Part shown: positions 1 through 64,000 of the stretch, piece by piece
Layout: each line of letters begins with the position of its first letter
How positions within the stretch are numbered: the stretch's first letter is position 1
Program-made: the position numbers and the translations under genes
Notes under the pieces: generated by a model
Told to the model about the DNA's origin: nothing
What the model saw: only the letters and a program-made list of their open reading frames with translations
The model's database searches: none
Assembly: GCA_947172415.1 (NCBI GenBank)
Contig: OX359191.1
Span: forward strand, 7,177,130-7,241,129
Length of the DNA stretch: 64,000 bases
Source: Chondrosia reniformis
Taxonomy: Eukaryota; Porifera; Demospongiae; Chondrillida; Chondrillidae
Reading direction: 5' to 3'

Positions 1-146
1 CCAGTATGTATATATGTATGTACATACATATAATAATGATAATTGCATATATCTGTACATACATGCACGATACTCTTTCTCTTGGCTTGTTTTATGTACG
101 TACATACATACAATATCATATGTATGATATGTTTCTCTTGTTGTAG

Positions 147-822
147 GAGACAAACCTCCAGAAAGAGTAAAAAGTCAAAGCAACCAAACTACTTAACTCT
201 AACTAAAGCTGCTGCTTCAAAGAGATATGTCACTAAATCCTCTAGATATTCAAAACGGTTTGTATCACAGTATATATGTATATGTATATGATAGGTTACT
301 GTTGGCTGTCTTTAGGTATATACATATACGTACGTACGTATGTACATAGTATAGTCCATAAGTATATAATTAATAAAACACTACAATATTTCCTGTAATA
401 TACCTATAGTATGTCCTGTAATGTACGTACAGTAGATATGTATGGTTGACATCAGAATAAACAATAAAAGAACAAAAATAGTTCTCCTATATATTATTAT
501 TCTTACTCTTATTATTATTAAAGTGCCCATGCATGTACATACATTAATTATAAGGTGTAGATAGATGCCAACCAGTTCTGGTTAAGGGGCACAGGGTTAT
601 ACCTGGACACGTATAAACCATTGCCACTTAAGGCTACCAGGCCGTCCGCCCAGGTACATAGCCCGACTGCCTTATTTTATATTAGCCGAAAAACCTGGAT
701 TAGGATATTTCATATTCTTTCTTTAATAATGTACCTACTGTAGAGGTCACTTTGACAAAGAGAACTGTTACTCAATCTCATCTTCATTTTCAAGCAACAG
801 AAGAACAGTTACAGGACATTGA
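147..822 (+). pseudogene. 3' end of a kinesin-8 (KIF18-like) copy, two last exons
   Basis: Two exons match the tails of the kinesin copies at 19-23.7 kb and 39-43.8 kb. The first, 147-257, follows a TTGTAG acceptor and encodes a basic tail (PNYLTLTKAAASKRY). It is 111 nt against 109 nt in the other copies; the extra two bases near 172 break the frame that joins it to the gene. The second, 744-822, encodes RGHFDKENCYS and ends at TGA (820-822). The rest of this copy lies left of the window. Part of a decayed paralogue is the best reading, given the frame break and the state of the other two copies. Confidence 0.6.
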
Positions 823-1485
823 ATAGGAGATGTTACATATATACATACAAAAATGAATTTTAAATAAATGTATTATATATAGTCTTTATATGATTGTTTA
901 TAATGCTTTCTTTTGTATTGTACTACTGTTCTATTGTGTATAATTAAAGAATTTGAGATATCAATGTTTCGATGATTAGCGTGAAAACATGTACTATAGC
1001 TACCCATTCAAGTAGAGACAATTGCAAATTGACTAAAATACAAATGCAATTTATATGTAATTGCAAAAGATCTAGATATACATACAGGGTAAGTTGCCAT
1101 GCAATATTATTTATGAAATTAATGATTTATAAATTACTTCATGATTGATATCAGCATGAATAATTAATACCCCAATTTTCTTACATGTACATATATATAC
1201 ATCTACTTTAGAGTTTAAAAGGCCTATAGAGAACTAAACCTAGGCCTATGAGAGCTTTGCAATTGGATGAGGATATATGCAAGAGGTTAATGTTTCTCCT
1301 ATTTCTACTTCTCCACTAGGCTAGACATGTACAGCTGTTTGTATGTGTTGTGAAGATTGCAATACAACTTCATTGTTTATAGAATCAACCATAATCTTGA
1401 TCATTATACAATGATACAACACTTGATACAATTTATACATCATGATCATACACTAATATATATAGTTAAATTAAATGCTCCCTCT
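823..1485. other. convergent intergenic spacer, kinesin tail to ankyrin gene A
   Basis: AT-rich spacer between two convergent 3' ends. No coding exon is seen. The same spacer recurs at 23,691-24,346 and 43,787-44,454, so it belongs to the duplicated unit. A piece near 1,235-1,330 with a GATGAGGATA core weakly resembles the 3' tail of the retroelement seen at 57,990-58,090, in opposite orientation. Confidence 0.5.
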
Positions 1486-4400
1486 TCATTCAAACCCTCC
1501 TTCAGAAATAAGGTACTTCACTACATCTTTGTGTCCTTTCCTCCTAGCCAGTGTCAAGCAGTCCTCTCCATATGTATTAACATTAAACTTCCTTCTTCCA
1601 AATAAGGGCAATAGGTACTTGACAACTTGGAGATGGCCCTTAAGACAGGCAAAGTGTAGAGCACTGTTTCCATACTACAAGATAATCACAATTATGAATA
1701 TAAACATGAAAACAAACATATACAGTATGTTTTGGGTCAGTTGTCCAGACAGGACTTGCAATCAATAATCGGTAAAAAGGTTTATCGCTGTATGGTTATG
1801 TTGTTCTAGTGTGAAAGTTTGTTCAAATGGTAGTCATGAGTGCTAAACAATTACCAATTTCAATGTCCGGTAGGGACAACCGACCCAAAAAGTACTGTAT
1901 AAGTATAGATATGGTGCACTTGCAGTTAATATGTAAATCAGGACCAGTATATCTACTTCAAATTGTTCACTAGACTATGGGGACGGCATATACTACTAAT
2001 CATCCAAAATGGAGTGGAATTTACACATTTATTTAATAGTGCTGATCATGTTTATCTACAGCCAATGGGATGTATCTGAGAAGGTCACATGACTGACACT
2101 TTTTCTTAGTTAATTCAGCCAAATAAGAGTTGGAACAAACAGGTGACCTTCCAATCAAGTCAATAGTGGCACTGGTGCCTTTGAATCAGCACAAATGTTT
2201 AGGTTGGTAGACATTGTGCTCTTCCACCTGTGGTCTAAATATTACATAATAATCACTACATACGAGTGCATGAGGTACTCAGTACCTATTATATATAGGA
2301 AATCATTTTAGCATATCAGTGAGGAGATCTAACTTAAAGACAGTAGTCATAGAGACAAGCTAGTATAAGAAACTAGTGTTTAGTTGTAAAATTGTGTGAC
2401 TGCAAGTTATGCAAGATTATGTACATTATTAAAAATAGTTATTTCAATTTTGCATCATCTCTCATCATGATGTATAATTTAAAGTTCAAATTTTGTTTCT
2501 CCACCAATTCTGGTCTAACTGTTACATAATAATCAATACATTGCTATCAATGCAAATGTACCACTCAAACTGTAAACCAAACAAGCAATATTCCACCCGA
2601 CAGTAACAACAGATCTACTTCAGAGAAATGACAAATATTAATATTAATTTTTATATATGTGCTTTTGAAGCATCCAGCATAAAGAATAGCATGTGATGCA
2701 TCCCATGATTATTATTGAAATTAAAGATTAAGAAAGTCCTTTGCAAAGTCCCATCAGGCTACACCCATCTGAACTAAATAAAAAAATAGAATTAACAAAA
2801 ACTAAAGATACATTTTGACTAAGTTCTACAAATGTCTGTTACCTAATCAAACTATAATAAATTGATTCTTTCTTATAAATCATATGTGACCTTCCACAGT
2901 TAACAGGGTAATAATAAGTAATAATTTATAAAATTATAAAGATACTTTTGCAGCGTCAACACAGTGTTCACAATTAATATCTACCGACACAAGTTGAATC
3001 ACTTAGCTCTTAACTTTATACTTAATGACTATGGTACGTATATGTACTATCCAACACTTGCTACAACAACACTTACTTTTTACACAGGATATCTTACCTT
3101 GTCCTTGTGGTACACATTAGCTTTACGTTCCTCTGTCAGATGTTGTACTACTTGTAACTGACCTTCCCGACAGGCTAGCAGTAGAGCGGTGAAGCCATCC
3201 TAAAGTAAGAAATATGTAAACTCATTGAAATCAGTTACAACACTTCAATCACTTCAGACAAGTGACACAGATAGATAGTTCACAATTATTATGTTGTTAA
3301 ACTACGTACATATTAACATAAACTACATACATTTACATTTAACAAAAATGTTAAACGTCTAACTACATTACATGATCAGCCATGGCATAACCATCATATC
3401 AACTTTGCATGTACTAACAGACTTATTGGTTATTATATGCAGCTTAAATTAATCAACACTTTACAACTATTACATATTAATACTCACATTGCTTTCCTCT
3501 TCTAATTTGACATGATGTGTATCAATTAAGCAACTGATGATGGCTTGTTTACCATACTTAGCTGCCTTCATTAGAGGAGTCACACCTTCCTGTGTACATA
3601 AGAAGGGAAACATTTGAGATTGGAAACTTCAGCATACAACAAGTTATAGTTAACATCGTTTAATTCCAAAGCCAAACACACATTATTGGTACTATTACAA
3701 TATACACTTTATCAATTAACATTGTTGCAGATCCTTATACACCTCATTGTACTTCAATGTAATACAATTAGTACAAACAACTAGTAGGTATGAGTTTCGT
3801 ATTGTTACTATTACGTAAAAATACTTAATATGTAATCACACGATTTTAGTTCACCATTCTTTATACAATTACCCCAGTTACCTCACTATAGCAATATAAG
3901 AGACACTAACTCATTTCTTACCTTATTCCTTTCTTCAGGAGTGAACTTCAGTTCTTCAACAATGTGGCTCACCATTGCAGGATTGTCTTGTTCATTTCTA
4001 CTGGCATCGTGAATTAGACTGTTTCCATATACATCAACATCATGGAGTTTACCAGCTTCTATGAACTTTGGTAGTAGGAACTTCAGTAAATCCACATTGC
4101 CACTAAAGGCAGACCAGTGTAAGGCATTTCCATCATACTGGATTAGGAAGCACAAGACGGGAACTTAAAGGTTTTTGACAAAGAAGTGATATAGACATTC
4201 AGAAACATACTATATATACTATACACTTGCACTATATCAACTCCTAAACAGTATTTTTTACATGTAAATTAGTGAGAATTTGTGTCCAAACACTGAACAC
4301 AAATATACTCAACATTACAGGGATATCATGAATACTTGATTAACAATGGCCCTTATGACAGGCAAAGTGTAGAGCACTGTTTCCATACTACAAGATACAC

Positions 4401-7400
4401 ATAAGTAATTATGGATTTCAACATGAAAACAAACATACAAGTGTAGCAATGGTACACTTGTAGTTAATATGTAAATCAGGATCAGTATATCTACTTCAAA
4501 TTGTTCACTAGACTATGGGGACGGCATATACTGCTAATCATCCAAAATGGAGTGGAATTTATATGTTTACATAATATTGCTGATCATGTGACCTTCCATC
4601 AAGTCAATAGTGGCACTGGTGCCTTTGAATCAGCACAAGTGTTTAGGTTGGTAGACGTTGTGCTCTACCACCTGTGGTTTAAATATTATGTAATAATCAA
4701 TACATTGCTATCAATGCAAATGTGCCACTCAAACTGTAAACGAAACAAGCAATATTCCACCCCCACACTAACAACAAATCTACTTCAGAGAAATGACAAA
4801 TATTGTGCTTTTGAAGCATCCAGTAAAGCAGAGCATTTGAAATTAAAGATTAAGAAAGTCCTTTGCAAAGTCCCATCAGACTACACCCTTCTGAACTAAA
4901 TAAATAAACTCATATATAGAATTAACAAAAACTAAAAGATGCATTAATTTTTGACTAAGTCTGTTATATAATCAAACTATAAAAAAATGATTTTCTCTTA
5001 TAAATCATCATATGTGACCTTCCACAGTAAACAGGGTTATCCTGTAAGTTATATAATACATACAAAGACACTTTTACTATAAAGTCCCGAGTGGCTAGGA
5101 AGGCTCAAGCTGAATTTGATTTACTCGTAAACGCTAGCTGACATGAAAATGGTTCTCTTAAGGATACAAGTACTACTGTATAAGTACAAAAAGCAGACAA
5201 ATAGTGATAGGTCACGTGAAATACAATAGAGCATGAACAAGGGGAAAAACGTGAAGTACAAGTCAACAATACATTGTACCTTAATCCGTAAAGTGACAAG
5301 TTGGTAAAATCAAATAATAGTAAGTTAAGTGTGATACCAGTCCAATAGGGTAGCATAGATTCCTGGCATTGAGCCCCTTCCCCTATTGAGAGGGGCCTGC
5401 TCATGTTGGATATGACAGGACTCCAACAACCAATGGGTCTGTGTGTGGGGGTGGGCATCTATCACTTTGGACAAGTCCATCTGGTGATGTGAGACGAACA
5501 CATGTTCAGCAAGTGATGAGGACAACACACCCTCATTCCTGAGTGCTCTCCGATGTTCTCCAAGGCGATGATCTAATGACCTGCCAGTCTGCCCAATGTA
5601 GGATTGTTGACACTCATTGCAATGTATGCTGTAGATCACCTCTTTCCTTTTTCCCTCTGGAACAGGGTCCTTCAGATTGACCAGCTCTTGCCTCAGAGTT
5701 TGGAAGGGACAGAAGGTGACATTGATGGCCAGGGAGTCAGTTTCTGCAAATGGACTGTGATAGCCCATGGATATAAGGGATGATCGCTGATGCCCGTGCT
5801 GTCTGTTCCTCAGCATGGCTGTTGTATTTCACGTGACCTATCACTATCTGTTTGCCTTTTGTACTTATACAGTAGATGAAGGCAGCCATAGGTTGTCGAA
5901 ATGTCGAAGAGAAACATTTTCATGTCGACTACTGTTTACAAGTAAATCAAATTCAGAAAGATACTTTTGCAGCGTCAACATAGTTCACAATTAATATCTA
6001 CTAACATAAGTTGAATAGCTAAACTCTTACCTACACTATCTCTTTATACCTTATGACTATATATGGCATATATACTATCCAACACTGACTTGTTATACAA
6101 AGAGATATCTTACCTTGTTCTTGTGGTACACATTAGCTTTACGTTCCTCTGTCAGATGTTGTACTACTTGTAATTGACCTTCCTGACAGGCTACCAGTAG
6201 AGCTGTGGTACCATACTAAAGTAAGAAATATGTAAACTCATTAAAATCAGTTATAACACTTCAATCATTGAAATTCATACAAGTGCTATACTGATATATA
6301 GTTCACAATATTATGTTGTTAAAACATAAAGTACTTATGAAGTGAGGGCTTCTCCGCTGGCGCAGTCATCAAAAAAGGGTTAGGTTCTCTAATACCAGCG
6401 TTAAAAAGACAAAAAAGAAACAAGTTTGTCTTGCCGACGTTTCGGTCAGGGTACTCTGACCTTCTTCAGGGCGAAGTCTCCGTGGTTGACCGGGCCAGGA
6501 CCGCCAAGGAGCTGCTAATAAAGGAGGCCATCCACATTGGACTGAATCACCCATCCCTCAACAGGGAAGGAGGTCTGGAGCTGCCTAGATGCTGGATGGC
6601 CGCATTGAAGAACACAAGCTGTGGATCCAACCAAAGATCTGTGGCGCCAACTGACAATCCCAGTGACAGCACTTGATGGGATGCAAGGCTATATAATGAC
6701 AAATACTCACACTAGCTTCATCTTCGCCCTGAAGAAGGTCAGAGTACCCTGACCGAAACGTCGGCAAGACAAACTTGTTTCTTTTTTGTCTTTTTAACGC
6801 TGGTATTAGAGAACCTAACCCTTTTTTGATAAAGTACTTAAATTTATATATAAAAATGTTAAAATCATAAGTAACTACATTACATGATCAGCCATGGCCC
6901 TCGCTTATTGGATGTCTTTCAAGTGCTACATACAAACTTTTATATCATCACTAGTTGCTATTTCTATGATATGTTACACCAACTAACAGAGTCAACCGTA
7001 TGGTATATCAACTTCACATGTACTAGTAAGATTCAAGGGCAGTTATTTAATGTATATAGCTTTAATAAATACAACTATTACATATTAATACTCACATTGC
7101 TTTCCTCTTCTAATTTGACATGATGTGTATCAATTAAGCAACTGATGATGGCTTGCTTACCATACATAGCTGCCATTATTAAAGGAGTCACACCTTCCTG
7201 TGTACATAAGAAGGGAAATATTTGAGATTGGAAACTTCAACATACAACAAGTTATAGTTAACATCATTAAATTCCAAAGCCAAACACACATTCGTTTATT
7301 GTTTACAATATACACTTTATTGATATAAACATTGTTACAGATCCTTACTTGTTCTTCTAAATACAATTAGTACATACAAATAGTAGTAATGAGTTTCGTT

Positions 7401-10400
7401 GCACTAAGAGATGATTGGCATGTGAAGATTTAAAGGAACATTGAAATTTAAAACTCGTAATCTTTTACAGTATGTTTTACTCCTACAATTGAAATAACCC
7501 CCCCTCCCCCCCTTTAACTCAAAATAAGTAAGTGTCTAAGAATCATTTAATAATTATAGCTTCAGAAATGTCAGGGAATGGAATAATGACCAATGAGAAA
7601 TTTGAGGGTCCCTTTGTCGACTTGGATGAAGACAAATCCACAATGGACAAGGACCAACATGCATGTAATTAACTTAGTTATCATTTGTTATGTCTCACTC
7701 CTCTTTCTTAGTTGTTTTTGTAAAAAAACAAGTATTTCGAGTTTAAAAAACTCGTGGTGCGCCAGGCGCCCCTAAGTAAACTCAAACTACTTGGCTGGTG
7801 CAAATTAGATGTCCAGTTCTAGTTAGATGTGCGGTTAACCGATTCCGATTGACTCTTGTTCTATGCCGTCAATTTTACAAGGCCATATCTCGTAGAAAAC
7901 GCTTTCACGCAAGCTTTACGTTACATACTATTCGTAAATATGGTTTCTAAATCCTTTTCGTTCGTTTAATGTTCGATGCTAAGGAAGAGAAAGCTAGTTT
8001 TAAGCTAGAAACAAAAGCCAGCCGAACGTCCGCCATTTTGGTGACAGATATATATATATATATATACGAGGTTACGAACAGGAAGCCATACGTTAACATA
8101 ATTTTTGAAAAAATATAGGGGCGCCTTTGGCGCCCCAAATATTCTATCAGTGATTATCGTCTAATACAGTAACAATGATACCCTCAAATAAACCTACAAG
8201 TTCTAACAAAGTCAATATTAATAATACCCGCACATCCTATATAAGGATATATGTTATACATACGTATGTACTGGTGGATATAGCAAATACTTAACATGTA
8301 ATCACACTATTGTAGTTCACCATTCCTTATACAATTACCTCAGTTACCTCATTATAGCAATATAAGAGACACTAACTCATTTCTTACCTTAGTACTCCTT
8401 TCTTCAGGAGAGAACTTCAGTTCTTCAACAATGTGGCTCACCATTGCAGGATTGTCTTGTTCATTTCTACTGGCAAAGTGAATTAGACTGTCTCCATATA
8501 CATCAACATCATGGAGTTTACCAGCTTCTATGAACTGTGGTAGCAGGAACTTCAGTAAATCCACATTGCCACTAAAGGCAGACCAGTGTAAGGCATTTAC
8601 ATCAGCCTGGATTAGGAAGCATAAGACAGGAGCTTAAAGGTTATTTGACAAAGAAGTGATATAGACATTCAGAAACATACTATATGCTTGCACTATATCA
8701 ACTCCTAAACAGTCCTTGTACTGTTGTAATTATGTACAACATTGAGAGCACCATACACTACGCGAATACACTCAATATTAGAAGGATATCATGGATTACT
8801 TCATGACTATATTTTACACTGAGTGACACTGCGTTAGTTACTTGAACTATAAATATATACAGTTACATGCACTAACACTCATCATGAGAAGGATTACAGA
8901 GAGAGAGAGAGTTAATTACACAACTCCAAATGCTAAGTGACCAAAGTCTTATCTTTGTCGGGAGACTGAAGTTAAATATCATTGAAAGACAACAAATGAC
9001 TATTAGACAAGTCTATTTTAATGTAGCAGTCACTTTACTGGTACTCGACTGGTAAGGAAACCTCAATTGCTTTAACTGCAATAGTAATTATTGGCAGGTT
9101 TGCTACTCAAAATACATTACATGCTTTACTAATGAGCAAAACAGAATATAGTCTGCATGCATTTGACTGAGTTGTGTGGCTCAACCTTCTCCCTAAGTGA
9201 CAAATCTGGTATCTACCAACACAAGTTGTATCCCTTAACACTTACCTACACTATACCTCTATACCCAATAAGTATATGTATATTATCCAACACTTACAGT
9301 ACAACAATACTTACTTGTTATACAGAGAAGTGTCTTACCTTGTTCTTGTGGTACACATTAGCTTTACGTTCCTCTGTCAGATGTTGTACTACTTGTAACT
9401 GACCTTCCAGACAGGCTAGCAGTAGAGCTGTGTTACCACTCTAAAGTAAGACACAATGCAAATTAAATTAATCAAATTAATTGAGTCAAACAGTCAATTG
9501 TTAAGAACTGTATATGTACATAATGTAATAGAAATCATTAATAATGATACAATAATTAGTCACTAAACACTACAAATTAATTATCATTGTTAATAGCCAT
9601 AGACAGCTGTTTCCTTATTAGGACTCATCAGTATGGCATACAATGGAAGTTTGAGTGGCTAGTCTGCTAATAAGTACTCTCAAAAGCAAAAAAAGCTTGT
9701 GGTTTCCTTATCAGCAGATAAGGTGGCTAGGGGGATACTCTGGTTCCCATCAAGCGAAATTGGCTCATTGCGCTCCTCAGGGGACATGAGTGGGCAGGGG
9801 TGATATTGATGCTTTAGGATCGACGTTAGATCTTAAAGTTCCCCTATTATTTTTCCCTAGGGTTTAATTGTTAGTGACTCCTGATCAGGTAAATGCTTTA
9901 AACTTGCAGTCTTTTCTCATTATATGCACTTTCAGTATATAATTCATTTTATAATCTATACCATGTCAGAATTTATGAAGATATTTCAATTAATAATATA
10001 TTCAAATTATCTATAATCTATAGTGTTTACAAGTTTCATATTTTTACAAAACAACCTATGAGTTGTTTATTGTACTATATTGGTTAAACTTATATACACA
10101 CAATAAATATGGCTAAAGAGTAAAAATTAATATATTTTCCATGTGTACCTTACGTAGCACAATACACTCACTACATCTTCTTTTTCCACATTATGCCCTG
10201 TATCCAACAGGAGCTTCAAGACCTCCAAATCTCCACTTCTACCAGCTTGTAGCAAAGACTATTAGTTTGGGATCAAGTATGAATGATAATCTATCTGAAT
10301 TATGAATTGAATGTAGATTATACATAATATAAGTCTTATACAATATGTACGTATGCATATGAATGTACACAAATACAGTCATGGCTGTTTAGTATGGCCT

Positions 10401-13400
10401 TTGATAATCCAGTTCCCTCGATATCAGGCTGACTTTTCAGGGAAACAGGTCTTAATAGTATAATTTTGTACATGAGAAACCAGCCCTTGATTTACCTTTT
10501 GTATATCTACCTATACGAAATTGACAAGTTAATCTAATGAATGTTAGCCGACCTACTGCCAAACAATTTTGGTCTGCAAAATACGTATGCTGATTTAGTA
10601 TGTGCACTGGAAATGTACCAGTCAGTGATAAAGTATTACTTTTAAATTAGTGCATGTTTTGTACTAGGAATGAGCACTTGTTAGTTTATTCATATAATAA
10701 TTTTACAATCATGGTAATGTCATGGTGTCAGGATGACATTTTATAGACTTTCTTAATCCAGCAATGTTTGGAGAAACCAATGCAGTTGGATTGAACAGTC
10801 ATGACTGTATACGTACAATCAATCAATCACACCCATGGTGAACTGTATACTATAACAAATGTACACTTTCAATTCCTTATATGGTCAATATTTATTGTAA
10901 TGGACGGGAATGGAATAAGAACTGTATACATCTGCAAAACCTACTCCTTTCTTCTTCTTTCTGAACAGAGATCCTTCCTTCTTCATTCTGGAGAGAGATC
11001 CTTCCTTCTTCTTTCTGGACATAGAATTTGTAGCATAGTCCCAAAGTTCCTTCGACTGTAAAAGTAGCTTTTCAAACTTGTTTGAGACAATTTCAGAGTT
11101 AACTCGAACAGCTTTAATCACAGCATCACAAGTATATGTCTCCTTCAGTTCCTAGAAGAGGTGGAAAAGAAATATTCTACTAGCAGCTACTGCTAGCAGA
11201 ACACAAAGCCTAAATGTACAGTTTTAGAAATGAATTTATCACATGTTGGTATGTATGTATGTACATGCATAAACATATTATTTCTATATAGACTACCTCA
11301 ATACTGCCTTCTTCTGACTTCAGACGTTTCTTTAGATTAACCATCATTTTCAAATCTGCCAAACCTTTTGATTCACTCAAACTCTTTATTTTCTCTTCAA
11401 CTTGAGATAAAATGGCTGCCTTAGGTTCAATTTGCAGCTGGTATTTGTAGAACTTGTCTTTTATCAAAGAAACCTTTCAAGTAAAGATATATGTATGTTA
11501 AGTAAATTCATAAATTACAAATTAGCATTCCAAATATTACTTCATTATTCACCTTACATAGGTAACAGAGGAGTGGCAGTGGTCACCATAGAAACTAGGT
11601 ATAAGCTATATATATAATGTCTACATACATATGCAACACTATACAAATAAGTATCAGGTTGTATATATACTATATCCACAGACCCAAAAAATACAATTTG
11701 TACATTGTGTAGTCACTACTTACAACATCCTGCTCTGATAAAGTTTGCTTTTCTTCCTCTTTCTCACGACTGGATTTCTCTTCAAGTTGCCTCTTCAGTG
11801 ACTCCACCTTCTCAACCAAGTCTACATCCACCAGCTGCAAACAGACACAGACAGGTTAATACTTACATTGGTGAAGAATACAATCATTTAGAGTGAGTGT
11901 GCTACTGTCAATCTCACTTCTTCCAACTGCTTCACTTCTCCTCTACATTTCAACAACTCTTCCCTTGTTCTCTTCAACTCATTCTGTGACTGACTCAGTT
12001 CTTCTTCTTTGGCTCTCAGTTTAGTCTTTAGAGCATGAAGCTCCACCATTGTCATGTGGTGCATTCCCTCCATACTCTTCATCTCTGCCTTATGTTTCTC
12101 TCTGGACTGAGTTGGAGTTTTCTGAGAATAGGAAATCACATACAACCTAACCATACGACCAACAGCTACACAACTGAACCACAGCTACTATGATAAGACC
12201 TTAATTAGAATAGTCAGTATTATACAATATCAGGTTTATAATGCATGCAGTTGACAAGTATAAAAATAATATTAAATAAGCCAGGAATATATAATACATA
12301 TATACACATATAATTATGACATACACATGGATTGAATACATTAATACAAAATGTACTGGCAAAAGCAACAGACACAATTGCTATAACTAATAATTCCTTG
12401 TATACCATATACAGTGGACATCACTGCTAAGACTATCACTGGGACAGAATCAAAGTGGTCCATACACTGATTTGGTGGGATAAATTACCCAATATAATAT
12501 GCAAGTGGGAGGTAAGAGATACAAATATGGCACAGTCATTAATTGGCACAAATTTAATATGATGTTAATTGTCTTACAGACATGTAATGATGTACTCACT
12601 GAAGGAACATGCAGAGTTTCAAGTTGAACATCAATGGCAAAGTAGCCAAACACGATGACCTTCTCAACTCCAAACTCTCTCAGCTGACACACATGTGACA
12701 GGAGGATTGGAGCAATCATCACTGCGGCCTCCTTCATCAGTCGGAACATTACCATGGTGCAGCCTTCAGCAAATCCCTCAAAGAGAACTCGATCGATACC
12801 CAGGGTTTCTATCAAGTAGAACTGCAAGCGAAACAGCTCAGCCAACATATACTGACCTGGTTCCTGGTTGACTTTCAATCCCAAGTGGGCGTGGTTGTCA
12901 TCAGCAGGAAGCTCTGCTCTTTCACTTTGAAACTTTCCAAGTGCTTCTGTGGCAAAGTTGATAACATCAAAGTTGTGGTCAGAAATGGATTCCTTGAGAG
13001 CTTCTGTTTCTCCTATAGCCTTTGCAGCATCAGCAATAAGTCGCACATCCAAGGGACTGCTCCACAAGTAGATGTAGTCAAGGATATCATCTTCTGATAA
13101 TGGAATGTCTACTGGAATCTGGCTGCTGAAATGACCTTTAATTCCAATGCGGACTGCACGATGAAGTTTTTTCAACTGCTTGTCAGATAGGTCTGAGAGA
13201 TAGTTTCCCAATTTCTCATTTATTGAAGTGTACTTTTCTTTAAGCGTAAATGCTCCTGGATATTTTAAGAGTTCCCTTCGATCCTCAAAAGCTTTAATGA
13301 CAGGTTTCCAGGTGTCAATCTCTGAGATGTCGGAAAGTGGAGGTGTTGATTGAGCTACTGTAGCTGATGGAGGCGGGACTGGCTTGGGAGGTGTGGCATC

Positions 13401-14217
13401 TGAAGGGAGAAAGGCACTAATACAACACATACAATGCATACAATATATTATATATATATTTGCAAGAATGTTGAGTTGGCACTAGAATAGTTACATAGGA
13501 AGGACTGACTAGTTTCTGAAATTTATGTCAACGTATATGAACCTATTCCATGTATAATATCATGCAATGGTCCATATCACAACAATCACATAACTTTGAG
13601 ATTATTTCATCTATATATCCTCCAAATCTGGTAAATAACTTACTTGCTAAATATTTATCAATTAGTTCCGCTACTTCTTTATGGTTACCACGAGAATTGT
13701 CCTCCTTAAGTGCAGTAGACAGATGTTTTAACTTCTTCTCATTCGGATCACCAACTAAAATCTCATAGAGAGCTCTGTTAGCTGTTCCTCCTGGTACTAG
13801 CGAACCGACTCGTTCCAGGTCGTTAGTAGCGATAGCACCGAGTTGATGAAGACGAGTTGACACTCTACGAACATCGCAGTTGTTTACCAACTGTTCGTGT
13901 ATTTGTTGGATGAAAGAGCGAATTTGGTCTTTAAGTAACTGCGACGATTGCTCTACATATGTACAAAAAGTGTAAGTTTCAAAAGTTGAGCTAATGCACC
14001 CATACAACTGCTGTAAAACTAAAAATTACGTCCGTATACGTAATTAGGATATATAGACTATGGTTAAATTACTTGTACGTACTAGTATATACATCTGGAA
14101 AAGGTACTACATTATTCAGGGATATCATAATCAGTTGTGCGGACTCTAAAATTCATTGATACAGAGATATGATGACCTCTAGACTCACTACCTACCTGTA
14201 GACATTTTGTCAGTCAT
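1486..14217 (-). CDS. CARD-like / unknown domain / coiled-coil / ankyrin-repeat protein, gene A (complete)
   Basis: Sixteen exons, high to low coordinate: 14196-14217, 13644-13952, 12600-13399, 11918-12121, 11724-11834, 11297-11473, 10930-11151, 10172-10258, 9339-9440, 8388-8606, 7096-7197, 6114-6215, 3922-4137, 3488-3589, 3098-3199, 1486-1674. Frames join without a stop into about 1,021 residues. Residues 12-105 resemble a CARD/death fold; 112-130 are proline-rich (PPKPVPPPS); 135-377 form an unrecognised domain with HAHLGLKVNQEPGQYM and EGCTMVMFRLMKEAAVMI; 378-541 are charged and coiled-coil-like; 542-615 end in basic KKKEGS repeats. Residues 616-1,021 hold about twelve ankyrin-type repeats (TALLLAC, ALHWSAFSGN, TPLIMAAMYGKQA). 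No signal peptide or membrane segment is seen, so it is probably cytosolic. Exons from 4 onward are phase 0. The start is the first ATG of a 22-nt exon shared with gene C. Role is inferred: a death-fold plus ankyrin layout suggests an intracellular sensor or adaptor. CARD assignment is moderate. Confidence 0.8.
1730..1890. mobile_element. short inverted-repeat element (MITE-like), copy A
   Basis: About 160 bp bounded by 17-bp inverted ends, TTTTGGGTCAGTTGTCC on the left and GGACAACCGACCCAAAA on the right (one mismatch). It lies in the last intron of ankyrin gene A. The same element sits at the matching place in genes B, C and D, so it predates the segmental duplications. Superfamily is not clear. 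Confidence 0.6.
4340..4387 (-). pseudogene. relic alternative terminal ankyrin exon, gene A
   Basis: A 48-nt copy of the 5' part of the terminal exon (1,486-1,674), with an intact CTTGTAG acceptor. In phase 0 it reads YGNSALHFACHKGHC and then TAA. It lies just after the 72-residue exon B2 in gene direction of its cassette. Splicing to it would end the protein early and remove the later repeats. The same 48-nt open frame with the same stop occurs twice in gene B. Relic of cassette duplication, or a usable short last exon. Confidence 0.55.
5110..5956 (-). mobile_element. Penelope-like element fragment with inverted terminal repeats, copy 1
   Basis: Bounded by imperfect inverted repeats of about 130-145 bp: left from 5,110 (CTGAATTTGATTTACT), right ending near 5,956. 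Between them is a GIY-YIG reading frame on the minus strand. Penelope-like retroelements combine a C-terminal GIY-YIG nuclease with repeats that can be inverted, which fits. Flanks AAAGACACTTTT and AAAGATACTTTT look like a target-site duplication. The reverse transcriptase is absent. The same insertion is found in gene C (46,181-47,031) but not beside most other 34-residue exons. Confidence 0.7.
5325..5816 (-). pseudogene. GIY-YIG nuclease C-terminal fragment of Penelope-like element
   Basis: An open frame of 163 codons. Around residues 58-95 it has EVIYSIHCNECQQSYIGQTG followed by an arginine and EHRRAL, the typical GIY-YIG core. The tail DLSKVIDAHPHTQTHWLLES and the later PLNRGRGSMPG also fit the end of retroelement polyproteins of this type. 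No reverse transcriptase lies upstream, so it is a 5'-truncated remnant. The frame itself is not visibly broken in this copy. Confidence 0.65.
6368..6830. mobile_element. fold-back retroelement fragment with ~109-bp inverted repeats
   Basis: Left arm 6,368-6,476 and right arm 6,722-6,830 are near-perfect inverted copies containing CCGACGTTTCGGTCAGGGTA. The centre encodes on the plus strand TAKELLIKEAIHIGLNHPS and LNREGGLELPRCWM, which resembles the extreme C-terminus after a GIY-YIG domain. A short tail with GGGCTTCTCCGCTGGCGCAG lies left of the left arm. The sequence AAAGTACTTA flanks both sides. Gene C at the matching place (47,395-47,410) has a single copy of that site and no insertion. 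Confidence 0.65.
7753..8138. mobile_element. GC-rich inverted-end insertion
   Basis: About 390 bp with ends rich in GGCGCC: left GGTGCGCCAGGCGCCCCT, right AGGGGCGCCTTTGGCGCCCC. Matching introns in gene C (49,915-49,945 and 53,400-53,430) go straight from GTTGTTTTTATAATAAAATA into the shared flank, so this is an insertion private to gene A. No coding content is seen; it is probably a non-autonomous DNA element. Confidence 0.5.
9652..9868. repeat. interspersed repeat, copy A
   Basis: A block containing GGGGACATGAGTGGGCAGGG and CAGCAGATAAGGTGGCTAGG. Gene B has it in the same orientation (about 31,875-32,075); gene C has a related block in opposite orientation at about 55,474-55,560. No reading frame or recognised tRNA-like head. 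SINE-like or a small DNA element. Confidence 0.45.
10376..10807. mobile_element. mariner-type miniature element, copy A
   Basis: Ends are inverted (CAGTCATGGCTGTT and AACAGTCATGACTG) and both sides abut TA, as expected of Tc1/mariner-type insertion. It lies between the basic-tail exon and the first ankyrin-type exon. It recurs at the same place at 32,600-33,050 and, shortened, at 55,861-56,035, so it was present before the units split. Confidence 0.6.
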
Positions 14218-14588
14218 TGCACGACCACACCCTTAAAAATACCGGAAGTCATCTATTGCTCTACCATGGATGTAGTATAATTAGCAATAGGGATAGCTAC
14301 CCAATTCAATATCTTATATATCAGTAAGTTAACCCTCCTACTCACATAGATATACCACACTATAGTTAAATATAAAACACAAGTTACTGTGGGAATGGCA
14401 ATGCTTTTTATAAGTGACTAGCACATCTGGAAAATGTACTATTACATTATTCAGGGACATCATAATCAGTTGTGATGCAATCATGTCAATTTACCTTATA
14501 AGTAGTAGACAGTAAAATCAAATGTGTACAAAGAATGTATTGTCTATTCTACTAGACAAAAAGATAATTAATGATACATGTAAGTTTA
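14218..14588. promoter_or_regulatory. spacer with presumed promoter of ankyrin gene A and 3' flank of GUF1
   Basis: A 371-bp gap between the GUF1 stop and the ankyrin start, both on the minus strand. It must contain the GUF1 3' end (a TAATAAA overlaps the GUF1 stop) and the ankyrin promoter. No convincing TATA box or other motif was identified. A block TGTACTATTACATTATTCAG near 14,437 repeats one near 14,105. A close relative lies at 60,116-60,427 upstream of gene C; unit B lacks it. Confidence 0.4.
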
Positions 14589-17500
14589 TTATTCTTTCCG
14601 TTTCAATACTGTTAAAAAGGCATCTTTAGGAAGTTCAATTTTTCCCAGTTGCTTCATTCTCTTTTTGCCTTCTTTTTGTTTTTCAAGGAGCTTACGTTTC
14701 CTTGTAATATCACCTCCGTACTATGGGCACAGAGTAATAATATTGAGACTGAAAGATGGCCACTCCTACACACACACACACTCTCACACACCAACCACTC
14801 TCCCTTACATACACACCATTTCATTCACACACACAAACTAGATAGCAACCTTACACATTTAGCTGTTACATCTTTCCTGAGTGGTTTCACACTATGTAAG
14901 AGTAGGCGACAACCATTAGTATCTTATTAACCATATCTTAGATTTTTCATGTCTATAAGATCAGTATAACTACAACAGAGTGCTCACGTTTCCCTAACAA
15001 TGACCCTTCCACCAATGGAAGCCTGTATTGCTACTTCATAGAGCTGCCTGAAAGAACGCAATATTCAGTGGTAAGAATAGAGAGGTGTACGCATTAGAGA
15101 CTTGCCTGTGAATCACTTCACTCAGTCTCTGACAAAGAGATTTTCCAACTTGATAGGCCTTTGATCTGTGTACTATGGTTGCCATGACATCAACAGGTAC
15201 TCCATTCAGTAGTATGTCCATCTTTTTGTGACACAGAAAACAATTAGTAAAATATGAAACATGCCAAAATATAACATGCAAGTACCTTGACTAGATCAGC
15301 TGCTATATATTCATCTTCCTCATAATCAAAACTGCCAATCAAGAGAGTCACATGCATGTCACATGATGAACACCTGACCTGTGGCACTACAGTACCTTGC
15401 GAAACCTGATGATATTGACTTAAGAGTGTCATAAAAATCAACCATGATTTCTGATAGAGGAAACTTGTATTTAAATAGTACTCTAGAGGATCCAATGTAC
15501 TTCATATCCAATTGGGTACCTCTGCAATGCTGTCAACAGGGAGGATTAATGATCAGGTCACAGTCACATGACTATCACATGACACCCTACCATGCATAAA
15601 TCTATTATCTTTCCAATATAAGCATCAGGAGTGATAATGGTAGCTGCAATAAACGGTTCCAAGTATTCTGAGACTTTAATCTTCTCTGGAAACTAAGACC
15701 AAAAGTGATCCAATTAAACACATTCATCCATTCAACTCAAGCACCCAAATGTCTTCTCCTCACCTCAGCAGGAGTACGTATATCAATAACTCTATCTGTC
15801 TTCTTCATAATAGCTAATAAGAAAAATTAAACAAAATACCCCATACATCATCAACTTCTCCTCCTGCTATACCTCTCCCTACACTCACCTTTGTAGGTAA
15901 CATTGGGTGAGGTGACTATACAGGTCACACTGTACTCCTGTTCCAACCTCTGCAGGAATATATCCATATGTAGCACCCCCAGGAACCCGACCTTCCAACC
16001 TTGACCTAACGCAGCACTACAAGTATACAGCCAATCAGATGGGTCAGAAGTAGAGCCAATCAGATAGGCTAGAAGTACACAGCCAATCAGATAGGCTAGA
16101 AGTACACAGCCAATCAGATAGGCTAGAAGTACACAGCCAATCAGATAGGTTAGAAGTTGAACCAATTAGACTATACAGCCAATCAGATAATTAGAAATCA
16201 CATGATGCGACAGACTTGGTAACTGACGTACCTGCTGGTGATTTCATAAGAAACACTGGAGTCGTTAAGGGTCAGCTTGCTAATGGCAGATTTAACATTT
16301 TCATAGTCATCAGAATCAATAGGGAAAACCCCAGCAAATACCTAATCAATGAGTGTCCAATAAACTAGAAGAGGCATGTCACTTGGAGTGCCAAACTTAC
16401 CACTGGTTTAGCTGGCTTAATGAGAGCTTGCTGCATATGTTCTGCCCCACCCATCCCATAAGTGTCTCCAATCTTGGACTGCGAGGGATCTCTGATGCCA
16501 AAGACTACATAACCAACCTGTCCTGCAAGGCTGAAGTAAAGTTGTGATCACTTCAGTTAAAATACTTTTTGTATACAATTTGCATAACTCTTCTTATGTA
16601 CTATATAAACAGTGAAAGTGGAACGGTGTCTACATCTGCACAGCAAATATAAACTAACATAACAGATAATAGAGAAATATTATTATCATTATTATAATGA
16701 ATAGAGTGACACCCCTGAATTACGCCTATATAAATATCTGCATACATCATGAGGTATGATAAAGATATTTAATGAAAGGAACATAATTGGCAGTGAACAA
16801 GTGGGTGGGACTTACAGTTTATCAGTGGGTGTGGCTTTTGGCTGAAGAATCCCTATATCATGTACCTTATATTCTTGGTTATTGTAGAATGAAGTCAACT
16901 GTTGTCCTTTGGAAAAGTACAAAACTTGTATTTACACAAATATATGTCAAATATATGCACCTAACCTCTGGAAAGCACACCACTAGTTACCTTGACAACA
17001 GAAATGACACCCCTGTATTGCTCATACCAGCTGTCAACAAGCTGACATTTTGTGGGCGTGTCCCTCTTGCCTTTTGGACTAGAGTAAGCTACCATATATC
17101 AAAGTGATGTTTTAGTTGCCATAGAAACCAAACCTTGGTATCCTCTGTATGATGGCTTCCATAAGTTGTGTGACACCTTGTCCTGTCTTTGCTGATACTC
17201 TGAGGATATCCCCATCATCAAAATCAAAAGCAGTACACATTTCCTGGACCACACCCTCAACATCAGCATTCTTCATATCAATCTACAGTTTAGCAGAAAA
17301 AAATTTAGCTACCAAAATGAAGAAATAACCTTGGAAGAAGGCAATTGCAATCCTTGCCTTGTTCACTGCAGGTATGACACAGAGATTTGCCTCCTTAGAG
17401 TGAAAATAGTTTGTTAATGTCTGAGCTTGGATTCCCTATATAATAAAAGGGGCGTGGTCTCACGAGAATGGAAGGCGTGTCAAGAGGCACCCGCCCACCT

Positions 17501-18550
17501 GTGTAGCATCCACTAATAGAACCACTCCCTCACACGCAGAAAGAGATCGTGACACTTCATAACTGAAATCCACATGGCCCTAAGAAGACAGAACATCCCT
17601 CAACAGATGCTCATAATTGATCGGGCAGCATATCACCTACTGGAGTATCAATGAGATTGAGGAGAAATACATCTTCTTTGTAATTGTAAAAAAGTGAAGC
17701 AGTCTGAGCTTTCACTGTTATCCCCCTCTCCCTTTCAACCTGAAGTGTGTCCAGCACTTGACGGTTTGATGGTCCAATTGTAGCTCCTTCAACATTAATA
17801 GTATTACATGTCATAAGCACATGTACAGTTATACAGTTACAGCAGCATAGATAATCCATGGTTATACACATAGAGAGGCCTTCTCCAATCACCAGGGTTT
17901 AGGTAAAACTTTGGAAGAAAGGCTGTGACCTTCAAAACTGTCCAAACCGGGAATAATTTTATTAACTCTTGATTTTACTACTGCCTGCCTGTTAACTTTA
18001 TTAATTATCTACTTGAAACCATACTGGACAATGGACAATGTAAAGTAGTCTTTCAACTAGGTGGTTACCATAAATACATAAACAACCAATACAATAAGGT
18101 GAAATGAAATACACTAGTAGTATTTATACTATTCATATACATATATACATGTATATATTGTAACTGCAAATGCAGTGAAATGCATATCTATATATATTGA
18201 CTGACAGGTTTAACTCTGAGCTGAGCAACCATGATACAGGCTACCATGGTAACGCTAGACAACAAGATTGTATACTTAAATAAGAAGGCAAAGCCATGCA
18301 TGATGCTTACATAGCATGTGAAGTACAACTGAATCATATCAGCATACAATTAGCGTTACCATGGTAGCATACAATTAATGTCATATGTATGCGGATAACC
18401 TGTTAATTCAAGCATTCTGTCTGCTAAAGTACTCTTCCCATGATCAACGTGCGCTATGATGCTGAAATTCTTGATTTTATGGTTATCATAGGAGTCCATT
18501 GTAATTAATTTGTCATATTCTGGAGCCCTTGCATAAAGTCTAGCCCGCAT
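14589..18550 (-). CDS. GUF1: GUF1, mitochondrial translation GTPase (LepA/EF4), complete
   Basis: Eighteen exons joining in frame to about 623 residues: 18400-18550, 17641-17786, 17499-17579, 17358-17435, 17134-17282, 16966-17078, 16816-16924, 16401-16530, 16232-16341, 15889-16016, 15764-15813, 15591-15692, 15396-15529, 15286-15331, 15106-15221, 14988-15047, 14855-14891, 14589-14720. G motifs are all present: [34 protein letters not shown] and VSAKTGQG. LepA-specific parts follow ([24 protein letters not shown]) and the basic C-terminus [20 protein letters not shown]. LepA/GUF1 proteins bind ribosomes and promote back-translocation or recovery in organelle translation. Start: first ATG after an in-frame TGA; the leader [13 protein letters not shown] is short for a mitochondrial presequence. 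Introns 4 and 15 use GC donors. It is the only complete copy here; intergenic DNA to the ankyrin gene is 371 bp. Confidence 0.93.
16031..16190. repeat. ~27-bp minisatellite in GUF1 intron 9
   Basis: About seven head-to-tail copies of a unit containing CCAATCAGATAGGCTAGAAG, spaced 25-27 bp. It lies wholly in the intron between the exons 16,232-16,341 and 15,889-16,016. The last copies are degenerate. Confidence 0.8.
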
Positions 18551-18598
18551 CGTCTCGCTGGTACGTGAGGCCAGTGGAATGAAGCATGATCGTCTTTT

Positions 18599-19113
18599 TG
18601 TTATTCAAGTAGCTTACGTTTCCTTGTAATATCACCTCCTTACTATGGGTACAGAGTAATAATATTGAGACTGAAAGATGGCCACTCCCACACACACACA
18701 CTCTCACACTCCACCCACTCTCCCTTACACATTTCATTCGTACATACAAACTAGATAGCAACCTTACACATTTAGCTGTTACATTTTTCCTGAGTGGTTT
18801 CACACTATGTAAGAGAAGGTGGCAGCCATTACATATCAATAAGATCAGTATAACATAATAATTACAACAGAGTGCTCACGTTTCCCTAGCAATGACCCTT
18901 CCACCAATGGAAGCCTGTATTGCAACTTCATAGAGCTGACTGAAAGAACACAGTATTCAGTGGTAAGAATAAAGAAGTGTACACATTAGAGACTTGCCTG
19001 TGAATCACTTCACTCAGTCTCTGACAAAGAGATTTTCCAACTTAATAGTCCTTTGATCTGTGTACTATGGTTGCCATGACATCAACAGGTACTCCATTCA
19101 GTAGTATGTCCAT
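18599..19113 (-). pseudogene. GUF1 3'-end fragment (exons 18-partial, 17, 16, 15) upstream of GUF1
   Basis: Part of exon 18 (18,599-18,643), exon 17 (18,768-18,804), exon 16 (18,880-18,939) and exon 15 (18,998-19,113) are repeated in order and orientation. They abut the 5' end of the complete gene at about 18,598. Exon sizes match (37, 60, 116 nt) and the GC donor after exon 15 is kept. The remaining upstream exons are absent and kinesin intron sequence follows. It is a duplication scar with no start codon. Confidence 0.8.
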
Positions 19114-19343
19114 CTTTTTGATGATATCTTTAGAGATAAGAAAGCATATAGGCTTCTGAACTAAAAGCTGAAAAAACGTTAGTTACCTTAAATATAGATT
19201 ATGCCAATTCTCTATACGTGTATATAAATGCATGTTTTGTGTAAACAGAAAAAATAGCCTAGACTTAAATGTATGTAGTTTCAACTTGTGGAGCTGGATT
19301 TTACAATGAGCAGTTCCTGTTCCCTTTTCCCTACTCTGATCAG

Positions 19344-22300
19344 GTGTACAATGAGACAATCAGAGATTTGTTGCTCCCATCAGGACCCCTGAAAATGAGG
19401 GACGACAGAGGAACCTTGGTAGTCAATGGGCTCTCATTACATAAGGTACACACTTATAGTAGTGATCGATTACACACAGATACATACGTACGTATGTATG
19501 CTACCTCCATCCGCTCCCCCTCCTCCACCCCCAACCTCACAATGCTAATGAGCTCCTGGGCATGCTGGAGCATGGCAATAAGAACAGGACACAACACCCA
19601 ACTGAAGCCAATGCTACCTCATCCCGATCACATGCTGTGTTCCAAGTGCACATCCACCAGAAGCCTCGTACAGCTGGTCTGAGCACTGAAGTGAGAACTG
19701 CAAGGCTGTCCCTGATTGATCTTGCTGGATCAGAGAGGGCTACAGTCACATCTAACAAGGGAGCTCACATGAGAGAAGGAGCCAATATTAACAGATCTTT
19801 GCTGGCACTGGGAAATTGTATCAATGCACTGGCAAACAAAAAGGTGGGCATTCTCAAGAAGATGTAGCAATCATTTGAGTGATATTTGTATTTAATTTCT
19901 TTGCAGAAAAAACTGGTTATGTACCTTACAGAGAAAGTAAATTAACCAGACTCCTGAAGGATTCACTAGGAGGATCATGTCAAATTGTCATGATTGCCAA
20001 TATTAGGTATGTAATCGTACGTACGTGCTAATACATACACAGGTACGTTGGTATTTGAGAATTCAAACATACATAATATGACATGCACTTTTAAATTATA
20101 TTATATTTCAACTATTGCACATTTAATCAGACATGAATTGTTTTGTACTGTTTATCAATGTTGCTTTATTTGTGTTTAATGTAGTCCGTCAGCACTGACC
20201 TTTGATGATACTTATAATACTCTGAAATATGCAGACAGAGCAAAACAGATCAAGTCACAAGTAAGAAATCTTAACTGTGTACATCAACACAACATTGTGC
20301 ATGTCAATATTTCTCCTTCCATGTTCTTCTACTCTACCTCCCTCTACCTCTCAATTGGTTAGGAATGTGGTGAGTGTGGACTATCACCTGTCAAAGTACA
20401 AGGAGATCGTGGAGGACCTTCAGAAGGAGATCACTCATCTCAAATCAAAGCTGGCAAGTCATGGTCCCATTAAAGGAGCATTTGATAAAGTGGAGGCAGC
20501 CAGATTAAAGGCATTGATATCAGATGTGTATGGTTGCCATGGCAATGTACGCAAGGAGCTGGCAGAGGCTGAGTGTAGTGGTGAACTGTTGAATGCAAAA
20601 AGAAAGAGAAGAGAGATTCTGTATAGAAGATGTGAAGCATTTAATATATCACAGGAAAGAAGAGATAATGTACGTATGTATGTGTTTAAAGCTACATAAA
20701 ATGTACGTACGTACTACGTATGTATGTGTATATCCTGTGTATATACATACATATTTCGTTACATTTAAAGCTACATAATTTTTTAGCTATATACAAACTA
20801 TCAACTGTTAGCTATGAACTACATATGTACATATATACGTATATAATTGTTTAAATTTACATTTAAGTATACATGTGGCATGTTGTACTTGTGTATACGT
20901 ATATAGATGAAGTGTCGAATAGTTAATCTAGAGGAAAAGATAAGAGCCATTTCTGCGCAAAAGGAAGATCTTAGTAAACATCTCCATGACAACCAGGAAG
21001 AAATTTATAAGATGCAAAATGAAATTAAAGCAAGTCCGGCTAAGCGATCTTATTCCTTTGCACTGAGTGAGTATGTATCCATGGTAACTGAAGCTGAGAA
21101 GCATCGCGTGGAAGGAGCTCACAGTAGAGTTCAAGTGAGATCTCTGAGAAAACTGGTGAAGCAGCTGCAGCAAGATATGGACAGGAGCAACAGGTTAGCT
21201 TGGAGATACAGTATATACTAACCTTACTATATGTATATATGTACATACCAGTATGTATGTGTAGGTGCACACATTATACAGCTAAATAATGTGATATTTC
21301 CATTTCTCTTGCAGATTACTAGCTTGCACAATTGGGTTTATCCAGGATGTGGAACCGTGCTTCAGTCAGAACACCATTCTCCTCAACAAGTATCGTGCTC
21401 TGGTGAGGCAGCTTCAAAGTGAGAAGGGAGTAGCATGGGCAGATGAGGACCAGGAGGCCCATGAGAGCACGTTTAGATCATCAGTCCAGTTGGATTCCCC
21501 TCCTGTACACTCAAAGACCACATCTCCCACATCACCTGCAACTGGTGACTCAAAGACCACATCCCCCACATCACCTGTAGCTGGTGACTCAAAGACCACT
21601 TCCCCTACATCACTCAGTAATTCAGAGGGTTCTCCCCTTTCTTCACCTAATTTACATTTGAAGAGTACATCTGTAAGAAGCAATACCACTCCATATCCAC
21701 TGGCTTCAAAGCAGGCTGTACCTCCTAGTGAAATGTCAACCATGCCTCCTCGAGCTCCTAGCTCAATGTCAAATCTACCACAACCTCCTGCTAGCATTAT
21801 GCCACCTCTCTCCAGCAGTGTCCTCTGTACACCAGTAAGGGTGACAGCACTCACCTCTTTCAGCTCCTTCACGCCCTCTCCAGCTGTGGTACGCCTCCTC
21901 AGCTCAATGAAGACTATGCTCCACTCCTCCTTAGGTAAGAAGGTCCCTGAAGCAGTTAGACCTGTGATCCAACCATTTGAGGAGAAGAAGAGAAGAGATG
22001 GCATCACACCGGTACCAATTGGAAGCAGAAGTAACACTCAAAGGAAGACCACATTACGCAACAGTGAACACTCTTTGAAGTCAAACACGGTCTCCAGTCC
22101 TGATGATCTACCAAATAGTAGAATGGACCTTAGAAGCATGCCCATCCCAAAGCTGGCATTTGAGGACAACTTTTGCTCTCCAGATCCTCCTCCTTGTAAG
22201 TCAGGTGAGCGGCTGAATGAGACATTTACTGTGAATGAACACAAAAGTGGATCGGAGTTCTAAAGAGGTCACATGACACTCATTCAGCTAGAAGGACACC

Positions 22301-23690
22301 CAAGAATCACCAAAAACTTTTAAAGATCTTAGGTATGGATTATTTAATTGTCATCTTAATGTTGTCAGTACCTTTATCACCAGAGCTTCAATCAGAAAAT
22401 GTTGAAACCTATTTAACATCTGCTGCATTTATACGTAATAAATTATACATACATAGTTACCAATACATCAGATATGTAAATATAATATATATTGCTGTTA
22501 TATGTATATGTAAAAATAATCTAATGCACCACTTTCCTACATGTTATGCCTATTCTTAAAAATAAATTAAAAATCTCATAGGAACTAAGCCTGTTAGAGC
22601 TTTGGATGAGCTCGAGCATACAGGAGACTTTGCTTCGTTTCTCAGAATTCCACCCTTCACCAGTGATCCTACGTCTGGGTTAGTCTTCAGGACTGGTAGA
22701 TCTGGAAGTAAATCACGCGAAGGAGCGTAGTGGTTGTTGCTACCTTCAGCCATGTTAGCTGGTCTCCGTTCATTGTCAGTTTCCTGTGAAAGTGGTATCC
22801 TGCTTTCAACTTCATTGTCAAGGTTGCAAGGATTCCCTACTCTTTGTCATTTTTTGATCTTTTGTGAATCCTTGGTCATGCCAGTATGTATATATGTACG
22901 TATAATAATAATAATTGCATATATCTGTACATACATGCACGATACTCTTTCTCTTGGCTTGTTTTATGTACGAACATACATACAATATCATATGTATGAT
23001 ACATTTCTCTTGTTGTAGGAGGCAAACCTCCAGAAAGAGTAAAGTCAAAACAACCAAACTACTTAACTCTAACTAAAGCTGCTGCTTCAAAGAGATATGT
23101 CACTAAATCCTCTAGATATTCAAAACGGTTTGTATCACAGTACGTATATATGTATATGTATGTGATAGGTTACTGTTGGCTGTCTTTAGGTATATACATA
23201 CACGTACGTATGTACATAGTATAGTTCATAAGTATTTGATTAATAAAACATTACAATATTTTCTGTAATATATGTACAGTACGTCCTGTAATGTACGTAC
23301 AGTAGATATGTATGGTTGACATCAGAATAAACAATAACAGAATAAAAATAGTTCTCCTACATATTATTATTCTTACTCTTATTATTATTAAAGTGCCCAT
23401 GCATGTACATACATTAATTATAAGGTGTAGATAAATACCAACCAGTTCTGGTTAAGGGGCACAGGGCTATACCTGGACACATATAAACCATTGCCACTTA
23501 AGGCTACCAGACCGTCCGCCCAGGTACATAGCCCGACTGCCTTATTATGTATTAGCAAAAACCTGGATTAGGATATTTCATATTCTTTCTTTAATAATGT
23601 ACCTACTGTAGAGGTCACTTTGACAAAGAGAACTGTTACTCAATCTCATCTTCATTTCCAAGCAACAGAAGAACAGTTACAGGACATTGA
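19344..23690 (+). pseudogene. kinesin-8 (KIF18-like) relic 1, motor N-terminus missing
   Basis: Exons by comparison with relic 2: 19344-19445, 19535-19843, 19907-20006, 20185-20260, 20355-20669, 20907-21193, 21315-22332, 23019-23127, 23612-23690. The first exon begins [10 protein letters not shown], about a third into the motor; the P-loop exon is not found upstream, where GUF1 fragments lie instead. Switch motifs remain ([26 protein letters not shown]), then [16 protein letters not shown], a neck, coiled coil and a Ser/Pro-rich tail with three KTTSPTSP-like repeats. [17 protein letters not shown] is typical of KIF18 plus-end depolymerising kinesins. Lesions: acceptor AG is AA before 19,535 and again before 20,355; a base is lost at the start of 19,907; a 5-bp insertion near 22,248 leads to TAA. 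It cannot encode a working motor. Confidence 0.8.
22590..22720 (-). mobile_element. retroelement 3'-tail fragment in kinesin intron, relic 1
   Basis: The reverse complement contains GATCACTGGTGAAGGGTGGA and CTCCTGTATG, matching the tail of the insertion at 57,383-58,150. The equivalent part of relic 2 is about 42,880-43,010. A short open stretch here could be mistaken for a kinesin exon. Confidence 0.5.
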
Positions 23691-24346
23691 ATAGGAGATG
23701 TTACATATATACATACAAAAATGAATTTTAAATAAATGTATTATATATATATAGTCTTTAGATGATTGTTTATAATGCTTTCTTTTGTGTTGTACTATTG
23801 TTCTATTGTGTATAATTAAAGAAGTTGAGATATCAATGTTTAGATGATTAGCTTGAAAACATGTACTATAGCTACCCATTCGAGTATAGACAATTGCAAA
23901 TTGACTAATATACAAATGCAATTTATATGTAATTGCAAAAGATCTACGTAGATATATACATACAGGATAAGTTGCCATGCAATATTATTTATGAAATTAA
24001 TGATTTATAAATTACTTCATGATCGATCGATATCAGCATATAATTAATACCCCAATTTTCTTACATGTACATATATATACGTCTACATTAGAGTTTAAAA
24101 GGCCTATAGAGAACTAAACCTATAGGCCTATGTGAGAGCTTTGCAATTGGATGAGGATATATGCAAGAGGTTAACGTTTCTCCTATTTCTACTTCTTCAC
24201 TAGGCCAGACATTTACAGCCGTTTGTATGTGTTGTGAAGATACAACTTCACTGTTTAGAATCAACCATAATCTTGATCATTATACAATAATACAACACTT
24301 GATACAATTTATACATCATGATCATACACTAATATGTATAACCAAA
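23691..24346. other. convergent spacer, kinesin relic 1 to ankyrin gene B
   Basis: Copy of the spacer at 823-1,485. AT-rich, no exon or RNA gene recognised. Confidence 0.5.
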
Positions 24347-27300
24347 TTAAATGTTCCTTCTTCGTTTAAACCCTCCTTTAGAAATAAGGTACTTCACTAC
24401 ATCTTTGTGTCCTTCCCTCCTAGCCAGTGTCAAGCAGTCCTCTCCACTTGTATTAACATTAAACTTCCTTCTTCCAAATAAGGGCAATAGGTACTTGACA
24501 ACTTGGAGATGGCCCTTATAACAGGCAAAGTGTAGAGCATTGTTTCCATACTACAAGATAATCACAATTATGAATATAAACATGAAAACAAACATATACA
24601 GTATGTTTTGGGTCAGTTGTCCAGACAGGACTTGCAATTGATAATCGGTAAAAAGGTTTATCACTGTATGGTTTTGTTGTTCTAGTGTGAAAGTTTGTTC
24701 AAATGGTAGTCATGAGTGCTAAACAATTACCAATTTCAATGTCCGGTAGGGACAACCGACCCAAAAAGTACTGTATAACTATAGATATGGCACACTTGTA
24801 GTTAATATGTAAATCAGGACCAGTATATCTACTTCAAATTGTTCACTAGACTATGGGGACGGCATATACTGCTAATCATCTAAAATGGAGTGTAATTTAC
24901 ATGTTTTCATAATATTGCTGATCATGTTTATCTATACAGCCAATGGGATGTATCTGAAAAGGTCACATGACTGACACTTTTTCTTAGTTAATTCAGCCAA
25001 ATAAGAGTTGGAACAAACAGGTGACCTTCCAATCAAGTCAATAGTGGCACTGGTGGCATTGAATCAGCACAAATGTTTAGGTTGGTAGACATTATGCTCT
25101 ACCACCTGTGGTCTAAATATTACATAATAATCACTACATACGAGTTCATGAGGTATTCAGTGTATATAGGAAATCATTTTAGCATATCAGTGAGGAGATC
25201 TAACTTAAAGACAGTAGTCATAGAGACAAACTAGTATTAGAAACTAGTGCTTAGTTGTAAAATTGTGTGACTGCAAGTTATGCAAGATTATGTACATTAT
25301 TAAAAATAGTTATTTCAATTTTGCATCATCTCTCATCATGATGTATAAAGTTCAAATTTTGTTTCTCCGCCAATTCTGGCCTAATTATTACATAATAATC
25401 AATACATTGCTATCAATGCAAATGTGCCTCACAAACTGTAAACCAAACAAGCAATATTCCACCCCAAACTAACAACAGATCTACTTTAGAGAAATGACAA
25501 ATATTAATATTAATTTCTATATATGTGCTTTTGAAGCATCCAGCATAAAGAATAGCATATGATGTATCCCATGATTATTATTGAAATTAAAGATTAAGAA
25601 AGTCCTTTGCAAAGTCCCATCAGGCTACACCCATCTGAACTAAATAAATAAACTCATATATAGAATTAACAAAAACTAAAGATACATTTTGACTAAGTTC
25701 TACAAATGTCTGTTACCTAATCAAACTATAATAAATTGATTCTCTCTTATAACTCATATGTGACCTTCCACAGTAAATAGGGTAATAATAAGTAATAAGT
25801 TATAAAATTATAAAGATACTTTTGCAGCGTCAACACAATGTTCACAATTAATATCTACCAACACAAGTTGAATCACTTAGCTCTTAACTTTATACTTAAT
25901 GACTATGGTACGTATATGTACTATCCAACACTTGCTACAACAACACTTACTTTTTACACAGGATATCTTACCTTGTCTTTGTGGTACACATTAGCTTTAC
26001 GTTCCTCTGTCAGATGTTGTACTACTTGTAACTGACCATAATGACAGGCTACCAGTAGAGCTGTGCTACCATTCTAAAGTAAGAAATATGTAAACTCATT
26101 GAAATCAGTTTTAACACTTCAATCATTGAAATTCATACAAGTGCTATACTGCTATATAGTTCACAATTATTATGTTGTTAAACTACGTACATATTAACAT
26201 AAACTACTTACATTTACATTTTAACAAAAATGTTAAACGTCTAACTACATTACATGATCAGTCATGGCATAACCATAATATCAACTTTGCTGTACTAACA
26301 GACTTATTGCCTATTATACATAGCTTAAATTAATCAACACTTTACAACTATTACATATTAATACTCACATTGCTTTCCTCTTCTAATTTGACACGATGTG
26401 TATCAATTAAGCAACTGATGATGGCTTGCTTACCATACGTAGCTGCTCTGATTAGAGGAGTCACACCATTCTGTGTACATAAGAAGGGAAACATTTGAGA
26501 TTGGAAACTTCTACATACAACAAGTTATAGTTAACATCATTTAATTCCAAAGCCAAACACACATTATTGGTACTATTACAATATACACTTTATCAATTAA
26601 CATTGTTGCAGATCCTTATACACCTCATTGTACTTCAATGTTATACAATAAGTACATACAACTAGTAGGTATGAGTTTCGTATTGTTACTATTACAAATA
26701 CTTAACATGTAATCACACTATTTTAGTTCACCATTCCTTATACAATTACCCCAGTTACCTCACTATAGCAATATAAGAGACACTAACTCATTTCTTACCT
26801 TATTCCTTTCTTCAGAAGAGAACTTCAGTTCTTCAACAATGTGGCTCACCATTACAGGATTGTCTTGTTTATTTCTACTGGCATAGTGAATTATACTGTC
26901 TCCATATACATCAACATCATGGAGTTTACCAGCTTCTATGAACTTTGGTAGTAGGAACTTCAGTAAATCCACATTGCCACTAAAGGCAGACCAGTGTAAG
27001 GCATTTCCATCACACTGGATTAGGAAGCATAAGACAGGAACTTAAAGGTTATTCACAAAGAAGTGATAAAGACATTCAGAAACATACTATATATACCATA
27101 CACTTGCACTATATCAACTCCTAAACAGTATTTTTTACATGTAACATAGTGAGAATTTGTGTCCAAACACTGGACACTAATATACTCAACATTACAGGGA
27201 TATCATGAATACTTGATTAACAATGGCCCTTATGACAGGCAAAGTGTAGAGCACTGTTTCCATACTACAAGATACACATATGTAATTATGGATTTCAACA

Positions 27301-30300
27301 TGAAAACAAACATACAAGTGTAGCAATGGTACACTTGTAGTTAATATGTAAATCAGGACTAGTATATCTACTTCAAATTGTTCACTAGACTATGGGGATA
27401 GCATATACTGCTAATCATCCAAAATGGAGTGGAATTTATATGTTTACATAATATTGCTGATCATGTGACCTTCTGATCAAGTCAATAGTGGCAATGGTGC
27501 TTTGAATCAGCACAAGTGTTTAGGTTGGTAGACGTTGTGCTCTACCACCTGTGGTCTAACTGTTACATAATAATCACTACATTGCTATCAATGCAAATGT
27601 GCCTCACAAACTATAAACCAATCAATCAATATTCCATCCCACACTAACAACAGATCTACTTCAGAGAAATGACAAATATTGTGCTTTTGAAGCATCCAGT
27701 AAAGCAGAGCATTTGAAATTAAAGATTAAGAAAGTCCTTTGCAAAGTCCCATCAGGCTACACCCTTCTGAACTAAATAAATAAACTCATATATAGAATTA
27801 ACAAAAACTAAAAGATGTATTAATTTTTGAGTAAGTTCTATAAATGTGTTACCTAATCAAACTATAATAAATTGATTCTCTCTTATAACTCATATGTGAC
27901 CTTCCACAGTAAATAGGGTAATAATAAGTAATAAGTTATAAAATTATAAAGATACTTTTGCAGCGTCAACACAGTGTTCACAATTAATATCTATCAACAC
28001 AAGTTGAATCACTTAGCTCTTAACTTTATACTTAATGACTATGGTACGTATATGTACTATCCAACACTGACTACAACAACACTTACTTTTACACAGGATA
28101 TCTTACCTTGTTCTTGTGGTACACATTAGCTTTACGTTCCTCTGTCAGATGTTGTACTACTTGTAACTGACCTTTCCAACAGGCTAGCAGTAGAGCTGTG
28201 CTACCATCCTAAAGTAAGAAATATGTAAACTCATTAAAATCAGTTTTAACACTTCAATCACTGTACTTCAGACAAGTGACACAGATAGATAGTTCACAAT
28301 TATCATGTTGTTAAACTACGTACATATTAACATAAACTACATACATTTACATTTAACAAAAATGTTAAACGTCTAACTACATTACATGATCAGCCATGGC
28401 ATAACCATAATATCAACTTTGCTGTACTAACAGACTTATTGCTTATTATACGTAGCTTAAATTAATCAACACTTTACAACTATTACATATTAATACTCAC
28501 ATTGCTTTCCTCTTCTATTTTGACATGATGTGTATCAATTAAGCAACTGATGATGGCTTGTTTACCTAACATACTTGCTCTCCTTAGAGCAGTCACACCT
28601 TCCTGTGTACATAAGAAGGGAAATATTTGAGATTGGAAACTTCAACAAACAACAAGTTATAGTTAACATCATTTAATTCCAAAGCCAAACACACATTATT
28701 GGTACTATTACAATATACACTTTATCAATTAACATTGTTGCAGATCCTTATACACCTCATTGTACTTCAATGTAATACAATTAGTACATACAACTAGTAG
28801 GTATGAGTTTCGTATTGTTACTATTACAAATACTTAACATGTAATCACACTATTTAGTTCACCATTCCTTATACAATTACCACAGTTACCTCACTACAGC
28901 AATATAAGAGACACTAACTCATTTCTTACCTTATTCCTTTCTTCAGAAGAGAACTTCAGTTCTTCAACAATGTGGCTCACCATTGCAGGATTGTCTTGTT
29001 TATTTCTACTGGCATAGTGAATTATACTGTCTCCATATACATCAACATCATGGAGTTTACCAGCTTCTATGAACTTTGGTAGTAGGAACTTCAGTAAATC
29101 CACATTGCCACTAAAGGCAGACCAGTGTAAGGCATTTCCATCATACTGGATTAGGAAGCATAAGACAGGAGCTTAAAGTTTATTGATAAAGAAGTGATAT
29201 AGACATTCAGAAACATACTATATATACCATACACTTGCACTATATCAACTCCTAAACAGTATTTTTTACATGTAAATTAGTGAGAATTTTTGTCCAAACA
29301 CTGGACACTAATATACTCAACATTACAGGGATATCATGGATACTTGATTAACAATGGCCCTTATGACAGGCAAAGTGTAGAGCACTGTTTCCATACTATA
29401 AGATACACATACGTAATTATGGATTTCAACATGAAAACAAACATACAAGTGTAGCAATGGTACACTTGTAGTTAATATGTAAATCAGGACCAGTATATCT
29501 ACTTCAAATTGTTCACTAGACTATGGGGACAGCATATACAACTAATCATCCAAAATGGAGTGGAATTTATATGTTTACATAATATTGCTGATCATGTGAC
29601 CTTCCATCAAGTCAATAGTGGCAATGGTGCCTTTGAATCAGCACAAATGTTTAGGTTGGTAGACGTTGTGCTCTTCCACTTGTGGTCTAAATATTACATA
29701 ATAATCATAATCACTCCATACGGGAGAATGAGGTATTCAGTACCTATATATATGAAATCATTTTAGCATATAAGTGAGGAGATCTAACTTAAAGACAATA
29801 GTCATAGAGACAAGCTAGTATTAGAAACTAGTGTTTACTTGTAAAATTGTGTCACTGCAAGTTATGCAAGATTACACATTTAATATATCTCTTATCTAAA
29901 GAATATATTTTCAATTTTGTATCATTTCTAGCTCAAATGTTGCATGCTAGACAAGTGACACAGATAGATAGTTCACAATTATCATGTTGTTAAACTACAT
30001 ACAAATTAACATAAACTACATACATTTACATTTAACAAAAATGTTAAACGTCTAACTACATTACATGATCAGCCATGGCTTAACCATCATATCAACTTTG
30101 CTGTACTAACAGACTTATTGCTTATTATACGTAGCTTAAATTAATCAACACTTTACAACTATTACATATTAATACTCACATTGCTTTCCTCTTCTAATTT
30201 GACATGATGTGTATCAATTAAGCAACTGATGATGGCTTGCCTACCATACTTAGCTGCTCTGATTAGAGGAGTCACACCATTCTGTGTACATAAGAAGGGA

Positions 30301-33300
30301 AATATTTTAGATTGGAAACTTCAGCATACAACAAGTTATAGTTAACATCATTTAATTCCAAAGCCAAACACACATTATTGGTACTATTACAATATACACT
30401 TTATTGTTGCAGATCCTTATACACCTCATTGTACTTTATTGTAATACAATTAGTACATACAAGTAGTAGGTATGAGTTTCGTATTGTTACTATTACAAAT
30501 ACTTAATATGTAATCACACGATTTTAGTTCACCATTCCTTATACAATTACCCCAGTTACCTAACTATAACAATATAAGAGACACTAACTCATTTCTTACC
30601 TTAGTACTCCTTTCTTCAGGAGAGAACTTCAGTTCTTCAACAATGTGGCTCACCATTGCAGGATTGTCTTGTTCATTTCTACTGGCATAGTGAATTATAC
30701 TGTCTCCATATACATCAACATCATGGAGTTTACCAGCTTCTATGAACTTTGGTAGTAGGAACTTCAGTAAATCCAAATTGCCACTAAAGGCAGACCAGTG
30801 TAAGGCATTTCCATCATACTGGATTAGGAAGCATAAGAGAGGAACTTAAAGGTTTTTGACAAAGAAATGAGTTAGACATTCAGAAACATACTATAACATA
30901 CACTTACACTTGTATTGTATGTTGTATTTATGCATGTGAGAACACCATACACTGGATACATATATACTCAACATTAGAAGGATATCATGGATTATTTCAT
31001 GACTATATATATATTTTCCACTTAGTGACACTGCATTAGTTACCCAAACATTACTTGAACTATAAATATATACAGTTACATGCACTAACACTTATCATGA
31101 GAAGGATTACAGAGAGAGAGAGTTAATTACACAACTCCAAATGCTAAGTGACCAAAGTCTTATCTTTGTCGGGAGACTGAAATTAAATATCATTGAAAGA
31201 CAACAATGACTATTAGACAAGTCTATTTTAACGTAGCAGTCACTTTGGCTGTACTCTACTGTTAAGGAAACCTCAATTGTTTTAACTGCAATAGTAATTA
31301 TTGGCAGGTTTGCTACTCAAAATACATTACATGCTGTACTGATGAGCAAAAGAGAATATAGTCTGCATGCATTCGACTGAGTTGTGTGGCTCAACCTTCT
31401 CCCTAAGTAACAAATCTGGTATCTACCAACACAAGTTGTATCCCTTAACACTTACCTACACTATATCTCTATACCCAATAAGTATATGTATACTATCCAA
31501 ACACTTACAGTACAACAATACTTACTTGTTATACAGAGAAGTGTCTTACCTTGTCCTTGTGGTACACATTAGCTTTACGTTCCTCTGTCAGATGTTGTAC
31601 TACTTGTAACTGACCTTCCAGACAGGCTACCAGTAGAGCTGTGATACCATTCTAAAGTAAGACACAATACAAATTAAATTAATCAAATTAATACAGTCAA
31701 ACAGTCAATTGTTAAGAACTGTATATGTACATAGATACAAATGTAATAGAAATCATTAATAATGATACAATAATTAGTCACTAAACACTACAAATTGATT
31801 ATCATTGTTAATAGCCATAGACAGCTGTTTCCTTATTAGGACTCATCAGTATGGCATACAATGGAAGTTTGAGTGGCTAGTCTGCTAATAAGTACTCCCA
31901 AAAGCAAAAAAAGCTTGTGGTTTCCATATCAGCAGATAAGGTGGCTAGGGGGAGACTCTGGTTCCCATCAAGCGAAATTTGCTCATTGCGCTCCTCAGGG
32001 GACATGAGTGGGAAGGGGTGATAGTGATGCTTTAGGATTGACGTTAGATCTTAAAGTTCCCCTATTATTTTTCCCTATGGTTTAATTGTTAGTGACTCCT
32101 GATCAGGTATATGCTTTAAACTTGCACTCTTTTCTCATTATATGCACTTTCAGTATATAATTCATTTTATAATCTATACCATGTCAGAATTTATGAAGAT
32201 ATTTCAATTAATAATATATTCAAATTATCTATAATCCATAGTGTTTACAAGTTTCAAATATTTTTACAAAACAACCTATGAGTTATTTATTGTACTACGT
32301 ATATTGGTTAAACTTATATACGTACAATAAATATGGCTAAAGAGTAGAAATTAATATTATCTCCATGTGTAATTTATGCAGTACAATACACTCACTACAT
32401 CTTCTTCTTCCCCATTATGCCCTGCATCCAACAAGAGCTTCAAGACCTCCAAATCTCCACTTCTACCAGCTTGTAGCAAAGACTAGTTTGGGATCAAGTA
32501 AAGAATGATATTTTATTTGAATCATGAATTGAATGTAGATTATACATAATATAAGTCTTATATACAATATGCATGTATGCATATGAATGTACACAAATAC
32601 AGTCATGGCTGTTTAGTATGGCCTTTGATAATCCAGTTCCCTCGATATCAGGCTGACTTTTCAGGGAAACGGGTCTTTAATAGTATTATTTTGTACATGA
32701 GAAATCAGCCCTTGATTTACCTTTTGTATATCTACGTACGTATATGAAGTTGACAAGTTAATCTAATGAATATTAGCTGACCTACTGCCAAACGATTTTG
32801 GTCTGCAAAGTATGTTGATTTAGTATGTGCACTGGAAATGTACCAGTCAGTGATAAGTATTACTTTTAAATTAGTACATGTTTTGTACTAGGAATGAGCG
32901 CTTTGTTAGTTTATTTATACAACAATCTTACAATCATGGTTATGTCATAGTGTCAGGGGTGACATTATATAGACTTTCTTAATCCAGCAGCCTCCTTAAT
33001 CCAGCAATGTTTGGAGAAACCAATGCAGTCGGCTTGAAAAGTCATGACTGTATTACATATAATCAATCAATCACACACCTGGTGAACTATATATATACTA
33101 TAACAAATGTACACTTTCAATTCCTTATATGGTCAATCTTTATTGTAATGGATGGGAATGGAATAAGAACTGTACATCTGTAAAACCTACTCCTTTCTTC
33201 TTCTTTCTGGACAGAGATCCTTCCTTCTTAGTAGCATAGTCCCAAAGTTCCTTCGACTGTAAAAGTAGCTTTCCAAACTTGTTTGAGACAATTTCAGAGT

Positions 33301-36120
33301 TAACTGTCACAGCTTTAATCACAGCATCACAAGTATATGTCTCCTTCAGTTCCTAGAAGAGGTGGAAAAGAAATTAAAATATTCTACTAGCAGGACATAA
33401 AGCCTAAATGTACAGTTTTAGAAATGCATTTGTCACATGTTGGTATATTGTATGCATAAACGCATTATTTCTATATAGACTACCTCAATACTGCCTTCTT
33501 TTGACTTTAGACTTTTCTTCAGATTAACCATCATTTTCAAATCTGCCAAATCTTCTGATTCACTCAAACTCTTCATTTTCTCTTCAACTTGAGATAAAAT
33601 GGCTGCTTTGGGTTCAATTTGCAGCTGGTATTTGTAGAACTTGTCTTTTATCAAAGAAACCTTTCAAGTAAACATATGTATGTTAAGTAAATTCATAAAT
33701 TACAAATTAGCATTCCAAATATTACTTCATTATTCACCTTACATAGGTAACAGAGGAGTGGCAGTGGTCACCATAGCAACTAGGTATAAGCTATATAATG
33801 TCTGCATGCATATACAACACTATATAAATAAGTATCAGGTTGTATATATACTATATCCACAGACCCAAAGAATACAATTTGTACATTGTGTAGTCACTAC
33901 TTACAACATCCTCCTCTGATATGGTTTGCTTTTCTTCCTCTTTCTCACGACTGGATTTCTCTTCAAGTTGCTTCTTCAGTGACTCCACCTTCTCAACCAA
34001 GTCTACATCCACCAGCTACAAACAGACATAGACAGGTTAATACTTACATTGGTGAAGAATACAATCATTTAGTGTGAGTGTGCTACTGTCAATCTCACTT
34101 CTTCCAACTGCTTCACTTCTCCGCTACATTTCAATAACTCTTCCCTTGTTCTCTTCAACTCGTTCTGTGACTGACTCAGTTCTTCTTCTTTGGCTCTCAG
34201 TTTAGTCTTTAGAGCATGAAGCTCCACCATTGTCATGTGGTGCATTCCCTCCATACTCTTCATCTCTGCCTTATGTTTCTCTCTGGACTGAGTTGGAGTT
34301 TTCTGAGTAAAGGAAATCACATACAACCTAACCATACGACCAACAGCTACGCAACTGAACCACAACTACTATGATAAGACCTTATTTAGAATAGTCAGTA
34401 TTATTATACAATATCGGGTTTATAATGCATGCAGTTGAGAAGAATAAAAATAATATTAAATAAGCCAGATATATAGATAATATATACACATAGTTATGAC
34501 ATACACATTGAATACATTAATACAAAATGTACTGGCAAAAGCAACAGACACAATTGCTATAACTAATAATTCCTTGTATACCATATACAGTGAACATCAC
34601 TGCTAAGACTATCACTGGGACAGAATCAAAGTGGTCCATACACTGATTTGGTGGGATAAACTACCCAATATAATATGCAAGTGGGAGGCAAGAGATACAA
34701 ATACGGTACAGTCATTAATTAGCACAAATTTAATATGATGTTAATTGTCTTACACACATGTAATGATGTACTCACTGAAGGAACATGTAGAGTTCCAAGT
34801 TGAACATCAATGGCAAAGTAGCCAAACACGATTGCCTTCTCAACTCCAAACTCTCTCAGCTGACACACATGTGACAGGAGGATTGGAGCAATCATCACCG
34901 CAGCCTCCTTCATCAGTCGGAACATCACCATGGTGCAGCCTTCAGCAAATCCCTCAAAGAGAACTCGATCGATACCAAGGATTTCTATCAAGTAGAACTG
35001 CAAGCGAAACAGCTCAGCCAACATATACTGACCTGGTTCTTGATTGACTTTCAATCCCAAGTGGACGTGGTTGTCATCAGCAGGAAGCTCTGCTCTTTCC
35101 CTTGGAAACTTTCCAAGTGCTTCCGTGGCAAACTTGATAACATCAAAGTTGTGGTCAGAAATGGATTCTTCTTCTGTTACTCCTATAGCCTTTGCAGCAT
35201 CATCAATTAGTCGCACATCCAAGGGACTGCTCCACGAGCAGATGTAGTCGAGGATGTCATCTTCTGATAATGGAATGTCTACTGGAATCTGGCTGCTGAA
35301 ATGACCTTTAATTCCAATGCGGACTGCACGACGAAGTTTTTTCAACTGCTTGTCAGATAGGTCTGAGAGATAGTTTCCCAATTTTTCACTTATTGAAGTG
35401 TACTTTTCTTTAAGCTTAAATGCTCCTGGATATTTTAAGAGTTCCCTTCGATCCTCAAAAGCTTTAATGACAGGTTTCCAGGTGTCAATCTCTGAGATGT
35501 CGGAAAGTGGAGGTGTTGGCTGAGCTACTGTAACTGATGGAGGTGGGACTGGCTTGGGAGGTGTGGCATCTGAAGGGAGAAGGGCACTAATACAACACAT
35601 ACAATGCATACAAAGATATATTTATAGATATTTGCAAGAATGTTGAGTAATGGCACTAGAATAGTTAGGTAATGAAACAAGCCCAAATGACTGACCAGTT
35701 TCATGTCAACATATATGAACCTATTCCAATATAATACCATGCAATGGTCCATATCATACATAACTTTGAGACTATTTCATGTATATATCCTCCTGGTAAA
35801 TAACTTACTTGCTAAATATTTATCAATTAGTTCCGCTAGTTCTTTATGGTTACCACGAGAAGTGTCCTCCTTAAGTGCAGTAGACAGATGTTTTAACTTC
35901 TTCTCATCCGGATCAACAACTAAAATCTCATAGAGAGCTTTGTTGGCTTTTCCTAATTCTGGTACCTGCGAACCGACTCGCTCCAGTTCGCTAGTAGTGA
36001 TAGCACCGAGTTGATGAAGACGAGTTGACACCCTACGAACATCGCAGTTGTTTACCAACTGATCGTGTATTTGCTGGATGAAAGAGCTAATTTGGTCTGT
36101 AAGTAGCTGCGATGATTGCT
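24347..36120 (-). CDS. CARD-like / unknown domain / coiled-coil / ankyrin protein, gene B (start exon missing)
   Basis: Exons, high to low: 35809-36120, 34776-35569, 34099-34302, 33905-34015, 33484-33660, 33176-33352, 32396-32482, 31550-31651, 30600-30818, 30180-30281, 28930-29145, 28501-28602, 28107-28208, 26799-27014, 26369-26470, 25972-26073, 24347-24550. Lengths fit the reading frame; no internal stop or broken splice site was noted. Order of domains matches gene A. It has three 72/73-residue ankyrin exons instead of two, and one 34-residue exon is missing between 30,180 and 29,145, so about fifteen repeats are predicted. The last exon reads past the gene A stop (GGFKRRRNI, then TAA). The 22-nt start exon of genes A and C is absent: similarity stops about 36,270 and a 92-bp satellite begins. 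Either another start is used or the gene is silent. Confidence 0.7.
24606..24766. mobile_element. short inverted-repeat element (MITE-like), copy B
   Basis: Same element as 1,730-1,890, with the TTTTGGGTC and GACCCAAAA ends, in the last intron of gene B. Confidence 0.6.
27217..27264 (-). pseudogene. relic alternative terminal ankyrin exon, gene B (first)
   Basis: A 48-nt open stretch with a CTTGTAG acceptor, reading YGNSALHFACHKGHC and then TAA, as at 4,340-4,387. It follows the 72-residue exon 26,799-27,014 on the high-coordinate side. Confidence 0.55.
29348..29395 (-). pseudogene. relic alternative terminal ankyrin exon, gene B (second)
   Basis: Same 48-nt relic, with CTTATAG as acceptor and the same in-frame TAA. 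It lies beside the exon 28,930-29,145. Its presence in each later cassette of gene B shows the cassette unit once carried the terminal exon. Confidence 0.55.
31875..32075. repeat. interspersed repeat, copy B
   Basis: Same block and orientation as 9,652-9,868, with the shared core GGGGACATGAGTGGG. Confidence 0.45.
32600..33050. mobile_element. mariner-type miniature element, copy B
   Basis: Same element as 10,376-10,807, at the same intron position, with CAGTCATGGCTGTT and GTCATGACTG ends next to TA. Confidence 0.6.
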
Positions 36121-36312
36121 CTACATATGTACAAAAAGTGTAAGTTTCAAAGGTTGAGCGAATGCACCCATACAACTGCTGTAGGGGTACGTACGTATAC
36201 GTAATTAGGATATATAGACTATGGTTAAATTACTTGTTCGTACTAGCACATCTGGAAAAGGTACTACACTAGACAGATGATTATCATCGTGGGGGCGAGC
36301 ATACCTTTCCGA

Positions 36313-36770
36313 GCATAGCACCTGAACACAGTAGTCGATTAGCCGTATTTTAGACTGCAGGAGGGCGAATGCGAAGTAGCCTTCCCTGCATTGCCTTCCT
36401 CTGAGCGTAGCACCTGAACACAGTAGTCGATTAGCCGTATTTTAGACTGCAGGAGGGCGAATGCGAAGTAGCCTTCCCTGCATTGCCTTCCTCGGAGCGT
36501 AGCACCTGAACACAGTAGTCGATTAGCCGTGCTTTAGACTGCAGGAGGGCGAATGCGAAGTAGCCTTCCCCGCATTGCCTTCCTATGAGTGTAGCACCCG
36601 AACACAGTAGTCGGTTAGCCGTGTTTGGTGCGATTAGCCGTGTTTTAGACTGTAGGAGGGCGAATGCGAAGTAGCCTTCCCCGCATTGCCTTCCTCTGAG
36701 TGTAGCACCTGAACACAGTAGTCGATTAGCCGTGTTTGGTGCGCATCCTCTTTCCTCAGAAGCCTTCCGC
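36313..36770. repeat. 92-bp satellite, five copies
   Basis: The phrase CCTGAACACAGTAGTC recurs at 36,321, 36,413, 36,505, 36,597 (CCCGAACACAG variant) and 36,708, giving a 92-bp period and one 111-bp spacing from a short internal duplication. Each unit also holds GGAGGGCGAATGCGAAGTAG. GC-rich relative to its surroundings. An open frame across it on the minus strand reflects the period rather than a gene. Confidence 0.85.
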
Positions 36771-38360
36771 ACCAGCTAGTCTACAGAGGTTTGCTAGCGG
36801 CAGCCATTGTGAATGAGTAAATAGAACTATACGGCATGACGTACGGCACATATATACAGTGCAAGTTACAATATACTAAGGTAATCTAATATAATATAAT
36901 ATAAATAATATAATTAATTCATATGGCTCCAAGAAAGGACTTAGAAACAAAATGGGCATATAATCATAAAGATTAGGGTATAAAACTCATTATAAAAGAA
37001 GGGATTTTTTATTTAGGTCTCCGTTTCTTAGAAAACGGAGGACAAAGTTTGCATATAAAAGGCCATAGGACTATAGAAAACCTATGGGAAATTTATATGC
37101 AAACCATGTGTTATATTAATAAAAAATTTCAATTTGTCAGATAACTGGGAAATCAACATACATCATGGTACATGTGTATAAGAAACGTCTGGCGAAGTTT
37201 TGCTTAATTAAATGAGCAAAATAATCAAGATATAATGAAGAATTCAAAGTTACGATTGCGCAAGCTGGTGATGTATTGTGATGTTTTTCTATTGCGTCAC
37301 CAACACCTTCGTATGTCGCTCCGTACACACATTTTGTGAATCATGTGACGTTGCGTAAACGTCACCGACTCGTTGCTAAAGAAGATCATCCTTTCGAGAA
37401 CGGCTATGACAAGTCGACGCTCTCCTACGAGAAGGAGCTACCGAATAAGCGAGTTGTAGCGAAGGTTAGATAAAACGTATTTGTATACGTTCATGCTAAG
37501 TTTAAGCCAAAAGTGTTGCTATATATATTGATGTAAAGAAATAAAAGAAATTCGTTTAGACGACCGTAGTAAAACTGTGGTACTTTAAGCTCCGTTATAA
37601 TCTGCTTATGTTTTCTATTACTTATCCATGTGTGTACGTGTGCAGGAGTGTAATTGGATACGTAGGGGTGGATTTGGATAAATATGCGTGCGTGCAAGCT
37701 CATGAGTTGAGTTGAGTTGAGATAACGAGTTTCACTATAATGAGATTCCACTCTATATACAGTGCAAGTAAATTCATGTACACATTCATCCATGGGCTCC
37801 TGTGTACCTATTTCCTATATATATATATATATATAGGAATAAGGAGTGTTATATATTATGCTTGTTTAAATACAATCAAGTACTACACAGTGCAAGTTAC
37901 AAATTTATACACGGATGCAAGTGACTCCCAAGATAATCACACTGAGCTAGGTATATAATATAATACGGATGCAAATGACTCCCAAAATAATCACAATCAG
38001 GTATATTAAACGCTACAAGACTTTAGCCACACTGAAATTCTCAACTGCTGCATACAGAGTAGTAGTCTCTACAGATCATATAAGGTTAAATACATGGCCT
38101 TCCAATTACCTTTTCACACCTAAGTATAGACTGAAGATGATGCATCTGGATGCCATTATCAGCAAAAATTCCAGTCTCATGCAGGGGATCTCAGCCAATA
38201 ATCACCGCAGATTTGACTTGCCTTGAGTGTCAGCTAGGAGTACCATTGGTTGCTTGCATGCATTCACATAAACAACAGGGTTAGAGACGATTTGGTAACT
38301 TGCACACAGGGACATAAAGGCTGGGGCCTTTAATTTATTTCATGAACAATGTCCCTTAGA
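36771..38360. other. unit-B-specific DNA replacing start exon and most of GUF1
   Basis: About 1.6 kb without counterpart in the other units. It contains a fold-back at 37,048-37,103, a CpG-bearing stretch at about 37,190-37,480 with a short plus-strand frame (EDHPFENGYDK then a stop at about 37,470), a TGAGT microsatellite near 37,702-37,727, and repeated GTGCAAGTTACAA-type words. No recognisable gene. It resumes homology with the unit at about 38,366 inside the GUF1 tail region. Confidence 0.5.
37048..37103. repeat. fold-back (cruciform-capable) sequence
   Basis: Arms TTTGCATATAAA and TTTATATGCAAA flank an inner CCATAGG/CCTATGG pair; just upstream CTCCGTTT and AAACGGAG form a second hairpin at about 37,019-37,042. 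Possibly the end of an unrecognised element. Confidence 0.5.
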
Positions 38361-38365
38361 TAATA

Positions 38366-38824
38366 GATAATAATATTGAGACTGAAAGATGGCCACTCCC
38401 ACACACACACACTCTCACACTCCACCCACTCTCCCTTACACATTTCATTCGTACATACAAACTAGATAGCAACCTTACACATTTAGCTGTTACATTTTTC
38501 CTGAGTGGTTTCACACTATGTAAGAGAAGGTGGCAGCCATTACATATCAATAAGATCAGTATAACATAATAATTACAACAGAGTGCTCACGTTTCCCTAG
38601 CAATGACCCTTCCACCAATGGAAGCCTGTATTGCAACTTCATAGAGCTGACTGAAAGAACACAGTATTCAGTGGTAAGAATAAAGAAGTGTACACATTAG
38701 AGACTTGCCTGTGAATCACTTCACTCAGTCTCTGACAAAGAGATTTTCCAACTTGATAGGCCTTTGATCTGTATACTATGGTTGCCATGACACCAACAGG
38801 TACTCCATTCAGCAGTATGTCCAT
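38366..38824 (-). pseudogene. GUF1 3' fragment in unit B (exons 17, 16, 15)
   Basis: Exon 17 at 38,479-38,515, exon 16 at 38,591-38,650 and exon 15 at 38,709-38,824, with unchanged lengths and the GC donor kept. No other GUF1 exon remains in this unit. Sequence almost matches 18,650-19,113, so it derives from the same rearranged junction. Confidence 0.8.
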
Positions 38825-39750
38825 CTTTTTGGTGACATCTTTAGAGATAAGGAAAGCATATAGGATTCTTAACTAAAAGCTGAAAAGCATTAGTTACCTT
38901 AAATATGGATTATGCCTATTCTCTATAAGTGTAAATGCATGTATTTTGGAAACAGGAAAAATAGCCTAGACTTACATGTATGTAGTTTCAACTTATAGAG
39001 TTGGATTTAAAATGAGCAGTTCCTGTTCCCTTTTCCCTACTCTGATCAGGTGTACAATGAGACAATCAGAGATTTGCTGCTCCCATCAGGGCCCCTGAAA
39101 ATGAGGGACGGCAGAGGAACCTTGGTAGTCAATGGGTTCTCATTACATAAGGTATATACACACTTATAGTAGTGATCGATTCACCAATGGAAGCTTGTAT
39201 TGCAACTTCGTAGAGCTGAAAGAACATAGTATTCATTGGTAAGAATAGAGAGGTGTACGCATTAGAGACTTACCTGTGATTCACTTCATTCAGTCTCAAA
39301 CAAAGAGATTTTCCAACTTCATAGGCCTTTGATCTGTGTACTATGGTTGCCATGACATCAATAGGTACTCCATTCAGCAGTATGTCCATCTTGGTGACAT
39401 CTTTAGATATAAGGAAAGCATATAGGCTTCTGAACCTAAAAGCTGAAAAGCATTAGTTATATACCTTAAATATGTATTATGCCAATTCTCTCTAAGTGTA
39501 AATGCATGTATTGTGTAAACAGAAAAATAGCCTAGACTTACATATATATATGTAGTTTCAACTTGTAGAGTTGGATTTTACAATGAGCAGTTTCTGTTTC
39601 CTTTTCCCTACTCTGATCAGGTGTACAATGAGACAATCAGAGATTTGCTGCTCCCATCAGAGCCCCTGAAAATGAGGGACGACAGAGGAACCTTGTTGGG
39701 CAATAGGCTCTCATTACATAAGGTACATGTACACACTTTAATAGTAGTGA
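38612..39750. repeat. ~570-bp tandem duplication joining GUF1 and kinesin exons
   Basis: CACCAATGGAAGC starts at about 38,612 and again at 39,182, a 570-bp shift. Each copy runs from GUF1 exon 16 and 15 (minus strand) into the first retained kinesin exon (plus strand; 39,050-39,151 and 39,621-39,722). The break is visible at 39,181, where GTAGTGATCGATT joins CACCAATGG instead of continuing ACACACAG. Confidence 0.8.
39182..39391 (-). pseudogene. second GUF1 exon 16-15 fragment in unit B
   Basis: Partial exon 16 (from the duplication break at 39,182) and exon 15 (to about 39,391). Exon 16 has lost its acceptor-side bases (GAGCTGAAAGAAC). Part of the 570-bp tandem duplication. Confidence 0.7.
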
Positions 39751-42700
39751 TCGATTACACACAGATACGTACGTATGTTTGTATGTTACCTCCACTCCCC
39801 CTCCTCCACCCCCAGCCTCACGATGCTAATGAGCTCCTGGGCATGCTGGAGCATGGCAATAAGAACAGGACACAGCACCCAACTGAAGCCAACGCGACCT
39901 CCTCCCGATCACATGCTGTGTTCCAAGTGCATATCCACCAGAAGCCTCGTACAGCTGGTCTGAGCACTGAAGTGAGAACTGCAAAGCTGTCCCTGATTGA
40001 TCTTGCTGGATCAGAGAGGGCTACAGTCACATCTAACAAGGGAGCTCGCATGAGAGAAGGAGCCAATATTAACAGATCTTTGCTGGCACAGGGAAATTAT
40101 ATCAATGCACTGGCAAACAAAAAGGTGGGCATTCTCAAGAATATATAATAGCAACATACGTATGTATGTACATATGTATGATGTAGCAATCATTCGAGTG
40201 ATATTTGTATTTAATTTCTTTGCAGAACAAAACTGGTTATGTCCCTTACAGAGAAAGTAAATTAACCAGACTCCTGAAGGATTCACTAGGAGGATCATGT
40301 CAAACTGTCTTGATTGCCAATATTAGGTATGTAATTGTACGTACGTACTAATACGTAATACACACATGGTAATACATAGGTACGTACATTGGTATTTGAG
40401 AATACAAACATACATAATAAGACATTTAATGTTATGCACTTTTTATATTATTTTTTTTTCAATTATTGCACATTTAATCAGACATGAATTGTTTTGTATA
40501 TCAATGTTGCTTTATTTGTGTTTATTGTAGTCCATCAGCACTGACCTTTGATGATACTTATACGTAATACTCTGAAATATGCAGACAGAGCAAAACAGAT
40601 CAAGTCACAAGTAAGAAATTAATTGTGTACATCAACATTGTGCATGTCAATATTTTTCCTTCCATGTTCTTCTACTCTTCCTCCCTCTACCTCTCAGTTG
40701 GTTAGGAATGTGGTGAGTGTGGACTATCACCTGTCAAAGTACAAGGAGATTGTGGAGGACCTTCAGAAGGAGATCACTCATCTCAAATCAAAGCTGGCAA
40801 GTCATGGTCCCATTAAAGGAGCATTTGATAAAGTAGAGGCAGCCAGATTAAAGGCATTGATATCAGATTGGTTGCCATGGCAATGTTCGCAAGGAGCTGG
40901 CAGAGGCAGAGTGTAGTGGTGAACTGTTGAATGCAAAAAGAAAGAGAAGAGAGATTCTGTATAGAAGATGTGAAGCATTTAATATATCACAGGAAAGAAG
41001 AGATAATGTACGTATGTGTATGTTTAAAGCTACATAAAATGTACGTACGTACCTACGTATGTATGTGTATATCCTGTGTATATACATACATATTTCGTTA
41101 CATTTAAAGCTACATAGCTATATACAAACTATCAACTGTTAGCTATGAACTACATATGTACATATATACGTATATAATTGTTTAAATTTACAATTAAGTA
41201 TACATGTGGTATGTTGTACTTGTGTATACGTATATAGATGAAGTGTCGAATAGTTAATCTAGAGGAAAAGATAAGAGCCATTGCTGCGCAGAAGGAAGAC
41301 CTTAGTAAACATCTCCATGACAACCAGGATGAAATTTATAAGATGCAAAATGAAATTAAAGCAAGTCTGGCTAAGCGATTTGATTCCTTTGCACTGAGTG
41401 AGTATGTATCCATGGTAACTGAAGCTGAGAAACATCGCGTGGAAGGAGCTCACAGTAGAGTTCAAGTGAGATCTCTGAGAAAACTGGTGAAGCAGCTGCA
41501 GCAAGATATGGACAGGAGCAACAGGTTAGCTTGGAGATACAGTATAGTGTAGTTACTAACCTTACTATATGTATGCATGTACATACCAGTATGTGTGTAT
41601 ATAGATTCACACAGTATACAGCTAAATAATGTGATGTTTCCATTTCTCTTGCAGATTGCTAGCTTGCACAATTGGGTTTATCCAGGATGTGGAACCGTGC
41701 TTCAGTCAGAACACCATTCTCCTCAACAAGTATCGTGCTCTGGTGAGGCAGCTTCAAAGTGAGAAGGGAGTAGCATGGGCGGATGAGGACCAGGAGGCCC
41801 ATGAGAGCACGTTTAGATCATCAATCCAGTTGAATTCCCCTCCTGCACTCTCAAAGACCACATCCCCCACATCACCTGCAGCTGGTGACTCAAAGAGCAC
41901 TCCCCCTACATCACTCAGTAATTCAGAGGGTTCTCCCCTTTCTTCACCTAATTTACATTTGAAGAGTACATCTGTAAGAAGCAATACCACTCCATATCCA
42001 CTGGCTTCAAAGCAGGCTGTATCTTCTAGTGAAATGTCAACCATGCCTCCTCCTAGCTCAGTGTCAAATCTACCACAACCTCCTGCTAGCATTATGCTAC
42101 CTCCCTCCAGCAGTGTCCTCTGTACACCAGTAAGGGTGACAGAACTCACCTCTTTCAGCTCCTTCACGCCCTCTCCAGCTGTGGCACGCCTCCTCAGCTC
42201 AATGAAGACCATGGGCCACTCCTCCTTACGTAAGAAGATCCCTGAAGCAGTTAGACCTGTCATCCAACCATTTGAGGAGAAGCAGAGAAGAGATGGCATC
42301 ACACCAATTGGAAGCAGAAGTAACACTCAAAGGAAGACCACATTACACAACAGTGAACACTCTAAATCTTTGAAGTTAAACACAGTCTCCAGTCCTGATG
42401 ATCTACCAAATAGTAGAATGGACCTTAGAAGCATGCCCATCCCAAAGCTGGCATTTGAGGACAACTTCTGCTCTCCAGATCCTCCTCCTTGTAAGTCAGG
42501 GGACCCACTGAATGAGACATTTACTGTGAATGAACACAAAAGTGGAGTTCTAAAGAGGTCACATGACACTCATTCAGCTAGAAGGACACCCAAGAATCAC
42601 CAAAAACTTTTAAAGGTCTTAGGTATGGATTATTTAATTGTCATTTTAATGTTGTCAGTACCCTTTTCACCAGAGCTTCCTTCAGAAAATGTTGAAACTC

Positions 42701-42879
42701 GTTTAACATCTACTGCATTTATACATAATAAATTATACGTATGTAGTTACCATTACATTAGATATGTAGTAGATATATATAATATGTTACTGTTATATGC
42801 ATATGTATAAATAATCTAATACACCACTTTCTTACATGTTATGCCTATTCTTAAAAATACATTAATAAGCCTATAAGGA

Positions 42880-43010
42880 GCTAAACCTGGTGAGAGCTTT
42901 GGATGAGGATACAGGAGTCTTCTCTTCTTCCTTCTTTTGTACCGCTGGGCCAGACAGCTCTTTCTGAGAATTCCACCCTTCACCACCAATGACCCTAGGA
43001 TTCTTTGTCA
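42880..43010 (-). mobile_element. retroelement 3'-tail fragment in kinesin intron, relic 2
   Basis: The reverse complement contains GAAGGGTGGAATTC, AAGAAGGAAGAAGAGA and CTCCTGTATCCTCATC, closely matching 58,005-58,065. It is the counterpart of 22,590-22,720 but keeps a longer stretch of the tail. Confidence 0.55.
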
Positions 43011-43786
43011 TTTCTTGATCTTTTGTGAATCCTTGGCCATGCCAGTATGTATATATGTACATATAATAATAATAATAATAATAATTGCATATGTATGAAA
43101 CATTTCTCTTGTTGTAGGAGACAAACCTCCAGAAAGAGTAAAGTCAAAACAACCAAACTACTTAACTCTAACTAAAGCTGCTGCTTCAAAGAGATATGTC
43201 ACTAAATCCTCTAGATATTCAAAACGGTTTGTATCACAGTATATATATGTATATGTATATGATAGGTTACTGTTGGCTGTCTTTAGGTATATACATACAC
43301 GTACGTATGTACATAGTATAGTTCATAAGTATTTGATTAATAAAACATTACAATATTTTCTGTAATATATGTACAGTACGTCCTGTAATGTACGTACAGT
43401 AGATATGTATGGTTGACATCAGAATAAACAATAACAGAATAAAAATAGTTCTCCTATATATTATTATTCTTACTCTTATTATTATTAAAGTGCCCATGCA
43501 TGTACATACATTAATTATAAGGTGTAGATAAATACCAAACAGTTCTGGTTAAGGGGCACAGGGTTATACCTGGACACGTATAAACCATCGCCACTTAAGG
43601 CTACCAGGCCGTCCGCCCAGGTACATAGCCCAACTGCCTTATTATTTATTAGCAAAAACCTGGAGTAGGATATTCATATTCTTTCTTTAATAATGTACCT
43701 ACTATAGAGGTCACTTGGACAAAGAGAACTGTTACTCAATCTCATCTTCATTTCCAAGCAACAGAAGAACAGTTACAGGACATTGA

Positions 43787-44454
43787 ATAGGAGATGTTAC
43801 ATATATACATACAAAAATGAATTTTAAATAAATGTATTATATATATATATAGTCTTTAGATGATTGTTTATAATACTTTCTTTTGTGTTGTACTATTGTT
43901 CTATTGTGTATAATTAAAGAATTTGAGATATCAATGTTTCGATGATTAGCTTGAAAACATGTACTATAGCTACCCATTCAAGTATAAACAATTGCAAATT
44001 GACTAAAATACAAATGCAATTTATATGTAATTGCAAAAGATCTACTTAGATATATACATACAGGATAGGTTGCCATGCAATATTATTTATGAAATTAATG
44101 ATTTATAAATTACTTCATGATTGATATCAGCATGAATAATTAATATCCCAATTTTCTTACATGTACATATATATACATCTACTTTAGAGTTTAAAAGGCC
44201 TATAGAGAACTAAACCTAGGCCTATGTGAGAGCTTTGCAATTGGATGAGGATATATGCAAGAGGTTAACGTTTCTCCTATTTCTACTTCTCCACTAGGCC
44301 AGACAGCTGTTTGTATGTGTCATGAAGATTGCAATACAACTTCACTGTTTAGAATCAACCATAATCTTGATCATTTTACAATGATACAACACTTGATACA
44401 ATTATACATAATGATCATACACTAATATGTATAGCTAAATTAATTGTTCCCTCT
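43787..44454. other. convergent spacer, kinesin relic 2 to ankyrin gene C
   Basis: Third copy of the spacer at 823-1,485. No gene seen. Confidence 0.5.
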
Positions 44455-47400
44455 TCATTCAAACCCTCCTTCAGAGATAAGATACTTCACTACATCTTTG
44501 TGTCCTTCCCTCCTAGCCACTGCCAAGCAGTCCTCTCCACTTGTATTAACATCAAACTTCCTTCTTCCAAATAAGGGCAATAAGTACTTGACAACTTGGA
44601 GATGACCATTAAGACAGGCAAAGTGGAGAGCACTGTATCCATGCTACAAGATAATCACAATTATGAATATAAACATGAAAATAAACATATACAGTGTGTT
44701 TTGGGTCAGTTGTCCACATAGGACTTGCAATCAATAATCGGTAAAAAGGTTATCGCTGCAAGGTTATGTTGTTCTAGTGGGAAAGTTTGTTCAAATGGTA
44801 GTCATGAGTGCTAACCAATTACCGATTTCAATGTCCGGTAGGGACAACCGACCCAAAAAGTACTGTATAAGTATAGATATGGTACACTTGAAGTTAATAT
44901 GTAAATCAGGACTAGTATCTACTTTAAATTGTTCAATAGACTATGGGGACGGCATATACTATTAATCATCCAAAATGGAGTGGAATTTACATGTTTTCAT
45001 AATATTGCTGATTACGTTCATCTACAGCCAATGGGATGTAACCGAGAAGGTCACATGCTGACACTTTTTTCTTAGTTAATTCAACCAAAGAAGAGTTGGA
45101 ATAAACAGGTGATCTTCCAATCAAGTCAGTAGTGGCATGGTGCCATTGAACCAGCACAAATATTTAGGTTGGTAGACATTGTGCTCTACCACCTGTGGTT
45201 TAAATATTACATATATCATATTATGATTTGTTAACATATAATTTCTAAAAAGAATATAGGTACCCCAATCAAAATTATAAATATGTTGCAAGTAACGCAT
45301 TGGGACCAAAAACATGCAGTGCTGCTCAAGAGATATATCCTTATATTTACTCATAAGTATGCATACCTACACGTACGTATGTATATATACATGTAATTGC
45401 CTTTTTTAAATATTACATAATAATCATAATCACTACATACGGGTACATCAGGTATTCAGTACCTATATATAGATGAAATCATTTTAGCATATCAGTGAGG
45501 AGATCTAATTTAAAGACAGTAGTCATAGAGACAAGCTAGTATTAGAAACTAGTATTTAGTTGTAAAATTGTGTGACTGCAAGTTATGCAAGATTACGCAT
45601 TTAATATATCTCTTATCTAAAGAATATATTTTCAATTTTCATAGTTGCCAAATTAACTTCAGGGACACCTTGCGTGTAGTACCTTCATTCTGTAATTTTA
45701 CCGTCGACTATCGACGAATCATGTTTGTCGACTTCGCGGAGGGAGTGTTCGAGTAGTGACAAAATGGCGTAGTCTGAGCAAAATGGCGGTCGGGCTACGC
45801 AAGATTGGCGTTTGAGGGCCTGTTGTCCTTCAGAAGCATTGCTTCTGTTGAAATTTGTTAGCAAGGTAAGTTAATTGGTTATAAGTAAAGCTAAAACTAA
45901 CATGCAATCCATACAAATAGCAAGAAAGACTAATATCAGGTGTATTTTTCTGTTGGGGGTTAAAAACTTTAAATAACTGGGACAAGGCAGCCTTACATCC
46001 GGGACGCGGGACACAGCATACTTTTCCGGGACTGTCCCGGGCAATCCGGGACAGTTGGCAACTATGAATTTTGCATTATTTCTAGTTCAAATGTTGTTGC
46101 TCTACCAATTCTGGTCTAACTATTACATAATAATCAATCCAAAGATACTATAAAGTCCTGAGTGGCTAGGAAGGCTCATGCTGAATTTGATTTACTCATA
46201 AACGGTAGCCGACATGAAAATGGTTCTCTTAAGGATACAAGCACTACTGTATAAGTACAAAAAGCAGACAGATAGTGATAGGTCACGTGAGATACAATAG
46301 AGCATGAACAAGGGGAAAAACGGAAAGTACAAGTCAATAATACATTGAACCTTAATCCATAAAGTGACAAGTTGGTAAAATCAAATAATAGTAAGTAGAG
46401 TGTGATACCAGTACAATAGGGTAGTATAGATTCCTGGCATTGAGCCCCTTCCCCTATTGAGAGGGGCCTGCTCATGTTGGATATGACAGGACTCCAACAA
46501 GCAAGGGGTCTGTGTGTGGGGGTGGGCATCTATCACTTTGGACAAGTCCATCTGGTGATGTGAGACGAACACCTGTTCAGCAAGTGATGAGGCCAACACA
46601 CCCCCATTCCTGAGTGCTCTCCGATGTTCTCCAAGGTGATGATCTAACGGCCTGCCAGTCTACCCAATGTAGGATTGTTGATGCTAATTGCAAGGTATGC
46701 TGTAGATCACCTCTTTCCTTTTTCCTCTGGAACAGGATCCTTTGGATTGACCAGCTCTTGCCTCAGAGTTCGGAAGGGACAGAAGGTGACATTGATGGCC
46801 AGGGGGTCAGTATCTGCGAATGGACTGTGATAGCCCATGGATATAAGGGATGGTCACTGATGCCCGTGCTGTCTGTTCCTCATTTTGGTACGGCTGTTGT
46901 ATCTCATGTGACCTATAACTATCTGTCTGCTTTTTGTACTTATACAGTAGATGAAGGCAGCCGTAGGTTGTCGAAATGTCTAAGAGAAGCATTTTCATAT
47001 CGGCTAGCGTTTACAAGTAAATCAAATTCAGAAAGATACTTTTGCAGAGTCAACACAGTTCACAATTAATATCTACTAACATAAGTTGAATAGCTAAACT
47101 CTTACCTACACTATCTCTTTATACTTTATGACTATATATGGTATATGTACTATCCAACACTGACTTGTCATACAGAGAGATATCTTACCTTGTTCGTGTG
47201 GTACACATTAGCTTTACGTTCCTCTGTCAGATGTTGTACTACTTGTAACTGACCTTCCCGACAGGCTAGTAGTAGAGCTGTGGTACCATACTAAAGTAAG
47301 AAATATGTAAACTCATTAAAATCAGTTATAACACTTCAATCATTGAAATTTATACAAGTATTATATTGATATATAGTTCACAATATTATGCTGTTAAAAC

Positions 47401-50400
47401 TTAAGTACTTAAATTTATATATAAAAATGTTAAAAGTCACAAGTAACTACATTACATGATCAGCCATGGCCCTCACTTGTTGGATATCTTTCAAGTGCTA
47501 CATACAAACGTTAATATCATCACTAGTTGATATTTCTATGATATGTTACACCAACTAACAGTGTCAACCAGATACTATATCAACTGTATCAACTGTAATA
47601 TGGTTGAACCGCACCGACCCACAGGGTTTTCTATCAGAGAAATCTCCAGGTTTCTTTCGGAGACAGGCATCTTTTGCTTTGCCTAAAAGTTGCATCAGTT
47701 GATCATTGCCACTTGTCCTGGGACTAGGATGATCATTTGTAGGAGTTTCAACAGGGGCTACAGGCAGCTCACCATTTTGTTCAGTCACAGTCTGAACTTG
47801 GTGAAGCTCCCCCTGCCCCTGGGCTCCCACACCTTCCTCCACAGTCTCAGTTAGGGTGGCTAAACCACAAGAGTCAGGTTCCACAAGGTTTAGTCTCGAG
47901 AGACCTTGACCTCTTCGGATTCTACTAATTCTCGTAGTTAGCGCTACCTTTGTGGTTTTATGGTCTGGCATTTTAGCATTCCAAGCCTGATACAACTGCT
48001 CGGCATACCCCTTTTCCATGGGCTTACTTTCTCGGTAGAGCTCCATGAGGATATTACCCCTCTGAAGGTTCCAGATCACCCCTTGGATCCTTCTCCTTCT
48101 AGAGGCACCTTGCGGTGCATCATTAACCAAATCTAAATCTCAGCTACCAGTTACTTGCAGTACTCCGTCTCCTACCAAATTCCTTTTGGCTTGGAAGGCA
48201 AGGGTTCGACCGGTCTGAGGCAAATGTGGGTATTTGCTCAGCCATTCCCGCTCTAAACGCTTCTGATAGCCACGTCTTTTGGGTTCAGATCGCTCATAGC
48301 AATCAATTAGTGCCCTAACCATTTCCTCGGTCCATAGGGCTGGTTGGCCCGTCATGGGGACCGAAGAAAGGCTATTACATTCAGGTACATCTACCTGTGA
48401 GGCACCAGTGGAATCACCTATTCTGGTTGACCCAGGGTTTTCTTCACCACTGGTGCACCTAGGTCACAGCCTGTCTTGAAAATTGTCATTCTCATGGCGC
48501 AACGTAACCCAGTGAAGCTGCCAGACGGGGGGTTAGCCCATGCTGACAGGGAGGCTGATTTAGCCACAGGATGCCACATGAGGGGCTAAGCACCCTGCTC
48601 CGTCGGGGGGTTGAACTGGACAATACCCATCCTCTTGTCAGCTCGGAACCACAGCCTCCAATTCCCACGAGTAAGATTCCTTGGCAGTTATTTAATGTAC
48701 AGCTTTAAAAAATACAACTATTACATATTAATACTCACATTGCTTTCCTCTTCTAATTTGACACGATGTGTATCAATTAAGCAACTGATGATGGCTTGTT
48801 TACCATACCTAGCTGCTCTTATTAGAGGAGTCACACCTTCCTGTGTACATAAGGAGGGAAATATTTGAGATTGGAAACTTCAACATACAACAAGTTATAC
48901 GTAGTTAACATCATTTAATTCCAAAGCCAAACACACATTCATTTATTTATATTGTTTACAATATACACTTTATTGATATAAACATTGTTACAGATCCTTA
49001 TACACATCATTGTACTATAACTGGTACAATTAGTACATACAATTAGTACATATAACTAGTACATATAACTTCTAAATACAACTAGTACATACAATTAGTA
49101 CAAACAAATAGTAGTAATGAGTTTCGTTGCACTAAGAGATGATTGGCATGTAAAGATTTAAAGGAACATTGAAATTTAAAACTCGCAATCTTTTACAGTA
49201 TGTTTAACCCTTTTCCGCCCGCGTTACAGTATATTCATTACCCCCCTTACTGCCCGATGACCACTTTTGTGGCTCGAGAGTAAAAACTACCTAGTCTAAC
49301 CTTTTAAGGGTCCATTTTCACCTTTAACAATTGTAAAATTATCTAACCAACCTTTGCTGAAGTTAACAAGAACAGCAAATACTGTTCAACCAAAAAGCGC
49401 TAAGGAAATAAGTTCTCCTTTTAGACGGCCATTTTGAAAATTCGCATAACTCTGAAAATGTTCCGTAAACTTTACGTTTTTTCATTAACACTTGCGTAAT
49501 CTATATACCTACATTATATATTTCTTCTCTTTATAATACAGTTATACTATGGTATAAACCTATAATATTTCAGACGAAGATTCTTATATAAAAGCGCTAT
49601 CGATACATATAAATTTCGAAGAGATCGTATGATTATTTAACTTAGCGGGCGGTAACGGTCTAAGAATTTTGAGCCACAAACGTGGTCTTCGGGTGGTAAA
49701 GGGTTAACTCCTACACTTAAAATAACCCTTTAACTCAAAATAATGAAGTGTCTAAGAATGATTTAACAATTATAGCTTCAGAAATGTCAGGGACTGCAAT
49801 AATGACCAATGAGAAATTTGAGGATCCCTTTGTCGACTTGGATGAAGACAAACCCACAATGGACAAGGACCAACATGTAATTAACTTAGTTATCATGTCT
49901 CACTCTTCTTTCTCAGTTGTTTTTATAATAAAATATTCTATCAGTGATTATCATCTAATACAGTAGCAATGATAACCTCAAATAAACCTACAAGTTCTAA
50001 TAAAGTCAATATTAATAATACCCACACATCCTATATAAGGATATATGTTATACATATGTACTGGTGGATATAACAAATACTTAATATGTAATCACACTAT
50101 TTTAGTTCACCATTCCTTATACAATTACCTCACTATAGTAATATAAGAGACACTAACTCATTTCTTACCTTATTCCTTTCTTCAGGAGAGAACTTCAGTT
50201 CTTCAACAATGTGGCTCACCATTGCAAGATTGTCTTGTTTATTACTACTGGCATAGTGAATTAGACTGTCTCCATATACATCAACATCATGGAGTTTACC
50301 AGTTTCTATGAACTTTGGTAGTAGGAACTTCAGTAAATCCACATTGCCACTAAAGGCAGACCATTGTAAGGCATTTACATCATCCTGGATTAGGAAGTAT

Positions 50401-53400
50401 AAGACAGAAGCTTAAAGGTATTTGATAAAGAAGTGATATAGACATTCAGAAACATACTATATACTATACATTTGCATTATATCAACTCCTAAACAGTATT
50501 TTTTACTTGTAAATTAGTGAGAATTTGTGTCCTAACACTGGACACTAATATACTCAACATTACAGGGATATCATGGATTACTTGATTAATAATGTAAAGA
50601 CTTAGTGAAATAGGATAAGCTATATAAAAAGGTTAGTGAGTCATGTCTATACGAAGTTTTAACAAACACAGTGGATCCTTGTTTATCTATAGTTTCAAGG
50701 GGATTAGAGGTATATACCAGATATACGTATGGAATATTTGACTATAATTACAGTGGAACGTCGATTATCCGAACTAATTGGGGATTGGCCTGTTCGTAAA
50801 ATCAAAAAGTACGTATAATCAAACAGCAAGCAGTTTCTCAACAAAAGTGACCAATATTTCTTCATTTCGCTTAAAAAATGGTTTTATATCACAAATCGTT
50901 GACTTCCCAATACATTATGTATTCAATTCCTTCGATAATGAAGTATTAGCAGCCCCTTTCTTCAATTGTTTACAAATCTCAAGCTTTCTGGTCTACACTT
51001 AGTTCTCTTCCGGCCATTTTTTGCTGAGTCAGCATCTTGTGACGACGTCCGGATAATCAACGAATCGTATAATTGACGTTCGGATAATCGACGTTCCACT
51101 GTATGTCAATTACACAATATCTGTTCAAAGGCTAAGTGACCAAAGTCTTATCTTGTTTAGGAGATTATAGGCTTATTAAGTAAATACTTAAAGAAGATAA
51201 CACAGTCCTCTGTGGAACTGGATGATTTGTCATCTTGGGTGATATACTGTTTGCCATTTGCTGAGACATTGATCTCACAAGTACTACGATAAGACTTCTT
51301 TGCTAAACAATTCCTCATCTACTTATCAGAGAGTATTGTAATACCAATATTAACTAATACATACTTTAAAGAACTGGACTTAATGCAATAATGATATGTA
51401 CATAAATTAACAAGCTTCCTGTCACTAGTAAAGCTAGGTTGCCTGTAGTGATGACAGATCAGCTCACTCTCCCCAAGCTGTGTTCTAAGAGGTGAGTAGA
51501 CTAGCACCTCTGACTACAGAGCAGTTAAGGTTTTGTTTACTAGCTTATTAGGTAATTAAAGGAACTTGTAGTCACTCTCTACAGTTGCTGTTAATGTACA
51601 CATTAGAGGCTACTTTAACTTACACTTGTAGAATAAATAATTATATAAAACTAATGTCATGTTCAGGACACATATACAGTAATATATACTATATACACTT
51701 ATATGTATTTTTCACTTCAAATCATTATATAGTCTATATTTTAACCATTTCTACTGTAACTGTTATTTTGATCGTCTTCATGTTATAAATCCCTAAGACT
51801 ACTGTAAACATGCCATGTTGTTCAATATACAGAACCATAAATTATTACTGTATTGCAATTGCGTAGACTATAAAGACGTCATTTATATACAGAGCTAACA
51901 CAAATACAAACTGATCACATGAATTAACTGTATAGACAGTGTTTAGAAGGACATTAACATGTGTTTAGGTTGTGAAAATAAGAGAATTAATTGTTTATTT
52001 ACTAGTTCTCTATATCTAATAAGTAAACATACACTTCCTATAATACCACACTTAACTGACTAGAACTAGAATGATAACTGGTACTGTAGAATTGAAATGA
52101 ATGTCCAACTAATGATATTTAAATGTACATTTTAAACACACTTGTTACACAACTAATTGCAACCAATGCCAATTATAATTGTAATCAATATAACTCACAA
52201 TATCCACCAACACAAGTTGTATCCCATAACACTTACCTACACTATATCTCTATACCCGATAAGTATATGTACTATCCAACACTGACTTGTCATACAGAGA
52301 GATATCTTACCTTGTTCGTGTGGTACACATTAGCTTTATGTTCCTCTGTCAGATGTTGTACTACTTGTAAGTGACCTTCCTGACAGGCTACCAGTAGAGC
52401 TGTATTACCATACTAAAGTAAGAAATACGTATGTAAACTCATTAAAATCAGTTATAACACTTCAATCATTGAAATTCATACAAGTGCTATTACTGATATA
52501 TAATTCACAATATTATGCTGTTAAAACATAAAGTACTTAAATTTATATATAAAAATGTTAAAAGTTACATTACATGATCAACCATGGCCCTCATTTGTTG
52601 GATATCTTTCAAGTGTTACATACATACAAACATTTATATCATCACTAGTTGATATTTCTATGATATATTAGACCAACTAACAGTGTCAACCATATGATAT
52701 ATCAACTTCACATGTACTAGTAAGATTCAAAGGCAGTTATTTAATGTATATAGCTTTAATAAATACAACTATTACATATTAATACTCACATTGCTTTCCT
52801 CTTCTAATTTGACATGATGTGTATCAATTAAGCAACTGATGATGGCTTGCTTACCATATATAGCTGCCTTCATTAGAGGAGTCACACCTTCCTGTGTACA
52901 TAAGAAGGGAAATATTCGAGATTGGAAACTTCAGCATACAACAAGTTATAGCTAACATTATTTAATTCCAAAGCCAAACACACATTCATTTATTGTTTAC
53001 AATATACACTTTATTGATATAAACATTGTTACAGATCCTTACTTGTACTTCTAAATACAATTAGTACATACAAATAGTAGTTATGAGTTTCGTTGCATAA
53101 AGAGATAATTGGCATGTGAAGAATTAAAGGAACATTGAAATTTAAAAGTCATAATTATTTACAGTACGTATGTTTAACTCCTACACTTGAAATAACCCCC
53201 ACCTTTAACTCAAAATAATGAAGTGTCTAAGAATGATTTAACTATTATAACTTCAGAAATGTCAGGGACTGGAATAATGACCAATGAGGAATTAGAGGAT
53301 CCCTTTGTCGACTTGGATGAAGACAAATCCACAATGGACAAGGACCAACATGCATGTAATTAACTTAGCTATCATTTGTTATGTCTCACTCTTCTTTCTT

Positions 53401-56400
53401 AGTTGTTTTTATAATAAAATATTCTATCAGTGATTATCATCTAATACAGTAGCAATGATAACCTCAAATAAACCTACAAGTTCTAACAAAGTCAATATTA
53501 ATAATACCCACACATCCTATATAAGGATATATGTTATACATATGTACTGGTGGATATAGCAAATACTTAATATGTAATCACACTATTTTAGTTCACCATT
53601 CCTTATACAATTACCCCAGTTACCTCACTATAGCAATATAAGAGACACTAACTTATTTCTTACCTTACTCCTTTCTTCAGGAGAGAACTTCAGTTCTTCA
53701 ACAATGTGGCTCACCATTGCAGGATTGTCTTGTTTATTTCTACTGGTATAGTGAATTATATTGTCTCCATATATATCAACATCATGGAGTTTACCAGCTT
53801 TTATGAACTTTGGTAGTAGGAACTTCAGTAAATCCACATTGCCACTACAGGCAGACCAGTGTAAGGCATTTCCATCGTCCTGGATTAGGAAGCATAAGAC
53901 AGGAGCTTAAAGGTTTTTGATAAAGAAGTGATACAGACATTTAGAAACATACCATACACTTGCACTATATCAACTCCTAAACAGTTATGTCCACACTTGT
54001 ATTGTATGTTGTATTTATGTATAACAGTGAGAACACCATACACTGGATACAAATATACTCAATATTAGAAGGATTACTTCATGACACTTCATGACACTGC
54101 GTTAGTTACCCAAAAATTACTTGAACAATACGTACAGTTACATGCACTAACACTCTTCATGAGAAGGATTACAGAGAGAGAGTTAATGACACAACTCCAA
54201 ATGCTAAGTGACCAAAGTCTTATCTTTGTCGGGAGACTGAAGTTAAATATCACTGAAAGACAACAAATGACTATTAGAAGTCAATTTTAACACAGTCACT
54301 TTAGCTGTACTCTACTGGTAAGGAAACCTCAATTGTTTAACTGCAATAGTAATTATTGGCAGGTTTGCTACTCAAAATCCATTACATGCTGTACTGATGA
54401 GCAAAAACAGAATATAGTCTGCATGCATTCCACTGAGTTGTGTGGCTTCTCTCTAAGTAACAAATCTGGTATCTACCAACATAAGTTGTATCCCATAACA
54501 CTTACCTACACTATATCTCTATACCCAATAATTATACCCCGATGCCATGGCAACGGGCTGGTTAATGGTGGGGTATATTTGTGATATGTTGATTGGTTCA
54601 CGGATATACGCGTGAAATTCAGAATGCTACTGATATGCATGAAAGGTTAATTGGATGGTTTGAACCATTTTGGTTTGGTTTGGTTTGAAGCCATTTGTTA
54701 AGAGTAGCAGCTTTACAATTCTTGAAAATGTCGAGTGGACACTGGTCGGCAGAAAACTTCTTGTTGTGCGCGTCCCTCCAAGCTGAGAAGGTGTTAAAGG
54801 CCCACTTTGTCATTTTCTCAGTGTTTCCTGGGACATACTTGGTCGACAACTTCTCCACTTCTTCACTAGACAGAGAAGGAAACCGCTCGTTCTCTTTGTT
54901 CGCCATCGCTTCTCCCGCCCGATCGCCATGGACAACTGGGTATAAAGCAGTTATAGCCCATGGTCTCGGACTTCCGCCAGAATATAATTACTCGGCCTCG
55001 GCTTCGCCTCGGCCTCGTATTATATTCTGGCGAAAGTCCTCGCCCTTGGGCTATAACTATTACGTATATATATGTATATTATCTAAACACTTACAGTACA
55101 ACAATACTTAATTGTTATACAGAGAAGTGTCTTACCTTGTTCTTGTGGTACACATTAGCTTTACGTTCCTCTGTCAGATGTTGTACTACTTGTAACTGAC
55201 CTTCCTGACAGGCTAGCAGTAGAGCTGTGATACCATACTAAAGTAAGACACAATGCAAATTAAATTAATCAAATTAATACAGTCAAACAGTCAATTGTTA
55301 AGAACTGTTTTATACATATGTACATAAATAGTCTAAGAAATCTATCATTCACTTGAGACATATAAATGTAATAGAAATTATTAATAATGATACAATAATT
55401 AGTCACTAAACACTACAAATTAATTAATTGTTGTTTCACTATTATGGTATAACTATCATCATCATTGAACTCTGGATATTACCCCTGCCCACTCATGTCC
55501 CCTAAGGAGCACAATGAGCAAATGGGCGGAACCGAAGTTAACTTGATGAGAACCACAGTTTATGGTACATACATATATAGTACAATTAATATAGCTAAAG
55601 AGGAGAAATTAATATATTTTTCATGTGTACTTTACGTAGCACAATACACTCACTGCATTTTCTTCTTCCACATTATGCCCTGCATCCAATAGGAGCTTCA
55701 AGATCTCCAAATCTCCACTTCTACCAGCTTGTAGCAAAGACTATTAGTTTGGGATCAATTAAGGAATGATATTCTATCTGAATCATGAATTGAATGTAGA
55801 TTATACATAATATAAGTCTTATATACAATATGTATGTATGCATATGAATGTATACAAATACAGTCATGGCTGTTTAGTATGGCCTTTGATAATCCAGTTC
55901 CCTCAATATCAGGCTGACGTTTCAGGGAAATGGGTCTTAATAGTATAATTTTGTACGTGAGAAACCAGCCCTTGATTTATCTAATCCAGCAATGTTTGGA
56001 GAAACCAATGCAGTCGGATTGAACAGTCATGACTGAACAAATGTACACTTTCAATTCCTCACATGGTCAATATTTATTGTAATGGATGGGAATGGAATAA
56101 GAACTGTACATCTGCAAAACTTACTCCTTTCTTCTTCTTTCTGGACATAGATCCTTCCTTCTTTGTAGCATAGTCCCAAAGTTCCTTCAACTGTAAAAGT
56201 AGCTTTTCAAACTTGCTTAAGACAATTTCAGAGTTAACTGTCACAGCTTTAATCACAGAATCACAAGTATATGTCTCCTTCAGTTCCTAGAAGAGGTAGA
56301 AAAGAAATTAAATATTCTACTAGCAGGACATAAAGCCTAAATGTACAGTTTTAGAAATGCACTTGTCACATGTTGGTATGTATGTATGTATGTATGTACA

Positions 56401-59400
56401 TGCATAAACACATTATTTCTATATAGACTACCTCAATACTGTCTTCTTCTGACTTCAGACTTTTCTTCAGATTAAACATCATTTTCAAATCTATCAAATC
56501 TTCTGATTCACTCAAACTTTTCATTTTCTCTTCAACTTGAGTTAAAATGGTTGCCTTGGGTTCAATTTGCAGCTGGTATTTGTAGAACTTGTCTTTTATC
56601 AAAGAAACCTTTCAAGTAAAGATATGTGCATTAAGTAAATTCATAACTTACAAATTAGCATTCCAAATATTACATAAATCATTATTCACCTTATATAGGT
56701 AACATAGGAGTGACAGTGGTCACCATAGCAACTAGGTATAAGTTATATAATGTCTACAAGCACATGCAACACTATTTAAAAAAATATCAGGTTGTATATA
56801 TACTATATCCACAGACCCAAAGAATACAATTTGTATGTTGTGTAGTCACTACTTACAACATCCTGCTCTGATAAAGTTTGCTTTTCTTCCTCTTTCTCAC
56901 GACTGGATTTCTCTTCAAGTTGCCTCTTCAGTGACTCCACCTTCTCAACCAAGTCTACATCCACCAGCTGCAACAGACACAGACAGGTTAATACTTACAT
57001 TGGTGAAGAATACAATCATTTAGAGTGAGTGTGCTACTGTCAATCTCACTTCTTCCAACTGCTTCACTTCTCCTCTACATTTCAACAACTCTTCCCTTGT
57101 TCTCTTCAACTCGTTCTGTGACTGACTCAGTTCTTCTTCTTTGGCTCTCAGTTTAGTCTTTAGAGCATGAAGCTCCACCATTGTCATGTGGTGCATTTCC
57201 TCCATTCTCTTCATCTCTGCCTTATGTTTCTCTCTGGACTGAGTTGGAGTTTTCTGAGTAAAGGAAATCACATACAACCTAACCATACGACCAACAGCTA
57301 TGCAACTGAACCACGACTACTATGATAAGACCTTAATTAGAATAGTCAGTATTATAACAATATCAGGTTTATAATGCATGCAACAATATGATAAGCGAGA
57401 GGACTTTAACTTTGATATAGTAAATAATAATATTCCTAATACCCCAGCCTATGGTGTCTTTATTTCACAACTAATTAGGTATTCCAGAATATGTAGTGAC
57501 TTCTCCAGTTTTCAGGCTAAAAGTTTGCAGTTATGCAGTAGGCTTATTAAGCAGGGTTACAAATACTATAAGCTAAAATCAACCTTTAAAACCTTCCTAT
57601 CCCGGCAGCCTCTAGTTAGAATCAAGTATAAGCAAAAAGTAGCTAGTATGCTTAAGGACTGTCTTGTGTTACCCCATATTGTGTTACCCCACCTCCAAAG
57701 AAATGTTACTACTAGAAGACCTAAGGGTAGACTTACGTAATATGTCCTACTTTTGTCTATAGTTATGCTGAGTCTGTTTTACCTGTACAAGCAAGTTTAC
57801 TAATAGATTTATAATTAATTCATAAAAGTTAATTGGACCTACATTCCTTTCATAAAATTAAATTTCATCATGTGTCTTAGTTAACACCTTATTTAACTTT
57901 TGGCACCAAAATAGTGTATATAAGGCCCCTAGATTTAGCATAGTGAGCCAAGGAGTCACAGAAGATCAAGATAAAGAAAAAGACAAAGACTCCCAGGATC
58001 ACTGATGAAGGGTGGAATTCCCAGAAACGGGAAGAAGGAAGAAAAGACTCCTGTATCTTCATCTAAAGCTCTCTTTAGGTTTTGTCCCCCTATAGGCTCT
58101 TTTTACAGAATAGGCATATAGCATGCAGGAAAATGGTATCTTAGATTTTTCATGCAGTTGACAAGTATAAAAATAATATGAAATAAGCCAGATATAGATA
58201 ATCAATATGATATACTAATGGATTGAATACAATAATACAAAATGTACTGGCAAAAGCAACAGACTAAATTGCTATAACTAATAATTCCTTGTATACCATA
58301 TACAGTGGACATCACTGCTAAGGCTATAACTGGGACAGAATTAAAGTGGTCCATATACTAATTTGGTGTGGTAAACTACCCAATATAATATGCAAGTGGG
58401 AGGCAAGAGATACAAATATGGCACAGTCATTAATTGGAACAAATTAAATATGATGTTAATTGTCTTACACACATGTAATGATGTACTCACTGAAGGAACA
58501 TGTAGAGTTCCAAGTTGAACATCAATGGCAAAGTAGCCAAACACGATTGCCTTCTCAACTCCAAACTCTCTCAGCTGACACACATGTGACAGGAGGATTG
58601 GAGCAATCATCACCGCAGCCTCCTTCATCAGTCGGAACATCACCATGGTGCAGCCTTCAGTAAATCCCTCAAAGAGAACTCGATCGATACCAAGGATTTC
58701 TATCAAGTAGAACTGCAAGCGGAACAGCTCAGCCAACATATACTGACCTGGTTCCTGGTTGACTTTCAATCCCAAGTGGGCGTGGTTGTCATCGGCAGGA
58801 AGCTCTGCTCTCTCACTCTGAAACTTTCTAAGTGCTTCTGTGGCAAACTTGATAACATCAAAGTTGTGATCAGAAATGGATTCTTTGAGAGCTTCTGTTT
58901 CTCCTATAGCCTTTGCAGCATCAGCAATAAGTCGCACATCCAAGGGACTGCTCCACAAGTAGATGTAGTCTAGGATATCATCTTCTGATAATGGAATGTC
59001 TACTGGAATCTGGCTGCTGAAATGACCTCTAATTCCATTGCGGACTTCACGACGAAGGCTTTTCAACTGCTTGTCAGATAAGTCCGACAGACACCTTCCC
59101 AATTTCCCATTTATTGAAGTGTACTTTTCTTTAAGCTCAAATGCTCCTGGATATTTTAAGAGTTCCCTCCGATCCTCAAAGGCTTTAATGACAGGTTTCC
59201 AGGTGTCAATCTCTGAGATGTTGGAAAGTGAAGGTGTTGACTGAGCTACTGTAGCTGATGGAGGCAGGATTGGCTTGGGAGGTGTGGCATCTAAGGGAGA
59301 AAGGCACTAATACAACACATACAATGCATACAAAGATATATTTATATATATTTGCAAGAATGTTGAGTAGTGGCATTAGAATAGTTAGGTACTGAAAGAA

Positions 59401-60115
59401 GCTCCAAATGATTGACCAGTTTCATGTCAACGTAAATGAACCTATTCCAATATAATACCATGCAATGGTCCATATCATAACAATTACAGAGATTATTTCA
59501 TGTATATATCCTCCTGGTAAATAACTTACTTGCTAAATATTTATCAATTAGTTCCGCTAGTTCTTTATGGTTACCACGAGAAGTGTCCTCCTTAAGTGCA
59601 GTAGACAGATGTTTTAACTTCTTCTCATTCGGATCAAGAACTAAAATCTCATAGAGAGCTCTGTTAGCTGTTCCTAATTCTGGTACCAGCGAACCAACTC
59701 GCTCCAGTTCGCTAGTAGTGATAGCACCGAGTTGATGAAGACTAGTTGATACTCTACGAACATCACAGTTGTTTACCAACTGATCGTGTATTTGCTGGAT
59801 GAAAGAGCGAATTTGGTCTTTAAGTGGCTGCGACGATTGCTCTACATATGTACAAAAAGTGTAAGTTTCAAAAGTTGAGCGAATGCACTCATACAACTGC
59901 TGTAAAACTAAAATTACGTACGTATACGTAATTAGGATATATAGACTATGGTTGAATTACTTGTACGTACTAGCACATCTGAAAAAGGTACAATAACATT
60001 ATTCAGGGATATCATAATCAGTTGTACGGTCTCTAAAATTCAATGATACAGAAGAATCTAAGAGACATGATGACTTCTAAACTCGCTACCTACCTGCAGA
60101 CATTTTGTCAGCCAT
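44455..60115 (-). CDS. CARD-like / unknown domain / coiled-coil / ankyrin protein, gene C (complete)
   Basis: Sixteen exons, high to low: 60094-60115, 59530-59841, 58491-59290, 57050-57253, 56857-56967, 56432-56608, 56110-56286, 55654-55740, 55136-55237, 53664-53879, 52790-52891, 52311-52412, 50169-50384, 48739-48840, 47189-47290, 44455-44643. They join to about 1,006 residues with no stop. The start exon reads MADKMSA. CARD-like, proline-rich, unknown, coiled-coil and ankyrin parts follow as in gene A. The basic exon is 59 codons, 15 shorter than in A. Repeat exons are ordered 34-72-34-34-72-34-34-terminal, as in A. Introns carry several private insertions (piggyBac-, pogo- and hAT-like, retroelement pieces) without touching exons. 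The last exon has diverged (HGYSALHFAC). Probably functional; the ligand and pathway cannot be read from sequence. Confidence 0.8.
44699..44858. mobile_element. short inverted-repeat element (MITE-like), copy C
   Basis: Same element as 1,730-1,890, in the last intron of gene C. Confidence 0.6.
45640..46066. mobile_element. hAT-like non-autonomous DNA element
   Basis: Exact 12-bp inverted ends, CATAGTTGCCAA and TTGGCAACTATG, flanked by AATTTT on both sides. Related introns (for example 29,890-29,930) read through TTTTCAATTTTGTATCAT without it. The inside holds CCGGGAC repeats and no frame. An hAT-like assignment rests on the end sequence; the expected 8-bp duplication is only clear for 6 bp. 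Confidence 0.55.
46181..47031 (-). mobile_element. Penelope-like element fragment with inverted repeats, copy 2
   Basis: Counterpart of 5,110-5,956 with the same inverted arms. The GIY-YIG frame is broken: the stretch corresponding to CNECQQSYIGQTG has stops in place of the glutamate after the asparagine and of the glutamine after YIG. The downstream part SSLAEQVFVSHHQMDLSKVI remains. Presence beside the equivalent 34-residue ankyrin exon in both genes shows insertion before A and C separated. Confidence 0.7.
47591..48672 (-). mobile_element. retroelement 5' ORF fragment with two Myb/SANT-like segments
   Basis: GC-richer insert in a gene C intron. Two frames, 48,140-48,355 and 47,564-48,130, each contain a pattern of Trp/Leu, CY or LY, ERSEPKRRGYQKRL or ESKPMEKGYAEQL and a Trp. 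That pattern resembles N-terminal DNA-binding regions of invertebrate retroelements. A stop and frame change separate them near 48,135. Bases 48,360-48,670 hold further GC-rich element sequence with no open frame. No reverse transcriptase is included. Compared with 6,990-7,035 it replaced about a dozen bases between ATATCAAC and GTAAGATTC. Confidence 0.5.
49208..49703. mobile_element. piggyBac-type miniature element
   Basis: A 496-bp insert with CCCTTTTCCGCCCG and GGGTGGTAAAGGG ends, flanked exactly by TTAA at 49,204-49,207 and 49,704-49,707. The sister intron at 53,165-53,185 has a single TTAA at this point (GTTTAACTCCTACAC). No transposase frame. Confidence 0.85.
50751..51101. mobile_element. 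pogo/Tigger-type miniature element
   Basis: A 351-bp insert with inverted ends CAGTGGAACGTCGATTATCC and GGATAATCGACGTTCCACTG, flanked by TA on both sides. The ends match the style of pogo/Tigger elements. No transposase frame. Found only in gene C. Confidence 0.85.
51102..52310. other. intron DNA of gene C without recognised features
   Basis: About 1.2 kb between the pogo-type element and the exon 52,311-52,412. AT-rich; no exon, repeat unit or element ends were found, and much of it has no clear counterpart in genes A and B. Confidence 0.4.
54619..54906 (-). pseudogene. Crypton-type / ZMYM-QRICH1-like N-terminal fragment
   Basis: A 95-codon frame starting MANKENERFPSLSS, with NTEKMTKWAFNTFSAWRDAH and then LNKWL. 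This resembles the segment in front of the Crypton-derived tyrosine-recombinase-like domain in ZMYM/QRICH1-type proteins and in invertebrate Crypton elements. The catalytic part is absent. It sits in an insert of about 54,531-55,064 that is missing from genes A and B at this place. Confidence 0.45.
54952..55055. repeat. 104-bp palindrome with GC-rich loop
   Basis: Left arm starts TATAGCCCATGG and contains CGCCAGAATATAATTAC; the right arm GTATTATATTCTGGCG ends CCTTGGGCTATA. The central 25 bp is a CGGCCTCGG repeat. It lies at the right edge of the Crypton-like insert and may be an element terminus. Confidence 0.65.
55474..55560. repeat. interspersed repeat, gene C, opposite orientation
   Basis: The reverse complement contains GGGGACATGAGTGGGCAGGG, the core of the repeat at 9,652-9,868, in the equivalent intron but flipped. 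Confidence 0.5.
55861..56035. mobile_element. mariner-type miniature element, copy C (internally deleted)
   Basis: Keeps the CAGTCATGGCTGTT left end and GTCATGACTG right end of 10,376-10,807 but has lost about 250 bp of the middle. Confidence 0.6.
57383..58150 (+). mobile_element. 5'-truncated retroelement with reverse-transcriptase C-terminal frame
   Basis: A 768-bp insert flanked by CATGCA (57,377-57,382 and 58,151-58,156). Genes A and B have one CATGCA here followed directly by GTTGA. The frame to 57,740 reads YDKREDFNFDIVNNNIPNTP and AYGVFISQLIRYSRICSDF, typical of the tail of invertebrate reverse transcriptases, and ends in a stop. The 3' part (GATGAAGGGTGGAATTCCCA) has related pieces, inverted, in the kinesin introns at about 22.6 and 42.9 kb. 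No poly(A) tail. Confidence 0.7.
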
Positions 60116-60427
60116 TGCACGACCACACCCTTAAAAATACCGGAAGTCATCTATTGCACAATGTATAGGGATAGCTACCCAATTCGAATTCTTATATCAA
60201 TATAAGTTAATCCTCCTACCCACATAGATATACCACACTATGATCAAATATAATTTTAAAAAGTTACCATGGTAATGGCAATGCTTGTGACTAGCACATC
60301 TGGGAAATGTACTATTACATTATTCAGTGACATCATAATCAGTTGTGATGCATGCGTTATCATGTCAATTTACCTTATAGGTAGCAGACAATAAAATCAA
60401 ATGTGTACAAAGAATCTATTGTCTATT
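60116..60427. promoter_or_regulatory. spacer with presumed promoter of ankyrin gene C
   Basis: Equivalent of 14,218-14,588, between the truncated GUF1 copy and the ankyrin start. No clear core-promoter motif was identified. Confidence 0.35.
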
Positions 60428-61990
60428 CTACTGGATAACTTTATCATTCTTTCGTTTCAATACTGCTAAAAAGGCATCTTTAGGAAGTTCAATTTTTCCC
60501 AGTTGCTTCATTCTCTTTTTGCCTTCTTTTTGTTTTTCAAGTAGCTTACGTTTCCTTGTAATATCACCTCCGTACTATGGGTACAGAGTAATAATATTGA
60601 GACTGAAAGATGGCAACTCCTACACACACACACTCTCACACACCACCCACTCTCCCTCACACACACNNNNNNNNNNNNNNNNNNNNNNNNNNNNNNNNNN
60701 NNNNNNNNNNNNNNNNNNNNNNNNNNNNNNNNNNNNNNNNNNNNNNNNNNNNNNNNNNNNNNNNNNNNNNNNNNNNNNNNNNNNNNNNNNNNNNNNNNNN
60801 NNNNNNNNNNNNNNNNNNNNNNNNNNNNNNNNNNNNNNNNNNNNNNNNNNNNNNNNNNNNNNNNNNCACACACACACTCTCACACACCACCCACTCTCCC
60901 TCACACACACCATTTCATTCACACACACAAACTAGATAGCAACCTTACACATTTAGCTGTTACATCTTTCCTGAGTGGTTTCACACTATATATGTAAGAG
61001 AAGGTGGCAGCCATTACATGTCAATAAGATCAGTATAACATGATAATTACAACAGAGTGCTCACGTTTCCCTATAGCTAGCAATGACCCTTCCACCAATG
61101 GAAGCCTGTATTGCAACTTCATAGAGCTGCCTGAAAGAACACAGTATTCAGTGGTAAGAATAGGGAGGTGTACACATTAGTGACTTGCCTGTGAATCACT
61201 TTACTCAGTCTCTGACAAAGAGATTTTCCAACTTGAAATGCCTTTGATCTGTGTACTATGGTTGCCATGACATCAACAGGTACTCCATTCAGCAGTATTT
61301 CCATCTTTTTGTGAAATAGAAAACAATTAGTAAAATATGAAACATGCCAAAATATAACATGCAAGTACCTTAACTAGATCAGCTGCTATATATTCATCTT
61401 CCTCATAATCAAAACTGCCAATCAAGGGAGTCACATGCATGTCACATGATGAACACCTGACCTGTAGCACTACAGTACCTTGCGAAGCCTGATGATATTG
61501 ACTTAAGAGTGTCATAAAAATCAACCATGATTTCTGACAGAGGAAACTTGTATTTAAATAGTACTCTGGAGGATCCAATGTACTTCATATCCAATTGGGT
61601 ACCTCTGCAATGCTGTCAACAGGGAGGATTAATGATCAGGTCACAGTCACATGACTATCACATGACACCCTACCATGCACAAATCTATTATTTTTCCAAT
61701 ATAAGCATCAGGAGTGATAATGGTAGCTACAATAAACGGTTCCAAGTATTCTGAGACTTTAATCTTCTCTGGAAACTAAGACCAAAAGTGCTCCAATTAA
61801 ACACATTCATCCATTCAATTCAAGCACCCAAATGTCTTCTCCTCACCTCAGCAGGAGTACGTATATCAATAACTCTATCTGTCTTCTTCATAATAGCTAA
61901 TAAGAAAATTAAACAAAATACCCCATACATCATCAACTTCTCCTCCTCCTCCATACACTCACCTTTGTAGGTAACATTGGGTGAGGTGAC
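60428..61990 (-). pseudogene. GUF1 copy truncated at its 5' side (exons 10-partial to 18)
   Basis: Exons: 61963-61990 (28 nt of exon 10), 61847-61896, 61674-61775, 61479-61612, 61369-61414, 61189-61304, 61065-61130, 60949-60985, 60428-60574. All splice sites are kept, including the GC donor after 61,189-61,304. Exon 16 has a 6-bp in-frame insertion (VIASYRET for VIVRET). The stop has drifted, adding residues KNDKVIQ. The whole GTPase domain is missing: sequence jumps at about 61,990 into the 3' flank of ankyrin gene D. No start codon or G motifs, so not a working gene as assembled. Confidence 0.85.
60667..60866. other. assembly gap, 200 N
   Basis: Exactly 200 unknown bases in the CA-rich intron between GUF1 exons 17 and 18, bordered by ACACAC tracts. 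Probably a collapsed or unsequenced microsatellite. Open frames across it are meaningless. Confidence 0.98.
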
Positions 61991-62232
61991 CATGTCTATA
62001 GCTAGTGTATTATATACCCATTCAAGTAAGTCATATAGACAAATTGACTAAAATATAAATGCAATTTGTATGTAATTGCAAAAGGCCTAGATATCTGTTT
62101 GTACGTGTCTTGAAGATTGCAATACAACTTCACTGTTTAGAATCAACCATAATCTTGTTCATTATACGTACAATGATACAACACTTGATACAATATATAC
62201 ATCATGTTCATACACTAATATGTATAGCTAAA

Positions 62233-63953
62233 TTAAATGTTCCCTCTTCGTTTAAACCCTCCTTTAGAGATAAGGTACTTCACTACATCTTTGTGTCCTT
62301 TCCTCCTAGCCAGTGTCAAGCAGTCTTCTCCACTTGGATTAACATCAAACTTCCTTATTCCAAATAAGGGCAATAAGTACTTGACAACATGGAGATGGCC
62401 CTTATAACAGGCAAAGTGTAGAGCACTGTTTCCAAACTACAAGATACAAATAACTATGAATAAATTATAAACATGAAAACAAACATATACAGTATGCTTG
62501 GGTCGGTTGGCCATGCAGACAGGACATTGCAATCGATAATCGGTAAAAAGGTTTATCACTGCATGGTTATGTCATTCTAGTGGGGAAGTTTGTTCAAATG
62601 GTAGTCATGAGTGCTAAACAATTACCAATTTCAATGTCCGGTAGGGACAACCGACCCAAAAAGTACTGTATAAGTATAGATATGGTACACTTGTAGTTAA
62701 TATGTAAATCAGGACCAGTATATCTACTTCAAATTGTTCACTAGACTATGGGGATGGCATATACTACTAATCATCCAAAATGGAGTGGAATTTATATGTT
62801 TACATAATATTGCTGATCATGTTTATCTATACAGCCAATGGGATGTATCTGAGAAGGTCACATGACTGACACTTTTTTCTTAGTTAATTCAGCCAAATAA
62901 GAGTTGGAACAAACAAGTGACCTTCCAATCAAGTCAGTAGTGGCACTGGGGCCTTTGAATAAGCACAAATGTTTAGGTTGGTAGACATTATGCTCTACCA
63001 CCTGTGGTCTAAATATTACATAATAATCACTACATACGGGTACATTAGGTAGTCAGTACATATGGGAAATCATTTTAGCATATCAGTGAGGAGATCTAGC
63101 TTAAAGACAGTAGTCATAGAGACAAGCTAGTATTAGAAACTAGTGCTTAGTTGTAAAATTGTGTGACTGCAAGTTATGCAAGATTATGTACAGTATTAAA
63201 AATAGTTATTTCAATTTTGCATTATCTCTCATCATGATGTATAAAGTTCAAATTTTGTTTCTCCACCAATTCTGGCCTAAATATTACATAATAATCAATA
63301 CATTGCTATCAATGCAAATGTGCCTCACAAACTGTAAACCAAACAAGCAATATTCCACCCCACACTAACAACAGTTCTACTTTAGAGAAATGACAAATAT
63401 TAATATGTGCTTTTGAAGCATCCAGCATAAAGAATAGCATGTGATGTATCCCATGATTATTATTGAAATTAAAGATTAAGAAAGTTCTTTGCAAAGTCCC
63501 ATCAGGCTACACCCTTCTGAACTAAATAAATAAACTCATATATAGAATTAACAAAAACTAAAGATACATTTTGACTAAGTTCTACAAATGTCTGTTACCT
63601 AATCAAACTATAATAAATTGATTCTCTCTTATAAATCATATGTGACCTTCCACAGTAAACAGGGTAATAATAAGTAATAATTTAAAAATTATAAAGATAC
63701 TTTTGCAGCGTCAACACAGTGTTCACAATTAATATCTACCGACACAAGTTGAATCACTTAGCTCTTAACTTTATACTTAATGACTATGGTACGTATATGT
63801 ACTATCCAACACTTGCTACAACAACACTTACTTTTACACAGGATATCTTACCTTGTCCTTGTGGTACACATTAGCTTTACGTTCATCTGTCAGATGTTGT
63901 ACTACTTGTAACTGACCTTCCCGACAGGCTACCAGTAGAGCTGTGGTACCATC
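62233..63953 (-). CDS. ankyrin gene D, last two exons (runs off the window)
   Basis: The terminal exon 62,233-62,436 and a 34-residue exon 63,852-63,953 (DGTTALLVACREGQ) match genes A-C. The terminal exon starts FGNSALHFACYKGH and uses the long C-terminus of gene B (GGFKRRGNI then TAA). Both splice sites are kept. The rest of the gene, including the CARD-like part, would lie to the right. Confidence 0.75.
62496..62661. mobile_element. short inverted-repeat element (MITE-like), copy D
   Basis: Fourth copy of the element at 1,730-1,890, in the last intron of gene D; its left end is slightly altered (CTTGGGTCGGTTGG). Confidence 0.55.
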
Positions 63954-64000
63954 CTAAAGTAAGAAATATGTAAACTCATTGAAATCAGTTATAACACTTC

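Follow-up and report, generated by a model that had tools for sequence, protein, structure and literature searches.

Chondrosia reniformis carries a tandem array of genes, about 0.3 Mb long, in which exons for a predicted CARD, an unknown domain (UNK), a probable coiled coil and ankyrin repeats follow one another, and in which one kind of ankyrin exon (A2) has diversified at particular repeat positions, an observation that is new for this array. With moderate confidence, and by comparison of sequences, we favor the reading that the array genes encode cytoplasmic recognition receptors without NACHT that have a diversified ankyrin surface and signal through the CARD. We analyzed a stretch of 64,000 nucleotides (hereafter, the window; C3:7177130-7241129), and the genome searches covered the whole assembly (117,379,552 bases, 15 contigs). 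One contig of 17,451 bases is mitochondrial: read with code 4, its first 10 kb contain COX1, CYTB and further mitochondrial protein genes.

Copy A was modeled exon by exon from the minus strand and checked by script, giving 16 exons, a single frame of 1016 aa counted from an outer ATG, and a GT donor and AG acceptor at all internal exon boundaries; homologous exons were then located across the whole window (Table 1). Copy C has the identical set of 16 exons, so that both copies that the initial annotation had called complete are complete with open frames. Copy B has 17 recognizable exons (6 N-terminal, 11 ankyrin). Homology mapping in the window did not find its exon 1, homology to copy A ending at 36271, and a tandem repeat with a unit of ~92 bases lies at the expected site (window 36308-36743). 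Of copy D the window includes two exons of the 3' end, at its right edge, beyond which the nearest UNK exon is at C3:7245749 and the nearest CARD, among the matches listed, at C3:7247937. The fully mapped exons of A-D have zero internal stops and differ in length only by multiples of three. In B and C, exon CC4, partly mapped by homology, has an open frame and GT donors. The position of the stop codon varies, with A and C terminating directly after GGFE and B and D extending a few codons more. Exon 1 was recognized at 13 of the 20 loci examined (array and related) and went unrecognized in copy B and at six loci of a second CARD type. All 13 recognized exons have the inner ATG and 6 have the outer one; translation probably starts at the inner ATG.

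Table 1. Features of the window (window coordinates; individual exons are listed in 5' to 3' order of the gene)
Feature	Position	Strand	Basis or remark
Copy A exon 1, start	14196..14217	-	inner ATG 14205, kept wherever exon 1 recognized
Copy A exon 2, CARD	13644..13952	-	exon model, predicted fold
Copy A exon 3, UNK, 266 aa	12600..13399	-	no convincing Pfam/PDB relative
Copy A exons 4-7, probable coiled coil	10945..12121	-	heptad contrast
Copy A exons 4-7 individually	12121-11918, 11834-11724, 11473-11297, 11151-10945	-	
Copy A exons 8-16, ankyrin	1486..10258	-	Pfam Ank_2 2.2e-59
Copy A ankyrin, first part	A1 10258-10172, A2 9440-9339, A3 8606-8388, Am 7197-7096, A2 6215-6114	-	
Copy A ankyrin, remainder	A3 4137-3922, Am 3589-3488, A2 3199-3098, last 1674-1486	-	
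Copy B CARD exon	35809..36120	-	homology to A; exon 1 not found
Copy B UNK exon	34776..35569	-	homology to A
Copy B coiled-coil exons	33191..34302	-	34302-34099, 34015-33905, 33660-33484, 33352-33191
Copy B ankyrin exons, whole stretch	24347..32482	-	11 exons
Copy B ankyrin 1-6	32482-32396, 31651-31550, 30818-30600, 30281-30180, 29145-28930, 28602-28501	-	
Copy B ankyrin 7-11	28208-28107, 27014-26799, 26470-26369, 26073-25972, 24550-24347	-	
Copy C exon 1	60094..60115	-	homology to A
Copy C CARD exon	59530..59841	-	homology to A
Copy C UNK exon	58491..59290	-	homology to A
Copy C coiled-coil exons	56125..57253	-	57253-57050, 56967-56857, 56608-56432, 56286-56125
Copy C ankyrin exons, whole stretch	44455..55740	-	9 exons
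Copy C ankyrin 1-5	55740-55654, 55237-55136, 53879-53664, 52891-52790, 52412-52311	-	
Copy C ankyrin 6-9	50384-50169, 48840-48739, 47290-47189, 44643-44455	-	
Copy D 3' end, two ankyrin exons	62233..63953	-	63953-63852, 62436-62233
Neighbor outside the family, pieces upstream of copy A	14592..18499	-	presumably GUF1/LepA-like
Neighbor, kinesin copy	19338..22260	+	one exon Pfam Kinesin 3.1e-34
Neighbor, second kinesin copy	39044..42810	+	two frame breaks

The tandem ankyrin genes reported in the initial annotation are real, and its coordinates were too narrow: the array spans about C3:6942479-7248245, of which the window is one part, and contains 17 UNK exons (15 full, 2 partial), at least 16 CARD exons (among 150 matches listed of 330 candidates), and 44 A2, 30 Am and 16 last ankyrin exons. 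Self-alignment of the window gives blocks of up to 5.9 kb, mostly at 88-95% identity, far above chance. All ankyrin exons are in phase 0 at both ends, so loss, gain or skipping of one leaves the frame intact. Paralogues within this one assembly differ in ankyrin exon count: copies A and C have 9 and copy B has 11, and the two additional exons of copy B adjoin an internal tandem duplication of ~2.1 kb. Introns of A and B also contain short remnants of the last ankyrin exon, each 14 codons long (window 4346-4387, 27223-27264 and 29354-29395), which are relics of repeat duplication.

GUF1-like and kinesin pieces were duplicated together with the ankyrin genes. The contrast drawn earlier between intact ankyrin genes and decaying kinesin copies holds: the mapped ankyrin-gene exons are free of stops, and the reading frame of the second kinesin copy is broken at two places (~40561/40566 and ~40868/40870). 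On the plus strand of the window we saw no P-loop motif of the kinesin type. A pseudogene array is rejected for most copies, every A2, Am and last exon read being open; the exceptions to intactness are copy B without exon 1, the two partial C3 UNK copies, and a UNK relative on C9, a broken copy in two pieces that carries stops.

Other elements interrupt the window. An intron of copy A contains a perfect 109-bp inverted repeat (6368-6476 / 6722-6830) within a segment, 6338-6831, that is missing from the aligned position in copy C and looks like a mobile insertion. An open frame on the minus strand in an intron of copy A (5325-5828) includes a stretch that we take to resemble the GIY-YIG nuclease of a retroelement. 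An assembly gap of 200 N (60667-60866) lies upstream of copy C, inside the GUF1 piece. An Rfam scan of the window gave 0 matches.

The predicted structure of copy A exon 2 is a six-helix death-fold bundle closest to known CARDs, in agreement with the N-terminal death-fold that had been proposed from the sequence. Against Pfam CARD, this exon gave no match at E ≤ 1 and lies below the gathering score; 4 of its 19 relatives do match (best 2.3e-4). Like NLRs, the array genes have an N-terminal death-fold, and they also have C-terminal ankyrin repeats. The central NACHT/NB-ARC is lacking: the 101 genome-wide NACHT matches listed all lie outside C3:6.94-7.25 Mb, and a Pfam scan of copy A found neither NACHT nor NB-ARC. 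On these grounds a standard NLR is ruled out, as the initial annotation had it.

The same type of CARD is found next to NACHT elsewhere in the genome. Besides the 16 matches in the C3 array and 4 close relatives, the 150 CARD matches listed (of 330 candidates) include 130 others, of which 39 sit ≤ 6 kb upstream of a same-strand NACHT match and none ≤ 6 kb downstream of one; on C7 the upstream arrangement accounts for 38 of 55 listed matches. Because it precedes NACHT matches, the array CARD type also serves NLRs as an effector domain in this sponge. In a comparison of 19 genes, two types of CARD are paired with differing UNK types. Relative to copy A, gene 7108440 is 95% identical in UNK and 60% in CARD, and gene 7008431 is 86% and 89% identical, respectively; this mixing points to exchange between copies. 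A CARD match directly precedes a caspase match at C3:7302395-7303732 and C2:1728999-1730204. The former, a Pfam CARD and caspase pair ~54 kb past the array end, is a possible partner of the array genes, and the linkage could be chance. CARD-like stretches also occur in long open frames with ankyrin matches at C6:1558563 (2043 aa) and C2:9488308 (1679 aa), in reversed order, the ankyrins preceding the CARD.

Sequence comparison marks UNK as a real family: a genome search gave 48 matches, of which 26 are distant (20-36% identity), and outside the C3 array C12 has one, C11 two and C9 the broken copy. The UNK profile against PDB and UNK members against Pfam gave weak matches only (best 0.0022 and 0.0076, respectively), mostly to designed helical repeats and unrelated families, and AlphaFold of the three window copies yielded no usable model (pLDDT 36.9). 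At one locus (L072, C2:619500-627500), an ORF that is CARD-like by eye and a UNK exon precede a 736-aa Roc-COR-like ORF, with Pfam Roc at 6.6e-5 and COR-A at 0.0029, both under the gathering score. At another (L073, C1:9747500-9754500), two exons judged death-fold-like by eye are followed by UNK and a coiled-coil-like exon; Pfam gave no CARD for its CARD-like ORFs, a likeness judged by eye, and the final ORF has a glycine-zipper stretch (Gly-zipper_Omp 0.0043, under the cut-off). Exons 4-7 of copy A are a probable coiled-coil region. On a home-made score of heptad a/d contrast, 4 of 300 shuffles equal the 93-aa coiled-coil core and 14 of 300 equal exons 4-6 of copy A, as against 223 of 300 for UNK as a control.

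The A2 exons, the commonest kind of ankyrin exon, carry the evidence for diversification. In the 10 window copies, variation falls at repeat positions 3, 5, 13 and 14 (3 of 46376 four-site subsets are as extreme). The choice of these four positions was settled from the window copies, in advance of reading the 49 further genome matches fetched afterwards; all 59 exons are open with AG/GT. Groups were formed for C3 (n = 44, 43 distinct proteins, 34 outside the window) and C11 (n = 12), and 3 C12 copies were counted for splicing and left out of the group tests. The four positions contribute 58-60% of the heterozygosity in C3, in the 34 held-out copies and in C11, with piN/piS of 2.56, 2.55 and 3.87, respectively, versus 0.54, 0.51 and 0.66 at the other positions. 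Together with positions 10 and 2', which were picked after seeing the data, they account for ~80% of amino-acid heterozygosity, and five of the six are presumably DARPin contact positions. In the DARPin numbering, DARPin libraries randomize position 33 and leave 10 and 27 fixed; the C3 A2 copies differ in that position 33 is invariant and positions 10 and 27 vary.

After single-site counting, in which nearly all sites were not significant (A2, Am and UNK had one significant site apiece), nonsynonymous (N) and synonymous (S) changes were pooled on two exon trees. At the four fixed positions, the held-out copies show 49.5 N:1.5 S versus 27:19 elsewhere (Fisher 4.6e-6; N excess, binomial 0.0125), and all C3 copies show 60:2 versus 41:21 (omega 5.1). 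Agreement in C11 is weaker (18:0 versus 12.5:5.5), and on the second tree its N excess at the four sites is not significant (0.124). The six-site test is the stronger, and the four-position test the one fixed beforehand. At the six sites, C3 gives 82:2 versus 19:21 (Fisher 7.6e-11; omega 9.25), and 132.8:7.2 versus 14:20 on a tree built without those codons. A mutational hot spot does not account for this pattern, since synonymous changes are rare in the same codons. Sequence comparison thus indicates positive selection in A2 at concave-face positions, the face being assigned from repeat position and not from a structural model, and the selection on the ankyrin genes suggested earlier finds support in the N excess at A2 contact positions.

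The other exons are less clear-cut, and they bear on the possibility of relaxed constraint, under which ankyrin exons drift through birth-and-death and gene conversion in a fold indifferent to its contact positions. Generic ankyrin families likewise vary at these positions, and the scarcity of significant single sites fits drift. So do the Am exons (C3, n = 30; 23 of 25 matches outside the window fetched, C11 and C12 omitted), which vary at places similar to A2 (27 of 46376 subsets as extreme) and show no excess in the N:S test. Drift, however, predicts N:S near the neutral site ratio, which the A2 counts at four and six sites far exceed; the N rate at A2 contact codons is more than five times the exon-wide S rate, and all 59 A2 exons stay open while the adjoining second kinesin copy breaks. 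We regard relaxed constraint as improbable. The last exon (21 strong matches read, 27 weaker left out, 16 from C3 tested) does show an N excess, with 32:1 versus 38:16 at positions partly chosen after seeing the data. The dN/dS comparison among A, B and C that had been proposed as a check gives pairwise values of 0.53-0.57 over ten exon sets; their first A3 ankyrin exon has omega of 1.4-2.0 with few changes. Median omega is 0.28 for CARD exons, those of close relatives included with the array (2 of 190 pairs > 1), and 0.42 for UNK exons (5 of 153 pairs > 1).

A second diversified ankyrin cluster lies at C11:5449194-5494716 (5.45-5.49 Mb), with 12 A2 and 4 last exons. Within it, a 7.9-kb locus (L163, C11:5470000-5477900) has two Death-like ORFs (Pfam Death 0.037 and 0.0049, under the gathering score), an ORF resembling UNK, and a coiled-coil exon that by eye is a close relative of that of copy A. 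The resemblance to UNK was unconfirmed against the UNK profile (probability 0.5%, E 0.12), and a Death ORF compared with the CARD profile showed no relation. If these ORFs form one gene, the same sensor has apparently been joined to a different death-fold output.

We infer that the exons join into one protein, with the C-terminal ankyrin stack as sensor and its varied concave face binding a ligand, presumably microbial. Separate in-phase ankyrin exons would have been duplicated and diversified, chiefly at concave, ligand-facing residues. The coiled coil and UNK would connect the stack to the N-terminal CARD and hold or pair chains; ligand binding would let the CARD nucleate CARD-CARD assembly as the output, feeding death or inflammatory signaling that the NACHT receptors of this sponge, with the same CARD type, also use and probably ending at CARD-bearing caspases. 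The initial annotation's reading, a local, expanding set of intracellular sensors or adaptors, is supported.

Caiap, the nearest CARD-ankyrin animal protein, was compared by its description. In Caiap, 16 ankyrin repeats follow an N-terminal CARD; active Caspa is bound through the repeats, and self-oligomerization goes through the CARD (PMC5662874). Array genes acting likewise would be adaptors or regulators whose CARD self-assembles and whose ankyrins engage a single host partner or a small number of them, such as an activated caspase, the array providing dosage or partner variety; the CARD-before-caspase matches of this sponge are in keeping with it. A conserved host partner, however, predicts conserved contacts, and the A2 contact residues are the most varied; the portion of Caiap's description at hand, moreover, mentions no UNK, coiled coil or tandem diversified array (PMC5662874). 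We consider such an adaptor role unlikely. Still less likely, in our estimate, is allorecognition, in which the array would distinguish own from foreign tissue, a role that repeat-bearing NLR-like proteins have in fungal incompatibility: tandem arrays and changing repeat number are consistent with it, but intracellular ankyrins would require cell fusion or a transferred ligand, and nothing in the data indicates self ligands.

Repeat-based intracellular receptors subject to diversifying selection are already known, and the receptors that we favor would belong with them; what is new is a CARD-ankyrin form without NACHT in an animal. Fungal NLRs, in the accessible parts of their account, share with the array near-identical repeats (ANK, TPR or WD), changes in repeat number, and positive selection mostly on the concave face, highly conserved repeats making up 0.8% in metazoa (Dyrka 2014, PMC4986451). 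Unlike the array genes, they carry NACHT/NB-ARC and other effector domains. Brown-algal LRR-ROCO genes are described as having in-phase one-repeat exons, exon shuffling and diversifying selection on the concave face, as here, but they combine LRR with ROC-COR, and their positive sites were identified by PAML (Teng 2024, PMC11378527). Animal NLRs, those of sponges included, combine death-fold, NACHT and repeats, and in C. reniformis the same CARD type stands just upstream of NACHT matches; the array genes lack NACHT and have ankyrin repeats as their C-terminal part. DARPin binders, as their reports outline, likewise set randomized concave-surface positions in a fixed framework, although they are artificial (PMC8229355, PMC8683736). 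Microbial signals are reported to up-regulate genes with ankyrin, CARD and Death domains in two other sponges, genes not necessarily of the array family (PMC6208332). Among the titles and abstract beginnings listed for open-licence PMC articles, none described this array or diversified genes of the CARD-ankyrin type in sponges.

More tentatively, and at somewhat less than even confidence, the ankyrin stacks of this animal may form an innate, germline-diversified repertoire for recognition, equivalent in nature to a DARPin library: a fixed framework with hypervariable contacts, shufflable one-repeat exons, and a death-fold output that can be exchanged, being CARD on C3 and, apparently, a pair of Death-like domains on C11. 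This would be a receptor class beside NLRs with its own linker, UNK, which elsewhere precedes a Roc-COR-like ORF. Sponges are an early animal branch and house dense microbial communities, and the question addressed is how an animal without antibodies distinguishes many microbes within its cells. The array offers a specific, testable candidate repertoire, in genes, signaling domain and the residues expected to decide binding. If this is true, a strategy of fungi and brown algae would extend to animals, and the array would be a source of natural ankyrin binders whose ligands could be fished directly.
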